Below are positions 1 through 64,000 of a stretch of DNA of 64,000 bases, in pieces (the first letter of the stretch is position 1; each line of letters opens with the position of its first letter). The notes beneath the pieces were generated by a model. That model was not told where the DNA came from. It did no database searches and was given only the letters and a program-made list of their open reading frames with translations. The position numbers were made by a program, and so were the translations under genes. The stretch is taken from the NCBI RefSeq assembly GCF_001921215.1, contig NZ_MSIF01000001.1, forward strand, positions 806,001-870,000, read 5' to 3'. This DNA is from Actinophytocola xinjiangensis. GTDB taxonomy: Bacteria; Actinomycetota; Actinomycetes; Mycobacteriales; Pseudonocardiaceae.

Positions 1-61
1 CGCGCTGGAACTGGTCGAGCGCTTCGACACCGTCCTGACCGAACTGGCGACCAAGGACTGA
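1..61 (+). CDS. C-terminal end of an upstream CDS (partial)
   Basis: An open frame enters from the left edge and stops with TGA at 59-61. The visible tail reads ALELVERFDTVLTELATKD, an amphipathic helix-like end. Too little is visible to name a family. It runs in the same direction as the siderophore operon that follows, but about 190 bp and an iron box separate them, so it is probably a separate transcription unit. Confidence 0.5.
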   Translation, partial: ALELVERFDTVLTELATKD

Positions 62-179
62 CGGCACCGACCTCACCGGCGGCGTCACCGGCGGCACGGG
101 GACTCGTTCCGCGTGCCGCCCGACGCTGATCACCGGCCGCCACCAACTCTTCACGCTGTGCCATAGGCCTCTTGATTAC

Positions 180-198
180 TTAGGTTAGCCTCTCCTAA
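180..198. promoter_or_regulatory. Iron box (IdeR/DmdR/DtxR-type operator)
   Basis: The 19-bp site TTAGGTTAGCCTCTCCTAA matches the actinobacterial iron-box consensus TTAGGTTAGGCTAACCTAA (recalled) at 16 of 19 positions, with both outer half-sites intact. It lies 56 bp before the entA homologue start. Iron-loaded IdeR/DmdR would be expected to repress the 2,3-dihydroxybenzoate operon here. Confidence 0.85.
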
Positions 199-254
199 TA
201 TCGAAGGACTGGCGCTGACCTCGGGTGAGGCGCCCCGAGCGGCGGGGGAACGGC

Positions 255-1031
255 GTGAGCGGTGTCGAGGGCCGGGTCGCGATCGTCACCGGCGCGGCGC
301 GCGGCATCGGCGCCGCCGTCACCGCCGCCCTGGCCCGGCAGGGCGCGCTGGTCGCCGCCGCCGACGTCGACAAGGAGGTCGTGGCCACCGCGGCGGCCCA
401 CCGCGCCGACGGCCGGCAGGTGCGCGCGTTCCTCACCGACGTGTCCGACCCGGTCGCCGTCGACGAACTGGTCGCCGACGTCGACCGGCTCCTCGGCGGC
501 ATCGGGATCCTCGTGAACGTCGCCGGCATCCTGCGCCCCGGCCCCGTGCTCGCCACCTCCGACGCCGACTGGGCCGCCATGTTCGCGGTGAACACCACGG
601 GCGTGTTCCTGACCGCGCGGGCCGTCGCCACGCGGATGGTGGCCCGAGGCGGCGGCAGCATCGTCACCGTCGGCTCCAACGCCGCGGGCGTCCCGCGCAC
701 CGGCATGGCCGCCTACGCCGCGTCGAAGGCCGCCGCCACCGTGTTCACCCGCTGCCTCGGCCTCGAACTCGCCGCCCACGGCATCCGCTGCAACATCGTC
801 TCGCCCGGCTCGACCGACACCGCCATGCAGCGCGCGCTGTGGACCGACGAGCACGGCGCGGACCGGGTCATCGCTGGCTCGCTCGCCGAGTACCGCACCG
901 GCATCCCGCTCGGCCGCATCGCCGACCCCGCCGACATCGCCGACGCCGTGTCGTTCCTCGTCTCCGACCAGGCGCGGCACATCACCATGCACGACCTGTA
1001 CGTCGACGGTGGCGCCACCCTCCGGGGCTGA
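255..1031 (+). CDS. entA: 2,3-dihydro-2,3-dihydroxybenzoate dehydrogenase (EntA/DhbA-like SDR)
   Basis: A 258-residue classical short-chain dehydrogenase. It shows the NAD-binding TGAARGIG (12-19), NVAG near 88-91, Ser141, and YAASK with Tyr154 and Lys158. In this operon the expected reaction is NAD-dependent oxidation of 2,3-dihydro-2,3-dihydroxybenzoate to 2,3-dihydroxybenzoate, the last step of the siderophore aryl unit. I chose GTG 255, which follows GGGGGAA at 244-250; an in-frame GTG at 225 is possible but lacks this spacing. It is the first gene behind the iron box, followed by EntC, EntE, EntB and ArCP homologues. As a lone SDR its substrate would be uncertain; the neighbours decide it. 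Confidence 0.88.
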
Positions 1032-1063
1032 CGCCGACGACGATCCACCAGAACGGAGCACCT

Positions 1064-2181
1064 GTGCCGACCATCCACGCCGACGCCCCACCGGGTGCCG
1101 GCGACCTGCTGCGCGCCTACCGTGCCGGCGCGTTCTTCCTGTCCACACCGGACGGTGTGCTGCTCGCCGGCAACCTCGGCGCGCCGCTGACCACTGTCGC
1201 CGCGGCCCGTGTCGCGCTGACCCGAGGCGCGACGGTCGTGGGCGCCATCCCGTTCGACCCGGCCGCCCCGGCCCGGCTCGCGGTCGCCGGAACCGTGCGC
1301 CGGGCCGCCCCGTGGCACCGCCGCGCCGGCCGTGGCACACCGTTGGCCGCGCGGTCCTGGACCTGGCGCGACGCCGACCCCGACGTGTTCCGCGACGCCG
1401 TGACAACCGCACTGTCCCGAATGGACGGAACGGGGCTGCGTAAGGTCGTACTGTCCCGCGTGCGCGAGCTGACCGCCAGCCAGCCGGTCGACGAGCGGGA
1501 CCTGCTGACCGCGCTCGCCGACCGCGACCCCTTCGGCTACATCTTCGCCGCCCCGCTCGACGGCCGCACCCTGCTCGGTGCCAGCCCGGAACTGCTGGTG
1601 TCCCGGCGGGGCACGGTCGTGCTCGCCAACCCGCTGGCCGGATCCGCACCCCGCGACCGCGACCCGGTCCGCGACGGGCGCAACGCCACCGCGCTGCTGT
1701 CGTCGGCCAAGGACCGCCGCGAGCACGAACTGGTCGTCACCGCGGTCGCCGACGGGCTGTCCCCGCTGTGCCGCCGCGTCGCCGTGCCGGCGCCGGAACT
1801 GTTACCCACCAGGACGATGTGGCACCTGTCGACGCGGATCACCGCCGAGGTGCCCGACGACGTGTCGGCCATCGAACTCGCCACCGCACTGCACCCGACC
1901 CCGGCGGTCTGCGGCGACCCGACCCCGGACGCGCGGGTGCTCATCGACGAACTGGAGCCGTTCGACCGCGGCTTCTACACCGGGATCGCCGGCTGGACCG
2001 ACGCGACCGGCGACGGCGACTGGGTGGTGGCGATCCGCTGCGGCGAGGTCGCCGGCTCGTCCCTGCGGGTGTACGCGGGCGCGGGCATCGTGCCCGGGTC
2101 CACCCCGGACGCCGAACTGGCCGAGACCGCCGCGAAGTTCCGCACGTTCCTGTCCGCGCTGGGCATCGAGGAGGACGGCTG

Positions 2182-2182
<1 letters not shown>
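1064..2182 (+). CDS. entC: Isochorismate synthase (EntC/DhbC-like)
   Basis: A 372-residue chorismate-utilising enzyme that should isomerise chorismate to isochorismate with Mg2+. The C-terminal chorismate-binding domain is clear: GASPELLV, then NPLAGSAPR, then EHELVV, then HPTPAVCG, all typical of isochorismate synthases. GTG 1064 has GGAG about 5 nt upstream; a much longer in-frame opening is a shadow of entA. The stop overlaps the entE start (ATGA), implying translational coupling. A rare TTA leucine codon lies at 1802-1804; in actinomycetes such codons can link translation to the developmental tRNA gene bldA. Confidence 0.92.
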
Positions 2183-3773
<1,591 letters not shown>

Positions 3774-3777
<4 letters not shown>

Positions 3778-4430
3778 CGACCGCACAGAAGGCGGGCCTG
3801 CCCGCGATCACGCCCTACCCGATGCCCACGGCGCAGGACCTGCCGGCCAACCGGGTGCCCTGGTCGCCGTGCCCGTCGCGCGCGGTGCTGCTGGTGCACG
3901 ACATGCAGAACTACTTCCTGCGTGCCTTCGCCGGCGCCCCGATCCCCGACCTGGTGGCCAACATCGCCCGGATCGCGGAGGCCTGCCGCGTGCTCGGGGT
4001 GCCGGTGGTGTACTCCGCGCAGCCCGGCGGGCAGAACCCGGAACAACGCGGGCTGCAGCTGGACATGTGGGGTCGGGGCGTGGGCGCCGACCCGCACGAC
4101 GCGGCCATCGTGGACGCCCTGACCCCGAGGCGCGAGGACACGCTGCTCACCAAGTGGCGCTACACGGCCTTCCACCGCACCAGTCTCGCCGAGCTGTTGG
4201 CCACCGAGGGCCGCGACCAACTCGTCGTCACCGGCATCTACGCCCACATCGGCTGTCTGATGACCGCGACGGACGCCTTCATGCGCGACATCCAGCCGTT
4301 CCTGGTGGCCGACGCGGTCGCCGACTTCTCCCGCGCCGACCACGAGATGGCGCTGCGCTACGCGGCGGGCCGTGCCGGCGTGGTGACCACGACCCGAACC
4401 CTGCTGTCCACCCTGGAGGCTGACCGGTGA
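3774..4430 (+). CDS. entB: Isochorismatase, stand-alone (EntB N-domain/DhbB-like)
   Basis: A 218-residue cysteine-hydrolase-fold isochorismatase, expected to hydrolyse isochorismate to 2,3-dihydro-2,3-dihydroxybenzoate and pyruvate. [10 protein letters not shown] with the catalytic-type Asp lies near residue 44, and TGIYAHIGC, then [10 protein letters not shown] and ADAVADFS, are characteristic of EntB. In enterobactin systems this domain is fused to an aryl carrier domain; here the protein ends after the isochorismatase domain and the carrier is the next gene. It overlaps entE by 4 nt and the carrier gene by 4 nt. Confidence 0.92.
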
Positions 4431-4645
4431 GCGACGACCTGCGCGAGCACATCGCCGAGATCCTCGACGTCCCCCCGGACACGATCGGCGACGAGGACAA
4501 CCTCCTGGACCACGGCTTCGACTCCATCCGGATGATGTCCCTCGTCGAGGCCCTGCGCGCCAAGGGGCACGCCGCCGACTTCACCCAGCTGGCCGAACAA
4601 CCCACCCTCGCCCACTGGCGGCGACTGCTGACGGTGGCACCGTGA
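4427..4645 (+). CDS. Aryl carrier protein (free-standing ArCP)
   Basis: A 72-residue carrier protein with GFDSIRMM around Ser33, the site for 4'-phosphopantetheine attachment. The fold length and ARxG-like helical pattern fit an EntB-type aryl carrier split off as its own gene. It should accept 2,3-dihydroxybenzoate from the EntE homologue and pass it to an NRPS condensation domain that is not in this window. The start GTG 4427 overlaps the isochorismatase stop. It is the last gene of the operon and ends 11 bp from the convergent GH15 gene. Confidence 0.9.
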   Translation: MSDDLREHIAEILDVPPDTIGDEDNLLDHGFDSIRMMSLVEALRAKGHAADFTQLAEQPTLAHWRRLLTVAP

Positions 4646-4656
4646 TCATGACGCGG

Positions 4657-6486
4657 TCATGGGACTGCCGCCGCTTCCGCCCTCGCGAGGTTCACCCCGC
4701 TGGCGATGACACCGATGTGGCTGAACGCCTGCGGGAAGTTGCCCATGAACGCGCCCGTCGACGGGTCGATCTGCTCGGCGAGCAGGCCGAGCGGGCTCGC
4801 CCGCGCGCACAGCGAGGCGTAGAGCCGCTCGGCCTCCTCCAGCCGCCCCTGGTGCGCCAGGTTGTCCACGAGCCAGAAGCCGCACAGCACGAAGGCACCC
4901 TCGTCGCCGGGGATGCCGTCGGCCGACTGCTCGTGCAGGTAGCGGTAGAGCAGGCCGTCCCCGGCCGAGAGCCGCCGCGCGATGGCCGAGGCGGTGGCCA
5001 CCATTCTGGGGTGGCGGGCCGGCACCACCCGGCGCAGCGGCAACGCGAGCAGGCTCGCGTCCAGACCCCCGCTGCCGTCGAGGTGTTCGCGGAACGTCTG
5101 GGCGTCCTCGTCCCACGACCGCTCCAGGATGAGCGTGCGCAGCCGCTCGGCCGACGCCCGCCACGCCCGGGTCGGCCCGGGCAGGCCGAGCCGTTCACCG
5201 AGGCCGGCGGCCCGGTCGAGGGCGACCTGGCACAGGCCCGCCGAGTACGTGAACACCCGGCCCTCGCTGCGCACCTCCCAGATGCCCTGGTCGGGTTCGC
5301 GCCACGCCTGCCCGGCGGCGTCGGCCAGGGCGCTCAGGCCGGACCAGAGCGAGGGCTCCAGCCGGCCGCCGCGGCGTTGCCACTGGTGGGCGCAGTCGAG
5401 CACCTCGCCGTAGACGTCGTGCTGGCGTTGGTGGGCCGCGCCGTTGCCCCAGCGCACCGGGGCCGAACCGCGGTAGCCGGCCAGCACGGGGTCCTCGACC
5501 TCGTCGGGCACCGGGCCGCCGTCGACGGTGTACATGATCCTCGGTACCCGGCTCTGCTCGAAGGCGTCGAGAACCCAGCCGAGGAAGGCGTCCGCCTCGT
5601 GGGCGAACCCGATACGGCGCATCGCGAACACCGTGAACGCCGCGTCCCGGATCCAGGTGTAGCGGTAGTCCCAGTTGCGGACCCCACCGATCGGTGCGGG
5701 CAACGAGGACGTCGGCGCCGCCACCAGCGAGCCGTTCGCCCAGTCGTCGCAGAGTTTCAGGGTGATCGCGGCCCGCCGGACCAGCGGCTCCTCGGGGCCG
5801 GCGTAGCGCAGGTGCGACATCCACCGGCGCCACGCGTCCGCCGTGTCGCGCAGTGTCGTGTCGGCGTCGAACCGGTGGTGGCGGTGGGACCGGCCCCAGG
5901 ACAGCACCAGGTCGAGCCGTTCACCGGCCCGCAGGTCGTAGGTGTCGCTCAGCGAGGTCAGCGGCCGGTTCGAACGCAGGTGCAGGCGCGGTTCCTGGCG
6001 CTGGGACAGCCGCAGCTCCAGCCCGCTGAACAGGGAGCGGACCTGGGCGCCGCCGAAGGGCCGCAGGTCGACCCGGAGCCGGACGTCGCCGGCCAGGACC
6101 ACGGCCGACCGCACGAGTTCGCCGCGCGCGGCGGAGATGTCGTCGGACAGGTCGGCGCCCGGACGCAGCGTGAGCGCGTCGGAGAGCCGGACACGGCCCG
6201 TCGCGCCCACCAGGTCGGTGATCAGCACCGCCGTGTCCGGCTCGTAGCGCTGGCGAGCCTCGACCAGCCCTTCCGGCTGGATGGTGAAATGCCCGCCCCG
6301 TACGGGATCGAGCAGGCCGCGGAAGAGCGGGTCGGAGTCGAAGCGGGGCAGGCACAGCCACGGGATGGACCCGTCGAGGCCGACCAGGGCGGCCGTCGTG
6401 CCGTCGCCGATCAGCCCGAGATCCTCCAGCGGCAGGGAGCCGTCGTGCCGGACAACCGGCCGCAACGGCGGACCAGGATCGAACAT
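4657..6486 (-). CDS. GH15 family glycoside hydrolase (glucoamylase/trehalase-like)
   Basis: A 609-residue cytoplasmic-type (no signal peptide) GH15 protein. The N-terminal beta-sandwich domain (about 1-240) is followed by the catalytic (alpha/alpha)6 domain carrying RNWDYRYTWIRDA, the acidic motif PDQGIWEVR with a likely general acid Glu, and EGAFVLCGFWLVD with a likely second catalytic Glu. Actinobacterial homologues of this architecture include trehalases and glucoamylase-like enzymes; the substrate cannot be read here. I start at ATG 6486 because GGGGAGG lies just upstream; a further 19 codons of in-frame opening exist. It converges on the siderophore operon and diverges from the MFS gene. 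Confidence 0.85.
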   Translation of the reverse strand: MFDPGPPLRPVVRHDGSLPLEDLGLIGDGTTAALVGLDGSIPWLCLPRFDSDPLFRGLLDPVRGGHFTIQPEGLVEARQRYEPDTAVLITDLVGATGRVRLSDALTLRPGADLSDDISAARGELVRSAVVLAGDVRLRVDLRPFGGAQVRSLFSGLELRLSQRQEPRLHLRSNRPLTSLSDTYDLRAGERLDLVLSWGRSHRHHRFDADTTLRDTADAWRRWMSHLRYAGPEEPLVRRAAITLKLCDDWANGSLVAAPTSSLPAPIGGVRNWDYRYTWIRDAAFTVFAMRRIGFAHEADAFLGWVLDAFEQSRVPRIMYTVDGGPVPDEVEDPVLAGYRGSAPVRWGNGAAHQRQHDVYGEVLDCAHQWQRRGGRLEPSLWSGLSALADAAGQAWREPDQGIWEVRSEGRVFTYSAGLCQVALDRAAGLGERLGLPGPTRAWRASAERLRTLILERSWDEDAQTFREHLDGSGGLDASLLALPLRRVVPARHPRMVATASAIARRLSAGDGLLYRYLHEQSADGIPGDEGAFVLCGFWLVDNLAHQGRLEEAERLYASLCARASPLGLLAEQIDPSTGAFMGNFPQAFSHIGVIASGVNLARAEAAAVP

Positions 6487-6677
6487 GCCGCCTCCCCTTC
6501 CGCCGCCGTCACCGTTCGGGGTAGCCCCCGGCTCCCCGGGCAAACCGGGCCGACGTCACCCGAACGAGCGATCCCAGCGGCGGCGGACCGCCGATGAGGT
6601 ACCGCGACCGGACAAAGCCCGCGAGTACGAAGATCGTGGCCACAGCGGACCTCTGGCGGTGGAACCCGCGGACGGCT

Positions 6678-6692
6678 GTCACCAAACGTGAC
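6678..6692. promoter_or_regulatory. Inverted repeat upstream of the MFS gene
   Basis: A perfect GTCAC-N5-GTGAC repeat lies 12 bp upstream of a TAGAAT -10-like hexamer (6705-6710) that sits 18 bp before the MFS start codon. The position suits an operator. It does not resemble an iron box. Confidence 0.35.
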
Positions 6693-6728
6693 CGCGCGGT
6701 GGCCTAGAATCACGGGCGAGGGGGCGAC

Positions 6729-7964
6729 GTGGACGATCGGGTCTCGGTCGGCGAGACGCGGTCGTTGTGGCGCAACCGGGACTTCATGTTCCTGTGGACC
6801 GGGCAGGTCGTGTCGACCCTCGGCACCCGGATCACCGGGCTCGCCTACCCGCTGCTCGTGCTCGCCCTGACCGGGTCGCCGTTGTGGGCGGGGGTGATCG
6901 GGTTCGCGCAGGCGTTGCCGTTCCTGGTGGTGTACCTGCCGGCGGGTGCTCTGGTCGACCGGTGGGACCGTCGGCGGGTGATGCTGGTCGCCGACGCGGT
7001 GCGGGTGCTGATGTTGGTCACGGTGGTCGCCGGGCTGGCGTGGGACGTGATCGGTCTGGCCCACATCGCGGTCGCGGTGTTCGTCGACGGGGCGTGTTTC
7101 GTGTTCTTCCAACTGGCCGAGTCCGCCGCACTGCCGCACATCGTGCCCCGGCGGCAGTTGCCGACCGCGCTCGCGCAGAACCAGGCGCGGGAGCACGGGG
7201 CCGAACTCGCCGGACAGCCGCTCGGCGGCGTGTTGTTCGCGGTCGGGCACGTCGTGCCGTTCGTGGTGGACGCGGTGTCCTACGCGTTGTCGTTCGTGGG
7301 CCTGCTGTTCGTGCGGCCGGGATTGCGGGAGGAACGGGACAGGCCCGCGCAGAGCCTGGTCGCCGACATCCGGGAGGGGATCACCTGGCTGTGGCGGCAG
7401 AAGTTCCTGCGCGCGGTGGTCGGGCTGGTGGGTGGCACCAACATCGTGCTGAACGCGCTGACGCTGGTGTTGATCGTCCGGGCGGGTGAGATGGGCGCGC
7501 CGCCGGCACTGATCGGGGTCCTGCTCGCCTTCTCCGGTGTGGCGGCGATCCTCGGGTCGTTCGTCGCGCCGTGGTCGCACCGGCGGGTCCCGGCTCGGCT
7601 GGTCGTGGTCGGGTCGCTGTGGGTGTGGGCCGCCGGTACCGCTGTCCTGGTGTGGATGCCGACCCCGTTGTGGCTCGGCGTGGCGGCCGGCGCGAGCCAG
7701 CTGATCGGTCCGTTGTTCAACGTGACCGTGCAGGCCTACCGGTACGCCATCGTGCCCGACCGGTTGCAGGCCAGGACGCAGAGCGCCGCGCGCCTGATCG
7801 CCTGGGGCCCGATCCCGCTGGCCCCGCTGGTCGCCGGAATCCTGTTGGCGGGCACCGGTTCCACCGGCACGCTGGTCGCGCTCACAGGTGTCATGGTGCT
7901 GGTGGCCGCGACCGCCACGATCAGCCGGACGGTGCGCCACGCGCCGCCGCTGCCCGGCGGGTGA
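6729..7964 (+). CDS. MFS transporter (EntS/MFS_3-like exporter)
   Basis: A 411-residue polytopic membrane protein with about 12 hydrophobic segments, starting with NRDFMFLWTGQVVSTLG, the usual entry of the MFS_3 group that includes enterobactin exporters and macrolide efflux proteins. The A-motif-like GALVDRWDRRRVM follows helix 2-3. GTG 6729 has GAGGGGG upstream. Its closeness to a catechol operon suggests siderophore export, but a divergent GH15 gene stands between them and no iron box precedes it, so that role is a guess. Drug efflux is the alternative. Confidence 0.8.
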   Translation: MDDRVSVGETRSLWRNRDFMFLWTGQVVSTLGTRITGLAYPLLVLALTGSPLWAGVIGFAQALPFLVVYLPAGALVDRWDRRRVMLVADAVRVLMLVTVVAGLAWDVIGLAHIAVAVFVDGACFVFFQLAESAALPHIVPRRQLPTALAQNQAREHGAELAGQPLGGVLFAVGHVVPFVVDAVSYALSFVGLLFVRPGLREERDRPAQSLVADIREGITWLWRQKFLRAVVGLVGGTNIVLNALTLVLIVRAGEMGAPPALIGVLLAFSGVAAILGSFVAPWSHRRVPARLVVVGSLWVWAAGTAVLVWMPTPLWLGVAAGASQLIGPLFNVTVQAYRYAIVPDRLQARTQSAARLIAWGPIPLAPLVAGILLAGTGSTGTLVALTGVMVLVAATATISRTVRHAPPLPGG

Positions 7965-8082
7965 AGCCACGTCGTCGGCGAAAGGCGCCATTTCGCCATC
8001 GCCCCGGCACGGGCTGTGGCAGTATCTGGCCGTTCTCGGGGTCGACGGCAAGGGGTGGATCATCAGCTTTCGCGGCAGGGAG

Positions 8083-8520
8083 TTGACCCGCAACCTCCGG
8101 ACGGGGCTGCGGATCGCGGGCATCGTGCTGGTCCTGGGCGGCGTCGTGCTCGCGGCGATCGGGTTCATCGACTTCTTCGGCTCGATGGGCCACTCCCACG
8201 ACGGTCTCCCGGGGGATCTGCGCCACAGCGCCGGTGAGAGCCGGTTCCCGACGATGTTCTGGATGACGTTCGTCGGGCTGCCGATGATCGCCGGCGGGGT
8301 CGCCTGTCTCAAGGCGGGATTCCTCGGCGTGGCGAGCAGATATGTCGCCGACGAGTCGCAGGCGGCGGTGCGGCAGGTCAGCCAGGCCGCCGCGACGGGC
8401 TGGCGGGCGGGTTCGGCGGGGCCTGCCGGGTTCTGCCACCGGTGCGGCACCCCGCAGCAGCAGGATGCCCGGTTCTGCCACCGGTGCGGAGCACCGACCG
8501 TGCGTCCGGGAACGGTCTGA
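8083..8520 (+). CDS. Small membrane protein with C-terminal double CxxC zinc ribbon
   Basis: About 145 residues with two hydrophobic helices (LRIAGIVLVLGGVVLAAIG and FWMTFVGLPMIAGGVACL) and a C-terminal zinc ribbon FCHRCG...FCHRCG, four Cys in two CHRC knuckles. The role is unknown; such proteins often sit in small actinobacterial membrane complexes. The start is uncertain: the frame is open back to 7888 but has no ATG or GTG near the first helix. TTG 8083 directly after GGCAGGGAG is my best guess, and a non-canonical start some 14 codons earlier is possible. It ends 12 bp from a convergent regulator gene. Confidence 0.6.
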   Translation: MTRNLRTGLRIAGIVLVLGGVVLAAIGFIDFFGSMGHSHDGLPGDLRHSAGESRFPTMFWMTFVGLPMIAGGVACLKAGFLGVASRYVADESQAAVRQVSQAAATGWRAGSAGPAGFCHRCGTPQQQDARFCHRCGAPTVRPGTV

Positions 8521-8532
8521 CCATCACCGGTG

Positions 8533-9552
8533 TCACGGTTCTGTTCTGTTGGCCAGTAGTTCCGACTTCGCGGCGAACCAGCCCAGTTGCATCCGGCTGC
8601 TGGTTCCCGTCAGTTCCATGATCCTGCGCAGTCTTCGTTGTACGGTCCGCTCGCTCGTGCCCATGCGTGCCGCCACCGTCTTGTCCGGTGCGCCGGACAG
8701 CATCAGCGACAGCAGCCGGATGTCCACATCGTCCAGACCGGACTGGTTTCCCTGGGTGAGGCCGTCGGCCGACAGCTGTACCGGGGTCCCCAGCTCCCAG
8801 TACCTGGTGAACAGCGTGGTCAGTGTCCGGACCAGGTTCTGGCCACGGACCAGGACCCAACCCGGCCGCATCCCGGCCTGGTCGGGGATCATCGGCACCA
8901 GCGCCGTTCGGCCGTCGAAGATCTGCATCTTGGTCGGCACGTCCTTCGCCAGGCGCACCTCCGTCGAGCGCGCGAACGCGGTCAGTTCCTCCGCCGCGCC
9001 CGGTTGTTCCAGTGTGGACCTGTCGAACAGGATCCGGTACGGGACGTGCCGTGGCGCCGCCGCCACCTCCAGGTCCGTGGTGAACATGTACGGCGGGCGG
9101 AACATGATGAGGATCTCCTGCCTCGCCGCGCGTTCCAGGCTGTCCAGCCAGTGCCACAGCTGTTCCTGGCTGGTCACCGGTTCCACCTGGCCCGCCGCCT
9201 GCCCGGCGCCCGAACGGTAGATGGTCAGCAGTTCGGCCAGTCGGCTCTGGACCTGTTGCAGCGCGGTGTGCCGCTCCACCAGCAGGGCGCCGATGCCCAC
9301 GTCCGGCGGGACCACGGAGTACTCGTCGGTGCCACCCTCGGTGACCAGGCCCAGATCCCTCAGCCGTTCCAGGGCCGCCCTGACGGTCGGCTCCGGCTGG
9401 TCCACCTCGGTTGCCACGTCCTTTGTGGAGGCTGAGCCGACCACGAGCAACCGGACGTAGATCTGCTCCTCGTGCTCGCCAATCCCTACGCCACGCAGCG
9501 TGACCTCCCGTGGTGCCACCAACTGTTCGCTCGACCGACGAAGACCCGTCAT
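8533..9552 (-). CDS. Transcriptional regulator with TrmB-like N-terminal and LuxR-like C-terminal HTH
   Basis: A 339-residue regulator. Residues about 25-85 form a winged-helix-like unit (EEQIYVRLLV...TVRAALERLRDLGLV), the middle resembles a PLD-like or sensor region (ILIMFRPPYMFTTD), and residues about 270-330 form a LuxR-type HTH (LSLMLSGAPDKTVAARMGTSERTVQRRLRRI). This architecture is common in actinomycetes and often regulates a neighbouring secreted enzyme. It is divergent from the subtilase gene, 114 bp apart, so control of that protease is a reasonable inference. Confidence 0.8.
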   Translation of the reverse strand: MTGLRRSSEQLVAPREVTLRGVGIGEHEEQIYVRLLVVGSASTKDVATEVDQPEPTVRAALERLRDLGLVTEGGTDEYSVVPPDVGIGALLVERHTALQQVQSRLAELLTIYRSGAGQAAGQVEPVTSQEQLWHWLDSLERAARQEILIMFRPPYMFTTDLEVAAAPRHVPYRILFDRSTLEQPGAAEELTAFARSTEVRLAKDVPTKMQIFDGRTALVPMIPDQAGMRPGWVLVRGQNLVRTLTTLFTRYWELGTPVQLSADGLTQGNQSGLDDVDIRLLSLMLSGAPDKTVAARMGTSERTVQRRLRRIMELTGTSSRMQLGWFAAKSELLANRTEP

Positions 9553-9666
9553 GTCAGGTTTCCGACACTCTAATTCCTACCCGCGCGGCCCATCGCTGGG
9601 CAGGCTGACCTGCGACTCCGCTCCGCGCCTCCCCCGCGCCGGGCGGACCTCACAGGAGGCTCAGAG

Positions 9667-13455
<3,789 letters not shown>

Positions 13456-13471
13456 CCCCTGTGCGGTGGGT

Positions 13472-13501
13472 CGCGCCCCGGTGCTCGGTCACCGGGGCGC
13501 G
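13472..13501. terminator. Stem-loop terminator between convergent genes
   Basis: A perfect 12-bp stem (CGCGCCCCGGTG, 13472-13483, with 13490-13501) and a 6-nt loop lies just after the protease stop and overlaps the last codons of the convergent TetR gene. There is no T-run, as is usual for actinomycete terminators. It could act in both directions. Confidence 0.65.
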
Positions 13502-14064
13502 GCCTCGTTCGGCGGCCAGTTCCGGAGGGTGGTGTCGAGGACGTCGAGGACCCGGCGCCAGGAGGCGGTGGTGTCGCCGGAGTGGTCGAACCCGCCGGCG
13601 CGTTCCAGGCTGACGTAGCCGTGGAAGGTGCTGTGCAGCAGCCGCACCGCGTGGACGTGCTCGGTGTCCGGCAGGGCGTAGCCGCGCAGGATCGTGTGGG
13701 TGAGGTCGGAGTGGCGGCGGGCCGCGTCCGCGGTCGCGGGGGAGACCGGGAGCTGGCCGGCGGCGTACCGTCCCGGGTGCCGCGTGGCGTAGTCCCGGTA
13801 GGCGTCGGCGAACGCCACCAGCGCGTCGCGTCCCGACCGGCCGGCGAGCGCGTCGCCCGCCCGGTCGGCCAGCTCGGTCAGCGCCAGCCGGGAGACCCGT
13901 TCCCGCAGGTCGCGCAGGTTGCGGATGTGTGAGTAGAGGCTCGCGTCCCTGATCCCGAACCGGCGGGCCAGCGCCGAGACGGTCACGTTCTCGAAGCCGA
14001 GCTCGTCGGCCAGTTCGGCCGCCGCCACGGTGAGGCGTCCCACCGTGATCCCCGCTCGTCCCAT
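13489..14064 (-). CDS. TetR family transcriptional regulator (WHG-type C-terminus)
   Basis: A 191-residue TetR protein. The N-terminal HTH (VSALARRFGIRDASLYSHIRN) is clear. The C-terminal region with LLHSTFHGYVSLE and GGF resembles the WHG-containing TetR subgroup. It is divergent from the FBP gene across only 45 bp, so it probably controls that gene and itself. A TATTAT-like hexamer lies about 10 nt before the ATG on the minus strand, consistent with a leaderless or very short-leader transcript. The effector is unknown. Confidence 0.85.
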   Translation of the reverse strand: MGRAGITVGRLTVAAAELADELGFENVTVSALARRFGIRDASLYSHIRNLRDLRERVSRLALTELADRAGDALAGRSGRDALVAFADAYRDYATRHPGRYAAGQLPVSPATADAARRHSDLTHTILRGYALPDTEHVHAVRLLHSTFHGYVSLERAGGFDHSGDTTASWRRVLDVLDTTLRNWPPNEAAPR

Positions 14065-14078
14065 GGCTAGAGATAATA

Positions 14079-14095
14079 ACCGTTTGCCTAATGGT
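14079..14095. promoter_or_regulatory. Candidate TetR operator in a 45-bp divergent promoter
   Basis: ACCGTT-N5-AATGGT is an inverted repeat matching at 5 of 6 positions. It is centred between the TetR and FBP start codons and just before TAGGAT (14098-14103), a -10-like hexamer only 6 nt from the FBP ATG. Confidence 0.35.
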
Positions 14096-14109
14096 CCTAG
14101 GATGACCTC

Positions 14110-14580
14110 ATGAGACCGCTGACCGAACGTGATGTCCGCGCGTCCTTCGTCAACTGCACCAAGGGCGAGGCGAAGCGGTTGGCCGTCCCCCGGGACCTGG
14201 CCGACCGGCCCTGGGACGACCTGGACTTCCTCGGCTGGCGCGACCCCGCGTCACCGGAACGGGCCTACCTCGTCGCCGAACACGAGGGAACCGTCACCGG
14301 CATCGCCCTGCGGAGGGCGACGCGCGGCACCAAGCGGCGCGTCATGTGCACCCTGTGCCTGACCACCCATGACGAGGTCTCGCTGATGACCGCGCGCAAG
14401 GCACGCGAGCGCGACAACTCGGTGGGCGCCTACCTGTGCGCGGACCTCGCCTGCTCGCTCTACCTGCGGGGCAGGAAGGACGCCGGGCCGGGCAGCCGGC
14501 TCCAGGAGTCGCTGACGCCCCAGGAGCAGATCGACCGGACCACGGCCAACCTCGCCGCGTTCCTCGCCAGGGTCCTCTGA
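14110..14580 (+). CDS. FBP domain protein (FusB-like treble-clef zinc finger)
   Basis: A 156-residue protein resembling the actinobacterial FBP family, whose C-terminal treble-clef zinc finger is related to the EF-G-binding domain of FusB-type proteins. Zinc ligands are visible as VMCTLC near residues 77-82 and LCADLAC near 113-119. By family a role at EF-G or the ribosome is possible but not shown. The ATG at 14110 has no Shine-Dalgarno sequence and follows a TAGGAT hexamer by 6 nt, so leaderless translation is likely. Confidence 0.7.
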   Translation: MRPLTERDVRASFVNCTKGEAKRLAVPRDLADRPWDDLDFLGWRDPASPERAYLVAEHEGTVTGIALRRATRGTKRRVMCTLCLTTHDEVSLMTARKARERDNSVGAYLCADLACSLYLRGRKDAGPGSRLQESLTPQEQIDRTTANLAAFLARVL

Positions 14581-14755
14581 CCCCGCGCGGACCGACGTCA
14601 GCCCGCGCCGTCACCGGTGAACGACGCCAGGCGCCGGACCTGGCCGTTCCTGACTGGCGCGTGAATCCCACCGGTGGCGCAAGGTCGCCCGAGGGGAGGC
14701 CAGGAAACCGACACCGCAGGGCAGGTGCGGGGTTCGCGCTGCCCCAGTGGACGGG
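14581..14755. other. Intergenic region between convergent genes
   Basis: 175 bp between the FBP and LLM genes. I see no convincing ORF, operator or strong stem-loop in it. Confidence 0.5.
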
Positions 14756-15598
14756 TCAGTGGGCGTCGGGGAGGTGGCCTGCCAGGTGGTCGAGTTCTCG
14801 TAGGGTGGCGTTCGGGTCGTGGTGGGTGGGTAGTTCGAACAGGATCCGGTCGAACCCGGCCTCGCGGTAGGCGTTGAGGGTGTTCGGGTCGCCGCCGTAG
14901 AGGGTGACGGTCACCGTGCGGCCGGCGTCGGTGGCGCGGGAGCGCAGGGTGGTGATGCGTTCGCCGAATTGTGCCGGGGTGAACAGGGGGAGGGGTAGCC
15001 AGCCGTCGCCGTGGCTGAGGACGCGGTTGAGCACGGTCGGTCCCACGCCGGCGATCAGTACCGGCGGTCGCCGTGTCGGTTTGGGCCAGGACCAGATCGG
15101 GTCGAAGTCGACGAACTCGCCGTGGAACTCCGGTTCTTCCTCGGCCCAGATCGTCGTCACCGCCGCGACGTGTTCCAGCATCCTGGCCAGCGGGCGGGTC
15201 GGGTCGACGCCGTGGTTGGCCATCTGTTCGGCGTTCCAGCCGGGGCCGACGCCCAGTTCGAACCGTCCGCCGGAGATCACGTCGACGCTCGCGGCCTGTT
15301 TGGCGAAGGTGATCGGGTGGTGCTGGTTGATCAGGGACACGCCGGTTCCGAGGCGGAGGTGCTGGGTCGTCGCCGCGATGGCGGCCAGGGCGGCCAGCGG
15401 GTCGAAGGTGTGTGAGTAGTGCTGGGGCAGTGGCTGGGGGACCGGCGCTCCCACCGGCCACGGGGTTCGGCGACTGGTCGGGACGTGGGTGTGCTCGGTG
15501 AGGAACAGCGAGCCGAAACCCCGTTCCTCGACCGCGTGGCCGAGTTGGACGGGGCCGAGGCCGTAGTCGGTGAGGAAGGTGACGATGCCGAGGTCCAT
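14756..15598 (-). CDS. LLM class flavin/F420-dependent oxidoreductase
   Basis: A 280-residue TIM-barrel protein of the bacterial luciferase superfamily: LGIVTFLTDYG at the start, RLGTGVSLINQHHP, GGRFELGVGPGWN near residue 110, and a late DGWLPL motif. Actinobacterial members mostly use F420 or FMN; the substrate is unknown. ATG 15598 has AGGG 7 nt upstream; an upstream GTG at 15604 would sit on that site. It is divergent from a TetR gene, 63 bp away, with a palindrome between them, so the pair probably forms a repressor-enzyme unit. Confidence 0.82.
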   Translation of the reverse strand: MDLGIVTFLTDYGLGPVQLGHAVEERGFGSLFLTEHTHVPTSRRTPWPVGAPVPQPLPQHYSHTFDPLAALAAIAATTQHLRLGTGVSLINQHHPITFAKQAASVDVISGGRFELGVGPGWNAEQMANHGVDPTRPLARMLEHVAAVTTIWAEEEPEFHGEFVDFDPIWSWPKPTRRPPVLIAGVGPTVLNRVLSHGDGWLPLPLFTPAQFGERITTLRSRATDAGRTVTVTLYGGDPNTLNAYREAGFDRILFELPTHHDPNATLRELDHLAGHLPDAH

Positions 15599-15617
15599 GC
15601 CCACACCCTGCCATAAA

Positions 15618-15633
15618 TGTCAGTCAACTGTCA
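15618..15633. promoter_or_regulatory. Palindromic operator between LLM and TetR genes
   Basis: TGTCAGT-CA-ACTGTCA is an inverted repeat with 6 of 7 matching positions and a 2-nt spacer. It lies in the middle of the 63-bp divergent region, a typical TetR operator position. Confidence 0.5.
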
Positions 15634-15661
15634 CTTAGTGCGCGGGTGTTAGCGTTGCTCG

Positions 15662-16264
15662 GTGGTCGAGAACAGGGGCGGGCACCTGCGTGCGGACGCC
15701 CAACGCAACCGGGCCGCCATCGTGGCGGCGGCGCGCGCGGCCGTGGAGGAGTCCGGCGACGAGGTCTCCCTGGACCGGATCGCCCAGGCCGCGCAGGTCA
15801 CCGCACGCACGCTGTTCCGGCACTTTCCCAGCAGACAGGACCTTCTCGCCGCGATCCTCGACGACTACGTCACCGAACGGGTCGAGCCGGTCCTGCGGCG
15901 CGCCGCCGCCGACAGCGACCCGAGCCGCGCGCTGGCGACCGTGCTGCGGGAGTGCACCGCCGCGTTCGTCGACCACCCGCCGATGTTCGAGCTCGTCGAC
16001 GGCGGCGCCCGTACCGGGGAGATCACCAGTCGCTACCGGGGAACCCTCGCCGAGATCCTGGCCAGGGCCCAGGCGGCCGGTTCCGTGCGCGCCGACCTGA
16101 CCCCGGACGACGTTCTGTGCCTGATCACCATGCTCGTCGCGAGCGCGGGTCACGTCGGCGGGGACTGGCCGCGGCATCTCGCGCTCATCGTGGACGGAAT
16201 GTCCCCACGGGCGGCCAGTACGCCATTGCCCCCGTCGGGCCGGGCGCACGGAACATTGTCCTGA
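15662..16264 (+). CDS. TetR family transcriptional regulator
   Basis: A 200-residue TetR protein with a standard N-terminal HTH (LDRIAQAAQVTARTLFRHFPSRQDLL, residues about 40-65) and an all-helical ligand domain. Translation starts at GTG 15662 without a strong Shine-Dalgarno. It is divergent from the LLM oxidoreductase and probably represses it through the palindrome at 15618-15633. The ligand is unknown. Confidence 0.85.
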   Translation: MVENRGGHLRADAQRNRAAIVAAARAAVEESGDEVSLDRIAQAAQVTARTLFRHFPSRQDLLAAILDDYVTERVEPVLRRAAADSDPSRALATVLRECTAAFVDHPPMFELVDGGARTGEITSRYRGTLAEILARAQAAGSVRADLTPDDVLCLITMLVASAGHVGGDWPRHLALIVDGMSPRAASTPLPPSGRAHGTLS

Positions 16265-16348
16265 ATTTCAGCATTTCGAGTGAACTTGGGTCACGTTCAC
16301 TCACTCAGCGGTGCTGCGCCTGATCGTCGACGCGTTTCATGCTTCTCC

Positions 16349-16918
16349 ATGAACCGTTCCGAGTTTCTCGTCGCGAAGATCAGCTACGGTTTCGACTGCC
16401 TCGACACCGACGGAGACGGCGCGCTGACCGAGCACGATCACGTCCTCATGGGACGACGCGCGGCGAACTCCGCCGGGCACCAACCCGGCTCTCCGGCCGA
16501 GACGAGCATGGTCGACGCCTATCTGCGCATCTGGCGCGACCTGCATCTGCCACACATTCCCGACGGCGGTGACGCGATCACCAGGGACCAGTTCATCGAG
16601 TCCACGTCGAGCCTTGTCGACGATCCCGCCGCCGCGCGGGCCACCATCGGCGCGTTGGCCGAGGCGTTCCTGGCCATCGCCGACATCGACGAGGACGGCC
16701 AGCTGAGTCCGGCGGAGTTCCACAGCTTCCAGACCGGACATTTCCGCGACCTCGGCGAGAACGACACCAGCGCGGCCTTCAGCCATCTCGACACCGACGG
16801 CGACGGCTATCTGTCCGCCGCCGAATTCATCCGCACGGCCGTCGAGTTCTGGTCCAGTGATGACCCCGCCGCGCCAGGAAACTGGTGGGTGGGGCGGGAC
16901 CCCGCCACCTTCCGCTGA
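16349..16918 (+). CDS. EF-hand calcium-binding protein (calerythrin-like)
   Basis: About 189 residues with three canonical EF-hand loops: DTDGDGALTEHD near residue 19, DIDEDGQLSPAE near 114 and DTDGDGYLSAAE near 148, plus a weaker region near 75 that may be a degenerate hand. The arrangement resembles actinomycete calerythrin/CabD-type cytosolic calcium buffers. ATG 16349 begins NRSEFLV, which fits homologue starts; the frame is open to 16280, and neither start has a strong ribosome-binding site. There is no signal peptide. A strong stem-loop follows. Confidence 0.85.
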   Translation: MNRSEFLVAKISYGFDCLDTDGDGALTEHDHVLMGRRAANSAGHQPGSPAETSMVDAYLRIWRDLHLPHIPDGGDAITRDQFIESTSSLVDDPAAARATIGALAEAFLAIADIDEDGQLSPAEFHSFQTGHFRDLGENDTSAAFSHLDTDGDGYLSAAEFIRTAVEFWSSDDPAAPGNWWVGRDPATFR

Positions 16919-16940
16919 AACGTGCCGCATTCCCCGAGGC

Positions 16941-16978
16941 GAGTACCGCCGCCGGCCGCCGGGCCGGCGGCGGTACTC
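16941..16978 (+). terminator. Strong intrinsic stem-loop after the EF-hand gene
   Basis: A perfect 17-bp stem (16941-16957 with 16962-16978) with a GCCG tetraloop starts 22 bp after the stop codon. It lacks a T-tail, as is common in high-GC actinomycetes. Confidence 0.85.
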
Positions 16979-17070
16979 GTTGGTGAGGGCCTGTGGCTCC
17001 GCTGGCCGGTGAGCGCGGCGTCAATTGCGGAAGGTGACTCAAAAACGAATCGAGGCCGTCGTCCGACCTG

Positions 17071-17099
17071 TTGTGATCACTGTGGGTAGACGTTATGTT
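17071..17099 (+). promoter_or_regulatory. Promoter-like -35/-10 pair
   Basis: TTGTGA (17071-17076), a 17-bp spacer and TATGTT (17094-17099). Transcription from here would give a leader of about 335 nt before the LuxR-type gene. Confidence 0.45.
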
Positions 17100-17398
17100 A
17101 CCGGTAAGCGTGCGGTGTGTAACTGCCCGACTGATCTACCAGGGACCCTGGGGGTTCTTATGCGCGATCCTGCTGTCGTGCGCCTGAACAGTTCGCACTG
17201 GCTGTGGTATCGAGAAGAGTTGGGGTCGGCCCTTCCTGGCCGCGAATTCCGGGCTCGCGAACCGAAGGCCCACTTAGCGGCCGTGCGGCGCGTGTTGGTG
17301 CGATAGGTCGGCAATCCCCGTCAGAAATCATCCTCGCGGCCACCGCCGCACATTCCCTCCTGGCCTGTCGACGACGACGGCCCCGGATTCGTGTGTGA

Positions 17399-17417
17399 AG
17401 CCGTTTCGTGAACGGCT
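17399..17417 (+). promoter_or_regulatory. Stem-loop just upstream of the regulator's ribosome-binding site
   Basis: AGCCGTT-TCGTG-AACGGCT is a perfect 7-bp inverted repeat ending 9 nt before the AAGGAGGG ribosome-binding site. It may be an RNA hairpin or a protein-binding site. Confidence 0.4.
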
Positions 17418-17441
17418 GTTCCTGTGAAGGAGGGAAGCGGC

Positions 17442-18047
17442 GTGCTTCGCCTCACCGTCATTGACTGTATTCCGTTGTTCGTCGACGGGCTGAGTTTGTT
17501 GACCGAATCAAGCCCCGAGATGAGTGTCGTCGCGTGTTACGCCTGCGTGCCCACGACGCCGTTACCGCCGACCGACCTGATTCTCGTGGATCTCGGGGTG
17601 GCCGAGCCGGACGTGCTCGACGCGTTGGTCGTCCAGCTGAGCCGGATCGCACCCGTGCTGCTGCTGTCCTCCTCCCCGGCCGAGAGATCCGCCGTCGTCC
17701 GGTTGCTCAGACTGGGCGCCGCCGGGGTTCTCGACCGCAGGGCGAGCAGGGAAAGACTGCTGGCCACCGTCTACGCCATGGGTGTGGCGAGCATCGACGG
17801 CCGGCAGGACACCTCCGACCACCCCGACCACTCGCCGAGGGACGAGGACTCACCGCCGCTGTCCGGTCGGGAGGAACAGGTGCTCGCGCTGATCGCGCTC
17901 GGCATGACCCACCGGCAGGTGGCCTCCCGGCTCGGGATCAGCCCGCACACCGTGGACACCTACGTCAAACGCATCCGCTCCAAGCTCCAGCTCGGGAACA
18001 AGGCGCAGCTGACCAGGCTCGCGGTCCGCCGGGCGATGGCGGTGTGA
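17442..18047 (+). CDS. LuxR/NarL-type regulator with atypical receiver domain
   Basis: A 201-residue protein. The N-terminal half is receiver-like with an Asp in LILVDLG at the phosphoacceptor position, but the acidic pocket is reduced to one Asp (TVIDCIPLF) and the conserved Lys region reads GVLDRR instead of GYLLK. The C-terminal LuxR HTH is intact: LSGREEQVLALIALGMTHRQVASRLGIS followed by TVDTYVKRIRSKL. GTG 17442 sits 6 nt after AGGAGGGAAG. A TTA codon at 17562-17564 is typical of bldA-dependent pathway regulators. No kinase lies nearby. It ends 28 bp from the convergent glycosyltransferase gene and may control the cluster. Confidence 0.85.
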   Translation: MLRLTVIDCIPLFVDGLSLLTESSPEMSVVACYACVPTTPLPPTDLILVDLGVAEPDVLDALVVQLSRIAPVLLLSSSPAERSAVVRLLRLGAAGVLDRRASRERLLATVYAMGVASIDGRQDTSDHPDHSPRDEDSPPLSGREEQVLALIALGMTHRQVASRLGISPHTVDTYVKRIRSKLQLGNKAQLTRLAVRRAMAV

Positions 18048-18075
18048 CGCCGCGCGCCTCGCCCGGTCGGACGGC

Positions 18076-20055
18076 TCACCTCGTCGCGGCCGCGCGGCGC
18101 AGGAACGAGACGAGTTCGGGGACGTGGTGGTCGAAGGTGAACGTGTGCCGGGCCGCCCGCATGTTCGTGCGTGCCACGCGCCTCTTGCGCTCGTCGACGA
18201 GCCGCTCGGCGAGGTCGTCGACGCCGCTGTAGCCGATCCCCACGCCCAGGCGGTCGGCGAGTCGCTCCACCCCGACGAACTGACCCGCGTTGCGGCGGAA
18301 GATCCAGGGCAGGCCGGCGATCGCATACGTGCTGATCCTGGCCGGCAGGTTGATGTCGGTCCAGGCGGCACTGCGCAGGTCCCCGCCGTTGTCGCTGGTG
18401 AACACGTGCAGCCAGGCCGCGTCGTAGCGGGACAGCTCGGCCACCCAGTCCCGGGGGTAGAGATGGCCGTGCAGGTGCAGGAAAGGCGTTTCCTCGGCTG
18501 TGGCGAGCCAGCCGGGAGCCCACCGCCGGTACGACGAGCCGTAGTGGTGCACGTGGATGCCGCGCTCGGCCAGTTCGAGCATCGGCTCGATGAGGATCCG
18601 GCCGATGCACACCGTGTGGACCTCGTCGGGATCGTCGCCGACCGGGTCGGCCCACTGGTCGGTCATCCAGTCGCGCAACGGGAGGTCACCGTCGAGAACC
18701 ATGCTGGGGCCCACCGGCCCCGCCGGGCCGAGGATGGTGTCGAACCAGTCGCGGGACTCCGGTGAGATGAAGATCCGCCCGGCGCTGTTCAGGACGAGGT
18801 CCCGCAGCGCGGGCCACGACCCGGCCTGCATCGCCGCCGTCGTGCCCTCCTTGAGGTGCAGGACGAACGGGGCGAGCCCGGCTTGCTGGACCTGGTGCAG
18901 CAACGGAAGGTTGGGCCAGTTCAACGATCCGTAGATCACGTCCGGGGCGAAGTCCCGCACCCGGTCGTACCAGTGCCGGTCGTGGGGCAGGTACTCGGCG
19001 TCGCCGAAGGGCAGCGGGCCCGTGGTCTCCCAGAAGTGCGGGTGGGTGGACCACAGTCCGCCCAGGTGGTGTCCGTCGCGTTCCAGCGCCAGCAGCTGGT
19101 CGGGGTTGTAGCCCATGGCGCCCACCAACAGGATGCGCAGGCCGTCGGTCCGTCGCCGGGCGCCGGCGCGTTCGGCCTGGGGATCCAGGTAGCGAACCCG
19201 CTCGTCCACCGGCTCGCCCTGGGCCACCGGCTGCCAGTTGAGCCGGGTTCGGCTGGGCACGCGGTAGAACTGGCGGTAGCGGGACAGGCCGTAGCCGTGG
19301 TTGGCCTGGTTGGCGTTCTGTGCGCCCCGGCCCGCGATGATCTTGTGTCGCTGGTCGGGGTGGTCGCCCCACTCGCAGGTGGTGGCGCCGGTCGCGGCGA
19401 AGCGGGCCCCGCGCGCCCGCAACCCCTCCCAGAAGTCGAGTTCGAGGGAGTCCGACACCAGCTCGGTTCGTTCCCGCCAGCGCACCGTGTCCTCGAAGGT
19501 TCGGCGGTGCACGACCTGGACGAGCGCGAGATAGTTTCCACTTCGGACGTCCAATCGGGAGATCCCGGTCCGGTCGGCCTTGGTCGCGTCGGTCGTGCCG
19601 GCCTCGGGCAGCCGGTCGCCGTGCAGGGTCGCGGTGGACTCGACCGGCCGCACCGCGATGTCCCACGGCCGCCGCACCCACCGCAGTCCGGAATGGACCA
19701 GGTGCAGCCCGGGATCGGCCGAGAGCGCGGCGACGCAGCGGCTGAGGTGGTCGCGGTCGTAGTAGTCGTCCGAGGGCAGGTAGGCGATGAACTCCCCCCG
19801 CGCCAACCGGGTCGCCGCGTTCAGCGCGGCGCCCAGGCCTCGGTTGTCCGTCCACCGCAGGTAGCGGATACGGCTGTCGTCGTAGGCCCGGACCAGCTCG
19901 TCGGTCGTGTCGTCCGATCCGTCGTTGACCACGACGAGCTCGAAGTCCGGGAAGTCCTGCGCGAGCAGACTGCCGATCGCGCGGGTGAGAAAGGCGTCCT
20001 GGCGGTAGGTCGGCATGAGCACCGACACCGTTGGCCGGTCAGGTGTAGCTGGCAT
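18076..20055 (-). CDS. Two-domain glycosyltransferase (GT2 + GT-B-like)
   Basis: A 659-residue protein. Residues about 8-240 are a GT2/GT-A domain: VSVLMPTYRQDAFL, LVVNDGSDD, then YLPSDDYYD as the DXD-type metal site. From about 285 a second Rossmann-like unit starts (LRILLVGAMGYNPDQLLALE) and resembles the acceptor/donor halves of GT4-like enzymes, ending near STYAIAGLPWIFRRNAGQFVG. The frame stays open far upstream, but ATG 20055 has AAGGGGG at the right distance. It is the last gene of the leftward operon. Two transferase domains in one chain suggest two sugar transfers or one active plus one accessory domain. Confidence 0.75.
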   Translation of the reverse strand: MPATPDRPTVSVLMPTYRQDAFLTRAIGSLLAQDFPDFELVVVNDGSDDTTDELVRAYDDSRIRYLRWTDNRGLGAALNAATRLARGEFIAYLPSDDYYDRDHLSRCVAALSADPGLHLVHSGLRWVRRPWDIAVRPVESTATLHGDRLPEAGTTDATKADRTGISRLDVRSGNYLALVQVVHRRTFEDTVRWRERTELVSDSLELDFWEGLRARGARFAATGATTCEWGDHPDQRHKIIAGRGAQNANQANHGYGLSRYRQFYRVPSRTRLNWQPVAQGEPVDERVRYLDPQAERAGARRRTDGLRILLVGAMGYNPDQLLALERDGHHLGGLWSTHPHFWETTGPLPFGDAEYLPHDRHWYDRVRDFAPDVIYGSLNWPNLPLLHQVQQAGLAPFVLHLKEGTTAAMQAGSWPALRDLVLNSAGRIFISPESRDWFDTILGPAGPVGPSMVLDGDLPLRDWMTDQWADPVGDDPDEVHTVCIGRILIEPMLELAERGIHVHHYGSSYRRWAPGWLATAEETPFLHLHGHLYPRDWVAELSRYDAAWLHVFTSDNGGDLRSAAWTDINLPARISTYAIAGLPWIFRRNAGQFVGVERLADRLGVGIGYSGVDDLAERLVDERKRRVARTNMRAARHTFTFDHHVPELVSFLRRAAATR

Positions 20056-20084
20056 TCGCTGTGCCCCCTTGGCGGCGGTACGGG

Positions 20085-21620
20085 TCACCAACCGAGATAG
20101 GTCGCCGGCGGCAACCAGTCCGGTGAGGTGAGCCCGAAGTGGTCCTGGACCAGTCGTTCGGTGTTGCTCAACGCCCCTTCCATCCAGGTCGGGATGTCCG
20201 AGTACGCCGAGCCGCAGACGAACACGTCGTGCCGTGGCCATGGCCGGCGCATCCTGGCGGCGACGTGTGAGCCTCGGCGTCCCGGTCGCCAGCCGTGGTA
20301 GCCGCCGCCGAACGGGTCGTGGCCCCAGTCCCGGACCACCATCCAGGTGGGGGAGGGGACCGCGGTGCCGTGCAGCAGCCGCAGCTGCGCGATCACGTCC
20401 TGGCCGATCCGCGCCAGCTGGTGCGGGTCCGGCCCGTCCAGGGCGCCGCCTCGCCGCCAGTGCGCGAACGCCGGCGCCGGGGTGAAGAAGTCGTAGGCCC
20501 GGTCGTCGTTGCACGCCACCGACAGGACGGCGTCGCCGCCGGTGACCCGGTGGTCGTCGAGGTAGTACACCTGACGGATCGGCAGGTCGGTGAGTGACCG
20601 CGTCGCGCCGCGACCGACCACGTCCTCCCACCACGGCTCGGCGAACCCCAGCACCACCCGAAGCACCCGGTGCGACACCACCGATTCCACGTCCTGGCGC
20701 CAGGACGGTAGGTCCACGGCCGGCACGTCCAGGTCCATCAGGTCCAGCGCCCGGGGCGGCACGGCCAGGACCAGCGCCGGTGCGGTCACCTCGCGGGTCT
20801 CGCCACCGGTCTCCCGCAGGCTCAGCTCGATCCGTTGGCCCGCGCCGGGCAGCCGCACGCCGCGTACCTCGGTCCCGGTCCACACCTGGCCGCCGTGGGC
20901 CTCGACGGCGCGCCGCAGCGCGTGCACCAGGCTCCGGGTGCCGTCGCGGAACCGGAAGTAGCGCACCGCGCGGCCGAAGCCGGCGAGCTGGGTCTGCATC
21001 ACCTCGCCGGCCGACCAGTTGTTGCAGTCGTAGCCGTTCCCGTCGCGCAGGTAGGCGTAGGACTCCAGGTCGAGGTGGTCGGAGACGGTGTTCCAGAACC
21101 CGTACTCGAACAGCGGCCGGCCGCCGAGTTCGAGCTCCTCCTTGACCCGGTTCCAGTCGCGACGGGTCCCCGGGACCACCGCCCCCGCCTTGTCCAGGAC
21201 CCGGGCGATGACGTCCTCGAACAGCTCGTCGGGCGTGCGGCCCCGGGCGTCGGGTCCGACGTCGTAGGGCACGCGGTCGGGGTCCCCGGCGATCTCGCCC
21301 GCGCGGAAACGCCGGCCCCGCAGGTAGAACAGCGTGTCGGCGTGCCCGGTCGCCGCGAGCTGCCGGTACGGCACCGCGAGGTGGTCGGCCATGGCCCGCA
21401 CCAGGACGTGGTCGGAGGTGAAGCGCATGGCGCCGAGGTCCAGCGGACGTCCCGGCGAGCCGGGAACATCCATGCCCGCCGCCCGGCCACCGACGTGGCG
21501 CGCGGACTCGACGACCAGGACCTGGTGGCCGGCACGCTGCAAGCGCCACCCGGCGTACAGGCCGGCGACACCGGCGCCGACCACGACCACGTCCGGCGCG
21601 TGCGCCCAGTCGCTGCTCAT
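20085..21620 (-). CDS. FAD-dependent amine oxidase-family protein
   Basis: A 511-residue flavoprotein of the monoamine/L-amino-acid oxidase fold. The N-terminal dinucleotide motif VVVGAGVAGLYAGWRLQ (near residues 11-27) continues to ESARHVGGRA, and the C-terminal FAD-binding GSAYSDIPTWMEGAL is present. It would oxidise a C-N or C-C bond in an intermediate of the cluster; the substrate is unknown. ATG 21620 follows GGAGGTCCAG. It lies 14 bp after the Eis-like gene and 29 bp before the glycosyltransferase, clearly one operon. A protoporphyrinogen-oxidase-like or desaturase role is possible. Confidence 0.8.
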   Translation of the reverse strand: MSSDWAHAPDVVVVGAGVAGLYAGWRLQRAGHQVLVVESARHVGGRAAGMDVPGSPGRPLDLGAMRFTSDHVLVRAMADHLAVPYRQLAATGHADTLFYLRGRRFRAGEIAGDPDRVPYDVGPDARGRTPDELFEDVIARVLDKAGAVVPGTRRDWNRVKEELELGGRPLFEYGFWNTVSDHLDLESYAYLRDGNGYDCNNWSAGEVMQTQLAGFGRAVRYFRFRDGTRSLVHALRRAVEAHGGQVWTGTEVRGVRLPGAGQRIELSLRETGGETREVTAPALVLAVPPRALDLMDLDVPAVDLPSWRQDVESVVSHRVLRVVLGFAEPWWEDVVGRGATRSLTDLPIRQVYYLDDHRVTGGDAVLSVACNDDRAYDFFTPAPAFAHWRRGGALDGPDPHQLARIGQDVIAQLRLLHGTAVPSPTWMVVRDWGHDPFGGGYHGWRPGRRGSHVAARMRRPWPRHDVFVCGSAYSDIPTWMEGALSNTERLVQDHFGLTSPDWLPPATYLGW

Positions 21621-21634
21621 GCCTGGACCTCCGC

Positions 21635-22600
21635 TCACACGATGAACGGGCAGTAGAAGTCGGTCTCGGCGGCCTGCGCCCGCAGCCGGTCGGAGGCGGT
21701 GTCGAGCAGGGCGACCCACAGGTAGTCGTACATGCGCCGGACCTCGATGCCGCGGTTGGCGCCCCGGACCCAGCGGATCGCGTCCGAGAGCATGCAGTTC
21801 TCGATGCTCACCCGGGTGACGTGGTCGAAGTTGAGCGCGGCGAGCGCGAGCGCGTCACGCACCCGGGGGCTCGGTGAGATCAGCTCCTGCGCCTGGAACT
21901 CGCTGTGCCCGACGCCGCCGACCCAGTGCGGGGCGATCCCGAACCGCAGGTAGCCCTCGTCGCCGTCGGCGGACGTCGCGAGCAGGCAGAAGGGCTTCGA
22001 GCCGCTGCTGGTCAGGGTGTGTGCCAGCCACCAGGTCTTGGGCAGGACGGGCATGCCTGGCACGACCTCGGCGGTGGCCTGGTAGATCTCGCGGCAGCGG
22101 TCGACGGACTGGTCGGCCGGCACCACCTCGAAGCTCATCCCCGGCGAGGGTTTGACCTCCCTGGCGAACTCCGGAGTCACCGCCACGTCGACGGCGATGC
22201 CGGCCGGGTTGCCGTTGAGCGCCCTGGACAGCGGCACCGAGGCGGCCTTGAACACGGCGGCCTCGGCCCCGATACGGGTGGCCTGGTCGCCCTGCGCCCG
22301 GCACAGGGCGAAGTGGGTGCCGCCGCCCCGGTAGGGCAGTGCCACCCCGCCGAAGCACCCGACGGTGGCGGCGACCCGGCTGCCGTCACGCAGTCCCAGG
22401 TCGGTCCGCAGCCCGGCCTGGACCGCGACCACCTCCCCGGCGCCGGTGACGGCCGCGAAGGACAGGTCCGGATCCAGGGTGTCCCACCACAGGTCGCGGT
22501 CACGTTCGTCGACGACACCGCCGAAGGCGTGCTCGTGGACCTCGAACGCGGCCGGCCACAGCTCGGCCCGCAGGTTCTCGATCGTGATGTCACTGCGCAT
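21635..22600 (-). CDS. Eis-like GNAT N-acetyltransferase
   Basis: A 321-residue protein. A GNAT-like core lies at about 40-150, with ATVGCFGGVALPYRGGGTHFALC resembling the acetyl-CoA loop and following helix of Eis-type proteins. A second domain begins near 155, ending in DFYCPFIV. Mycobacterial Eis is about 80 residues longer, so the C-terminal part may be reduced. It would acylate an amine on the cluster product or serve as self-protection. It starts inside the luxC-like gene (11-bp overlap). The Eis assignment rests on pattern only; another GNAT subfamily is possible. Confidence 0.5.
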   Translation of the reverse strand: MRSDITIENLRAELWPAAFEVHEHAFGGVVDERDRDLWWDTLDPDLSFAAVTGAGEVVAVQAGLRTDLGLRDGSRVAATVGCFGGVALPYRGGGTHFALCRAQGDQATRIGAEAAVFKAASVPLSRALNGNPAGIAVDVAVTPEFAREVKPSPGMSFEVVPADQSVDRCREIYQATAEVVPGMPVLPKTWWLAHTLTSSGSKPFCLLATSADGDEGYLRFGIAPHWVGGVGHSEFQAQELISPSPRVRDALALAALNFDHVTRVSIENCMLSDAIRWVRGANRGIEVRRMYDYLWVALLDTASDRLRAQAAETDFYCPFIV

Positions 22601-23831
22601 CTGTCACCCATCCGCTGATCGTGGTGTGCCGTGTGAACTCGTGGAGCAGGTCGTGGCCGTCCCAGTGCCGGTCGAAGGTGAGCGCGGTGCCGATCGGCAC
22701 GACGCGGTCGAGGCGACGCGAGCCGAGCGACCGGCACAACGCCCGGAGCTCCTCGCGCCCGAACCCGAAGTGGCCGAGGGTCTGGTGCCGGTCGGTGAGC
22801 AGCGCCGCGAGGTCGCCGCACTCGTCGACCCGCGCGATGGCCAACACGCCGGCGCCGAGCCAGTCGCGGGGCAGCCGCGCCGGATCCGGCACGCCGAGAT
22901 AGGTCATGACCTCGCCGTCGAACTCGACGGTGCCAGCCACGCCGTCGGCCGCCAGACCGTAGCCGCGTACCCGCTTCTCGACGGCCATCGCCGGGTCGAG
23001 CCGGAGGTCGCGGCCGTCGACCTCGGCGCGGATCCGCCCGCGCAGGTCCCGCCACGCGGCGGTGGCGGTCGGCTGCGCGCCGACGAGGACCAGCGCCCTG
23101 GGCGAGGAGCACGCCGCCTGGTCGAACGGCAGGACGTCGTCGCACAGCCCCGCGGCCAGCCGGGCGCGCTGCCACCCCGGGGCGTCGAGGTAGGCGGCGG
23201 CGTTCACCACGGCCAGCGAGTGGCGGTTGGGGAACACCAGGTCCCTGGCGTGCGCCGGCAGCGCGGCACGCCGCAGGTCGGTGATCGCCTGGTCGCCACC
23301 CCAGATCACCCTGAGGTCGCAGGAGCGCGCCAGGGCGTCGGTGACCTCGTCGTCGTGCGGGTGGCCGACGAACAGCTGGGTACGGGCCAGCACGGGATCC
23401 GCCGTGGCGAACGCGGTCGCGATGTCGTCGAGGATGCGCGCGGTCAACGCGCCGGCCCGACCCGACACGCGAACGATGTTCCTGTTGCCGCACAGGGCGG
23501 ACAGCGCCCAGGCGTAGCCGAGGACGGCGTCGACGTTGCTGGGCGGGTGGTGCAGGACGAGGCCGACCGGGCGTCGCACGCCGTCACCGGACCCGGTCAG
23601 CTCGGCGCGCATCGCGGTGAGCTGGGCGGGACGCAGGAAGAACCCGAGCGCGGCGAGTTCGGGGTGGTCGGCACGGGCGCGCGCACCGAGCCAGGTCTGG
23701 CTGAGGGAGGCCAGCACGTCGACGACCCGCTCGTCGCCGACGGCCAACCCGCTGTCGGCCACCAGCGGGGGCACCCGCTCGGCCGGCGTCGGCGGGCCGT
23801 CGGGGCAGAGGCGTTCGACGAGGGTGCTCAC
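22590..23831 (-). CDS. LuxC-like acyl-CoA/acyl-protein reductase
   Basis: A 413-residue protein of the LuxC family (aldehyde-dehydrogenase fold), which reduces an enzyme-bound acyl thioester to an aldehyde with NADPH. The catalytic Cys241 lies in FDQAACSSPRAL, and the HHPPSNVD, NRNIVRVSG and FPNRHSLAVVN stretches are typical. GTG 23831 overlaps the luxE-like stop as GTGA, so LuxE and LuxC are translationally coupled, as expected for a complex. The acyl donor is probably delivered through the upstream ACP and AMP ligase. No luciferase (luxAB) is present, so the aldehyde is a biosynthetic intermediate, not a light substrate. Confidence 0.85.
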   Translation of the reverse strand: MSTLVERLCPDGPPTPAERVPPLVADSGLAVGDERVVDVLASLSQTWLGARARADHPELAALGFFLRPAQLTAMRAELTGSGDGVRRPVGLVLHHPPSNVDAVLGYAWALSALCGNRNIVRVSGRAGALTARILDDIATAFATADPVLARTQLFVGHPHDDEVTDALARSCDLRVIWGGDQAITDLRRAALPAHARDLVFPNRHSLAVVNAAAYLDAPGWQRARLAAGLCDDVLPFDQAACSSPRALVLVGAQPTATAAWRDLRGRIRAEVDGRDLRLDPAMAVEKRVRGYGLAADGVAGTVEFDGEVMTYLGVPDPARLPRDWLGAGVLAIARVDECGDLAALLTDRHQTLGHFGFGREELRALCRSLGSRRLDRVVPIGTALTFDRHWDGHDLLHEFTRHTTISGWVTDAQ

Positions 23832-24883
23832 CGGGGGCCGCCTCCCGCGTCGCCGCAGCCCCGGGCTTCCGCCCTGGGCAGCCGCCCCAGCACCCGGAAC
23901 CTGCGTCCCGGCCGCTCGCCGTCGTCGATCCCCACCACGACCCCGAGGTCCTCGGTGAGCACGACGTTGCCCGGGTAGGAGGTCGGCAGGGCGCTGATCA
24001 CCTCGATGACGCCGGGCACCCCGACGGGCTGCTCCGACCAGGTCCTCGGGTCGCGGATGATGACCTGCGCGAGGTCCGGGCAGTAGTAGGTGTCGTCGCG
24101 GCTGTCCCCGAGGAAGATGGTGCCGAGCTGCTCGACCATGCCGTAGTAGCCGAACACCTCGGTCAGCCCGCTGACCTCGGCGAGCCGGGACCGGAACGTC
24201 GCGTCGTCGACGCCGCCCTCGTGCAGCCGCTTCCACCCGCCGGAGTGCACGAGCACCGCCCGCGTCAGGTCGATTCCGTGGTCACGCGCCAGCGGGTACA
24301 GGTGGTGCCACACCATCACCGTCGTTCCACACAGGAGGAACCGTCCCGTCGGGTGCCGTCCGAGGAACTCGGTGACCGCCCGGGGGTCCGTCCGGCCGTC
24401 CTCGTCGACGAGGTAGGTGTGGTCGGTGCCCAGGGGCAGCAGTCCCACGACGCTGGCCGTGCGTGCCGCCATCGCGCCGTTCTCGAGACGCGGCCGGGTG
24501 TCGACGACCATCATCGGCAGGCGCGCCGGCCCGAGCACGGTGCGAAACGCCGACGCCACCCGGCGGCTCTGTTCGGCGGCGGCCGCCTGGTCGAGGAAGA
24601 CGCGGCTGCGTTCACCGGTGGTCCCCGAGGACGTCGCGACCCGGAACACCTCGTGCTCGGCGACGCTGCGCAGCTTGTGGGTCTTGAACATCCTGGCCGG
24701 GAGCCAGGGCAGCGCGGCGAGTCCGGTACCGGGGTGGCCGCTCGTGTCGATCGCGGTCAGGATCCGGTCGTAGGCGGCACACCGGTCGCGGTGGTCGCGG
24801 ACGCGTTCACGGACGACGGGCAGCAGGCGGTCCGCCCGCTGCTGGTCGGTCAGCGAGTACTCCTCCCGGCGGTCAGCGCGCAT
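23828..24883 (-). CDS. LuxE-like acyl-protein synthetase
   Basis: A 351-residue member of the LuxE family within the ANL superfamily. FRVATSSGTTGERSRVF (near residues 80-96) is the phosphate-binding loop, FGYYGMVEQLGTIFL and TYYCPDLAQVIIRD are LuxE hallmarks, and TEDLGVVVGID lies near the C-terminus. In bioluminescence LuxE activates a fatty acid and hands it to LuxC; here it probably moves an acyl group from acyl-ACP or acyl-AMP to the LuxC homologue. ATG 24883 overlaps the AMP ligase end by 11 bp. Confidence 0.82.
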   Translation of the reverse strand: MRADRREEYSLTDQQRADRLLPVVRERVRDHRDRCAAYDRILTAIDTSGHPGTGLAALPWLPARMFKTHKLRSVAEHEVFRVATSSGTTGERSRVFLDQAAAAEQSRRVASAFRTVLGPARLPMMVVDTRPRLENGAMAARTASVVGLLPLGTDHTYLVDEDGRTDPRAVTEFLGRHPTGRFLLCGTTVMVWHHLYPLARDHGIDLTRAVLVHSGGWKRLHEGGVDDATFRSRLAEVSGLTEVFGYYGMVEQLGTIFLGDSRDDTYYCPDLAQVIIRDPRTWSEQPVGVPGVIEVISALPTSYPGNVVLTEDLGVVVGIDDGERPGRRFRVLGRLPRAEARGCGDAGGGPR

Positions 24884-26276
24884 GGCCCACCAGCGCCGGG
24901 TAGTCGACCTTGTGGTTGGCGCGACGCGGGATCCGCGTCACGTGGTGCACGGCCAGCATCGACCGGTACGCGCGCAGGCGTTCGCCGAGGTGGCGTGCGA
25001 TGGGCCGCACGTCCTGCGGCCGTTCGGTGAACACCTCGATCCGGCCGGCGCGCCACACCGCGGCGACGGGCGACCACGTCGACAGCAGACCCTCGACGTC
25101 GTCGAGGTTGATCCGCGTGCCGGCCACCTTCACCTCACGGCCCAACCGTCCGGTGAGCCAGACGACGCCGTCGGCGTCGACGCGGCCGAGGTCCCCGGTG
25201 TGCAGGACGCCACCCTGGTCGTCGCCCCGGCCGAGGTCGGCCCGGGAGTGCGCGTAGCCCAGCATCACGTTCGGGCCACGGAACACCAGCTCGCCGACGA
25301 CGTCGGCGCGGGTCGTCTCGCCGTCGCCGTCGGTGCGCACCGAGACGCTGGTTCCCGGCAACGGCCGGCCGACCGAACCCAGCTTGGCGGGCAGGTCGTC
25401 GGGATGCAGCGTCGTCATTCTCGGCGCGGCCTCGGTCTGCCCCCACATGACGTGGAACCGGCCGCCGTGGCGGGCCAGCTGCTCGTGGAAGTGGGACACC
25501 ACACCGGGATCCAGCCGTCCGCCGGCCTGGGTCAGCACGCGCAGGCTGGGGTGGTCCTCGGCGGTCCACCCGTGGCGGGCCAGTGACTCGTAGGTGAACG
25601 GTACGCCGCTCAACGACGTGACCTGGTGCTGCCTGACGGTGAGCCAGAAGCCCGCGGTGAACGGGCCGCCGTCGGCGACGACGACGGTGGCGCCGGCGAC
25701 GAGGTGGGAGTTGAGGATCGAGAGGCCGAAACTGTAGCTCAGCGGCAGGCACGTCAGGGCGACGTCGTCGGCGTGGATGTCGAGCGCGTCCACGATGGCG
25801 CGGGCGTTGGCCAGCACCGAGGGCGCGGACAACCGCACCAGTTTCGCGTTCCCCGTGGAGCCGGAGGTCGGCATCAGCAGTGCCAACCGGGGATCGACCG
25901 GCGCTGTGTCGGGGACCAGGCACCGCCACGCGTCGCCGGACCCCGTCGCCGCGAGCCGGTAACCCGCAGGGCACTCCCGGTCTCCGTCCACACCGAACAC
26001 CGCGGTCGGCCGGTAGTGCTCGACCAGCCGCCGCAGGGCGTCGGGTTCGACGGTGGGGTCGAGCAGGCAGACGGGCCGGCCCGACGTCCAGGCGGCCAGG
26101 TAGCGCAGGACGTCGCGAACGGTGTTGCCCAGCAACAGGAACACCGGTCCCGGCGGGAGGGCGTCGATGACTTCCCGGTGGTCGAGCACGGCGTCGCGCA
26201 GGTCGCCGCCGCCGAGGACGTCTCCCGACACGGCGTCGACCAGCCGCGCTCCGGGGCCCACCAGCGCGGAACTCAT
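24873..26276 (-). CDS. AMP-dependent acyl ligase
   Basis: A 467-residue ANL enzyme, slightly short for the family. The phosphate loop LMPTSGSTGNAKLVR starts near residue 133, GQTEAAPRM gives the A5-type motif, HTGDLGRVDADG the A7/A8 region, and the C-terminal tail ends IPRRANHKVDY with the late catalytic Lys. Overlap with the ACP gene (ATGA) suggests it charges that carrier. Such ligase-ACP-SDR-LuxE-LuxC sets also occur in some glycan and natural-product loci; the acid substrate is not predictable here. Confidence 0.85.
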   Translation of the reverse strand: MSSALVGPGARLVDAVSGDVLGGGDLRDAVLDHREVIDALPPGPVFLLLGNTVRDVLRYLAAWTSGRPVCLLDPTVEPDALRRLVEHYRPTAVFGVDGDRECPAGYRLAATGSGDAWRCLVPDTAPVDPRLALLMPTSGSTGNAKLVRLSAPSVLANARAIVDALDIHADDVALTCLPLSYSFGLSILNSHLVAGATVVVADGGPFTAGFWLTVRQHQVTSLSGVPFTYESLARHGWTAEDHPSLRVLTQAGGRLDPGVVSHFHEQLARHGGRFHVMWGQTEAAPRMTTLHPDDLPAKLGSVGRPLPGTSVSVRTDGDGETTRADVVGELVFRGPNVMLGYAHSRADLGRGDDQGGVLHTGDLGRVDADGVVWLTGRLGREVKVAGTRINLDDVEGLLSTWSPVAAVWRAGRIEVFTERPQDVRPIARHLGERLRAYRSMLAVHHVTRIPRRANHKVDYPALVGHAR

Positions 26277-26515
26277 CCGTCGACCAGGCCGTGCTCGGCG
26301 AGGATCTCCAGACCCTGCGCGAAGCTGCTGAAACCGATGACCTCCTCGACGCTCAGGCTGACGCCGAAGACGTTCTCCACGGACTGGACGATCTCCATGT
26401 GTGCCAACGAGTTCCAGCTGCTGGTCTCGCGGTAGTTGAGGCTCACCGGGTCCACGTCATCGGGAAGGTCGAGCACCTTGACGAACACCTCGAGCAGAGA
26501 GCTGTGCGTGGACAT
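26273..26515 (-). CDS. Acyl carrier protein
   Basis: An 80-residue carrier protein with the pantetheine site in SSWNSLAHME, Ser36; the usual Asp-Ser-Leu is Asn-Ser-Leu here. The rest follows the four-helix ACP pattern (LDLPDDVDPVSL, FGVSLSVEEV). ATG 26515 has GGGAG five nt upstream; a longer in-frame opening was not used. It lies 26 bp after the SDR gene and overlaps the ligase gene. It would carry the acyl chain seen by the SDR, LuxE and LuxC homologues. Confidence 0.9.
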   Translation of the reverse strand: MSTHSSLLEVFVKVLDLPDDVDPVSLNYRETSSWNSLAHMEIVQSVENVFGVSLSVEEVIGFSSFAQGLEILAEHGLVDG

Positions 26516-26541
26516 GAGTACTCCCATCGATCGCGGTCGGG

Positions 26542-27276
26542 TCAGACGATCATTCCGCCGTCGACGCCCAGCACCTGTCCGGTGACGAAGGAGGCTTCGT
26601 CGCTGGCCAGGAAACAGATCGTCCTGGCGACCTCCTCGGCGGTGCCCCACCGTTCCAGTGGGGTGTTCGCCAGGCGCGTGTCCACGACGTGGTCCGGCAG
26701 GTGCTCGGTCATGGCGGTACGGATGAGACCGGGTGCCACGGCGTTGACCCGGATGCCGTGCGTGCCCAACTCCTTGGCCGCTGTTCTCGTCATGCTGGCG
26801 ACGGCGGCCTTGGAGGCGGCGTACACGGTCTGTCCCGCGTTTCCCCGCTCACCGACCACGGACGACAGCGTCACGATGCTGCCGTGACGTTGCCGGCGCA
26901 TCACCTTCGCCGCGGCCTGGACGGTGTTCAGCGTCCCGATGACGTTGACGGCCAGCGTCCGCTCGGCGGAGGAGTGGCCGATCATCCCGAGGAGGGCGTC
27001 GTCGAGCACGCCGGCGTTGGCCACGACGATGTCCAGGTGGCCGTGTTCGTCGGCCACCTGCCGGAACACCGTGGCCGTCCGCGCGGGATCGGTCACGTCC
27101 AGCGCGGTGCCGGTGACGCGACCGGGCAACCCGGCCGCGGTCTTGACGGCGACCTCGCCCTCGCGCCCGGAAAGCACGACGCTGGCACCACATTCGGCCA
27201 GCCGCACCACGGTCGCCAGGCCGATACCGGTGATCGCCCCGGTCACCACGGCCACCCGCCCGGAAAGATCGACCAC
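26542..27276 (-). CDS. FabG-like short-chain dehydrogenase/reductase
   Basis: A 244-residue classical SDR: TGAITGIG near residues 12-19, NAG near 85, SSV then YAASK for the catalytic Ser/Tyr/Lys, and a C-terminal VTGQVLGVDGGMIV typical of 3-oxoacyl-ACP reductases. GTG 27276 is preceded by AGGAGCGCACC. As first gene of the leftward operon next to an ACP it probably reduces a 3-oxoacyl-ACP. It is divergent from argH over 241 bp. Confidence 0.85.
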   Translation of the reverse strand: MVDLSGRVAVVTGAITGIGLATVVRLAECGASVVLSGREGEVAVKTAAGLPGRVTGTALDVTDPARTATVFRQVADEHGHLDIVVANAGVLDDALLGMIGHSSAERTLAVNVIGTLNTVQAAAKVMRRQRHGSIVTLSSVVGERGNAGQTVYAASKAAVASMTRTAAKELGTHGIRVNAVAPGLIRTAMTEHLPDHVVDTRLANTPLERWGTAEEVARTICFLASDEASFVTGQVLGVDGGMIV

Positions 27277-27305
27277 GGTGCGCTCCTGTTCGTCGCCGTT
27301 CTGGC

Positions 27306-27333
27306 ATTCGACGCTAACAGCGCCCTGTCGAAT
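27306..27333. promoter_or_regulatory. Perfect inverted repeat in the divergent cluster promoter
   Basis: ATTCGAC-N14-GTCGAAT (27306-27312 and 27327-27333) lies 30 bp upstream of the leftward operon start. A second imperfect symmetry, GTCCC-N8-GGGAC, follows at 27341-27358. Either could bind a cluster regulator such as the LuxR-type protein encoded at 17442; this is inference from position. Confidence 0.45.
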
Positions 27334-27517
27334 CCGGCCCGTCCCATATTGGGGGGACAGCCGCCGATGTCCCGCGAACACGGGACTTCCGGGCTCCGGC
27401 GAAGCCCGCTTACGGTCGGTCCGCGGTGATTCGTTCCCCACGGTCCACGACAGTCCACTGCGGACACATCGTCGTGGTGCCGGGCATCACGAGTGCGACG
27501 ACGGATGGAGCCATGCC

Positions 27518-29008
27518 ATGAGCCAGAAGCTGTGGGCGGGTCGGTTCGAGAACGACATCACCGCGGATGTTCTCGACTACACCCTGACGACCGACGTCGA
27601 CGTTCGCCTGATCACCTACGACCTCTGGCAGTCGATGGCCCACAACCTGATGCTCGGCCGCTCCGGAGTCGTGTCGGCCGAGCACGTCCGCGCCATTCTC
27701 GCCGCCCTCCTCGAACTCGCCGGGGAGCACCAGGCCGGCGAGCTGGCGCTGCGGCCGGCACTGGAGGACGTGCACCTCAACCTGGAGACGATGGTGATCG
27801 AGCGCGCCGGCGCCGACGCGGGTGGCCGCATGCACACCGCGCGCTCGCGCAACGACCAGGTGGTCACCGACACCCGGATGTACCTGCGTCAGCAGATCCT
27901 GCTTCTGGTCGGTGAGCTGAGCGAGCTCGTGGCCGACCTGTGCGCGATGGCGGCCGGCGAGCTGGAGCACATCATCCCCGGCTACACCCACGGTCAACCG
28001 GCCCAGCCGATCTCCGTGGCGTTCTGGCGACTCGGCCACGCCGCCGCGTTCGTCCGTGACATCGACCGGCTCCGCGACGCCTACCGGCGGATCAACGAGT
28101 GTCCGCTCGGCGCCGGCGCGCTCGCCGGGACGTCGTTCCCGATCGACCGGTCGATGACCGCGCGCCTGCTCGGCTTCGACCGTCCGATGGGCAACGCGCT
28201 CGACGCGACCAGCGCCCGCGACTTCACCCAGGAGGTCGCCGCGTGTCTGGCCATCACGGCCACCCACCACACCCGTCTGGCCGAGGAGGTGGTGCTGTGG
28301 AACAGCCAGGAGTACGGACTGGTCACCGTGCACGACTCGGTGGCGACCGGCAGCTCGATCATGCCGCAGAAGAAGAACCCCGTCGTGGCCGAGCTGGCGA
28401 GGGCGCGTGCCGGGCGGGCCTACGGTCCGCTCGTCCAGCTCCTGGTGATGGCCAAGAGCGTGGGTCTGGGGTACAGCTGCGACCTGCAGGAGGACAAGCC
28501 GTTGCTGTGGCAGGCGGTCGACTCGGTCCGTGCCACGACCCGGCTCATGCACGTCCAGGTGCGCAAGATGGTGATCAACCATGATCGTGGCCGGGACATC
28601 TGCTACGAGAACTTCTCCACCGCGACCGAACTCGCGAACCATCTGGTCGCCGAGCACGACCAGCCCTTCCGCACGGCGCACCGGATCACCGGCGAGATCG
28701 TCGGCGAGCTCACCCGCCAGGACCGCACGCTGCGCGACACCGCCGAGGTGGTGCGGCTGCTCGCCGAGCAGGGCGTCGACACCACCCACGACACGATCGC
28801 CGAGACGGTCTCGCCGGTGGTCGCGATGCGGCGCAACACCAGCGTCGGCGGCACCGCCCCCGGGCCAACGGCCGACGTGTGCCGGGACCTCGACGCCGCC
28901 GCGAAACAGGCCGCCGGCTGGTGCCAGGAACGCCAGCGCGAGCTCGACGACGCCCACGAGGGCCTGCTCACGCAGGTGAACGAGTTCATCGCCGGTACGC
29001 GGGTCTGA
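27518..29008 (+). CDS. argH: Argininosuccinate lyase
   Basis: A 496-residue member of the aspartase/fumarase superfamily with the ArgH signature GSSIMPQKKNP, the THGQPAQP motif with its catalytic-type His, and ARSRNDQV near residue 108. It cleaves argininosuccinate to arginine and fumarate. ATG 27518 follows GGAG. It opens the rightward operon and has a partner argG 2.6 kb downstream, separated by kinase, hypothetical and exporter genes. Placement in a biosynthetic cluster rather than an arg operon suggests dedicated arginine supply or guanidine formation on a cluster intermediate. The position after KKNP is Val-Val rather than the usual Asp-Val. Confidence 0.92.
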   Translation: MSQKLWAGRFENDITADVLDYTLTTDVDVRLITYDLWQSMAHNLMLGRSGVVSAEHVRAILAALLELAGEHQAGELALRPALEDVHLNLETMVIERAGADAGGRMHTARSRNDQVVTDTRMYLRQQILLLVGELSELVADLCAMAAGELEHIIPGYTHGQPAQPISVAFWRLGHAAAFVRDIDRLRDAYRRINECPLGAGALAGTSFPIDRSMTARLLGFDRPMGNALDATSARDFTQEVAACLAITATHHTRLAEEVVLWNSQEYGLVTVHDSVATGSSIMPQKKNPVVAELARARAGRAYGPLVQLLVMAKSVGLGYSCDLQEDKPLLWQAVDSVRATTRLMHVQVRKMVINHDRGRDICYENFSTATELANHLVAEHDQPFRTAHRITGEIVGELTRQDRTLRDTAEVVRLLAEQGVDTTHDTIAETVSPVVAMRRNTSVGGTAPGPTADVCRDLDAAAKQAAGWCQERQRELDDAHEGLLTQVNEFIAGTRV

Positions 29009-29015
29009 GTCAGGG

Positions 29016-29894
29016 ATGGACGGACACGATGTGCGCCTGGCTGCCGGTCCCGCCCCGGATCGCGTGACCCCCGTGGACGGCACGGCACTGCCGGCCGCGT
29101 TGCGGGTGGCCCGGCGGTTGACCGGCGACCTGCGGCAGGTGCGTGCCCACCGTGGCGGGAACACGGTCGTGGTCCTGGTCGGTGACCTCGTCGTCCGCGT
29201 CGGCAACAACTGGCCGCTGTCGGTGGACCTCGAGGCCCGCTGCTGCGCCGCCGCCCTGGCGGGCGGGGTGCCCGCGCCGAGGATCGTCGAGCTGGGCGAA
29301 TGCCTGGGCAACGCCTACCTGGTGTACCGGCGGATGACCGGGTGGCCGCCCGAGGACGTGGACGCGGTCCGGCACGCCGGCGCCGTCCTCGGCCGGTTGC
29401 ACGACATCGACCCGGTCGACTTCCCGATCGAGCAGAGCAGCCAGCCGCGTCGCCGGCGTCGCCACGAACTGGCCGCCGCGGCGGTGGACCGCTGTGTCCC
29501 CCGGCCGGCGCGGCGGTGGGTCGAGGGTCTGCTGGCGGCGGCCAGAGCCGACTGGGCGAACCGCCACGACACGGCGACGCACGGCGACTTCCGCGGGGTG
29601 AACCTGCTGGCCTCCCAACGCCGCGTGGTAGGGGTACTGGACTGGTCCGACGTCCGTCGCGCCAGCCCGGAGAGTGATCTCGGCCAGGTGGAACCCCGGC
29701 ACCTGCGGTCGCTGCTCGACGGCTACCGCGAGCAGACCGCCCGCGAGGTCGACCTCGACCTGGTCGCCGGGCACAGCCTCGCGCGGTTCCTCGCCCTGGA
29801 GTCCACCGGGGTGGTGCGCCCTGGCCACGCCCGGCGCGCCGTGCGGTGGTGGCGCGGGGCCGGAATCATCTCCACGACCGTGAGGGGGCGCTGA
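29016..29894 (+). CDS. Aminoglycoside phosphotransferase-family kinase (APH)
   Basis: A 292-residue protein-kinase-like enzyme. HGDFRGVN near residue 188 is the catalytic loop (Asp and Asn) and VVGVLDWSD carries the metal-binding Asp. The N-lobe is shortened but has GNTVVVLVGDLVVRV. By family it phosphorylates a hydroxyl of an antibiotic or small molecule with ATP. In this cluster it is the best candidate for product self-resistance or for a phospho-protected intermediate. It follows argH by 7 bp. Confidence 0.85.
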   Translation: MDGHDVRLAAGPAPDRVTPVDGTALPAALRVARRLTGDLRQVRAHRGGNTVVVLVGDLVVRVGNNWPLSVDLEARCCAAALAGGVPAPRIVELGECLGNAYLVYRRMTGWPPEDVDAVRHAGAVLGRLHDIDPVDFPIEQSSQPRRRRRHELAAAAVDRCVPRPARRWVEGLLAAARADWANRHDTATHGDFRGVNLLASQRRVVGVLDWSDVRRASPESDLGQVEPRHLRSLLDGYREQTAREVDLDLVAGHSLARFLALESTGVVRPGHARRAVRWWRGAGIISTTVRGR

Positions 29895-29895
29895 G

Positions 29896-30282
29896 GTGCC
29901 GAACGACCACACCCGGGAGTCGCGTGGCCCGGTACTCATCGAGGCCGACACGGTCGAGCAGGCGCTGCGGTGCCTGACCGACGTCGCCGAGACCATGGGG
30001 GCCGGCATCGCCGACGGCTGTGTCGACTCGGTGGTCGTGTGCTGGGAGCAACCGGCCGGCGTGGACCCCGCGCCTGACCCCGCGCCCGTCCTGTCGGCGC
30101 ACGACGACGACCAGCCGTGCCTGGTGTTCACGGTGGACAGGGTGGGCACCGGGCCGGAACTGGCCCGGGTGCTCAACGACTGTGCCCTGGCCGCCGCGGG
30201 CCGGGCCGGCTCGACCGCGCGGGTGGCCGTGGTCATCGGCTGCCTGTCGGCCGGCGCCGTCGCACTGGCGGGGTCGTCGTGA
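29896..30282 (+). CDS. Hypothetical protein, 128 residues
   Basis: I do not recognise this protein. It is acidic in the N-terminal two thirds (EADTVEQALRCLTDVAETMG), has a short Pro/Asp-rich stretch (DPAPDPAPV) and ends in a hydrophobic, Ala/Gly-rich helix (VVIGCLSAGAVALAG). GTG 29896 follows the kinase stop by one base and its own stop overlaps the exporter start, so it is tightly coupled in the operon. High third-position GC supports it as real. Confidence 0.7.
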   Translation: MPNDHTRESRGPVLIEADTVEQALRCLTDVAETMGAGIADGCVDSVVVCWEQPAGVDPAPDPAPVLSAHDDDQPCLVFTVDRVGTGPELARVLNDCALAAAGRAGSTARVAVVIGCLSAGAVALAGSS

Positions 30283-31583
30283 GCGGGGCGCGGCCCACGG
30301 CCGGGCCGGACGAACTCCCCGGGCCGCGATCGGACGGGACCGGACCGGCGGACCTGCGCCGGGCGAAGCTGCTGTTCATCGTGTCGGCGGCCCTGTCAAG
30401 CGGTCAGTTCACCCGTGGCGTGTTCATCATCTACATGCTGTCCCAGGGCCTGAGCCTGGTCCAGGTCGGCATCGCGGAGAGCTTCTACCAACTCGGCCGG
30501 TTCGCCAGCGAGGTCCCGTTCGGCGCGCTCGCCGACCGGTGGCAGCGCCAACGGGTGATCCAGCTCGGGTACGCGATCCACGCCCTGGCCATGCTGCTCT
30601 ACCTGGTGGGGTCGGGTCTGCTGCTCTACTCGATCGTGTTCGTCCTGCTCGGTGCCCGAATGGCCGCCCAGAGCGGCGCGGACAGCGCGTTGCTCTACGA
30701 CTACCTCCAGACGCACGGGGCCGAGGACGAGTTCGCGAGGATCAACGGTCAGTCGGCGGCGGCGGGCTACGTGGTTCTCGCGACGGCGACGTTCACCGGT
30801 GGTCTGCTGCTCGGCGTCGGGCAGTGGTTGCCGTTCGTCGGCGAGGCGCTGTGCGTGGCGGTCGCCGCCGTCCTCATCGGACGGTTCCCGGAGACAGTGC
30901 CCGACGCGCGGACCGGCGTGGAGGCCGTGCGCTACTGGCAGACCATCGGCACCGCGGTACGGATCATCCGCGGGACCCGGCTGCTGACGCTGTTCGTCCT
31001 GTTCACGGCGTTGCTGGAGACCGGGACGGGCGTCATCAGCATCCTGTCGCAGGACTACTTCGTCGACCGGGGCCTGTCGGTGCCGCAGACGACGTTCTTC
31101 CTCGGGCTGGCCATCCTGATCAGTGCGGTCGCCGCGTTCCACTCCCACCGTCTGGTGAAGCGGGGCCCCACCACGACCCTGATCGTCTCCGCGGCGATCT
31201 ACGTCGTGGGCATGGTGGTGATGGTGAGCCACCACCCGGTCGCGGCGGTGATCGGCTTCCTGCTGGTGTTCATCAACATCGACTTTCTCTACCCGGCGCT
31301 GCGCCAGTTCTTCAACCGGCACACGACCTCGGCGGTCCGCAGCACGGCGCTGTCGTTGCAGTCGTTCCTGGCCGGCCTGGGCGCGTTCGTGGCGTTCCCC
31401 ATCGCCACCCTGGTGGTCCACCACGCCGGCTACAGCGCACTGGTCATCGGCATCGCCGCGATCACCGCGCCGCCCATGGCACTGATCATCGTCCGGTCGC
31501 TGCGCCTGGTCAGGGTGACGGCCGGGGAGACGAACCAGGACACCGGCCAGCGGGCCGGGCACAAGGAGGCAGAGGACCGATGA
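30279..31583 (+). CDS. MFS transporter
   Basis: A 434-residue MFS exporter with about 12 membrane segments and the A-motif-like FGALADRWQRQRV after helix 2. The protein begins with a 25-residue polar cytoplasmic tail. GTG 30279 overlaps the previous stop (GTGA). Sitting between argH and argG in the rightward operon, it probably exports the cluster product and adds to self-resistance with the APH-type kinase. Confidence 0.85.
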   Translation: MSGARPTAGPDELPGPRSDGTGPADLRRAKLLFIVSAALSSGQFTRGVFIIYMLSQGLSLVQVGIAESFYQLGRFASEVPFGALADRWQRQRVIQLGYAIHALAMLLYLVGSGLLLYSIVFVLLGARMAAQSGADSALLYDYLQTHGAEDEFARINGQSAAAGYVVLATATFTGGLLLGVGQWLPFVGEALCVAVAAVLIGRFPETVPDARTGVEAVRYWQTIGTAVRIIRGTRLLTLFVLFTALLETGTGVISILSQDYFVDRGLSVPQTTFFLGLAILISAVAAFHSHRLVKRGPTTTLIVSAAIYVVGMVVMVSHHPVAAVIGFLLVFINIDFLYPALRQFFNRHTTSAVRSTALSLQSFLAGLGAFVAFPIATLVVHHAGYSALVIGIAAITAPPMALIIVRSLRLVRVTAGETNQDTGQRAGHKEAEDR

Positions 31584-31615
31584 GGCACCGACAGTTGTCG
31601 CGCACGGCGAGGTGA
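31580..31615 (+). other. Tiny coupled ORF (11 codons) between exporter and argG
   Basis: ATG 31580 overlaps the MFS stop as ATGA and opens MRHRQLSRTAR, ending TGA at 31613-31615, directly at the GAGGAGGAG ribosome-binding site of argG. It may carry ribosomes from the exporter to argG rather than encode a functional peptide. Confidence 0.3.
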
Positions 31616-31624
31616 GGAGGAGCA

Positions 31625-32836
<1,212 letters not shown>

Positions 32837-32841
32837 TTCAC

Positions 32842-33789
32842 GTGCGCGTAGTTTTCCTCGGACACCAGACCTGGGGTCGGGTCGCCCTCGAAGCGCTGCT
32901 CAAGGCCGGGCACGACGTGCCGCTGGTCCTCACGCACCCGCGTACCGAGCACCCGTACGAGACCATCTGGTCCGACTCGGTCGCCGAGTTCGCCGCCAGC
33001 AACGGCATTCCCTGTGTCGAACGCACCTACGCCAACGACGCGGAGGCGGCCGACCTGATCGCACGCGGTGACGCCGAACTGCTGGTGTCGTCCAACTGGC
33101 GCACCTGGGTGTCGCCCCAGATCTACCAACTCGTTCCGCACGGCGCCATCAACGTGCACGACGGCCTGCTGCCGCGCTACGGAGGTTTCGCGCCGCTGAA
33201 CTGGGCGGTGGTCAACGGTGAGACCGAGGTGGGCGTGACCGTCCACTTCATGACCGACGAGTTCGACCTGGGCGACATCATCGAGCAGCGCCGCGTCCAG
33301 GTCGGCCCGACCGACACCTCGACCGATCTCTACCACCGGACGCTGCCACTGATCGGTGAACTCACCGTGTCGGCGGTGCGCGCCATCGAGAACGGCACGG
33401 TGACGCGCACGCCCCAGGATCCCGCCGAGGCGACCTTCTTCCACAAGCGTGCCCGGCGTGACTCACTGATCGACTGGACCAGGGAGGCCGAGGAGATCTG
33501 CTGCCTGGTCCGCGCGCAGTCGCCGCCCTACCCGGCCGCGTACACCAGCTTCCGTGGTGCGGAACTGGAGGTGCTGGCCGCCTCGGTGTCCGAGCGTCCC
33601 TACGGGGGCACGCCGGGGCGGATCTTCTGCCGTGCGGAGGGCGGGGTGGCCATCGTCGCGGGCAGCCGGGCGCGGACCGGACACAGCCGGGCGGTCGTGC
33701 TGCACGAGGTCCGCCTCGGTGACGGCGACCCGGTCAAGGCCACCGAGTTCTTCCGGCGCATGGGCGGTTACCTCGGCACCGAGGACTGA
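32842..33789 (+). CDS. Formyltransferase-family protein (methionyl-tRNA formyltransferase-like)
   Basis: A 315-residue protein with the formyl_trans_N fold. NVHDGLLPRYGG (near residue 106) carries the HxxLLPxxxG-type folate/catalytic motif, with Asn and His conserved, and a DLGDIIEQRRV motif follows. A C-terminal domain resembling Fmt_C begins near 210. It probably transfers a one-carbon formyl group from 10-formyltetrahydrofolate to an amine, on an amino sugar or amino acid of the product, rather than to Met-tRNA. GTG 32842 begins 5 bp after argG. Confidence 0.82.
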   Translation: MRVVFLGHQTWGRVALEALLKAGHDVPLVLTHPRTEHPYETIWSDSVAEFAASNGIPCVERTYANDAEAADLIARGDAELLVSSNWRTWVSPQIYQLVPHGAINVHDGLLPRYGGFAPLNWAVVNGETEVGVTVHFMTDEFDLGDIIEQRRVQVGPTDTSTDLYHRTLPLIGELTVSAVRAIENGTVTRTPQDPAEATFFHKRARRDSLIDWTREAEEICCLVRAQSPPYPAAYTSFRGAELEVLAASVSERPYGGTPGRIFCRAEGGVAIVAGSRARTGHSRAVVLHEVRLGDGDPVKATEFFRRMGGYLGTED

Positions 33790-33793
33790 CCGC

Positions 33794-33813
33794 GCGACGC
33801 CGCCGCGCGTCGC
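33794..33813 (+). promoter_or_regulatory. Short stem-loop between formyltransferase and aminotransferase genes
   Basis: GCGACGC-N6-GCGTCGC forms a perfect 7-bp stem 5 nt after the stop codon. It could be a partial terminator or mRNA-stabilising hairpin inside the operon. Confidence 0.35.
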
Positions 33814-33894
33814 CACGACGACCCAACTTGTGAACAGTCCCGACCGCGCCCGCAGGTCGAGGTGGACGGGACACGACCCGTGGAGGAGCAGCAG

Positions 33895-35076
33895 ATGCGC
33901 AATCCCGCGCAGGTCCAGGCCGACAGTTCGCTGGTGATGAACGGCGGCCCACGGCGAATCACCCACGAACTCGTCGAGGACACGGGCATCGCCGTCACCG
34001 CCGCCGACGACGTCGCCGACATCGTCCGAACAGGACGGACGGTGTACTGGGGCGGCGGTCCTCGGAGCAAGCGGCTCGAACGGGAGTTCGCCGACCACAT
34101 CGGACGGTCGATGGCGTTCTTCCACAACTCGGGCACGGCCGCGTTGCAGACCGCCCTGTTCGCCCTCGGGGTCACCGACGGCACACCGGTCGCGATCACC
34201 GACTCCGGCTTCGTCGCCTCCCTGAACGTCATCCAGCACCTGCGGGCCCGCCCGGTGTTCCTGCCGACCGCACCCGAGACGTTGCTGTGCCAGGAGGACG
34301 TGTCGGACTGGGTGGACGGCGTCGACGTGCACACCGCGCTGTTGACCCACTTCTTCGGCAACGTCCTCGACGCCCCCGCGACGTTCGCGTCCACCGGGGC
34401 GGAGTACCTCGTCGAGGACGCGGGCCAGGCACACGGCGCGACACTGCGCGGTCGGCCGGTCGGCAGCTTCGGCGACATCGGCTCGTTCGCCGGCTCGCAC
34501 AAGAAGCTGGTGACCTCCGGCCAGGGCGGCCTGAACGTCTACGACGACCCCACCATCGACTTCCGGATGCGGGCCTACGCCCACCACGGCCACAGCCAGG
34601 GCGAGAACATCTACCCCGGCTACAACTTCCGCGGCGGCGAGATGGAGGCGACGCTGGGGCTCGCGGCCCTCGCCGACCTGCCCACCCGGGTCGCCGCGCG
34701 CAACCGCACGGCGGCGGCGATCACCGAGATCCTGGAGAAGGCGGGGCTGACGGTGGCCCGCACGCCGGCGGGACTCGACTGCACCCCGGCCTGGTTCGAC
34801 GTCCCGGTGCTGCTCGACGAGAGCTGGCTCGGTCATCGCGACTGGCTGATCGACGTCCTGCGCCAGGACGGCATCGAGCTGTGGAAGTACCCCGCGCTGA
34901 TCGCGTTGCCGTGGGTGAAGCCGTACATGGCCAACCACGGCTGGTGGGGCGAGCGTGAGGAGGAACTGCTGCGCGTCGAACGGCGGCTGTGGGACCGCCT
35001 GGTGCTCATCCCGACCCAGATCTCGGCCGAGGACGGCCGGGTGGTGGCCGAGGCGCTCGCCGAGATCCTGTCCTGA
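33895..35076 (+). CDS. DegT/DnrJ/EryC1/StrS-family PLP aminotransferase
   Basis: A 393-residue sugar aminotransferase-type protein. HNSGTAALQTAL forms the phosphate-binding site, VEDAGQAHGA the PLP-ring contact Asp, and SHKKLVTSGQGG contains the PLP lysine, probably Lys204. It should transfer an amino group to a keto-sugar. Followed by BlsE-like and CGA-synthase-like genes, it fits the C4' amination step in blasticidin/mildiomycin-type nucleosides. ATG 33895 has GGAGGAGC upstream; an earlier GTG at 33862 is possible. Confidence 0.88.
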   Translation: MRNPAQVQADSSLVMNGGPRRITHELVEDTGIAVTAADDVADIVRTGRTVYWGGGPRSKRLEREFADHIGRSMAFFHNSGTAALQTALFALGVTDGTPVAITDSGFVASLNVIQHLRARPVFLPTAPETLLCQEDVSDWVDGVDVHTALLTHFFGNVLDAPATFASTGAEYLVEDAGQAHGATLRGRPVGSFGDIGSFAGSHKKLVTSGQGGLNVYDDPTIDFRMRAYAHHGHSQGENIYPGYNFRGGEMEATLGLAALADLPTRVAARNRTAAAITEILEKAGLTVARTPAGLDCTPAWFDVPVLLDESWLGHRDWLIDVLRQDGIELWKYPALIALPWVKPYMANHGWWGEREEELLRVERRLWDRLVLIPTQISAEDGRVVAEALAEILS

Positions 35077-35108
35077 CGAGCCGGCGACCGTCCGGAAAGG
35101 ACCCCGCG

Positions 35109-36089
35109 ATGCGGCCGAAGTACCTGTTCATCCGAATTCTCGAAGCGTGCAACGCCGACTGCTTCATGTGTGGGTTCGCGCTCTCGCGCGAGACCTACCG
35201 GTTCTCCCCGCAGGACCTGGCCCGGCTGCTGCCCAACGCGACACGGTCCGGTGTCCGGTTCGTTCGGTTCACCGGCGGTGAGACGTTGATGCACGGCGAG
35301 ATCGCCGAACTGGTGGAGACCGCGGTCGCGCACGGTATGCGCACCTCGCTCATCACCAACGGCATGCTGTTGCCGAAGAAGGCCGCGCGCCTGGCCGAGG
35401 CCGGACTCAGCCAGGTCATCGTGAGTCTCGACGGGGCGAGCGCCTCGACCCACGACTTCTACCGCAACTCGCCTGGCTGTTTCGACAACGCGATGGCCGG
35501 CCTGGTGGACATGCGGGACCTGGGTGTGCTCACCAGGGTCAACTCGGTCGTCGGCCCGCACAACTACCGCGAGGTACCCGCGATGCAGCGGGAGTTCTCC
35601 CGGCTGGGCGTGCGGCGCTGGGAGCTCTCGGCGCTCAAGCTGGCCCGCGAGGTGCTGTACGAGGATCCCGACGACGTGGTGCGGGTCTGCGAACCGGTGT
35701 ACACGCCGGCGGACCCGACCCTGCTGGTACCGCTCGGGAAGCGTTTCTACGGCGACACCGAGGACGAGCGGCACCGGTTCTTCGTGGACGCGATCACCCC
35801 GCGCGCGAGCGGACCGACCTGCCGGGCCACCGACGACGTGATCTTCTACGACCCGAAGGCCGGGTCGGCCTACGCCTGCAGCCTGCTGGCCTACGCGGCC
35901 GACGGCGCGCCGATCAACGTCGAGGCGCGGGAGGGTCGGGCCGTGCCGCTGGAGACACCGACCTTCCGGGCCCATCGCGAGTACTTCCGGGACAGGGGAC
36001 CGCGGAACTGTCGGAACTGCTCGGCGACCGCCGCTGGCTACAGCGACGACGTGCAGCGGCAGGAGTTCCTGCCGGAGTGGCAGTACTGA
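35109..36089 (+). CDS. Radical SAM enzyme (cytosylglucuronate decarboxylase/BlsE-like)
   Basis: A 326-residue radical SAM protein. The [4Fe-4S] motif is ACNADCFMC with Cys14, Cys18 and Cys21; RFTGGETLMH is the SAM-binding GGE motif and IVSLDGAS follows. C-terminal Cys (TCRAT, CRNCS) may hold an auxiliary cluster. The N-terminal stretch resembles BlsE, which decarboxylates cytosylglucuronate in blasticidin S biosynthesis. Its neighbours, a DegT aminotransferase and a CGA-synthase-like enzyme, strengthen that reading. Another sugar-acid decarboxylase or dehydrogenase role remains possible. Confidence 0.75.
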   Translation: MRPKYLFIRILEACNADCFMCGFALSRETYRFSPQDLARLLPNATRSGVRFVRFTGGETLMHGEIAELVETAVAHGMRTSLITNGMLLPKKAARLAEAGLSQVIVSLDGASASTHDFYRNSPGCFDNAMAGLVDMRDLGVLTRVNSVVGPHNYREVPAMQREFSRLGVRRWELSALKLAREVLYEDPDDVVRVCEPVYTPADPTLLVPLGKRFYGDTEDERHRFFVDAITPRASGPTCRATDDVIFYDPKAGSAYACSLLAYAADGAPINVEAREGRAVPLETPTFRAHREYFRDRGPRNCRNCSATAAGYSDDVQRQEFLPEWQY

Positions 36090-36150
36090 CCAGCGGAACC
36101 GACACCCGCGCGGGGGCCGGCCGGCCACCCACAGGACGCGAGGAGCAGCG

Positions 36151-37326
36151 ATGAGAAGATCAGCCGCGGGTTCGTTCCCCGGAACACTGCTGGTGGCCGC
36201 GTTCGACTTCGGCTGGGGTGGGGCCGGCAAGGTGCACCTCATCCTGTCGGAACTGCCGGGGGTGCACGCGGTCGGTGTCGGCAGCACGTTGACCAGGCGC
36301 CTGCTCGGCCCGACCCACATCGACGACTGGATCGGCGAGAACGAGGAGGAGATCAGGGAGTACATCCGCTGCAACGACGTCCGCGCGGCGCTGGTCGTCG
36401 GCCACCTCACGGTCGCGCGGACCCTGATCGACCTCGGCCTGCCGGTGGTGTTCGTCGACAGCCTGCCCTACCTGTGGACGGCGAACGACATGCTGCCGTT
36501 GGACGCGGACGTCTACTGCGCCCAGCTGTGCTACGCGCTGCCGAGCCTGTGCTGGCCGGTGATGCGGACCATCCAGAAGCTGCGCTGGGTCGAGGCCATC
36601 GTGCCGCAGCGGCGGCGCGGGTCTCGCGGCGGTGGCGGCGCGGTCGTCAACGTCGGCGGTCTGCACAGTCTGTACTCGGCGGAGTCGGGGGACCGGTACG
36701 CGCGCTGTGTCCTGCCCGCCGTGCTCACCGGGATCCAGCGCGCGGAGGTCCCGGTGACGGCGGTGTGCGGCAACTTCAACGAGGACCTCGTCCGGATGAT
36801 CCGGGAACACGTGCCGGAGAGTACGTCGGTGGGTCGTCTGCTGCCGCACGAGTTCAACGCGGCCGTCGGGAACGCGGAGGTGCTGTTCACCTCGCCGGGC
36901 AGCACCACGATCCTGCAGGCGGACGCGCTCGGCGTGCCGTTCGTGTTGCTGCCACCGCAGAACGTCAGCCAGATCCTGAACGCCGAATGGCTCGGCCCGC
37001 CCGGCAACGAGATGTCGGCGCTGCGCTGGCCGGCGCACCTGTTCGACCTCGCCGAGTTGGAGGAGTCCCGGCCGCACGGTGAGGAGCACGCGCTCGCCTA
37101 CATCTACCGGGTCATCAAGGAGGTCGAGGCGAGTCCGGACACCGCGACCGAGTTCGCCGCGGTGGCCGAACAGCTCGCGCGGCAGGAGAACCGCCAGACC
37201 CCTGGCCGGCACGGCCGCATGCTCGGCCGGCGCGGCGCCCACCAGGTGGCCCAGTACGTGCGCCAGATGATGCTGGCACCGCCGCGCAGCCCGACCCGAC
37301 GGTCCAGGAGTGCCCATGTGGAGTGA
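36151..37326 (+). CDS. Cytosylglucuronate (CGA) synthase-like glycosyltransferase
   Basis: A 391-residue protein of GT-B type. AAFDFGWGGAGKVHLI at the N-terminus, FVDSLPYLWTAND near residue 100, VVNVGGLHS near 168, TSPGSTTILQADALGVP near 248 and LLPPQNVSQILNAEW near 269 fit the BlsD/MilC family and CGA-synthase-related proteins. BlsD/MilC join cytosine or hydroxymethylcytosine to UDP-glucuronate. No CMP nucleosidase (BlsM/MilB type) is in the window, so the nucleobase source, or even its identity, is open. ATG 36151; the end overlaps the methyltransferase start. Confidence 0.65.
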   Translation: MRRSAAGSFPGTLLVAAFDFGWGGAGKVHLILSELPGVHAVGVGSTLTRRLLGPTHIDDWIGENEEEIREYIRCNDVRAALVVGHLTVARTLIDLGLPVVFVDSLPYLWTANDMLPLDADVYCAQLCYALPSLCWPVMRTIQKLRWVEAIVPQRRRGSRGGGGAVVNVGGLHSLYSAESGDRYARCVLPAVLTGIQRAEVPVTAVCGNFNEDLVRMIREHVPESTSVGRLLPHEFNAAVGNAEVLFTSPGSTTILQADALGVPFVLLPPQNVSQILNAEWLGPPGNEMSALRWPAHLFDLAELEESRPHGEEHALAYIYRVIKEVEASPDTATEFAAVAEQLARQENRQTPGRHGRMLGRRGAHQVAQYVRQMMLAPPRSPTRRSRSAHVE

Positions 37327-38098
37327 CTACACGGCCCAGAACCGGTTGGCGTGGAACGAGATCGCCCAGGCCAGGACGAGCTGGCGGGACGAGCAGGGCC
37401 AGGACGCCGCCTTCTTCCGCGACGGCGGGACCTGTCTGCCCGACCACGTGGCGGACACCGTCGGCGACGTGACCGGGGTGTCGCTGCTGCACCTGCAGTG
37501 CGCGAGCGGCGAGGAGTCGCTGTCCTGGGCGGTCCTCGGCGCCCGGGTCACGGCCGTCGACCTGTCCGACGAGCTGGTTCGCCTCGGGCGCGCGAAGGCC
37601 GCCGAGGCGGGGCTGGCCGTGGACTTCGTCCGGGCCGACGTCGGTGACCTGCCGGCCAGGGTCGCGAACGGCGGGTTCGACGTCACCTACACCGGCGGCG
37701 GTGTGCTTCCCTGGATCCCCGACCTGGACCGGTGGGCGAGGGTGGTGCACGGGTCGCTGCGCCCCGGCGGACGGTTCGTGCTCATGGACGAGCACCCGCT
37801 GCTGCCGTGCCTGCGCGGCGACGACCAGGGCCTGCGGCTGGTGGGCAACTACTTCGGCCGCGACACCGATCCCTCGGTCTACCCCGGCTGGTCACACTTC
37901 CCCGGAGGGGAGGACGCGGTGGCGAACAAGACCCAGTTCGTCTGGCCGCTGGGTGACGTGGTGACGGCGCTGGTGAAGGCCGGGCTGGTCCTCGACCACC
38001 TGCGCGAGTACCCCACCGCCCGGGCGTGGCGGTTCGGCGGTGACGACGGCGTCGGCCGGCGACTGCCCGGTCGTTTCGTGCTGGCCGCGCACCGCTGA
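37316..38098 (+). CDS. SAM-dependent methyltransferase (class I)
   Basis: A 260-residue class I methyltransferase. Motif I reads LLHLQCASGEESLSW near residue 56, followed by VTAVDLSDELV and the post-II region FDVTYTGGGVLPW. No membrane or signal segment. ATG 37316 follows AGGAG by 5 nt and overlaps the previous gene by 11 bp. As last gene of the rightward operon it probably N- or O-methylates the product; blasticidin clusters also carry a late N-methyltransferase (BlsL), but homology to it cannot be judged by eye. Confidence 0.82.
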   Translation: MWSDYTAQNRLAWNEIAQARTSWRDEQGQDAAFFRDGGTCLPDHVADTVGDVTGVSLLHLQCASGEESLSWAVLGARVTAVDLSDELVRLGRAKAAEAGLAVDFVRADVGDLPARVANGGFDVTYTGGGVLPWIPDLDRWARVVHGSLRPGGRFVLMDEHPLLPCLRGDDQGLRLVGNYFGRDTDPSVYPGWSHFPGGEDAVANKTQFVWPLGDVVTALVKAGLVLDHLREYPTARAWRFGGDDGVGRRLPGRFVLAAHR

Positions 38099-38099
38099 C

Positions 38100-38708
38100 C
38101 TAGACGGCGAGGTTGCGGACCAGCTGTTCGGCCACCGCGACCGCCAACGCGCAGGCGAGTTCGCGGCCGTCGCTCGCCAGGACCTCGATGCCCTGGCGAT
38201 CGGCGAGCCCGACGGTCACCTGGCAGGCCGTCGTGGGGTCCTTCCCGTTGACCACGGCCGGCTGGCCGGCGACGTCCACGAGGTAGGCGTCGCCGCCCTG
38301 GCGTCGCCGGTCGCCGAACTGGGAGGCGAACACGTCGGCGTCGGGCCACAGGTTGTACTCGACGTCGCGTTCCGTGCCGAAGGCGTTGCGGCTGCAGGTC
38401 ACCAGGCTGCCGTCGCCCGCGTTGTACGGGTTTCCGGAACCTTGCAGGCCGAGGTCGACGGCCTGGGTGTCGCTGAGCAGGTCGCACACCGTGTCCCCGG
38501 TCGCGTACCGGGCGGCGTCCAGCGGCCGGGCGATCGGCGGCGGCGCGGCGGGCAGCGCCGTCACCACCGGTTCGGGCAGGGGAGAGGCGGCGGGTGGCGG
38601 CGTGGTCGTCGGTGTCGGTGCCGCGTTCTGCTCCGGTGGGGCCGACGTGCAGCCGGCGAGCGCACCGGCCACGACAACAACGCAGATCGCCATCATCTTC
38701 GCGGACAA
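38100..38708 (-). CDS. DUF3558-family lipoprotein
   Basis: About 202 residues with a lipoprotein signal (AKMMAICVVVVAGALAGC, lipobox LAGC), a Pro/Thr/Ala-rich linker and a C-terminal domain like actinobacterial DUF3558 (ARYATGDTVCDLLS, TCSRNAFG, VTVGLADRQGIEVLA). Function unknown; surface anchored. TTG 38708 has GGGGG 7 nt upstream, better than ATG 38696. It converges with the methyltransferase gene almost without spacer and marks the right end of the biosynthetic cluster. Confidence 0.75.
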   Translation of the reverse strand: MSAKMMAICVVVVAGALAGCTSAPPEQNAAPTPTTTPPPAASPLPEPVVTALPAAPPPIARPLDAARYATGDTVCDLLSDTQAVDLGLQGSGNPYNAGDGSLVTCSRNAFGTERDVEYNLWPDADVFASQFGDRRRQGGDAYLVDVAGQPAVVNGKDPTTACQVTVGLADRQGIEVLASDGRELACALAVAVAEQLVRNLAV

Positions 38709-38779
38709 GCCGATACCCCCGGTTCGCCGACGTCGCCAACCGACGTTACTCGACTTTCCGTTGGTCGGAAAAGACCCGT

Positions 38780-39256
38780 CTACCGGCTCGCGGCGCGGTC
38801 GTAGCGTTCGAACCGGTCGGGGAGCGGGTCCGATCCGGTCGTCTTGGCCCCGGCGACCCGGACCTTGCGGGCCCTGATCCGCCACCGGTCGCCGTCGTCG
38901 ACGAGCTCGTCCTCGTAGCAGCCCCACACGTGCAGGTGGCGGTCCTGCTCGGCGTTGTCGTGGAAGGCGTACACGTAGGAGATGGTCCGCGCGGTCGCGT
39001 CACCGACGTGCAGGAAGCTGATGGTCGAGACGTGGTGGCTGGTCGCGGTGTAGCGCCCGGTGGCCGCCGCGAACAGGCCACGCAGCGCGTCCCGTCCGGC
39101 GGTGACGTTGCCGTGGCCGTAGTCGAACGTCCCGTCCGTGGTGAACAGGTCGGCCAGCAGGTCGAGGTCGCACCGGTCCACGCCTCGGCTGTAGGCGTGC
39201 AGCGTGTCGCTGATCTCGGCGCGGGCGACCAGGTCGTCGGCGGTCAGTCGGCTCAT
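38780..39256 (-). CDS. SnoaL/NTF2-like protein
   Basis: A 158-residue NTF2-fold protein of the SnoaL-like group (RAEISDTLHAYSRGVDRCDLDLLADLF, then DGTFDYG, HHVSTISFLHV, WRIRARKVRV). This fold includes ketosteroid isomerases, hydratases and dehydratases. Last gene of a leftward operon with LLM and acyl-CoA dehydrogenase genes (9-bp gap), so it probably handles an intermediate of the catabolic island. The exact reaction is unknown. Confidence 0.78.
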   Translation of the reverse strand: MSRLTADDLVARAEISDTLHAYSRGVDRCDLDLLADLFTTDGTFDYGHGNVTAGRDALRGLFAAATGRYTATSHHVSTISFLHVGDATARTISYVYAFHDNAEQDRHLHVWGCYEDELVDDGDRWRIRARKVRVAGAKTTGSDPLPDRFERYDRAASR

Positions 39257-39265
39257 CGGATCACC

Positions 39266-40294
39266 TCAGGCGGTCGTGGGGACGGGGTCGGCGAAGGCGG
39301 CGACGATGGCGCGCAGCCGGTCGGGGTCCTCGGTGGGCCAGCCGAAGTACGACGACACCCGGTCGATCCGCCCGCCGAACCGTTCCCCGCACAGGCCCGG
39401 CATCTGCTCCGGTGTCCCGACGAGCGCGATCTCGTTGAACAACCGCTCGTCGATCAGGTCGCCCATCTCGGCCCACCTGCCCTCGCGGGACAGGTTCCGC
39501 AGTTCGGGCTGGAGGTTCTCGTAGCCGACGCTCGCGAGCACCGCGGAGTAGGCGGGGGTGGAGGCGTAGAACGCGATCTGTTCCCGCGTCCTGGCGGCGC
39601 TCTCGGCGATCTCCGCCTCGGTGTCGCCCATCACGAGGAACAGCGGCACGTACAGCTCGAGGGCGTCGCGGTGTCGGCCGGACGCGGCGAGACCACGGTC
39701 GACGGCGGGCAGTGTCACCTGGTCGAGGTAGGCCGTGGTGGTCATGCCGTGCAGGAGCAGGCCGTCGCACAGCTCGCCGCCGAGCTCGGTCATCCTGGCG
39801 CCGACCGCGGCGATCATCGTCGGGATGCGGTGGCTGTGGTGGTGGGGCGTGAACACCGGGGTCATCAGCGTGTGCTGGTAGTGCCTGCCGCGGTGGTCAA
39901 GGCGGGTGCCGTCGCGCCACGAGGTGAAGATGGCGTCCAGCGCGAGCAGGAAGTCACGCATCCGGTCGACCGGCGAGCTCCACTCCATGGAGAAGCGGCG
40001 CTCGACGTGGGCCTGGATCTGGCTGCCGAGGCCGAGGACGAAGCGACCACCGGACATGGCCGCGAGGTCCCACGCGAGGTACGCGACCGACATCGGGTTG
40101 CGGGCGAAGGCGACCGCGATCGCCGTGCCGACCGACACCCGCTCGGTGGTCAGCAGCGCGGCCTGGGACTGGAGGAAGGCGTCGGTGACGCTCTCGCTCG
40201 CCCACACGCCGTCGAACCCCCAGGCCTCGGCGTCGGCCGCGATCGGCCCGCACCCGGCGGCCGAGGAACCGATCATGCCCATGTCGATCTTCAT
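39266..40294 (-). CDS. LLM class oxidoreductase (F420-dependent type)
   Basis: A 342-residue luciferase-like TIM barrel (MIGSSAAGCGPIAADAEAWGFDGVWASE, RVSVGTAIAVAFARNP, GGRFVLGLGSQIQAHVERRF). Its motifs fit the F420-dependent subfamily common in actinobacteria. ATG 40294 has GAAGGA upstream and overlaps the preceding dehydrogenase stop. It shares an operon and operator with a dehydrogenase, suggesting a monooxygenase or reductase step on a CoA ester or its precursor. Confidence 0.82.
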   Translation of the reverse strand: MKIDMGMIGSSAAGCGPIAADAEAWGFDGVWASESVTDAFLQSQAALLTTERVSVGTAIAVAFARNPMSVAYLAWDLAAMSGGRFVLGLGSQIQAHVERRFSMEWSSPVDRMRDFLLALDAIFTSWRDGTRLDHRGRHYQHTLMTPVFTPHHHSHRIPTMIAAVGARMTELGGELCDGLLLHGMTTTAYLDQVTLPAVDRGLAASGRHRDALELYVPLFLVMGDTEAEIAESAARTREQIAFYASTPAYSAVLASVGYENLQPELRNLSREGRWAEMGDLIDERLFNEIALVGTPEQMPGLCGERFGGRIDRVSSYFGWPTEDPDRLRAIVAAFADPVPTTA

Positions 40295-41484
40295 CGTGCG
40301 TCCTTCGGTAGGCCGAGAACCCGTTCTCCGATGGCGTTCTTGAGGATCTCGTCGGTGCCGCCGCCCACGCGCAGGCCCGGCAGCCCGAGGGTGAGCTCGG
40401 ACCAGGCGTAGGTGCCCCACTCGCCGGTGTCGGCGACGTGCCCGGCGCCCAGGACGTCGGCGGCCACGTCGCTCATCTGGCGCAACAGGTCCGTGGTGAG
40501 CAGCTTGGTCATGGCCAGCTCGGGACCGGGCGTGGCGCCGCGGTCGAGGTAGCGGTCGGTGGTGAGCCGCGCGGCCCACGCCCGCACCACGACGTCGGCG
40601 AGCTGGTCGCGGGTGCGGTCGTCGATCGGTTGGCGCACATGGCGTGCGAGGTCGACGAGCCGGTCGACGAGCGCGCCGTCGACCCCGACCTCGCGGCCGA
40701 TGGCGGAGCGCTCGTGGAGCAGCGAGGTCATCACCACCCGCCAGCCGCCGTCGACCTCGCCGACGCGGGCCGAGTCGGGGACGTGGACGTCGGTGAGGAA
40801 CACCTCGTCGAACGACGCCCCGCCGGTGAGCTGGCGGATCGGCCGGATCTCGACGCCCGGCGCGCGCAGGTCGACCAGGAACGTGGTCAGGCCGGCGTGC
40901 TTGGGCTTGGCCTGGTCGGTGCGCGCGATGCAGAGACCGAGGTCGCTGTAGTGGGCGCCCGAACTCCAGACCTTCTGACCGTTCAGGCGCCAGCCGTCGC
41001 CGTCGCGTTCGGCGCGGGTGGACAGGCCCGCGAGGTCCGACCCGGCGCCGGGCTCGCTGTAGAGCTGGCAGGCGATGACCTCACCGGTCCGCAACCGGTG
41101 GAGCAGCCCGGTCCGCTGCTCCTCGGTGCCGTGTTCGAGCAGGGTGGGGCAGAGCGTGGAGGCGCTGAAGCGGAGATAGGCGTCGTCGGGCAGCTCATGT
41201 TCGGCCTCGACGGCACGCAGCAGGTCCGCGTGCCGGGTGGTCAGTCCGGCGCCGCCGTAGGTCGCCGGACCCTCCACCCAGGACAGTCCGTGGTCGTCGA
41301 GATGGGCGCGGTAGCGTCGCAGGCGGGCGATCTCCTCGGCCTCGCCCTCGGATCGTTCGGCGACGACCGAGACCCGGTCATCGCCCTCGCCCCAGGCGTT
41401 TCCGCCGGCGGCCCGTGCGGGTGCGAAGGCGTCGATCACCTCGGTGACGCGCTGCCGGAAGTCCCGCTCGCTCACGGTCGACAT
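40291..41484 (-). CDS. Acyl-CoA dehydrogenase (large-subunit type)
   Basis: A 397-residue FAD acyl-CoA dehydrogenase with QLYSEPGAGSDLAGL (FAD motif), GQKVWSSGAHYSDL, and a C-terminal GGGTDEILKNAIGERVLGLP. This type often pairs with a shorter partner subunit in steroid-like catabolism; the 355-residue protein at 44971 may be the partner. ATG 41484 with GGAGG upstream. First gene of a leftward operon starting at the palindrome 41554-41567. Confidence 0.85.
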   Translation of the reverse strand: MSTVSERDFRQRVTEVIDAFAPARAAGGNAWGEGDDRVSVVAERSEGEAEEIARLRRYRAHLDDHGLSWVEGPATYGGAGLTTRHADLLRAVEAEHELPDDAYLRFSASTLCPTLLEHGTEEQRTGLLHRLRTGEVIACQLYSEPGAGSDLAGLSTRAERDGDGWRLNGQKVWSSGAHYSDLGLCIARTDQAKPKHAGLTTFLVDLRAPGVEIRPIRQLTGGASFDEVFLTDVHVPDSARVGEVDGGWRVVMTSLLHERSAIGREVGVDGALVDRLVDLARHVRQPIDDRTRDQLADVVVRAWAARLTTDRYLDRGATPGPELAMTKLLTTDLLRQMSDVAADVLGAGHVADTGEWGTYAWSELTLGLPGLRVGGGTDEILKNAIGERVLGLPKDAR

Positions 41485-41553
41485 CGTCCTCCGTTCACGC
41501 TCCTCGGCCCGGCGCATGGTTGCGTCCGCGAGGCGGCGTCCCTAAAGTATCAA

Positions 41554-41567
41554 AGCAAGTGCTTGAT
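41554..41567. promoter_or_regulatory. KstR2-like operator, site A
   Basis: AGCAAGTGCTTGAT matches AnCAAGnnCTTGnT, the motif known for mycobacterial KstR2, at every fixed position. It lies in the 119-bp divergent region, 69 bp from the acyl-CoA dehydrogenase start and 36 bp from the HMGS-DUF35 start, and should control both operons. Confidence 0.8.
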
Positions 41568-41603
41568 TGAAAGTTCGCCCAGCCGGGGTAGAAGTGAGGT
41601 GTC

Positions 41604-42983
41604 GTGGTCGGCATCGAGTCATATGCCGTGTACCTGCCCGTGCCGCGCCTGGACCGCGCCGACGTGGCCCGCGTCCTCGGCGGACGAGGCAAGGGCACCC
41701 GCCCCGTCGCGTCCTACGACGAGGACGCCACCACCATGGGCGTGGCCGCCGCGCGGGCCGCGCTGCGCGCGGCGGACGGCGTCGACAGCCTGTGGTTCGC
41801 CACCACCCGGCCCGCCTACCTGGAGAAGTCGAACGCCGCCACCGTCGCGGCCGCCTCCGGGCTGGCCGAGGAGGTGGCGGCCTACGACCTGTCCGGTGCC
41901 CTGCGCGGCGGAGCCGGCGCGCTGCGCGCCGGCCTGTCCTCGGGCAACGCGCTGGTCGTCGCCAGCGACCTGCGCTACGGCCTGCCCGGCTCGGCGGACG
42001 AGGCGGCCGGGGCCGACGCGGCCGCCGCCCTCGTCGTCGGCGCCGACCCGATCGCCGAGCTGATCGGGTCGGCCTCCCTGACGAGCGAGTTCCTGGACCG
42101 GTGGCGGATTCCGGGCGACGTGCGCACCCGGACCTGGGAGGAGCGCTTCGGTGTCGAGGCCTACGTCCCCCTCGTCGAACGGATCGTCGACGACGTCCTT
42201 GGCCGCTGCGACCTCAAACGCGAGCAGGTCGACCACCTCGTCATCAGCACGCCCCACGCCCGCGCCAGGTCCACGGCCCGGCGCGGCTTCGAACAGGCGC
42301 TGTTCGCCGCCGTCGACGCGGCCGGCCTGGGCTACGCCGGTGCCGCCGACCTCGCCGTCGGCCTCGCGGTCGCGCTCGACGCCGCGTCCCCCGGCGACGT
42401 GGTCCTGGCGGTGTCGGTCACCGACGGCGCCGACGCCTTCGTCTTCCGGGTGACCGACCGGCACGCGAACGGCCCGCGCAGCGGGCTGGCGGACGCGCCA
42501 GACGCACAGCCCGTGTCCTACGGCGACTTCCTCAACTGGCGTGGCCTGCTGCCGCGCGAACCGGCCCGGCGCCCGGACGTCAAACCGCCGGTCCCGCCCG
42601 CCTCGCGCCGTTCCGTCGCCTGGAAGTTCGGCTTCGTGGCCGCGCGCTGCGGCTCCTGCGGGTACCGCAACCTGCCGCCGCGCCAGGTCTGTCTGCGCTG
42701 CTCGGCGACCGAGGGCTTCGAGCCGGAGCCGATGGTCGACGTACCCGGTCGGATCGCGACGTTCACCGACGACTGGCTCTCGGAGTCGGTCCAGCTCCCG
42801 GCCCGCGTGGTCGCGGTCGACTTCGACGGCGGCGGCCGATTCGAGTGCGAGATGACCGACGCCGTCGGTCGTGAGCTCGCCATCGGCGACCGGGTCACCC
42901 CGACGTTCCGGCTCGCGAGCGTGGCGGGCAACGGGGTCCGCAACTACGTGTGGAAGGTGCGCCCGCACCTCGAGGAGGACTGA
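41604..42983 (+). CDS. HMG-CoA synthase-like/DUF35 OB-fold fusion protein
   Basis: A 459-residue fusion. Residues about 1-300 resemble archaeal-type HMG-CoA synthases and KAS-III (GIESYAVYLPVPRLDR, TTMGVAAARAAL, DHLVISTPHARA). Residues about 335-455 are DUF35: zinc ribbon CGSCG...CLRC and an OB fold. The catalytic Cys position (usually in an ACKA-like motif) reads SGALRGG, and the His motif usually seen as HQPN reads STPHA, so the classical chemistry seems lost. It overlaps the thiolase gene (ATGA), like the archaeal thiolase/HMGS/DUF35 complex, but fused. A scaffold or a repurposed lyase is likely. Confidence 0.78.
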   Translation: MVGIESYAVYLPVPRLDRADVARVLGGRGKGTRPVASYDEDATTMGVAAARAALRAADGVDSLWFATTRPAYLEKSNAATVAAASGLAEEVAAYDLSGALRGGAGALRAGLSSGNALVVASDLRYGLPGSADEAAGADAAAALVVGADPIAELIGSASLTSEFLDRWRIPGDVRTRTWEERFGVEAYVPLVERIVDDVLGRCDLKREQVDHLVISTPHARARSTARRGFEQALFAAVDAAGLGYAGAADLAVGLAVALDAASPGDVVLAVSVTDGADAFVFRVTDRHANGPRSGLADAPDAQPVSYGDFLNWRGLLPREPARRPDVKPPVPPASRRSVAWKFGFVAARCGSCGYRNLPPRQVCLRCSATEGFEPEPMVDVPGRIATFTDDWLSESVQLPARVVAVDFDGGGRFECEMTDAVGRELAIGDRVTPTFRLASVAGNGVRNYVWKVRPHLEED

Positions 42984-44170
42984 TGGGATCGCACGCCCTC
43001 ACGACACCGGTGGCCGTGGTCGGCATGGCCTGCACGAACTTCGGTGAGCACTGGGACCGCAACGTCGACGACCTGCTCGTCGAGGCGACGCACGGCGCGC
43101 TCGGCTCGGCCGGCGGGCTCGGTGTCGGCGACGTCGACGCGTTCTGGCTCGGCTCGATGATCTCCGGTGTCTCCGGCCTGACCCTCACCCGCCCGCTCAA
43201 CATCGCGCACAAGCCGGTGACCCGGGTCGAGAACATGTGCGCGACGGGCTCGGAGGCCTTCCGCAACGCCTGCTTCGCCGTGTCCTCCGGCGCCTACGAC
43301 GTCGTGATGGCCGTCGGCGGGGAGAAGCTCAAGGACGCCGGCTACTCCGGTCTGGAGATGCCGAGCGTGCCCAACGACGGCACGCCGCCGGTGCTCAGCG
43401 CGCCCGCGATGTACTCGATGATCGTGCCCGCCTACGCCCGCCGCTACGGCGTGCCGGAGGAGCGGATCAAGGAGGCGATGACCCACATCGCCTGGAAGAA
43501 CCACGGCAACGGGGCCAGGAACCCGCGCGCGCAGTTCCGCCGCGAGGTGCCGAAGGAGACCATCGCCGCCGCGCCCGCCCTCGCGGGCAGGCTCAGCGTC
43601 TTCGACTGTTCCGGGGTCGCCGACGGCGCGGCCGCCGCCGTGATCGTCCGCGCCGAGGACGCGCACCGGTACACCGACTCGCCGCTCTACGTGCACGCAC
43701 TGGCGCTCGACGCCGGTTCGGGCACCGGTCGCAACGACAGCGACTACGACTACTCCGATCTCGCCGAGGCGTCGGCGTCGGCGAGGACCGCCTACGCACA
43801 GGCGGGCATCACCGATCCCGCCACCCAGATCTCGCTGGCCGAGGTGCACGACTGCTTCACGCCGACCGAGCTGGTCCTGATGGAGGAGCTCGGTTTCTCC
43901 GAGCGCGGCAAGGCGTGGCAGGACGTCCTGTCCGGACGCTACGACCGCGACGGCGCGCTCCCGGTCAACATCGACGGCGGGCTGAAGAGCTTCGGCCACC
44001 CGATCGGCGCGAGCGGGCTGCGGATGATCTACGAGATGTGGTTGCAGTTCCGCGGTGAGGCGGGGGAGCGGCAGGTCGCCGACCCACGGTTCGGGCTCGT
44101 GCAGAACCAGGGTGGCAGCCCCGGCGACCTCGTCAGCGCGGTCACGATCGTCTCCGATCGCCGGCCGTGA
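42983..44170 (+). CDS. Thiolase (SCP2/lipid-transfer-type acetyl-CoA acetyltransferase)
   Basis: A 395-residue thiolase. Cys86 in VENMCATGSEAFRN is the nucleophile, AEVHDCFTPTEL and GGLKSFGHPIGASG supply the other catalytic residues, so it should be active in thiolytic cleavage or Claisen chemistry. It is coupled to the HMGS-DUF35 fusion by a 1-bp start/stop overlap and probably forms a complex with it, with DUF35 shielding the CoA arm as in archaeal assemblies. ATG 42983 has GAGGAGG upstream. Confidence 0.88.
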   Translation: MGSHALTTPVAVVGMACTNFGEHWDRNVDDLLVEATHGALGSAGGLGVGDVDAFWLGSMISGVSGLTLTRPLNIAHKPVTRVENMCATGSEAFRNACFAVSSGAYDVVMAVGGEKLKDAGYSGLEMPSVPNDGTPPVLSAPAMYSMIVPAYARRYGVPEERIKEAMTHIAWKNHGNGARNPRAQFRREVPKETIAAAPALAGRLSVFDCSGVADGAAAAVIVRAEDAHRYTDSPLYVHALALDAGSGTGRNDSDYDYSDLAEASASARTAYAQAGITDPATQISLAEVHDCFTPTELVLMEELGFSERGKAWQDVLSGRYDRDGALPVNIDGGLKSFGHPIGASGLRMIYEMWLQFRGEAGERQVADPRFGLVQNQGGSPGDLVSAVTIVSDRRP

Positions 44171-44249
44171 CATGCGGTGACCGTTCGACGGCGACATCGT
44201 CCGTTAAGGTGTCCGAGCATTTGGACCGGTTACAGGAAGGCAGCGCAGC

Positions 44250-44855
44250 GTGAGTACTACCCGTCGCCGCTCGACCGGCTCTCCCACGGGCGTGGCTCGC
44301 AAGGAGCTGATCATGCGCGCCGCGGCGAAAGTGTTCTCGGAGAAGGGTTTCTCCGCGGCCACCGTGCGTGACATCGCCGACGAGGCCGACATGCTCTCGG
44401 GCAGCCTCTACTACTACTTCGACTCCAAGGAGGCGATGGTCGAGGAGGTGCTCGTCGGCTACCTCGACACCATCATCCGCGGCTACGACGCGGCGGTCGC
44501 CAAGGCGCAGGGACCTGTCGACGCGCTGGAGCAACTCGTCGCGTGTGCCCTGCGCGGCCTGGTCGAGAACCGCCAGCACGTCACGATCCTGCAGAACGAC
44601 TGGCACTACGTGCGTCCGATGAAGGGCATCACCGATCGGCAGCACCAGGTCGAGAAGGTGTGGCTGGAGACGATCCAGCAGGGCATCGACGCGGGCGTGA
44701 TCCGCGGCGACATCGACGCCAGGATGATCTACCGAACCATCATGGGGGCGATCCAGGCGGTCATCCGCTGGTTCAACCCGCGTGGCCAGGTCGGCATCGA
44801 CCGGGTCATCGAGGTGCAGACCGCGATCCTGCTCAACGGGATCCGCACGGCCTGA
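44250..44855 (+). CDS. TetR family regulator, KstR2-like
   Basis: A 201-residue TetR protein. The HTH reads FSAATVRDIADEADMLSGSLYYYFDSKEAMVEEVL, close to mycobacterial KstR2, and the C-terminal part (VEKVWLETIQQGIDAGVIRGDID...AVIRWFNP) also follows KstR2. KstR2 is released by a CoA thioester of a steroid ring fragment. Six palindromes of KstR2 type surround the gene, so it is the likely repressor of the whole island. None lies in its own promoter. GTG 44250; a terminator follows. Confidence 0.82.
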   Translation: MSTTRRRSTGSPTGVARKELIMRAAAKVFSEKGFSAATVRDIADEADMLSGSLYYYFDSKEAMVEEVLVGYLDTIIRGYDAAVAKAQGPVDALEQLVACALRGLVENRQHVTILQNDWHYVRPMKGITDRQHQVEKVWLETIQQGIDAGVIRGDIDARMIYRTIMGAIQAVIRWFNPRGQVGIDRVIEVQTAILLNGIRTA

Positions 44856-44869
44856 CGCCGACCTGACGG

Positions 44870-44895
44870 AGGCGCCGCTCGGTGGCGCCTTCTTT
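44870..44895 (+). terminator. Rho-independent terminator after the KstR2-like gene
   Basis: AGGCGCC-N7-GGCGCCT forms a 7-bp stem followed by TCTTT. It separates the regulator from the acyl-CoA dehydrogenase operon. Confidence 0.7.
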
Positions 44896-44908
44896 GTCGG
44901 CACCGGAT

Positions 44909-44922
44909 AGCAAGCGCTTGAT
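44909..44922. promoter_or_regulatory. KstR2-like operator, site B
   Basis: AGCAAGCGCTTGAT, a full match to AnCAAGnnCTTGnT, lies 48 bp before the acyl-CoA dehydrogenase start at 44971 and directly after the regulator's terminator. Confidence 0.8.
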
Positions 44923-44970
44923 TCACAACGACTGATCCACGACGACGTGATTCACGGACGGGAGGAAGGC

Positions 44971-46038
44971 GTGGCGGGTCTGATGCTCAGCGCCGAGCTG
45001 TCGCCGGTGTTCGCACGGTTCCTGGACCAGCGCAGCCCGGTCGAGGTCAGCCGCCTCGCCGGGGCGGCGCGGCCCGAGCTGTGGGCCGGCCTGGTCGAGG
45101 AGGTCGGCGCCGCCGGCCTGCTCGTCGAGGACGAACACGGTGGCCAGGGTGCCACGCTCACCGAGCTCGCCGCCGCGGTGGCCGAGACCTCGCGGTGCGG
45201 CTGGTCCGGCCCGCTGGTCGCGGCCTCGGGTGTGGCCGTGACCCTGCTGCGCCTGGTCGATCCCGCCGACGCCACCGGCCTGCGCCGCGCGCTCGCCGAA
45301 CAGGGGCGGATCGTCGTGCCCGCCCTGCACGAGGACGGGGCGGGTGTCGCCCTGGACGCGACCGCCCGGTGGGACGGGCGCACGGTCAGCGGGCGCAGGA
45401 CGTTCGTCGACAGCGGGACCCACGCCGACACGTTCCTGGTCACCACCTCCGGTGCCGACCTGGTGCTGGTCGACGCCACAGCGCCGGGGGTGCGGGTCAC
45501 GGCCATGGAGGCGGTCGACCCCGGTCGCGGCCTCGCCCTGCTCGACCTGGACGCCGCCCCGGCGGTGCTGGTCGCCGGGGGAGTGACCGACGCCGTGCGC
45601 GACGCCTGGCTGACCGGCGCGCTGCTCACCGCGGTCGACGCCCTCGCCGCCGCCGACCGGGCGTTCCACCTCGCCCGCGACTACGCCGTGGACCGCGTCC
45701 AGTTCGGCCGCCCGGTCGCGTCCTTCCAGAGCGTCAAGCACAAGCTCGTCGACATGTACGCCGAGCTGGAGACCGCGACCAGCGCCGTGCTGGCCGCGGT
45801 CTCCGCCGCCGCCGAGGGGACCGACGACTGGCGCTTCGCCGCGTCGGCGGCCAAGGCCAGGGCGGGGGACGCCGCGATGGTCGTGCTGCGCGAGGCCGTC
45901 CAGGTCCACGGCGGCATCGGGTTCACCTGGGAACACGAGATCTCCCACCACTTCCGGCGCGTGACGACCGCACGCGCCCTCTACGGGACGCCGACCGCCC
46001 ATCGCGCGCTGGTCGCCGAGGAACGGGGTGTGCGATGA
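44971..46038 (+). CDS. Acyl-CoA dehydrogenase (short-subunit type)
   Basis: A 355-residue acyl-CoA dehydrogenase-fold protein of the shortened class seen as one half of heterotetrameric enzymes. RVQFGRPVASFQSVKHKLVDM and QVHGGIGFTWEHEISHHFRR are conserved, while the N-terminal FAD motif (the ...EPGAGSD type) is absent. It may pair with the 397-residue subunit encoded at 40291. GTG 44971 follows GGAGGAAGGC. It heads a three-gene operon with the HMG-CoA lyase-like and MaoC genes. Confidence 0.85.
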   Translation: MAGLMLSAELSPVFARFLDQRSPVEVSRLAGAARPELWAGLVEEVGAAGLLVEDEHGGQGATLTELAAAVAETSRCGWSGPLVAASGVAVTLLRLVDPADATGLRRALAEQGRIVVPALHEDGAGVALDATARWDGRTVSGRRTFVDSGTHADTFLVTTSGADLVLVDATAPGVRVTAMEAVDPGRGLALLDLDAAPAVLVAGGVTDAVRDAWLTGALLTAVDALAAADRAFHLARDYAVDRVQFGRPVASFQSVKHKLVDMYAELETATSAVLAAVSAAAEGTDDWRFAASAAKARAGDAAMVVLREAVQVHGGIGFTWEHEISHHFRRVTTARALYGTPTAHRALVAEERGVR

Positions 46039-46952
46039 GCGAGGTTCCCTCCCGGGTCGTGCTGCGTGAGGTCGGACCGCGTGACGGCCTGCAGAACGAG
46101 CCGCCCGTGTCCACGGCCGGGAAGGTGGCGCTGGTCGACGCGCTCGGCACGACCGGCCTGACCGAGATCGAGACCGTCTCCTACGTGCACCCGAAGGCGA
46201 TCCCGCAGATGGCCGACGCCGCCGAGGTGTGGTCGGCGGTGGAGCGCCGCGACGACGTGCGGTACTCCGCGCTCGTGCCCAACCTGGTCGGCGCCCGCCG
46301 GGCGCTGGACGCCGGCTTCGGTGACATCGAGGTCGTCGTCTCGGCGTCGACCACCCACAACCTGCGCAACATCAACCGCACCCCGCAGGAGTCGCTCGAC
46401 GGCATCGCCGAGGTCATCGAGCTGGCCCACGCGGCCGGGGCGTCCTGCCAGGTGATCGTCGCGACGGCGTTCGGCTGCCCCTACGAGGGCGAGATCGCCG
46501 AGGACGTCGTCGCGTCCTACGCCGCGAGGGCCCGTCGCGACGGCGCGGACAGCATCTGCTTCGGCGACACCACGGGCATGGGCTCGCCGCCCCGGGTCCG
46601 CCGGCTCGTCGGCCGGTTCCGCGACCTCGACGCCGACGCGCCGCTGGCGCTGCACCTGCACGACACCCGGGGCACCGGCATGGCGAACCTCGTCGCGGGC
46701 CTGGAGCTGGGCGTGTGGCGGTTCGATGCCAGCGTCGGCGGGCTCGGTGGCTGTCCGTACGCGCCCGGCGCGAGCGGGAACATCGCGACCGAGGAGGCGG
46801 TGTACCTGCTGGGGGAACTGGGCGTGGAGACCGGGGTGGACCTGGACCGTCTCCTCGACGTCGCCGAGCTGGCGCAGCGTCTCGTGGGCCACGAGCTGCC
46901 GTCCCGGGTGCTCAAGGCAGGGCCGCGCACCCGCCTGTCCGATTCGAGCTGA
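46035..46952 (+). CDS. HMG-CoA lyase-like enzyme
   Basis: A 305-residue TIM-barrel lyase. REVGPRDGLQNE near residue 11, LHLHDTRGTG and the signature GGLGGCPYAPGASGN with the active-site Cys are as in hydroxymethylglutaryl-CoA lyases. It cleaves 3-hydroxy-3-methylglutaryl-CoA, or a larger 3-hydroxy-3-alkyl acyl-CoA, to acetyl-CoA and a keto acid. In this island a retro-aldol step on a tertiary-alcohol CoA ester is likely. ATG 46035 overlaps the dehydrogenase stop. Confidence 0.88.
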   Translation: MSEVPSRVVLREVGPRDGLQNEPPVSTAGKVALVDALGTTGLTEIETVSYVHPKAIPQMADAAEVWSAVERRDDVRYSALVPNLVGARRALDAGFGDIEVVVSASTTHNLRNINRTPQESLDGIAEVIELAHAAGASCQVIVATAFGCPYEGEIAEDVVASYAARARRDGADSICFGDTTGMGSPPRVRRLVGRFRDLDADAPLALHLHDTRGTGMANLVAGLELGVWRFDASVGGLGGCPYAPGASGNIATEEAVYLLGELGVETGVDLDRLLDVAELAQRLVGHELPSRVLKAGPRTRLSDSS

Positions 46953-46962
46953 GGAACTGTCG

Positions 46963-47826
46963 ATGCCACTGGACCCGACCCGTGTCGGCCTGGTCACCGG
47001 ACCGCACACCGTGACCTGGACCGACAAGGACTCGCTGCTCTACGCCCTGGCCGTCGGCGCGGGCCAGGACGATCCGCTCGCCGAACTCGGCTTCACGACC
47101 GAGAACAGCGAAGGCGTTGCCCAGCAGGTGATCCCGACCTTCGCGGTGGTCCTTGGCCTGGCCAACGGCCTGCCGGACGTCGGCGACTTCGACCCGACGC
47201 GGGCGGTGCACGCCGAGCAGGAGTTCGAGATGGACGGACCGCTCCCGCCGGCCGGGACGGCGCGCGTCGTGACGACCGTGACCGAGATCTGGGACAAGGA
47301 CCCGCACGCGGTCATGTGGACCGAGTCGGAGATGGTCGACGCGGCGACGGGTCGCCGGCTGATGCGCAGCCGCCTCGGCGCGTTCTTCGGTGGGGCGGGC
47401 GGTTTCGGCGGTGAGCGGGGGCCCAGCCCGGTCTGGGCCGCGCCGGAGCGGGAGCCGGACCTGGTCGCGGACTTCGCCAGCCGGCCGGACCAGGCGCTGC
47501 TGTACCGGCTGACCGGGGACCGCAACCCGTTGCACGCCGATCCGGTCTTCGCGACCCGTGGTGGTTTCGAGCGCCCGATCCTGCACGGCATGTGCACCTA
47601 CGGCTACGTCGCACGCCTGTTGGTCAACCACCTGGCCGACGGGGACGCGAGCGGGTTGCGGTCGATGGCGGGCCGGTTCACCCGGCCCGTCCTGCCCGGT
47701 GACCGCCTCCGTCTGGTCGTGTGGCGTGACGGCGACGGGGGGCTGTTCCAGGTGCTGGCCGCGACCGGTGACGTGGTGCTCGACCGTGGCCGGTTCGCGC
47801 TGGGCCGCCCGGCCGCCGGTTCCTGA
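46963..47826 (+). CDS. MaoC-type enoyl-CoA hydratase 2, double hot dog
   Basis: A 287-residue hydratase. The C-terminal hot dog carries the hydratase-2 motif YRLTGDRNPLHADPVFA near residue 180, with catalytic Asp and His, then GGFERPILHGMCTYG. The N-terminal half is the substrate-shaping hot dog. It adds water to a 2-enoyl-CoA to give the (R)-3-hydroxyacyl-CoA. ATG 46963, 10 bp after the lyase; last gene of the operon. Confidence 0.9.
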   Translation: MPLDPTRVGLVTGPHTVTWTDKDSLLYALAVGAGQDDPLAELGFTTENSEGVAQQVIPTFAVVLGLANGLPDVGDFDPTRAVHAEQEFEMDGPLPPAGTARVVTTVTEIWDKDPHAVMWTESEMVDAATGRRLMRSRLGAFFGGAGGFGGERGPSPVWAAPEREPDLVADFASRPDQALLYRLTGDRNPLHADPVFATRGGFERPILHGMCTYGYVARLLVNHLADGDASGLRSMAGRFTRPVLPGDRLRLVVWRDGDGGLFQVLAATGDVVLDRGRFALGRPAAGS

Positions 47827-47878
47827 TCCCGGTCTGTCACCGACCCGTCCGGAAATGCGGAAATGCGCCCCCGGGCCA

Positions 47879-47908
47879 TTGCGTGACTGGCATCACCGTG
47901 CCTAATAT
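47879..47908 (+). promoter_or_regulatory. Promoter of the SBP-LLM-acyl-CoA operon
   Basis: TTGCGT (47879-47884), an 18-bp spacer and TAATAT (47903-47908) form a good promoter. Operator C overlaps the -10 element and the start region, a direct repression geometry. Confidence 0.55.
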
Positions 47909-47920
47909 CAAGCACTTGCT
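47907..47920. promoter_or_regulatory. KstR2-like operator, site C
   Basis: ATCAAGCACTTGCT, a full match to AnCAAGnnCTTGnT. It overlaps the -10 element of the SBP operon promoter. Confidence 0.8.
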
Positions 47921-47928
47921 TCATATGG

Positions 47929-47942
47929 TTCAAGCGCTTGCT
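47929..47942. promoter_or_regulatory. KstR2-like operator, site D
   Basis: TTCAAGCGCTTGCT matches all fixed positions of AnCAAGnnCTTGnT except the first. Its centre is 22 bp (about two helical turns) from site C, so two dimers may bind the same DNA face. Confidence 0.7.
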
Positions 47943-47970
47943 TGATCCGCCCGGTCAGAAGGGGACGCTC

Positions 47971-49149
47971 GTGTCTCGACTCACCACCAGCCGGCGCCGT
48001 CGCCGGTTCCGCACGGTCGCCGCGACAATCAGCGCGGCGGCGCTCGTCGCACTTTCGGGATGCAGCTCCGCCGGCGCGGGCGGCGACACCGAGTACCTCG
48101 TCGGCTTCCCGGCCCTCCTCTCAGGTCCGGCCGCCTTCGCCGGCGTACCGATCACCGACGGCGCCAAGCTCGCCGTCAAGGAGATCAACGACAGCGACTA
48201 CCTCGGTGACGGCAGGACCATCAACCTCAAGATCGACGACATCAAGGGCGACCCGGCCCAGGCCATCGCGCTCTACCAGCAGTACGTCGCGGACGGCGCC
48301 TCCGGGGTCCTGTGCTGCGGGCTGTCCTCGGAGGCCGGCGCACTCGCCCCGATGATCACGCAGAGCAAGGTCCCCGCGATCGTCACCTCCGCGATCCTCG
48401 ACGGCCTCGCCGAGCCGCCCTACGTCTACCGGCCGGTGATCCTGCCCGCCGAGCCGGACGGCATCTACGACCAGTTCGTCGACAAGGTCGTGCCCGCCGA
48501 GGGCATCAGGACCGCCGTCCTGGTGGTCACCTCGGACAACGACGGCATGGTCGGCGACGCCAAGGTCTGGAAGGCCGCGCTCGAACGCAACGGCGTCGAC
48601 GTGGTCCGCACGATCAACACCTCCTCCGCCGACACCAACTACACCCAGGCCGCGACCGAGGTCCAGTCACTCAACCCCGACACGGTGGTCGCCAGCATGC
48701 TCGGCACCCCCGCCGCGCTGCTGTCCAAGTCGCTGCGCGAACGCGACTACGACAAGCGCATCCTCACCAGCTACGGCGTCGACAGCGCCGAGCTGTTCCA
48801 GTCCTCCGGCGGCGGCCTCGCCGGCACCCTGTTCGCGGTGCCCTTCCAGGCCGGCTTCACCGACAACGAGCTGGCCACGAAGTTCGTCGAGAGCTACCAG
48901 GCCGACTACGGCAAGGACCCCGACATGTACGGGGCGCAGGGCTACACCGCCATGTGGCTGATCGCCGAGGCGATCAAGGAAGCGGGCGACAAGGACCCGG
49001 CGAAGGTCGCGGAGGCGCTCAAGAACATCAGCTCGCAGGACACCGTCTACGGCGAGCTCGCCTACCAGGACGGCCAGGCCAGCCTGAGCGGAACGGGTGC
49101 CTACCTGGAGTGGAGTGCCGACGGCACGCTCGTGGAGTGGAAGGGCTGA
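47971..49149 (+). CDS. ABC transporter substrate-binding lipoprotein (LivK-like)
   Basis: A 392-residue lipoprotein. RRRRRFRTVAATISAAALVALSGC is a lipoprotein signal with lipobox LSGC. The mature part is a type I periplasmic-binding fold of the branched-chain amino acid/amide class (LVGFPALLSGPAAFAGVPITDGAKLA). The matching permeases and ATPases are at 58-61 kb behind the same operator type. The ligand is probably the substrate of the island, not necessarily an amino acid. GTG 47971 with AAGGGG upstream. Confidence 0.88.
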   Translation: MSRLTTSRRRRRFRTVAATISAAALVALSGCSSAGAGGDTEYLVGFPALLSGPAAFAGVPITDGAKLAVKEINDSDYLGDGRTINLKIDDIKGDPAQAIALYQQYVADGASGVLCCGLSSEAGALAPMITQSKVPAIVTSAILDGLAEPPYVYRPVILPAEPDGIYDQFVDKVVPAEGIRTAVLVVTSDNDGMVGDAKVWKAALERNGVDVVRTINTSSADTNYTQAATEVQSLNPDTVVASMLGTPAALLSKSLRERDYDKRILTSYGVDSAELFQSSGGGLAGTLFAVPFQAGFTDNELATKFVESYQADYGKDPDMYGAQGYTAMWLIAEAIKEAGDKDPAKVAEALKNISSQDTVYGELAYQDGQASLSGTGAYLEWSADGTLVEWKG

Positions 49150-49177
49150 CGAACGCCGCGTGAGGGAGAGGACGTCG

Positions 49178-49978
49178 ATGGACCTCGGGATCGCCTGCAG
49201 CTTCCGAACCACCGGGACAGAGGCACTCGGCACCGCGATCGCCCGGGCCGCCGCGACCGCCGAACGAGCGGGCCTGGCCTCCTGGTGGGCCGGCGGCGAC
49301 CGCGAGGCCGCCGCCGACCGGGCCCACGATCCGACCCTGGGCCTGCAACGCGTCGCCAGGGCGACCAGCCGGATCCGGCTCGGCCTGTCCGGCGACCTGC
49401 TCTCCCTGCGCGGCGCGGCGGTCCGCGCCAAACAGATCGCCAGCATCGACTGGTTCGGCGGCGGGCGGCTGGAACTGGGGCTCGACCTCGCCTGCCCGCC
49501 CCCCGTCCTGGCCGACCCGTTCCGGGAGATCGGCGACCACGTCGGTCGCTGCATCGACAATCTCGGCGCCATGCGCGCGCTGTGGACCCAGCGGCGCGCC
49601 TCCCACCACGGCGAGCACGTCTCGTTCACCGGGGCGATCGCCCTCCCGAAACCGGTGGGTGACCGGGTGCCAGCCACCCACCTGCGCGCGACGACGGCCG
49701 ACGTCCTCGACCGGTACGTCGCCGCCCACGCGGCGCCGGCCGGCTGGCTGGCCTGGCAGGCCGGCCGCGCCGACCTGGTCGCCGCCGACGCCGTCCTCAC
49801 CAGGGTGCTCGGCGAGGCCGCCGAGGACGTACGCCGAACCTGGTGCGTCCCCGTCGCCGACCTGCCCGCCGCCCGGGAGGCGATCGCCTCCCTGCCGGTC
49901 CGGGTCGACGAGCTGGTCGCCGACCTCGACCACCTCCCCACCGACGACGAGATCGCCGCCATCGCGGCGTTCGCCTGA
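49178..49978 (+). CDS. LLM class oxidoreductase (short, divergent)
   Basis: A 266-residue luciferase-like protein (MDLGIACSFRTTG, SRIRLGLSGDLLSLRG, GGRLELGLDLACPPP). It is shorter than typical LLM enzymes and poor in the motifs of the substrate-facing half, so it may be a partner of the next LLM protein, as in two-component luciferase-type enzymes. ATG 49178 with GGAGAGG upstream. Confidence 0.7.
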   Translation: MDLGIACSFRTTGTEALGTAIARAAATAERAGLASWWAGGDREAAADRAHDPTLGLQRVARATSRIRLGLSGDLLSLRGAAVRAKQIASIDWFGGGRLELGLDLACPPPVLADPFREIGDHVGRCIDNLGAMRALWTQRRASHHGEHVSFTGAIALPKPVGDRVPATHLRATTADVLDRYVAAHAAPAGWLAWQAGRADLVAADAVLTRVLGEAAEDVRRTWCVPVADLPAAREAIASLPVRVDELVADLDHLPTDDEIAAIAAFA

Positions 49979-49991
49979 GAAAGGAGCCCGT

Positions 49992-50885
49992 GTGGAGATC
50001 GGTCTGGTCGACCTGTTCGACGGCAGCACCGAACGCAACCCCGACTTCATGGCGCGGTTCGGCAGGACCGCCGAGGAACTGGGCTTCACCGGCATCTGGT
50101 TGCCGGAGCACATCGTGTTCTTCGACGAGTACACCTCGGCCTACCCCTACCCCGAGGCGCCGTCCGCGACCGATCCCGAGCAGGTCGAGCGGCACAACCG
50201 GACGGTCGACGGCACGGCCAGGGTGGAGGCCGCCGAGGACCAAGGGCTGCTCGACGTGCTCCAGGCCGCCGTGGAGGTCTGCGCCGCCACCACCCGGCTG
50301 CGGGTCGGCAGCTCGGTGCTGCTGCTGCCGCTGCGCAACCCGACCCTGCTCACCAGGGACCTGATGACCGTGGCCGCGCTCACCGACGGCCGGGTCGACC
50401 TCGGCGTCGGCGTCGGCTGGTCGGCCGAGGAGTTCGCGGCCTGCCAGACCGAGTTCCGGACCCGTGGCCGCCGCTGCGGGCAGGGCATCGCCGAGCTGAC
50501 CAGACTGTGGGACGACCCCGACGGCATCTACCCCCGGGATCCGGCGCCGCTGCCCAGGGTGCTCGTCGGCGGGCACTCGCCCGCCGCGCTGCGCCGGGCC
50601 GCCACGGCCGGAACCGGGTGGTACCCCTGGAACCTCACCCCGTCCCAGTTCGCCGAGCACCACGCGACCTACCGCGCCCACCTCGAGGAGGCCGGGCGCG
50701 ACCGGTCCGCCCAGCACGTGATCGTCGGGCTCCGCTTCACCGGCGAGGTCGCCGCGCTGGCGCCGGTCGTCGAGCGGTACCTCGACCTCGGGGCCGACGG
50801 CGTCAACATCTCCCTGCGGATGGGCGCGCACGACTACGCCGACACCATGCGCACGGTCTCCGACGCCCTGGGACTCGCGGCATGA
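49992..50885 (+). CDS. LLM class F420-dependent oxidoreductase
   Basis: A 297-residue LLM enzyme of the TIGR03619-like type: GFTGIWLPEHIVFF near residue 32, RLRVGSSVLLLPLRNP, GRVDLGVGVGWSAEEF, and a late YLDLGADGVNISL. It probably uses F420 or FMN on an intermediate of the island. GTG 49992 has AAGGAG upstream; 13 bp after the shorter LLM gene, so the two may form a heteromer. Overlaps the next gene by 4 nt. Confidence 0.83.
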   Translation: MEIGLVDLFDGSTERNPDFMARFGRTAEELGFTGIWLPEHIVFFDEYTSAYPYPEAPSATDPEQVERHNRTVDGTARVEAAEDQGLLDVLQAAVEVCAATTRLRVGSSVLLLPLRNPTLLTRDLMTVAALTDGRVDLGVGVGWSAEEFAACQTEFRTRGRRCGQGIAELTRLWDDPDGIYPRDPAPLPRVLVGGHSPAALRRAATAGTGWYPWNLTPSQFAEHHATYRAHLEEAGRDRSAQHVIVGLRFTGEVAALAPVVERYLDLGADGVNISLRMGAHDYADTMRTVSDALGLAA

Positions 50886-52087
50886 GCGCGCCCGACACCG
50901 CCGCCGGTGTGGCGGAGTTCCGCGCCGAGGTCCGGGCCTGGCTCGCCGAGCACGTCCCCGCCGAGCCGCTGCCGCCGTGGACCGAGCGGGAGGGTTTCGA
51001 CCTGCACCGCGCCTGGGAGGGCCGGCTGTTCGAGGGCGGGTACGCCGCCGTGGACTGGCCGACCGAGTACGGCGGCCGCGACGCCGGCCTGCGCCGGTCG
51101 ATCGCCTTCGCCGAGGAGTACTACCGCGCCGGTGCACCGGAACGGATCAACATGGGCGGCCTCTACCTGCTGGGGCCGGTGCTGATGCGGTACGGCACGC
51201 CCGAGCAGTGCGCCCGCTGGATCCCCGACCTGCTGGCCTGCCGCACGATCTGGTGCCAGGGCTTCAGCGAGCCCGGCTCCGGGTCCGACCTCGCCTCGCT
51301 GCGGACCTCCGCCGAGCGCGACGGCGACCACTTCGTCGTCAACGGCCAGAAGATCTGGATCTCGATGGGCGGCTTCGCCGACTGGATCTTCGCCCTGGTG
51401 CGCACCGACCCCGAGGCCGGCCGCCGGCGCAAGCACGACGGCATCAGCTTCCTGTGCATCGACCTGCGCTCGCCCGGTGTGGAGGTCCGGCCGCTGACGA
51501 TGGTCGACGGCACCCGCGGCTTCGCGGAGGTCTTCTTCACCGACGTCCGGGTCCCGGTCGGCAACGTCGTCGGCGAGGTCGGCCGTGGCTGGGCCGTGGC
51601 GATGTCGACCCTCGGCTTCGAACGCGGTGCCGTGTTCGGCGACCACGCGAAGTTCTCCCGCGACGTCGCGGACCTGGCCGCCCTCGCCGGCGCCCGTGGC
51701 CTCGACGAGGACACGCACGCGCTCGACGAGCTGGGCCGGGTCCTGGTGCAGACCGAGGTCTACCGGGCCAACGTCTACCGGCTGGCCGCACTGGCCGAGG
51801 CCGGCGGCGAGCTGGACAGCACCGCCAGCATCAACAAGGTCTTCTGGACCCAGATGCAGCACGACATCTTCGACACCGGCCTGCGGCTGCTCGCGCAGGA
51901 CGGTGCCGTCGTCGGCGATCCCGGCTCGCTGCCGGGCGCCGACGCCGCCACGCTGCGCGCGTGGTCGCGGTGGCATCACCGCTACTGGTACGCCAGAGCC
52001 GCCATGATCTTCGGCGGCACCAACGAGATCCAGCGCAACATCATCAGCGAGCGTGTGCTGGGCCTGCCGATGGAGCCGCGACGATGA
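50882..52087 (+). CDS. Acyl-CoA dehydrogenase (large-subunit type)
   Basis: A 401-residue acyl-CoA dehydrogenase. QGFSEPGSGSDLASL and GQKIWISMGGFADWIF bind FAD, and FGGTNEIQRNIISERVLGLP ends the protein. The next gene encodes a 340-residue shorter homologue with a 4-nt overlap; this pairing is the signature of alpha2beta2 dehydrogenases acting on cyclic acyl-CoA substrates in steroid-degrading actinobacteria. Confidence 0.88.
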   Translation: MSAPDTAAGVAEFRAEVRAWLAEHVPAEPLPPWTEREGFDLHRAWEGRLFEGGYAAVDWPTEYGGRDAGLRRSIAFAEEYYRAGAPERINMGGLYLLGPVLMRYGTPEQCARWIPDLLACRTIWCQGFSEPGSGSDLASLRTSAERDGDHFVVNGQKIWISMGGFADWIFALVRTDPEAGRRRKHDGISFLCIDLRSPGVEVRPLTMVDGTRGFAEVFFTDVRVPVGNVVGEVGRGWAVAMSTLGFERGAVFGDHAKFSRDVADLAALAGARGLDEDTHALDELGRVLVQTEVYRANVYRLAALAEAGGELDSTASINKVFWTQMQHDIFDTGLRLLAQDGAVVGDPGSLPGADAATLRAWSRWHHRYWYARAAMIFGGTNEIQRNIISERVLGLPMEPRR

Positions 52088-53106
52088 CCACCTTCGACCA
52101 GGACCGCCGCCAGCTCGTGGCGCTCACCGACGACGTCCTGCGCGCCCACTGCGGCCTGGACCACCTGCGGGCCCGGCTCGACGACGACACGGCCCACACC
52201 GCCGCGCTGTGGGGACGGCTGGCCGAGACCGGTCTGGTGTCCGCGCTCGTCGCCGAGGACCACGGCGGCGCGGGACTGTCCCCGGCGCACCTGTCGGGCG
52301 TGCTGCACAGCCTCGGCCGGCACGCCGTGCCCGAGCCGTTCCTGGAGACGGCGGTGCTCGCCACGTCCGTCCTGGGCGCGCTGCCAGGGCCGGTGGCCGA
52401 CACGTGGCTGCCGCGGATCGTCGGGGGCGACGCGCTCGCCGTCGTCCGCCTCGGTGAGCTGACGCCGTTCCTCCCGTACGCCGCCGACGCCGACCTGCTC
52501 CTGGACCTCGCCGCCGACGGCTCGGTCCGGGCCTTCACCCGCGAGGAGACCGAGGTCGTCCCGGTCCCGTCGCTGGACCCGCTGCGCCCCCTCGCACGGG
52601 TCACCGTCACCGGTGAGGGCACGCTGCTGGGCAGCGACCGCGCGGTGGTCACCAGGACGCGGTCGCTCGCCGTCGCCGGTGCCGCCTGCCTGCTCGCCGG
52701 CGCCGCCCAGCGGCTGCTCGAACTCACCGTCGAGTATGTCGGCGTCCGCGAACAGTTCGGCCGGCCGGTCGGCTCCTTCCAGGCGGTCAAGCACAAGGCC
52801 GCCGACCTCGCGGTCATGGTCGACATGGCCACCGCCGCGGCCCTGTCCGCGTTCGACGCCGTCGACGACCCGGACGGGGCGTCGCGGGCGGCCGCCGCCA
52901 AGGCCTACGCCGGTGACGCGGCCGCCAGGGCGAACGTCGACGCCCTGCAACTGCACGGCGGGATCGGCTTCACCTGGGAGTACCACCTGCACGTGTGGCT
53001 CAAGCGGGTGATGGGCCTGGCCGCGACGTACGGCACGACGACGGCACTGCGCCGCGACCTCGCGCGTGAGCTGCTGGCGCGCGTCACCGAGGAGCGGCGC
53101 GGATGA
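52084..53106 (+). CDS. Acyl-CoA dehydrogenase (short-subunit type)
   Basis: A 340-residue acyl-CoA dehydrogenase-fold protein without the N-terminal FAD motif found in the previous gene. VREQFGRPVGSFQAVKHKAAD and QLHGGIGFTWEYHLHVWLKR are conserved. Likely beta subunit of the enzyme with the 50882 product. It overlaps both neighbours by 4 nt. Confidence 0.87.
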   Translation: MTTFDQDRRQLVALTDDVLRAHCGLDHLRARLDDDTAHTAALWGRLAETGLVSALVAEDHGGAGLSPAHLSGVLHSLGRHAVPEPFLETAVLATSVLGALPGPVADTWLPRIVGGDALAVVRLGELTPFLPYAADADLLLDLAADGSVRAFTREETEVVPVPSLDPLRPLARVTVTGEGTLLGSDRAVVTRTRSLAVAGAACLLAGAAQRLLELTVEYVGVREQFGRPVGSFQAVKHKAADLAVMVDMATAAALSAFDAVDDPDGASRAAAAKAYAGDAAARANVDALQLHGGIGFTWEYHLHVWLKRVMGLAATYGTTTALRRDLARELLARVTEERRG

Positions 53107-54638
53107 GCGAGCTGGGGTTCTGGCGTCTCGCGGCCACTGCGCCCGACGCGCTGGCCGTGGTCGAGCCGGACGGCACCCGCCTGACCCGACACGAACTCGT
53201 CGCGCGTGCCAACGCGACGGCCCGCCTGCTGCGCGGGTTGGGCCTCGAACGCGGTGACCGGGTCGTGGGTGTGGTCGCCAACGAGTCGTGGGCGATCGCG
53301 CTCGTCCTCGCCTGCCAACAGGTCGGCGCCTACTACGTCCCGGTCAACACGGCGTTGACCACGGCCGAGGTCGGCTACATCGTCGAGGACGCCGCACCGG
53401 TGGCCGTCCTGTGCTCACTGGCGTACGCCGACACCGTGCGCACGGCCACCGACGCGCCGGACCGGCGGTTCACCTTCGGCCAGGCACCAGGGTTCCGTGA
53501 CCTCACCGCCGAGATCGCCGACCTGCCGACCGGACCGGTCGAGGACCGCACGCCGGGTTCCTACCTCGGCTACACCTCCGGCACGACGGGCCACCCCAAG
53601 GGCGTGCTGCGCCGGCTGCCGGAAGGCGACCCGGACGACGTGTTCGCCGCCGGCGCCGCCTGGCAGCTCGGCATGTTCGGCATCACGCCGCTCGACGACG
53701 GCGTGCACCTGGTGACCTCACCGCTGAGCCACACCGCGGTCAGCGGGCTGGCGGTCACGTCCCTGCACTACGGGCACGCCGTCGTGCTGATGGACCGCTT
53801 CGACGCCGAGACGGTGCTGCGCCGCATCGCCGAGCACCGCGTCACCACGACCCACCTGGTGCCGACCCAGCTGCACCGGTTGCTCCGCCTGCCCGAGGAC
53901 GTCCGGGCGGCGTCGGACGTGTCCAGCATGCGCAGCCTCGTGCACGGCGCCGGCCCGTGCCCCGAGTCGGTGAAACGTGCGGTCATCGCGTGGTTCGGGC
54001 CCGTGGTGTGGGAGTACTACGGCGCGACCGAGGCCGCCGGCACCGCGATCACCAGCGCCGAGTGGCTCGAACGCCCCGGCAGTGTCGGCCGCCCGCAGCC
54101 CGGCGCCGAGGTCCGCGTGCTCGACGCTGACGGCGAACCGGTGCCGGCCGGGTGTTCCGGGCGGGTCTTCCTGCGGATGGGCGCGCACGCGTTCTCCTAC
54201 CGGGGGGACGACGCCAAGACCCGGGCCGCCCGGGTCGGCGACTTCGTCACCGTCGGGGACATCGGTCATCTCGACGAGGACGGCTACCTGTACCTGCTCG
54301 GCCGCACGGCCGAGGTGATCGTGAGCGGCGGGGTCAACATCTACCCCGCCGAGGTCGAGGCGGCCCTGCTGGAGCACCCCGACATCCAGGACGCGGGCGT
54401 GGTCGGCCTGCCCGACCCGGAATGGGGCGAGGTCGCCTGCGCGGTGATCCAGGTCGTGCCCGGCTCCGCGCTGGGCGCCGAGGACACCGCGCAGCTTCTC
54501 GCGTCCTTCCTGCACGACCGCCTTGCCCGCTACAAGGTGCCGCGCCGGTACCAGGTCGTCGCCGAACTGCCGCGCGGGGCCAACGGCAAGCTCCGCAAGC
54601 ACCTGTTGCCCGATCTCGTCAGGGAAGGGACCCCGTGA
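53103..54638 (+). CDS. Acyl-CoA ligase (FadD-like)
   Basis: A 511-residue ANL ligase. YTSGTTGHPKGVLRR near residue 158 is the phosphate loop, YGATEAAG the A5 motif, GDIGHLDEDGYLYLLGRTAEVI the A7/A8 region, and GANGKLRK carries the late Lys. It should activate the imported acid to a CoA thioester and so start the pathway. Its position among paired dehydrogenases recalls FadD3-type ligases, but substrate identity is unproven. Confidence 0.9.
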   Translation: MSELGFWRLAATAPDALAVVEPDGTRLTRHELVARANATARLLRGLGLERGDRVVGVVANESWAIALVLACQQVGAYYVPVNTALTTAEVGYIVEDAAPVAVLCSLAYADTVRTATDAPDRRFTFGQAPGFRDLTAEIADLPTGPVEDRTPGSYLGYTSGTTGHPKGVLRRLPEGDPDDVFAAGAAWQLGMFGITPLDDGVHLVTSPLSHTAVSGLAVTSLHYGHAVVLMDRFDAETVLRRIAEHRVTTTHLVPTQLHRLLRLPEDVRAASDVSSMRSLVHGAGPCPESVKRAVIAWFGPVVWEYYGATEAAGTAITSAEWLERPGSVGRPQPGAEVRVLDADGEPVPAGCSGRVFLRMGAHAFSYRGDDAKTRAARVGDFVTVGDIGHLDEDGYLYLLGRTAEVIVSGGVNIYPAEVEAALLEHPDIQDAGVVGLPDPEWGEVACAVIQVVPGSALGAEDTAQLLASFLHDRLARYKVPRRYQVVAELPRGANGKLRKHLLPDLVREGTP

Positions 54639-55030
54639 AACCCGTTCCACTGCCCACCCCGGACACCCAGGAGTGGTTCGACCGCATCGACGCCGGTGAG
54701 CTGACGGTGCCGCGGTGCACGGCCTGCGCGTCGATGTTCCTGTACCCGCGCATCAGCTGTCCCCGGTGCGGCGCGCGCTCGGTGGAGCTGGTCGCGGCCG
54801 CCGGCCACGGCGTGCTGCTCTCGTTCGTCGTCAACCACCGTGCCCCGGCCGGTTTCGACGCGCCATACGCGCTCGGTGTCGTCGCGCTGGCGGAGGGCCC
54901 GCACCTGACCGGTGTGGTCCGCACCGACCGGCCGGACCTGCTGGAGGTCGACGCCCCGGTGCGGGTGGCCTTCGAGGAACGCGGCGAGCGCCGCGTCGTC
55001 TGCTTCGACCTCGCGGAGGGGAACTCATGA
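54635..55030 (+). CDS. DUF35 zinc-ribbon/OB-fold protein
   Basis: A 131-residue stand-alone DUF35 protein. The zinc ribbon is CTACA...CPRCG (near residues 28-48), followed by an OB fold (LLSFVVNHRAPAGFDAPYALGVVAL). Such proteins bind CoA esters and partner thiolases. GTG 54635 overlaps the ligase stop and its own stop overlaps the thiolase-like gene, so a 1:1 complex is expected, as for ChsH2(DUF35)-Ltp2 aldolase. Confidence 0.88.
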   Translation: MKPVPLPTPDTQEWFDRIDAGELTVPRCTACASMFLYPRISCPRCGARSVELVAAAGHGVLLSFVVNHRAPAGFDAPYALGVVALAEGPHLTGVVRTDRPDLLEVDAPVRVAFEERGERRVVCFDLAEGNS

Positions 55031-56181
55031 GTCTGCGGGGAGCCGTCGCGATCGTCGGTGCGGCGGAGAGCACCGAGCTGGGCAAGGTCCCTGGCATGTC
55101 CGCGCTACAGCTGCACGTCGACGCCGCGCTCAACGCGCTCGCCGACTGCGGCCTCACCCCGGCCGACGTCGACGGGGTCGCCTCGGCGGGGGAGATGCCG
55201 GTCGACGTCGCCGACTACCTCGGCATCGTCCCGGAGTACCTCGACGGCACGAACGTCGGCGGCAGTTCGTACATGCTGCACGTGCGGCACGCCATGGCCG
55301 CGATCAGCGCCGGCCTGTGCGACACCGTGCTCGTGACGCACGGCGAGTCCGGGCGTTCGCGGGTCGGCATGGTGCCCTGGGCGCCCGCGCCGCAGTCGTT
55401 GATGGCACAGCTGGAGGTGCCGCACGGACCGGTCGGCGCGCCGTCGCTGTTCCCGATGGGCGTGCGCCGCTACATGGCCGAGTACGGCATGACCCGTGAG
55501 CAGCTGGCGATGGTCCCCGTCGTGCAACGGCGGTGGGCCGCGATGAACCCGCGCGCCAAGCTGCGCGACCCGATCACCGTCGAGGACGTGTTCGCCTCGC
55601 CCGTCATCGCCGATCCGGTGCACCTGCTGCACTGCTGCCTGGTCACCGACGGCGGCGGCGCGCTGGTGCTCACCTCCGCCGAGCGGGCCCGGTCTCTGGA
55701 CCTGCCGAACCCACCCGTGTACGTGCTCGGGGCGGGCGAGTCCAGCGAGTCCTCGGTCGTCTCCGGCCTGGAGAGCCTGACGTCCTCGCGTGCCATCCGT
55801 GTGGGCGGCGAGCGCGCGTTCGCCCAGTCCGGGATCGCGCACACCGACGTCGACCACCTGATGATCTACGACGCCTTCGCGCACGTCCCGGTCTACGGCC
55901 TGGAGGACCTCGGTTTCGTCGGCCGGGGCGAGGCGCCCGCGTTCATCGCCGAGGGCAACACCGCTCCCGGTGGACGGCTCCCGCTGAACACCAACGGCGG
56001 TGGGCTGTCCTACACCCACACCGGCATGTACGGCATGTTCGCCATCCAGGAGTCCGTGCGCCAGGTCCGCGGCGTCGCCCCCGCGCAGGTCGACGGCGTC
56101 GAGGTCAGCGTCTGTACCGGGGTCGGCGGGATGTTCATGAGCTCGGGCACCCTCGTCCTCGGCAGCGCGGCGACGCTCTGA
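55027..56181 (+). CDS. Thiolase-like protein without thiolase catalytic residues (Ltp2-like aldolase?)
   Basis: A 384-residue thiolase-superfamily protein. Where active thiolases have an MCATG-type Cys motif, it reads GGSSYMLHVRHAM; the HDCF position is YDAFAH, and the GHPxGA motif is NTNGGGLSYTHTGM. So Claisen or thiolytic chemistry is unlikely. The steroid side-chain aldolase Ltp2 also lacks these residues and works with a DUF35 partner; the adjacent DUF35 gene supports a retro-aldol role. Start ATG 55027 overlaps the DUF35 stop. Confidence 0.8.
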   Translation: MSLRGAVAIVGAAESTELGKVPGMSALQLHVDAALNALADCGLTPADVDGVASAGEMPVDVADYLGIVPEYLDGTNVGGSSYMLHVRHAMAAISAGLCDTVLVTHGESGRSRVGMVPWAPAPQSLMAQLEVPHGPVGAPSLFPMGVRRYMAEYGMTREQLAMVPVVQRRWAAMNPRAKLRDPITVEDVFASPVIADPVHLLHCCLVTDGGGALVLTSAERARSLDLPNPPVYVLGAGESSESSVVSGLESLTSSRAIRVGGERAFAQSGIAHTDVDHLMIYDAFAHVPVYGLEDLGFVGRGEAPAFIAEGNTAPGGRLPLNTNGGGLSYTHTGMYGMFAIQESVRQVRGVAPAQVDGVEVSVCTGVGGMFMSSGTLVLGSAATL

Positions 56182-56184
56182 GGA

Positions 56185-56670
56185 TCAGGGGAGCGGGGTC
56201 TCGCCGTCGGGGAGGAACCTCACGAGGGCGGCGCGGACCGCCGAGCACACCAGTACGCCGTTCTGGTTGAGGCCACGGTGTTCGAGGGTGACGATGCCCT
56301 GGCCGGGACGGGACGCGGACGGGCGGCGGTCCCTGATCTCGGTCTCGCAGTAGAGGGTGTCGCCGATGAACACGGGCGCCGGGAAGGCGATCTTGTCGAA
56401 GCCGAGGTTGGCGATGGTCGTCTTCTGGGTGAGGTCGGGGACACCGATGCTGCACACGATGCCCAGGGTGAGCAGGCTGTTGACGAGCCGCTGACCGAAC
56501 TCCGACTCGGCCGAGCGCACCGCGTCGAGGTGCAGGGTCTGGGTGTTGATGGTCATGCCGCAGAACAGGACGTTGTCGGCCTCGGTGATGGTGCGTCCAG
56601 GCTCGTGCTTGAACACGTCGCCCGGGATCATCTCCTCGTAGTAGCGGCCGCGTCGCGTGTGGACGGTCAT
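56185..56670 (-). CDS. MaoC-family hydratase (single hot dog)
   Basis: A 161-residue MaoC-type dehydratase/hydratase. ITEADNVLFCGMTINTQTLHLD carries the hydratase-type Asp/Asn/His pattern and FPAPVFIGDTLYCETEI the following strand. It resembles the mesaconyl-CoA/methylthio-acyl hydratase subgroup. ATG 56670 has GAGGAG upstream and overlaps the CoA transferase stop (ATGA). It converges on the thiolase-like gene with 3 bp between. Confidence 0.85.
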   Translation of the reverse strand: MTVHTRRGRYYEEMIPGDVFKHEPGRTITEADNVLFCGMTINTQTLHLDAVRSAESEFGQRLVNSLLTLGIVCSIGVPDLTQKTTIANLGFDKIAFPAPVFIGDTLYCETEIRDRRPSASRPGQGIVTLEHRGLNQNGVLVCSAVRAALVRFLPDGETPLP

Positions 56671-57938
56671 GCTGTCTCCTCTGGTTCGCTCGGGGTGAGC
56701 AGGGCGGTGCGGTGGTCCGGGTGGGCGACGGCGGCGATGGCCTCGGCGCGTTCGGCCTCGGTGCGCCCGCGCAGCCACGCGACGCCGTACTCGGTGACGA
56801 CGGCGTCGGGGGTGTGGCGGGCCAGCGAGACGATGTCGGCGCCCAGCCGCCGGACGATCCGGCTGTGCCGGCCGTTGGGCGTGGTCGACGGCAGGGCGAT
56901 GACCGACAGGCCGCCGTCGGAGCCGAAGCCGGCCTCGACGAAGTCGGCGCCGCCGCCGATCCCGGACACCTGGCGGCGGCCGACCAGCTCGGAACCGACC
57001 TGCCCGGCGAGGTCGACCTCGATCGCCGAGTTCACCGTCACCAGCCGGGGGATCCGTGCCAGCGCGCGGGGAGCGTGCGCGGCGCGACTGTCGCGCAGCA
57101 CGATCGCCGGGTTCCCGTCGGCGAACTCCATGAGGGTGCGGGTGCCCATCAGCTCGGCGGCGCGGATGGCGGGGGAGTCGCCGGTGTCGGTCCAGCGCAG
57201 CTGGCCGTGCGCGAAGAGGTCGACCATCGCGTCGTTGGCCATGCCGACGACCCGCACCGGCCCCGTGTCGCTCTCGGCGAGGAAGGCGGTGATCGCCTCG
57301 GGGACCGCGCCGATGCCCAGTTGCAGGGTGGGCTCGGGCGGCAACAGGCCAAGGACGTGGGCCGCCACGCGGTCGCTCACCTCGTCGCGGACGGCGGCGG
57401 GGAACTCGCAGGGCGGGGTGTCGGCGTCCACCAGCACGTCGAGCTGGGTGACGTGGAGCAGGGAGTCACCGGTCGTGCGTGGGGTGTGCGGATCGACCTC
57501 GGCGATGACCAGCGCGGCCCTGGCGACGGCGTGGCACACGTAGCTGGCCGAGGGCCCGAGGCTGCACCAGCCGTTGCGGTCCGGCGGACAGACGCGGACG
57601 AGGGCCACCGAGGTGTCCCACTGGTCGAGCAGGGCGGGGACGGCGCTGGCGCGGGCCGGGACGTAGTCCACCCGGCCGGGGGCCAGGGCCGCGCGCGCCG
57701 GACCGTAGGGGTGCCAGGTGCGGTACCGGAGCAGTCCCTGGGCGGCGGCGTCGAGGAACGGGTAGTCGCCCAGTTGCAGTCCGGAGTAGAGCGTCGGGTG
57801 GCCGAGCAGGTCGGCGGCGCCCGCGAGGTGGGTGAGCAGGGTCTCGGGTGTTCCGCACCCGGGGGAGGCCACGATCGCGGCGCCGGCAGGGATGCGTCGC
57901 ACCGCCTCGCTCGGGGTGCGGTGGTCGGGCAGCCGCAC
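56667..57938 (-). CDS. Acetyl-CoA hydrolase/4-hydroxybutyrate-type CoA transferase
   Basis: A 423-residue class I CoA transferase/hydrolase. VTVNSAIEVDLAGQVGSE contains the conserved Glu that forms the acyl-glutamyl intermediate, and GIGGGADFVEAGFGSDGG is the GxGG motif that binds CoA. It would swap CoA between acetyl- or succinyl-CoA and an acid released by the pathway. GTG 57938 is preceded by AAGGAGG; the open frame continues to 58001 but lacks such a site. Operator E lies 58 bp upstream. Confidence 0.85.
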   Translation of the reverse strand: MRLPDHRTPSEAVRRIPAGAAIVASPGCGTPETLLTHLAGAADLLGHPTLYSGLQLGDYPFLDAAAQGLLRYRTWHPYGPARAALAPGRVDYVPARASAVPALLDQWDTSVALVRVCPPDRNGWCSLGPSASYVCHAVARAALVIAEVDPHTPRTTGDSLLHVTQLDVLVDADTPPCEFPAAVRDEVSDRVAAHVLGLLPPEPTLQLGIGAVPEAITAFLAESDTGPVRVVGMANDAMVDLFAHGQLRWTDTGDSPAIRAAELMGTRTLMEFADGNPAIVLRDSRAAHAPRALARIPRLVTVNSAIEVDLAGQVGSELVGRRQVSGIGGGADFVEAGFGSDGGLSVIALPSTTPNGRHSRIVRRLGADIVSLARHTPDAVVTEYGVAWLRGRTEAERAEAIAAVAHPDHRTALLTPSEPEETA

Positions 57939-57996
57939 GGGCCACCTCCTTGTCGTCTCCCGGGGTTCCGCGAACGTAGTCCGAGCACTTATCTTA

Positions 57997-58010
57997 AGCA
58001 AGTGCTTGAT
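57997..58010. promoter_or_regulatory. KstR2-like operator, site E
   Basis: AGCAAGTGCTTGAT, identical to site A and a full match to AnCAAGnnCTTGnT. Next to it is TAAGAT (minus strand, 57996-57991), a possible -10 for the leftward CoA transferase operon. Confidence 0.8.
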
Positions 58011-58055
58011 TTATGTCGGCGACAGGCGCATTGTGACATGGCTAACCGTGCTTCA

Positions 58056-58069
58056 AGCGAGCGCTTGAT
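58056..58069. promoter_or_regulatory. KstR2-like operator, site F
   Basis: AGCGAGCGCTTGAT differs from AnCAAGnnCTTGnT at one fixed position. It lies 50 bp before the livH-like start and should control the rightward transporter operon. Confidence 0.65.
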
Positions 58070-58119
58070 TCAGTGAAGGCTGAACCCCGGGTGTCGTACG
58101 TCCAAAGGAGGACCGTTCC

Positions 58120-59007
58120 GTGCAACTGCTGATCCAACAGCTGCTCAACGGCATCGCGCTCGGGGCGGTCTACGGGCTGTTCGCGGTCGGGTTCTCGCTG
58201 ATCCTGGCCAAGATGGGCATCCTGAACGTCGCCCACGGCACGTTCGCGACCTGGGGCGCGCTGTCGTCGTACTGGCTGGTGTCCGAGCAGGGGCTGAGCT
58301 TCTGGGCCGCCCTCGTCATCGGCGTCGCCTTCGCCGGCGCGCTGGGCGTCGCGGCCGACCTGGTCGCCTTCGAACCACTGCGCAGGCGCAACGCCGGCAC
58401 CTTCGCCCCGATCATCGCCAGCATCGGCATCTGGATCGTGCTGCTCACCCTCGCCGAGGCCTTCAGCGGCCCGACGGCCACGAGCTACCCGACCGAGTCG
58501 GTGCCCACCGAGCCGATCCGGGTCGGCGGGCTGCTGCTGCTGCCCGCCCAGGTGATCAGCGTCCTCGCCCTCGTCGCGACCGTGACGGCGATCCACCTGC
58601 TGCTCACCCGCAGCCGGTTCGGCGCGGCCGTGCGGGCCGTGTCGGTCGACCCGCGCTCGGCGACCATCGTCGGCGTCAACGCCCGCCGGGTGCTGGTCAC
58701 CGTCGCCTTCCTCGCCGCCGCGATCGCCGGGCTGGCCGGCATCCTCGCCGCCCTGTCCGACAACAACGTGTCCTTCGGCATCGGCGAGGCCCTGCTGCTC
58801 AAGGGCTTCGCCGCGGTCGTCGTCGGCGGCTACGGCGACATCCGGGGCGCCGCCCTGCTCGGCGTCGCCATCGGCGTGCTCGAGGTGATGAGCGCGCAGT
58901 ACATCTCATCCGGCTTCCGGGACGCGATCACCTTCGGCGTGCTGCTGGTGGTGCTCGTCTTCCGGCCCCAGGGCATCTTCGGCGAACGACAACTCGTCCG
59001 AGCGTGA
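58120..59007 (+). CDS. livH: Branched-chain amino acid-type ABC permease (LivH-like)
   Basis: A 295-residue inner-membrane permease with about eight hydrophobic segments. LLNGIALGAVYGLFAVGFSLI at the N-terminus and the LKGFAAVVVGGYGDIRGA loop (EAA-like, ATPase-contacting) are typical for LivH. GTG 58120 follows AAAGGAGGACC. First gene of the livHMGF set; the binding protein is 9 kb upstream at 47971. Confidence 0.88.
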   Translation: MQLLIQQLLNGIALGAVYGLFAVGFSLILAKMGILNVAHGTFATWGALSSYWLVSEQGLSFWAALVIGVAFAGALGVAADLVAFEPLRRRNAGTFAPIIASIGIWIVLLTLAEAFSGPTATSYPTESVPTEPIRVGGLLLLPAQVISVLALVATVTAIHLLLTRSRFGAAVRAVSVDPRSATIVGVNARRVLVTVAFLAAAIAGLAGILAALSDNNVSFGIGEALLLKGFAAVVVGGYGDIRGAALLGVAIGVLEVMSAQYISSGFRDAITFGVLLVVLVFRPQGIFGERQLVRA

Positions 59008-59023
59008 GGAGGGAGAACGACTC

Positions 59024-59938
59024 TTGAGTACGACAGCCTGGATGATCACCCTGCAGTTCGCCGGGGTCAACGCGCTGTTCGCGCTGGCGGTCTACGCCTC
59101 GCTGTGGACCGGTGTCCTGAGCCTCGCGCCGGTCTTCTTCGGGGCGGTCAGCGCGTTCACCTTCGGGTACTTCGCCGGCACGCTCGGCATGACACCACTG
59201 CTCGGCCTGCTGCTCGGCGCCGCCCTGGGAGCCGCCCTCGGCGCGGTGACCGCTGGCCTGCTGATCCGGCTCGACAGCCACTACCTCGCCATGGCCACCA
59301 TCGCGATGGTGCTGATCGGGCGGGTCCTGATCCTCAACCTGCCCGAGCAGACCGGCGGCGCGTCGGGCACCCTGGTCCCCGGTGACCTCGGCACCTGGGC
59401 CTGGCTGATCGGGACCCTGCTGGTCGCCGCCTACCTGATGGCCCGGCTCGCCGGCTCGCGCTTCGGCCTCGCGGCGGACGCGGTCCGCGAGGACCCCGCC
59501 GTCGCCGAGACCCTCGCGATCTCGCCGCGCCGCATCCAGTTCGTCGGCATGGTCATCTCCGGAGTCCTCGGCGGTGCCGCCGGCATCCTGCAGTCGAGCT
59601 TCCTGCGCTACATCGGGCCGGACACCTTCTACACCCACCTGGGCTTCGTCACGCTGGCGGCGGTCGTGCTCGGCGGCGCGTTCCACTGGCTCGGGCCGAT
59701 CGTCGGCGCGGTCGTCTTCACGATCCTGCCGGAGCTGCTGCGTGAGCCAATGGGGGAGTACGACCGCGTCGTCACCGGGGTCCTCCTCGTCGTGATCATC
59801 ATCTACATGCCGCGCGGCCTGGTCGACGTGCGCCGTCTGCGGCTGGTGCGCTCGGGCTGGTGGCGCCGCGACGGCCCGGCGCCCGGCGGACCGGACCAGG
59901 GCGAACCGACGGCCGCCCGTGCGGAGGTGGCCCCGTGA
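59024..59938 (+). CDS. livM: Branched-chain amino acid-type ABC permease (LivM-like)
   Basis: A 304-residue permease, partner of LivH. LLIRLDSHYLAMATIAMVLI and the AVREDPAVAETLAISPRRIQFVGMVISG loop are LivM hallmarks. It starts at TTG 59024 after GAGGAGGGAG. It extends past the last helix with a charged tail and overlaps livG by 4 nt. Confidence 0.88.
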   Translation: MSTTAWMITLQFAGVNALFALAVYASLWTGVLSLAPVFFGAVSAFTFGYFAGTLGMTPLLGLLLGAALGAALGAVTAGLLIRLDSHYLAMATIAMVLIGRVLILNLPEQTGGASGTLVPGDLGTWAWLIGTLLVAAYLMARLAGSRFGLAADAVREDPAVAETLAISPRRIQFVGMVISGVLGGAAGILQSSFLRYIGPDTFYTHLGFVTLAAVVLGGAFHWLGPIVGAVVFTILPELLREPMGEYDRVVTGVLLVVIIIYMPRGLVDVRRLRLVRSGWWRRDGPAPGGPDQGEPTAARAEVAP

Positions 59939-60756
59939 GTGAACTGGCGGTCGACATCGTCGGCCTCACCAAGGCGTTCGGCGGCCTCACCGCGGTCGAC
60001 GACGTCACGATCCAGGTGCCCCCGCGCAGGATCCACGGCATCCTCGGCCCGAACGGCGCCGGCAAGACCACGGTGCTCAACATGGTGAGCGGCTTCATCC
60101 AGGCCGACTCCGGCCGGCTCGACGTGCTCGGGCAGGACGTCACCGGGATGCGGCCGTTCCAGATCGCGCGACGCGGCGTCGGGCGCACCTACCAGAACAT
60201 CCGCCTGTTCCCCGGGATGACGGTCCTGGAGACCGTCGTCGCCGGTGCCTACGGGCAGCGGCGCTCCACGATCGCCGGCGCGCTCCTGATGAGCCCGGCC
60301 GAACGCCGGGAACGCCGGGAGATGCGGGCCCGAGCGGCCGACCTGCTCGACCGGGTCGGCTGCCGCGCGCCGCACTCGGCGCTGGCCGAGACGCTGTCCT
60401 ACGGCGACCAGCGCCGCGTCGAGATCGCCAGGGCGCTGGCGACCAACCCTAGGGTCCTGCTCCTGGACGAGCCGACGGCGGGCATGAACGACGCCGAGTC
60501 CCAGGAGGTCGGGCAGCTGCTGGTCGAGCTGCGCGAGTCCGGTCTGACGCTGATCCTCATCGAGCACAACATGCGGCTCGTCGAGGACTTCTGCGAGACC
60601 GTCTCGGTCATGAACTCCGGTGCCCTTCTCGCCGAGGGCGCGCCGACGTGGTGCCTGGAGCAGGACAAGGTCAAGGAGGCCTACTTTGGCAAGCGATCCG
60701 ATGCTGCGCGTATCGCGACTCTGCGCCGCGCACGGCGCGGTCCAGGCGGTTCGTGA
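59935..60756 (+). CDS. livG: ABC transporter ATPase (LivG-like)
   Basis: A 273-residue ATPase. Walker A GPNGAGKT at residues 38-45, Q-loop YQNIRLF, signature LSYGDQRR, Walker B VLLLDEP and a late switch His in LIEHNM. It powers the LivHM permeases together with LivF. GTG 59935 overlaps livM; its 3' end overlaps the livF start by 71 bp, so the last 23 residues may be dispensable. Confidence 0.9.
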   Translation: MSELAVDIVGLTKAFGGLTAVDDVTIQVPPRRIHGILGPNGAGKTTVLNMVSGFIQADSGRLDVLGQDVTGMRPFQIARRGVGRTYQNIRLFPGMTVLETVVAGAYGQRRSTIAGALLMSPAERRERREMRARAADLLDRVGCRAPHSALAETLSYGDQRRVEIARALATNPRVLLLDEPTAGMNDAESQEVGQLLVELRESGLTLILIEHNMRLVEDFCETVSVMNSGALLAEGAPTWCLEQDKVKEAYFGKRSDAARIATLRRARRGPGGS

Positions 60757-61405
60757 GGTCGACATCGAGGTCGTGCGGGGAACCCTGGTCGCCCTCATCG
60801 GCTCGAACGGCGCCGGCAAGACGACGACCCTCAACACGATCGCGGGCCTGCACAAGCCCTCCGGCGGCACGGTGACCGTCGACGGTCGGGACATCACCGG
60901 GTGGGCCTGCCACAAGGTGGTCCGCTCCGGGGTGGCGCTGGTGGCCGAAGGACGCCGGGTGGCGCCGCCGCTGACCGTGCTGGAGAACCTCGAACTGTCC
61001 GCCTACAGCGGCCGGGCCACCAAGGCCCAGCAGGCCGAGCAGCTGACGGAGGTCTTCGACCTGTTCCCCCGCCTGGCCGACCGGCGTGGGCAGCTCGCGG
61101 CGTCGATGAGCGGCGGCGAACAGCAGATGCTCGCCTTCGGGCGCGCGCTGATGACCCGCCCGAAGGTGCTGCTGCTCGACGAGCCGTCGATGGGCCTCGC
61201 GCCCTCGATCGTCGACGTCCTGTTCCAGACCATCGAGACCCTGCACACCGCCGGCGCGACGATCCTGCTCGTCGAGCAGAACGCCGAACTCGCCCTGGCC
61301 GTGAGCCAACGCGTCTACGTGATGCAACGCGGCCGGATCGTCACCGACGGCACCGCGGACGCCGTGCGCGGCCGTGCGGAAGTCATGTCCGCCCTCTTCG
61401 GCTGA
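60686..61405 (+). CDS. livF: ABC transporter ATPase (LivF-like)
   Basis: A 239-residue ATPase. Walker A GSNGAGKT near residue 37, Q-loop-type VAEGRRVAPPLTVLENL, signature MSGGEQQM, Walker B VLLLDEP, and LVEQNAELAL. TTG 60686 is placed 7 nt after AAGGAGG; an ATG 15 nt later is less well spaced. Second ATPase of the Liv-type importer. Confidence 0.9.
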   Translation: MASDPMLRVSRLCAAHGAVQAVREVDIEVVRGTLVALIGSNGAGKTTTLNTIAGLHKPSGGTVTVDGRDITGWACHKVVRSGVALVAEGRRVAPPLTVLENLELSAYSGRATKAQQAEQLTEVFDLFPRLADRRGQLAASMSGGEQQMLAFGRALMTRPKVLLLDEPSMGLAPSIVDVLFQTIETLHTAGATILLVEQNAELALAVSQRVYVMQRGRIVTDGTADAVRGRAEVMSALFG

Positions 61406-61428
61406 ACCAGTGAGGAGCTCCACACACC

Positions 61429-62352
61429 ATGAGTGAGATCAGGCTCGACGGACAGGTCGCCGTCGTCACCGGCGCCGGGCGCGGGCTCGGCCGTGAGCAC
61501 GCGCTGCTGCTCGGCGCGCGCGGTGCCGCGGTGGTCGTCAACGACCTCGGCGGCGCGCTCGACGGCGCGGGCGGCGAGGCGTCACCCGCCGAGCAGGTCG
61601 TCGCCCAGATCCGGGCCGCCGGCGGGACCGCGACCGTCGACACCAACGACGTCAGCACCCCCGAGAGCGCGAGCAGGATCGTTGCCACGGCCACCGAGAC
61701 CTACGGCCGGCTCGACATCCTGGTCAACAACGCGGGCATCCTGCGCGACCGCTCGATGGCGAAGCTGACCCCCGAGGAGATCGGGTCGGTGCTCGACGTC
61801 CACCTCGGCGGCACCATCTGGACGAGCAGGGCCGCCTGGCCGGTCATGACCGGCCAGGGCTACGGCCGGATCATCAACACGACCTCGGCGGCCGGACTGT
61901 TCGGCAACTTCGGCCAGACCGGCTACGCCGCGGCCAAGGCGGGCATCTGGGGAGTGACCAAGACCCTCGCGATCGAGGGCGCCCGCAACGGCATCCAGGT
62001 CAACGCGATCGAGCCGGGGGCGCGTACCCGGATGACGGAGAACCTGCTCGGCGACCTGGCCGACCGGCTCGACCCGAGCCTGGTGGCGCCGGTCGTCCTG
62101 TGGCTGGCCGCGCGGGAGTGCGCGACGACCGGCGAGGTCTACAACGTGGGCGGCGGTCGGGTGGCCAGGGTCGTGATCGCCCAGACGCCCGGCTTCTTCT
62201 CCCGCGAGATCACCGCCGAGGCCCTGCGGGACGGCTGGGACGCCCTGAACGACCCCGGCCGGGCCGAGGTGATGACGACCTTCCAGCAGGAGATGGGTGT
62301 CCTGGTGGGACTGCTCGCGGACGGGGACCCCTCGGCGGTCGCCGATGCGTGA
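61429..62352 (+). CDS. SDR oxidoreductase (HSD17B4-like 3-hydroxyacyl-CoA dehydrogenase)
   Basis: A 307-residue SDR. TGAGRGLGREHAL (near residue 14), NDLGGALDG, NNAG and YAAAK are visible. The NDLGG stretch and the C-terminal extension resemble the dehydrogenase half of peroxisomal multifunctional enzyme type 2. It should oxidise an (R)-3-hydroxyacyl-CoA, matching the MaoC hydratases. ATG 61429; it overlaps the acyl-CoA dehydrogenase by 8 bp. Confidence 0.87.
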   Translation: MSEIRLDGQVAVVTGAGRGLGREHALLLGARGAAVVVNDLGGALDGAGGEASPAEQVVAQIRAAGGTATVDTNDVSTPESASRIVATATETYGRLDILVNNAGILRDRSMAKLTPEEIGSVLDVHLGGTIWTSRAAWPVMTGQGYGRIINTTSAAGLFGNFGQTGYAAAKAGIWGVTKTLAIEGARNGIQVNAIEPGARTRMTENLLGDLADRLDPSLVAPVVLWLAARECATTGEVYNVGGGRVARVVIAQTPGFFSREITAEALRDGWDALNDPGRAEVMTTFQQEMGVLVGLLADGDPSAVADA

Positions 62353-63514
62353 GCTGCGCGACCCCGAGCACGAGCTGATCGCCACGACGATCCGTGAGCG
62401 CGTCGCCGAGTTCGACGACGACTACTGGTCGGCGTGCGACCGCGACCACCGGTTCCCCTGGGAGTTCTTCACCGCGCTGGCCGAAGGCGGCTGGGTCGGC
62501 CTCGCCATCCCCGAGGAGTACGGCGGCGGTGGCCGTGGCGTCACGGAGGCGGCGATCCTGCTGCGCGAGATCGCGGCGTCCGGGGCGGCCATGAACGGGT
62601 GCACGGCCCTGCACATGAACGTGTTCGGGCTCCAGCCGGTCATCAAGTACGGCAACGACCGTCTCAAGGAGACCTTCCTCCCGCCGGCCGCGGCGGGCGA
62701 GCTGCACGTGGCGTTCGCCGTGACCGAGCCGGACGCGGGCACGGACACCTCCCGGATCACCACGCGTGCCGTGCGCGACGGTGACGGCTGGCGGATCAGC
62801 GGCCAGAAGATCTGGACGAGCAAGGCGCTCGAGTCGTCGATGGCGCTGATGCTCGCCCGCACCGCGCCGGCGCCCGACACCGAGGCCGGTCGCTTCGACG
62901 GGCTCAGCCTGTTCCTGATCGACCTGGACCCCGACCACGTCGACATCCGGCCCATCCCGAAGGCCGGCCGCAACGCGGTCGCCACCTGCGAGACCTTCTA
63001 CGACGACCTCCCGGTCGAGGGCTGGCGACTGGTCGGCGAGGAGGGCAAGGGCTTCAAGCACATCCTGTCGGGGCTCAACCCCGAGCGGATCCTGATCGCC
63101 GCCGAGGCGACGGGCATCGGACAGGCCGCGCTGCGCCGCGCCACCGACTACGCCAAGGTGCGGCGCGTGTTCGACCGCCCGATCGGCAGCAACCAGGCGC
63201 TGTCCCACCCCCTGGCCGACTCCTACGCCCGGCTGGAGGCCGCCTGGGAGCTGACCATGGTCGCCGCCGGCCGGTACGACGCGGGGCTGTCCTGCGGCGC
63301 CGAGGCCAACATGGCGAAGTACCTCGCGGCCGAGGCCGGCTACGACGCCGCCGACCGCGCGGTGCAGACCCACGGCGGGCTCGGCTACGCGCAGGAGTAC
63401 CACGTCGAGCGCTACTGGCGGGAGGCGCGGATCATGCGGCTGGCGCCGATCAGCCAGGAGATGTCGCTCAACTTCATCGCCCAGCAGGTGCTTGGCCTGC
63501 CCCGGAGCTACTGA
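62345..63514 (+). CDS. Acyl-CoA dehydrogenase (homotetrameric type)
   Basis: A 389-residue full-length acyl-CoA dehydrogenase: FAVTEPDAGTDTSRI, GQKIWTSKALESSMAL, FDRPIGSNQALSHPLAD, QTHGGLGYAQEYHVERYWREARI. Unlike the two split pairs it has both FAD and C-terminal elements in one chain. ATG 62345 overlaps the SDR end. It probably oxidises a simpler side-chain intermediate. Confidence 0.88.
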   Translation: MRELRDPEHELIATTIRERVAEFDDDYWSACDRDHRFPWEFFTALAEGGWVGLAIPEEYGGGGRGVTEAAILLREIAASGAAMNGCTALHMNVFGLQPVIKYGNDRLKETFLPPAAAGELHVAFAVTEPDAGTDTSRITTRAVRDGDGWRISGQKIWTSKALESSMALMLARTAPAPDTEAGRFDGLSLFLIDLDPDHVDIRPIPKAGRNAVATCETFYDDLPVEGWRLVGEEGKGFKHILSGLNPERILIAAEATGIGQAALRRATDYAKVRRVFDRPIGSNQALSHPLADSYARLEAAWELTMVAAGRYDAGLSCGAEANMAKYLAAEAGYDAADRAVQTHGGLGYAQEYHVERYWREARIMRLAPISQEMSLNFIAQQVLGLPRSY

Positions 63515-64000
63515 TGTCCCGTTTCGAGGGCCGGGTGGCCTACGTCCTGGGCGGCGGCAGCGACGGCCCGGCGCGACCGGGGGAGACCCTGCCGATGGGC
63601 AACGGCCGGGCGATCGCGCTGCGGCTGGCCGCCGAGGGCGCGACGGTCGTCGTCGGCGACAAGGTGCTCGCCCGTGCCGAGGCGACCGTCGAGCACCTCG
63701 CCGTCCCCGGGCTCGCGGTCGAGGTCGACGCCGCCGACCCCGGTTCGTGCCGGGCCGCCGTCGCGGCCGCGCTGGCCCACGGTGGTCGGCTCGACATCGT
63801 CGTGTGCAACGTCGGGCTGTCGGGGCGGGAGCCGCTGAAGGTCCAGAGCATCGAGGACTGGGACATCGCGTCCGATGTCAACGTCCGCTCGCACTGGCTG
63901 ACCGCGCAGGCCGCGCTCGAACCCATGCTGGAGCGGGGTTCGGGGGCGTTCGTGTTCGTCGGGTCCACCGCGGGCGTCTACAGCAGCCGCCGCTCGTTGT
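63514..64000 (+). CDS. Short-chain dehydrogenase (partial, runs off window)
   Basis: At least 162 residues of an SDR truncated by the window edge. It starts MSRFEGRVAYVLGG. The glycine-rich loop is unusual: after LGGGSDG there is an insertion (PARPGETLPM) before GNGRAIALRLA, so the normal TGxxxGIG spacing is stretched by about ten residues. DIVVCNVG and VFVGSTAGVYS follow. The start overlaps the previous stop (TGATG). Confidence 0.8.
   Translation, partial: MSRFEGRVAYVLGGGSDGPARPGETLPMGNGRAIALRLAAEGATVVVGDKVLARAEATVEHLAVPGLAVEVDAADPGSCRAAVAAALAHGGRLDIVVCNVGLSGREPLKVQSIEDWDIASDVNVRSHWLTAQAALEPMLERGSGAFVFVGSTAGVYSSRRSL

What the first reader, a model, noticed from the sequence alone, without database searches (positions are those of the whole stretch)
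17442..38098. Undescribed-looking hybrid cluster: nucleoside-type sugar module joined to a LuxE/LuxC aldehyde module
Seen: two divergent operons share one promoter region. One carries SDR, ACP, AMP ligase, LuxE, LuxC, Eis-like GNAT, FAD oxidase and a two-domain glycosyltransferase. The other carries argH, APH kinase, exporter, argG, formyltransferase, DegT, BlsE-like radical SAM, CGA-synthase-like and methyltransferase. Known: CGA synthase, radical SAM decarboxylase and DegT enzymes build the core of blasticidin/mildiomycin-type nucleosides; LuxE/LuxC turn acyl chains into aldehydes. I know of no product joining these halves. Inference: a guanidino- or arginine-containing glycosyl nucleoside (or relative) carrying a group built from an acyl-derived aldehyde.
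Basis: partly seen in the sequence, partly recalled or inferred. Interest (0 to 1): 0.85.

Follow-up and report, generated by a model that had tools for sequence, protein, structure and literature searches.

The report
Nucleoside cluster with borrowed glycan cassette
A bacterium that its genes mark as an actinobacterium carries a gene cluster that looks able to make an unknown relative of the antibiotics blasticidin and mildiomycin, combined with a five-gene set otherwise seen mainly in surface-sugar gene clusters; the product is unknown and no experiment has been done.

Summary
Window 17.4-38.1 kb carries 19 genes in two divergent runs around a 241-bp gap. The plus run has a BlsE-type radical SAM enzyme (466 bits, cut-off 400), a CGA-synthase-like protein (279.5, cut-off 300; 49 of 54 near-invariant residues kept), a DegT aminotransferase, an ArnA-like formyltransferase and a second, deeply divergent ArgG/ArgH pair. 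The minus run has adjacent SDR, ACP, AMP ligase, LuxE and LuxC genes. A Catenulispora MAG has the same five genes (ACP and SDR exchanged) 7 kb from BlsE, with homologues of 10 of the 19 genes on one 32-kb contig and no PseI found, so the pairing is unlikely to be chance. The five-gene set itself is known from flagellin and pseudaminic-acid glycan clusters. Arginine supply is the simplest role for ArgG/ArgH; the closest ArgH found is in the Rhodococcus fascians att locus, where argH, argG and a formyltransferase gene are neighbours. Best reading: a base-4-amino-pentopyranoside with an arginine-derived part and a group made by a captured glycan cassette. Product, base and cassette chemistry are inferred. 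New variant of a known kind.

The parts
17598..18047 (+). LuxR/GerE-type regulator (longer start possible at 17424)
   Evidence: PF00196 4.4e-16; compare LuxR-type MilO of mildiomycin (passages)
18076..20028 (-). glycosyltransferase, N-terminal GT2 domain plus a C-terminal part of about 350 aa without Pfam match
   Evidence: PF00535 3.1e-28 on residues 2-106; second domain read by eye as GT-B-like, not tested
20085..21620 (-). FAD amine/L-amino-acid oxidase
   Evidence: PF01593 3.6e-36; best solved relatives are 8t8a amine oxidoreductase and 7eih/7eii FAD enzyme, L-Lys oxidase
21635..22600 (-). Eis-like GNAT acyltransferase
   Evidence: PF17668 8e-6, 26.9 bits, cut-off 25; Eis-type NCBIfam models far below cut-off; no match in the plasmid collection
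22590..23831 (-). LuxC-type acyl reductase, Cys241 kept
   Evidence: PF05893 2.6e-23; Cys conserved in 8 of 8 aligned
23828..24883 (-). LuxE-type acyl-protein synthetase, Cys343 kept
   Evidence: PF04443 1.2e-43; Cys conserved in 8 of 8 aligned; PDB 7xc6 LuxE 1.1e-10
24873..26276 (-). AMP-forming ligase
   Evidence: PF00501 1.1e-49
26273..26515 (-). acyl carrier protein
   Evidence: PF00550 1.9e-4, 22 bits, cut-off 20.8; Ser of the DSL motif kept, Asp changed to Asn
26542..27276 (-). FabG-like SDR
   Evidence: PF13561 1.2e-62; TIGR01830 1e-70 but below cut-off; start
27277..27517 (.). divergent intergenic region between the two gene runs
   Evidence: no sigma-70-type match
27518..29008 (+). 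ArgH, secondary-metabolism type
   Evidence: TIGR00838 467.6 bits, cut-off 279.5; 38% to own primary ArgH; 55.5% to att-locus ArgH
29064..29894 (+). APH-type kinase
   Evidence: PF01636 1.8e-18; HGDFRG and LDWSD motifs shared with the Catenulispora protein
29896..30282 (+). 128-aa ORF without family match
30279..31583 (+). MFS exporter
   Evidence: PF07690 2.4e-22
31625..32836 (+). ArgG, secondary-metabolism type
   Evidence: PRK00509 510.1 bits, cut-off 334; 44% to own primary ArgG; clade with att and two Streptomyces copies, support 0.984
32842..33789 (+). ArnA/Fmt-like formyltransferase, N..H and D motif kept
   Evidence: PF00551 and PF02911; ArnA chains best in PDB; motif
33895..35076 (+). 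DegT aminotransferase with PLP lysine kept
   Evidence: PF01041 3.5e-49; 64.7% Streptacidiphilus, 51% Catenulispora; Lys aligned with that of PseC
35109..36089 (+). BlsE-type radical SAM decarboxylase
   Evidence: TIGR04466 465.9 bits, cut-off 400; PDB 7vob/7voc 6e-128; 123 of 139 near-invariant residues kept
36193..37326 (+). CGA-synthase-like glycosyltransferase (ATG alternative start 36151)
   Evidence: TIGR04467 279.5 bits, cut-off 300; 49 of 54 near-invariant residues kept
37316..38098 (+). SAM-dependent methyltransferase
   Evidence: PF08241 2.1e-12

Best explanation
One biosynthetic gene cluster (17.4-38.1 kb) for an unknown CGA-type nucleoside. Proposed course: the CGA-synthase-like enzyme joins UDP-glucuronate to cytosine or a like base; the BlsE enzyme removes the carboxyl to give the base-pentopyranoside; DegT puts an amine on the ring (probably C4'); the ArnA-like formyltransferase formylates it, finally or as a passing cover, as ArnB/ArnA do on UDP-Ara4N (recalled). 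ArgG/ArgH make arginine on the spot as a building block, and the FAD amino-acid oxidase may turn it into the 2-keto acid, standing in for the proposed PLP oxidase MilM of mildiomycin. The SDR-ACP-ligase-LuxE-LuxC cassette, captured from a pseudaminic-acid-type glycan cluster, loads an acid on the ACP and hands it through LuxE Cys343 to LuxC Cys241 for reduction to an aldehyde-level group that ends on the amine or an added sugar. GT, GNAT and methyltransferase decorate; MFS exports; APH and GNAT are candidates for self-protection. Shown: gene content, order, families, kept catalytic residues, one further co-occurrence. Inferred: every substrate, the base, the order of steps and the product.
For: BlsE above its cut-off and closest to solved BlsE, 123 of 139 near-invariant residues kept; the CGA-synthase-like protein keeps 49 of 54. 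DegT and formyltransferase keep their catalytic motifs. In Catenulispora all five cassette genes are adjacent, in the window's order but for ACP and SDR exchanged, 7 kb from BlsE; 10 of the 19 genes have homologues there at E 1e-5 or better, two of them weak (formyltransferase 30% over 157 aa; CGA synthase 29.5% over 227 aa). No PseI was found in that MAG. LuxE and LuxC cysteines kept in 8 of 8. The host genus has pse clusters without the cassette: neither the own pse stretch nor the pse stretches fetched from five congeners show LuxE, LuxC, ligase or ACP of the cassette. ArgG/ArgH are 44% and 38% identical to the own primary pair; the lowest own-primary ArgH identity among 22 relatives is 61%. 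Residues recalled as citrulline contacts are kept. MilM/MilN roles as proposed in PMC11784345 (passages); BlsE product in PMC3715490 (passages).
Against: No MilB/BlsM-type hydrolase match in the genome. Among the 19 genes no BlsF (its model hits only the CGA synthase, 61 bits vs 150), arginine aminomutase, MilN-like aldolase, ATP-grasp ligase or NRPS showed up, so how arginine would be attached is unexplained. The CGA synthase is under its model cut-off. Only one other genome was found that joins the halves, on a MAG contig, and it has no ArgG/ArgH near BlsE. The BlsE tree joins window, Catenulispora, S. filipinensis and a Lysobacterales MAG with support of only 59. By identity the window's LuxE is nearer to Nonomuraea (57%) than to Catenulispora (50%), so capture may have happened twice. 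Relatives' ArgG also include a type only 33-34% identical to the own primary, so divergence of ArgG alone proves no new role.
Confidence: 0.55

Rival explanations
1. Two neighbouring but separate systems: the plus run makes a nucleoside, the minus run (Lux cassette, GNAT, oxidase, glycosyltransferase) decorates a surface glycan, for example the host's own pseudaminic acid.
For: The own genome has a pse cluster on contig C7. The minus run ends in a GT2, and in Aeromonas islands a GT2 follows luxC.
Against: Five of five congeners have PseI, and the pse stretches fetched from them hold no cassette (G041 only in part because its contig ends). Catenulispora has cassette plus BlsE but no PseI was found. 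The divergent 241-bp gap suggests shared control (inference).
Confidence: 0.2
2. ArgG/ArgH do not feed arginine but convert a formamide or ureido group on the nucleoside into an amidine or guanidine, working with the formyltransferase.
For: argH, argG and a formyltransferase gene are contiguous in the att locus, which holds the nearest ArgH relative found and, after two Streptomyces plasmids, the nearest ArgG; no closer ArgH turned up in 396 genomes of the phylum (best other about 42%). In the window the formyltransferase gene follows ArgG by 5 bp. A position recalled as part of the aspartate pocket, Ser or Thr in 26 of 26 relatives, is Ala in 4 of 4 secondary ArgG.
Against: The att formyltransferase is a one-domain protein with 30% identity over 90 aa, so probably not an orthologue. 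Residues recalled as citrulline contacts are kept in 4 of 4 secondary ArgG. Catenulispora has a formyltransferase but no ArgG/ArgH.
Confidence: 0.12
3. A decayed or silent island, a mosaic brought in by transfer without a working product.
For: Strain-specific: none of 5 congeners has BlsE above cut-off; the parts have different closest relatives.
Against: All 19 reading frames are intact with normal GC3 (0.89-0.95), and catalytic residues checked are kept.
Confidence: 0.08

Closest known systems
Blasticidin S / arginomycin / mildiomycin clusters (CGA-derived nucleosides)
   Same: CGA synthase, BlsE/MilG radical SAM decarboxylase, DegT enzyme, methyltransferase, MFS, LuxR-type regulator
   Different: No BlsM/MilB-type hydrolase match in the genome; no BlsF, BlsG, MilM or MilN seen among the 19 genes; DegT only about 26-33% identical; adds Lux cassette, formyltransferase, APH, FAD oxidase, own ArgG/ArgH
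Catenulispora MAG Bin1.32, contig JABFWL010000681.1
   Same: Homologues of 10 of 19 genes, including all five cassette genes adjacent to each other
   Different: ACP and SDR exchanged; has MilB-like, Ham1-like, DHDPS and class I/II aminotransferase genes, A-T and condensation-domain proteins and an ABC transporter-like gene (by eye); no ArgG/ArgH or FAD oxidase homologue found; gene order otherwise different
Flagellin glycosylation islands (Aeromonas group II, Enterobacteriaceae) and actinobacterial pse clusters
   Same: ACP, 3-oxoacyl-ACP reductase, AMP ligase, LuxE, LuxC genes (PMC7874193 passages; PMC4875605 one passage)
   Different: There beside pseudaminic acid or polysaccharide genes; here beside nucleoside-type genes
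att locus of Rhodococcus fascians pFiD188
   Same: argH, argG and a formyltransferase gene side by side; ArgH 55.5%, ArgG about 50% identical
   Different: Asparagine-synthase-like, crotonase-family, TauD dioxygenase, adenylate-forming and ArgJ genes beside it; formyltransferase probably not orthologous; no BlsE or Lux genes annotated in the stretch

Membership tests
CGA-derived nucleoside cluster (blasticidin/mildiomycin kind) | BlsE/MilG-type radical SAM decarboxylase | tested here: met
   TIGR04466 465.9 vs 400; PDB BlsE 6e-128; CxxxCxxC and C238, C257, C301, C304 kept, C259 lost, as also in Catenulispora and a Lysobacterales MAG
CGA-derived nucleoside cluster (blasticidin/mildiomycin kind) | CGA synthase | tested here: inconclusive
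   279.5 vs cut-off 300; 49 of 54 near-invariant residues kept
CGA-derived nucleoside cluster (blasticidin/mildiomycin kind) | CMP/hmCMP hydrolase BlsM/MilB | tested here: not met
   no PF05014 match at E 0.001 in the own genome
CGA-derived nucleoside cluster (blasticidin/mildiomycin kind) | DegT-family PLP enzyme | tested here: met
   PF01041; catalytic Lys kept
CGA-derived nucleoside cluster (blasticidin/mildiomycin kind) | product with cytosyl pyranoside core | not testable with these tools
   needs chemistry
Glycan-type ACP-SDR-ligase-LuxE-LuxC cassette | five genes contiguous | tested here: met
   all five adjacent in the minus run, read SDR-ACP-ligase-LuxE-LuxC; Catenulispora, Nonomuraea and Deinococcus read ACP-SDR-ligase-LuxE-LuxC
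Glycan-type ACP-SDR-ligase-LuxE-LuxC cassette | acyl-carrying cysteines of LuxE and LuxC | tested here: met
   Cys343 and Cys241, 8 of 8; their role is recalled from bioluminescence work
Glycan-type ACP-SDR-ligase-LuxE-LuxC cassette | pseudaminic acid or polysaccharide genes beside it | tested here: not met
   neighbours are nucleoside-type genes and one GT2 gene
Argininosuccinate synthase/lyase | family models and active-site residues | tested here: met
   both above cut-off; ArgG contacts kept (recalled positions); but ArgH departs at 69 of 183 and ArgG at 11 of 82 near-invariant positions

The most novel reading that the evidence does not exclude
The cluster makes a new class of nucleoside in which a pentopyranosyl amine is N-formylated and then turned into an amidine by a formyltransferase-ArgG-ArgH relay (a route also hinted at by the att locus), and which carries an aldehyde-derived group from a captured glycan cassette.
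Probability: 0.08. Interest if true: 0.85.

Novelty: new variant of a known kind. Interest (0 to 1): 0.55.

Why it matters
The ACP-SDR-ligase-LuxE-LuxC cassette sits in many flagellin and surface-glycan clusters, where the passages that I saw only suggest a 'liposugar' (PMC7874193, PMC4875605). A small soluble nucleoside that carries its product would make that chemistry directly testable. It would also extend the CGA-type antibiotics, and point to a separate clade of ArgG/ArgH used in specialised metabolism.

Tried and rejected
Luminescence: the luciferase-like protein at 39266-40294 lies among acyl-CoA catabolism genes and was not taken as part of a lux system.

Cassette serving the host's pseudaminic acid: kept as a rival but lowered, since congeners' pse stretches lack it and no PseI was found in Catenulispora.

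Recent duplication of the host's own argGH: rejected by 44%/38% identity.

Co-inherited argG-argH-formyltransferase trio: only the arg genes are close to att; the formyltransferases are probably not orthologous.

S. filipinensis (L053) as a second hybrid: shares GNAT, Ham1-like, nucleotide hydrolase-like and CGA-like genes with Catenulispora but has an A-T-condensation protein and no reductase domain, and no LuxE. A weak LuxC-like hit in its genome (31%, 1.6e-7) was not followed.

Led nowhere: plasmid-collection searches with GT, FAD oxidase, GNAT and DegT; the first ArgG script failed and was rewritten. The DegT tree had only 6 rows: it groups window, Streptacidiphilus, Catenulispora and S. 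filipinensis with support 97. No structure prediction or fold search was run.

Flanks were at most 10 kb there; L037 and L038 are short and L108 is a partial match. Whole-genome LuxE search covered 27 BlsE genomes, not those of L033-L035. L053 and L054 gave no CGA-synthase row at the threshold, and L056 and L059 were left out of its BlsE count. L059's BlsE region looks broken and was a poor row. Gene calls come from my own codon-usage script, not a standard annotator. Own-genome ArgG identity was first written from memory as 45%; recomputed as 44%.
Full report
What is there. The window lies in an unnamed 9.5-Mb genome of 72 contigs; that it is an actinobacterium is inferred from its GC content and its relatives. 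My gene calls give 19 genes from 17.6 to 38.1 kb. Minus strand, reading away from the gap: SDR, ACP, AMP ligase, LuxE, LuxC, GNAT, FAD oxidase, glycosyltransferase. Plus strand: ArgH, APH, a 128-aa ORF, MFS, ArgG, formyltransferase, DegT, BlsE, CGA-synthase-like, methyltransferase. A LuxR-type gene sits at the left end. The gap is 241 bp after moving the SDR start to 27276. No sigma-70-type promoter was found, which says little for a high-GC genome.

The nucleoside half. The radical SAM protein passes the BlsE model (465.9 vs 400 bits) and matches solved BlsE chains best. Against BlsE proteins of 27 other loci it keeps 123 of 139 near-invariant residues (L056 and L059 were left out). The CGA-synthase-like protein scores 279.5 against 300 but keeps 49 of 54 near-invariant residues of 27 relatives (L053 and L054 gave no row at the threshold used). 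BlsE turns cytosylglucuronate into cytosylarabinopyranose (PMC3715490, passages). DegT keeps the PLP lysine; its nearest relatives are in Streptacidiphilus (64.7%) and Catenulispora (51%), not in the other CGA-type loci (26-33%). The formyltransferase is nearest to ArnA in the PDB, whose substrate, as I recall, is a 4-amino-pentopyranosyl nucleotide; that parallel is inference. No PF05014 (MilB/BlsM-type) match exists in the genome at E 0.001, so the base is open.

The cassette half. ACP, SDR, AMP ligase, LuxE and LuxC form a known set. It is described in Aeromonas and enterobacterial flagellin islands (PMC7874193 and PMC4875605, passages only). The window reads SDR-ACP where Catenulispora, Nonomuraea and Deinococcus read ACP-SDR. 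The C-terminal LuxE cysteine and the LuxC cysteine are conserved in 8 of 8 sequences. LuxE of this type is rare: 3 of 394 sampled genomes of the class at E 1e-30, own included.

Do the halves belong together? Of 30 loci compared with the window genes, one, the Catenulispora MAG contig, has the cassette (its LuxC lies past the end of that locus); homologues of 10 of the 19 window genes lie on that 32-kb contig. A whole-genome search of 27 BlsE genomes found LuxE in 2 (E 1e-10): Catenulispora, beside BlsE, and Paractinoplanes, in a pse cluster on another contig. No PseI was found in Catenulispora, though a MAG may be incomplete. The own genome has a pse cluster elsewhere and PseI occurs in five of five congeners; no LuxE, LuxC, ligase or ACP of the cassette lies in the pse stretches fetched, only one generic SDR match of 30% (G041's contig ends early). 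Whether congeners hold the cassette elsewhere was not searched specifically. A tree of three concatenated cassette proteins places the window beside Catenulispora and next to Nonomuraea (75 for those together), but the window-Catenulispora node carries no printed support; one or two captures are both possible.

ArgG/ArgH. The genome has a second, ordinary pair on contig C67. The window pair is 44% (ArgG) and 38% (ArgH) identical to it. The own primaries reach 96% and 93% to their nearest relatives; among the relatives the lowest identity to the own primary ArgH is 61%, while ArgG relatives include a second type at 33-34%. The window ArgH differs at 69 of 183 near-invariant positions, ArgG at 11 of 82. 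[quoted passage not shown] the nearest ArgG are on two Streptomyces plasmids (56%), then att (50.5%). In 396 genomes of the phylum 26 had an ArgH match at E 1e-90, own included, the others listed at 36-42% identity. The four ArgG form a clade (support 0.984) and all have Ala at a position that is Ser or Thr in the 26 sequences of relatives; positions that I recall as citrulline contacts are kept, although position 182, Ser in all four and in 1J1Z, is Ala or Thr in the 26. In att, argH, argG and a formyltransferase gene are contiguous, but that formyltransferase is probably not an orthologue. Arginine supply is therefore the simpler role, amidine or guanidine building a minor alternative.

How it may work, and what is not known. 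See Best explanation. Shown: content, order, intact frames, catalytic residues, one further co-occurrence. Inferred: substrates, base, order of steps, product. I saw no gene that would obviously attach arginine. Searches of the open-access library (listings read, and passages only of the papers named) showed no report joining CGA-type genes with LuxE/LuxC; most subscription papers are not held.

Noticed in passing
window 255-4645: Catechol siderophore-type operon: 2,3-dihydro-DHB dehydrogenase and DHB-AMP ligase above cut-off, isochorismate synthase (subfamily model above cut-off), then two ORFs without a match at E 1e-30.
   Followed up: no
window 9688-13455: 1255-aa protein with a partial match to type VII secretion-associated mycosin protease (residues 211-500, below cut-off).
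   Followed up: no
window 38780-63999: Region with acyl-CoA dehydrogenases, thiolase, HMGL-like and luciferase-like monooxygenase genes (10 of its genes scanned, to 54638), apparently ordinary catabolism.
   Followed up: partly
window 29896-30282: 128-aa ORF between APH and MFS with no Pfam or NCBIfam match.
   Followed up: no
L053 (Streptomyces filipinensis) 9983-18844: A CGA-type cluster without LuxE that shares GNAT, Ham1-like, nucleotide hydrolase-like and CGA-like genes with the Catenulispora cluster; its DegT lacks the PLP lysine in my alignment.
   Followed up: partly
L056 (Lysobacterales MAG): BlsE-like (42-43%), DegT-like (28%) and CGA-synthase-like (37%) genes together in a MAG named as proteobacterial.
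   Followed up: no
L059 (Streptacidiphilus sp. 4-A2) about 8977-15465: CGA-type cluster with DegT 64.7% identical to the window's; several frames including BlsE look broken, perhaps sequencing error.
   Followed up: no
L200 9714-10886 and L201 18001-19173: Second ArgG genes on two Streptomyces plasmids, in the same clade as window and att ArgG, with no ArgH match among the neighbouring gene calls.
   Followed up: partly
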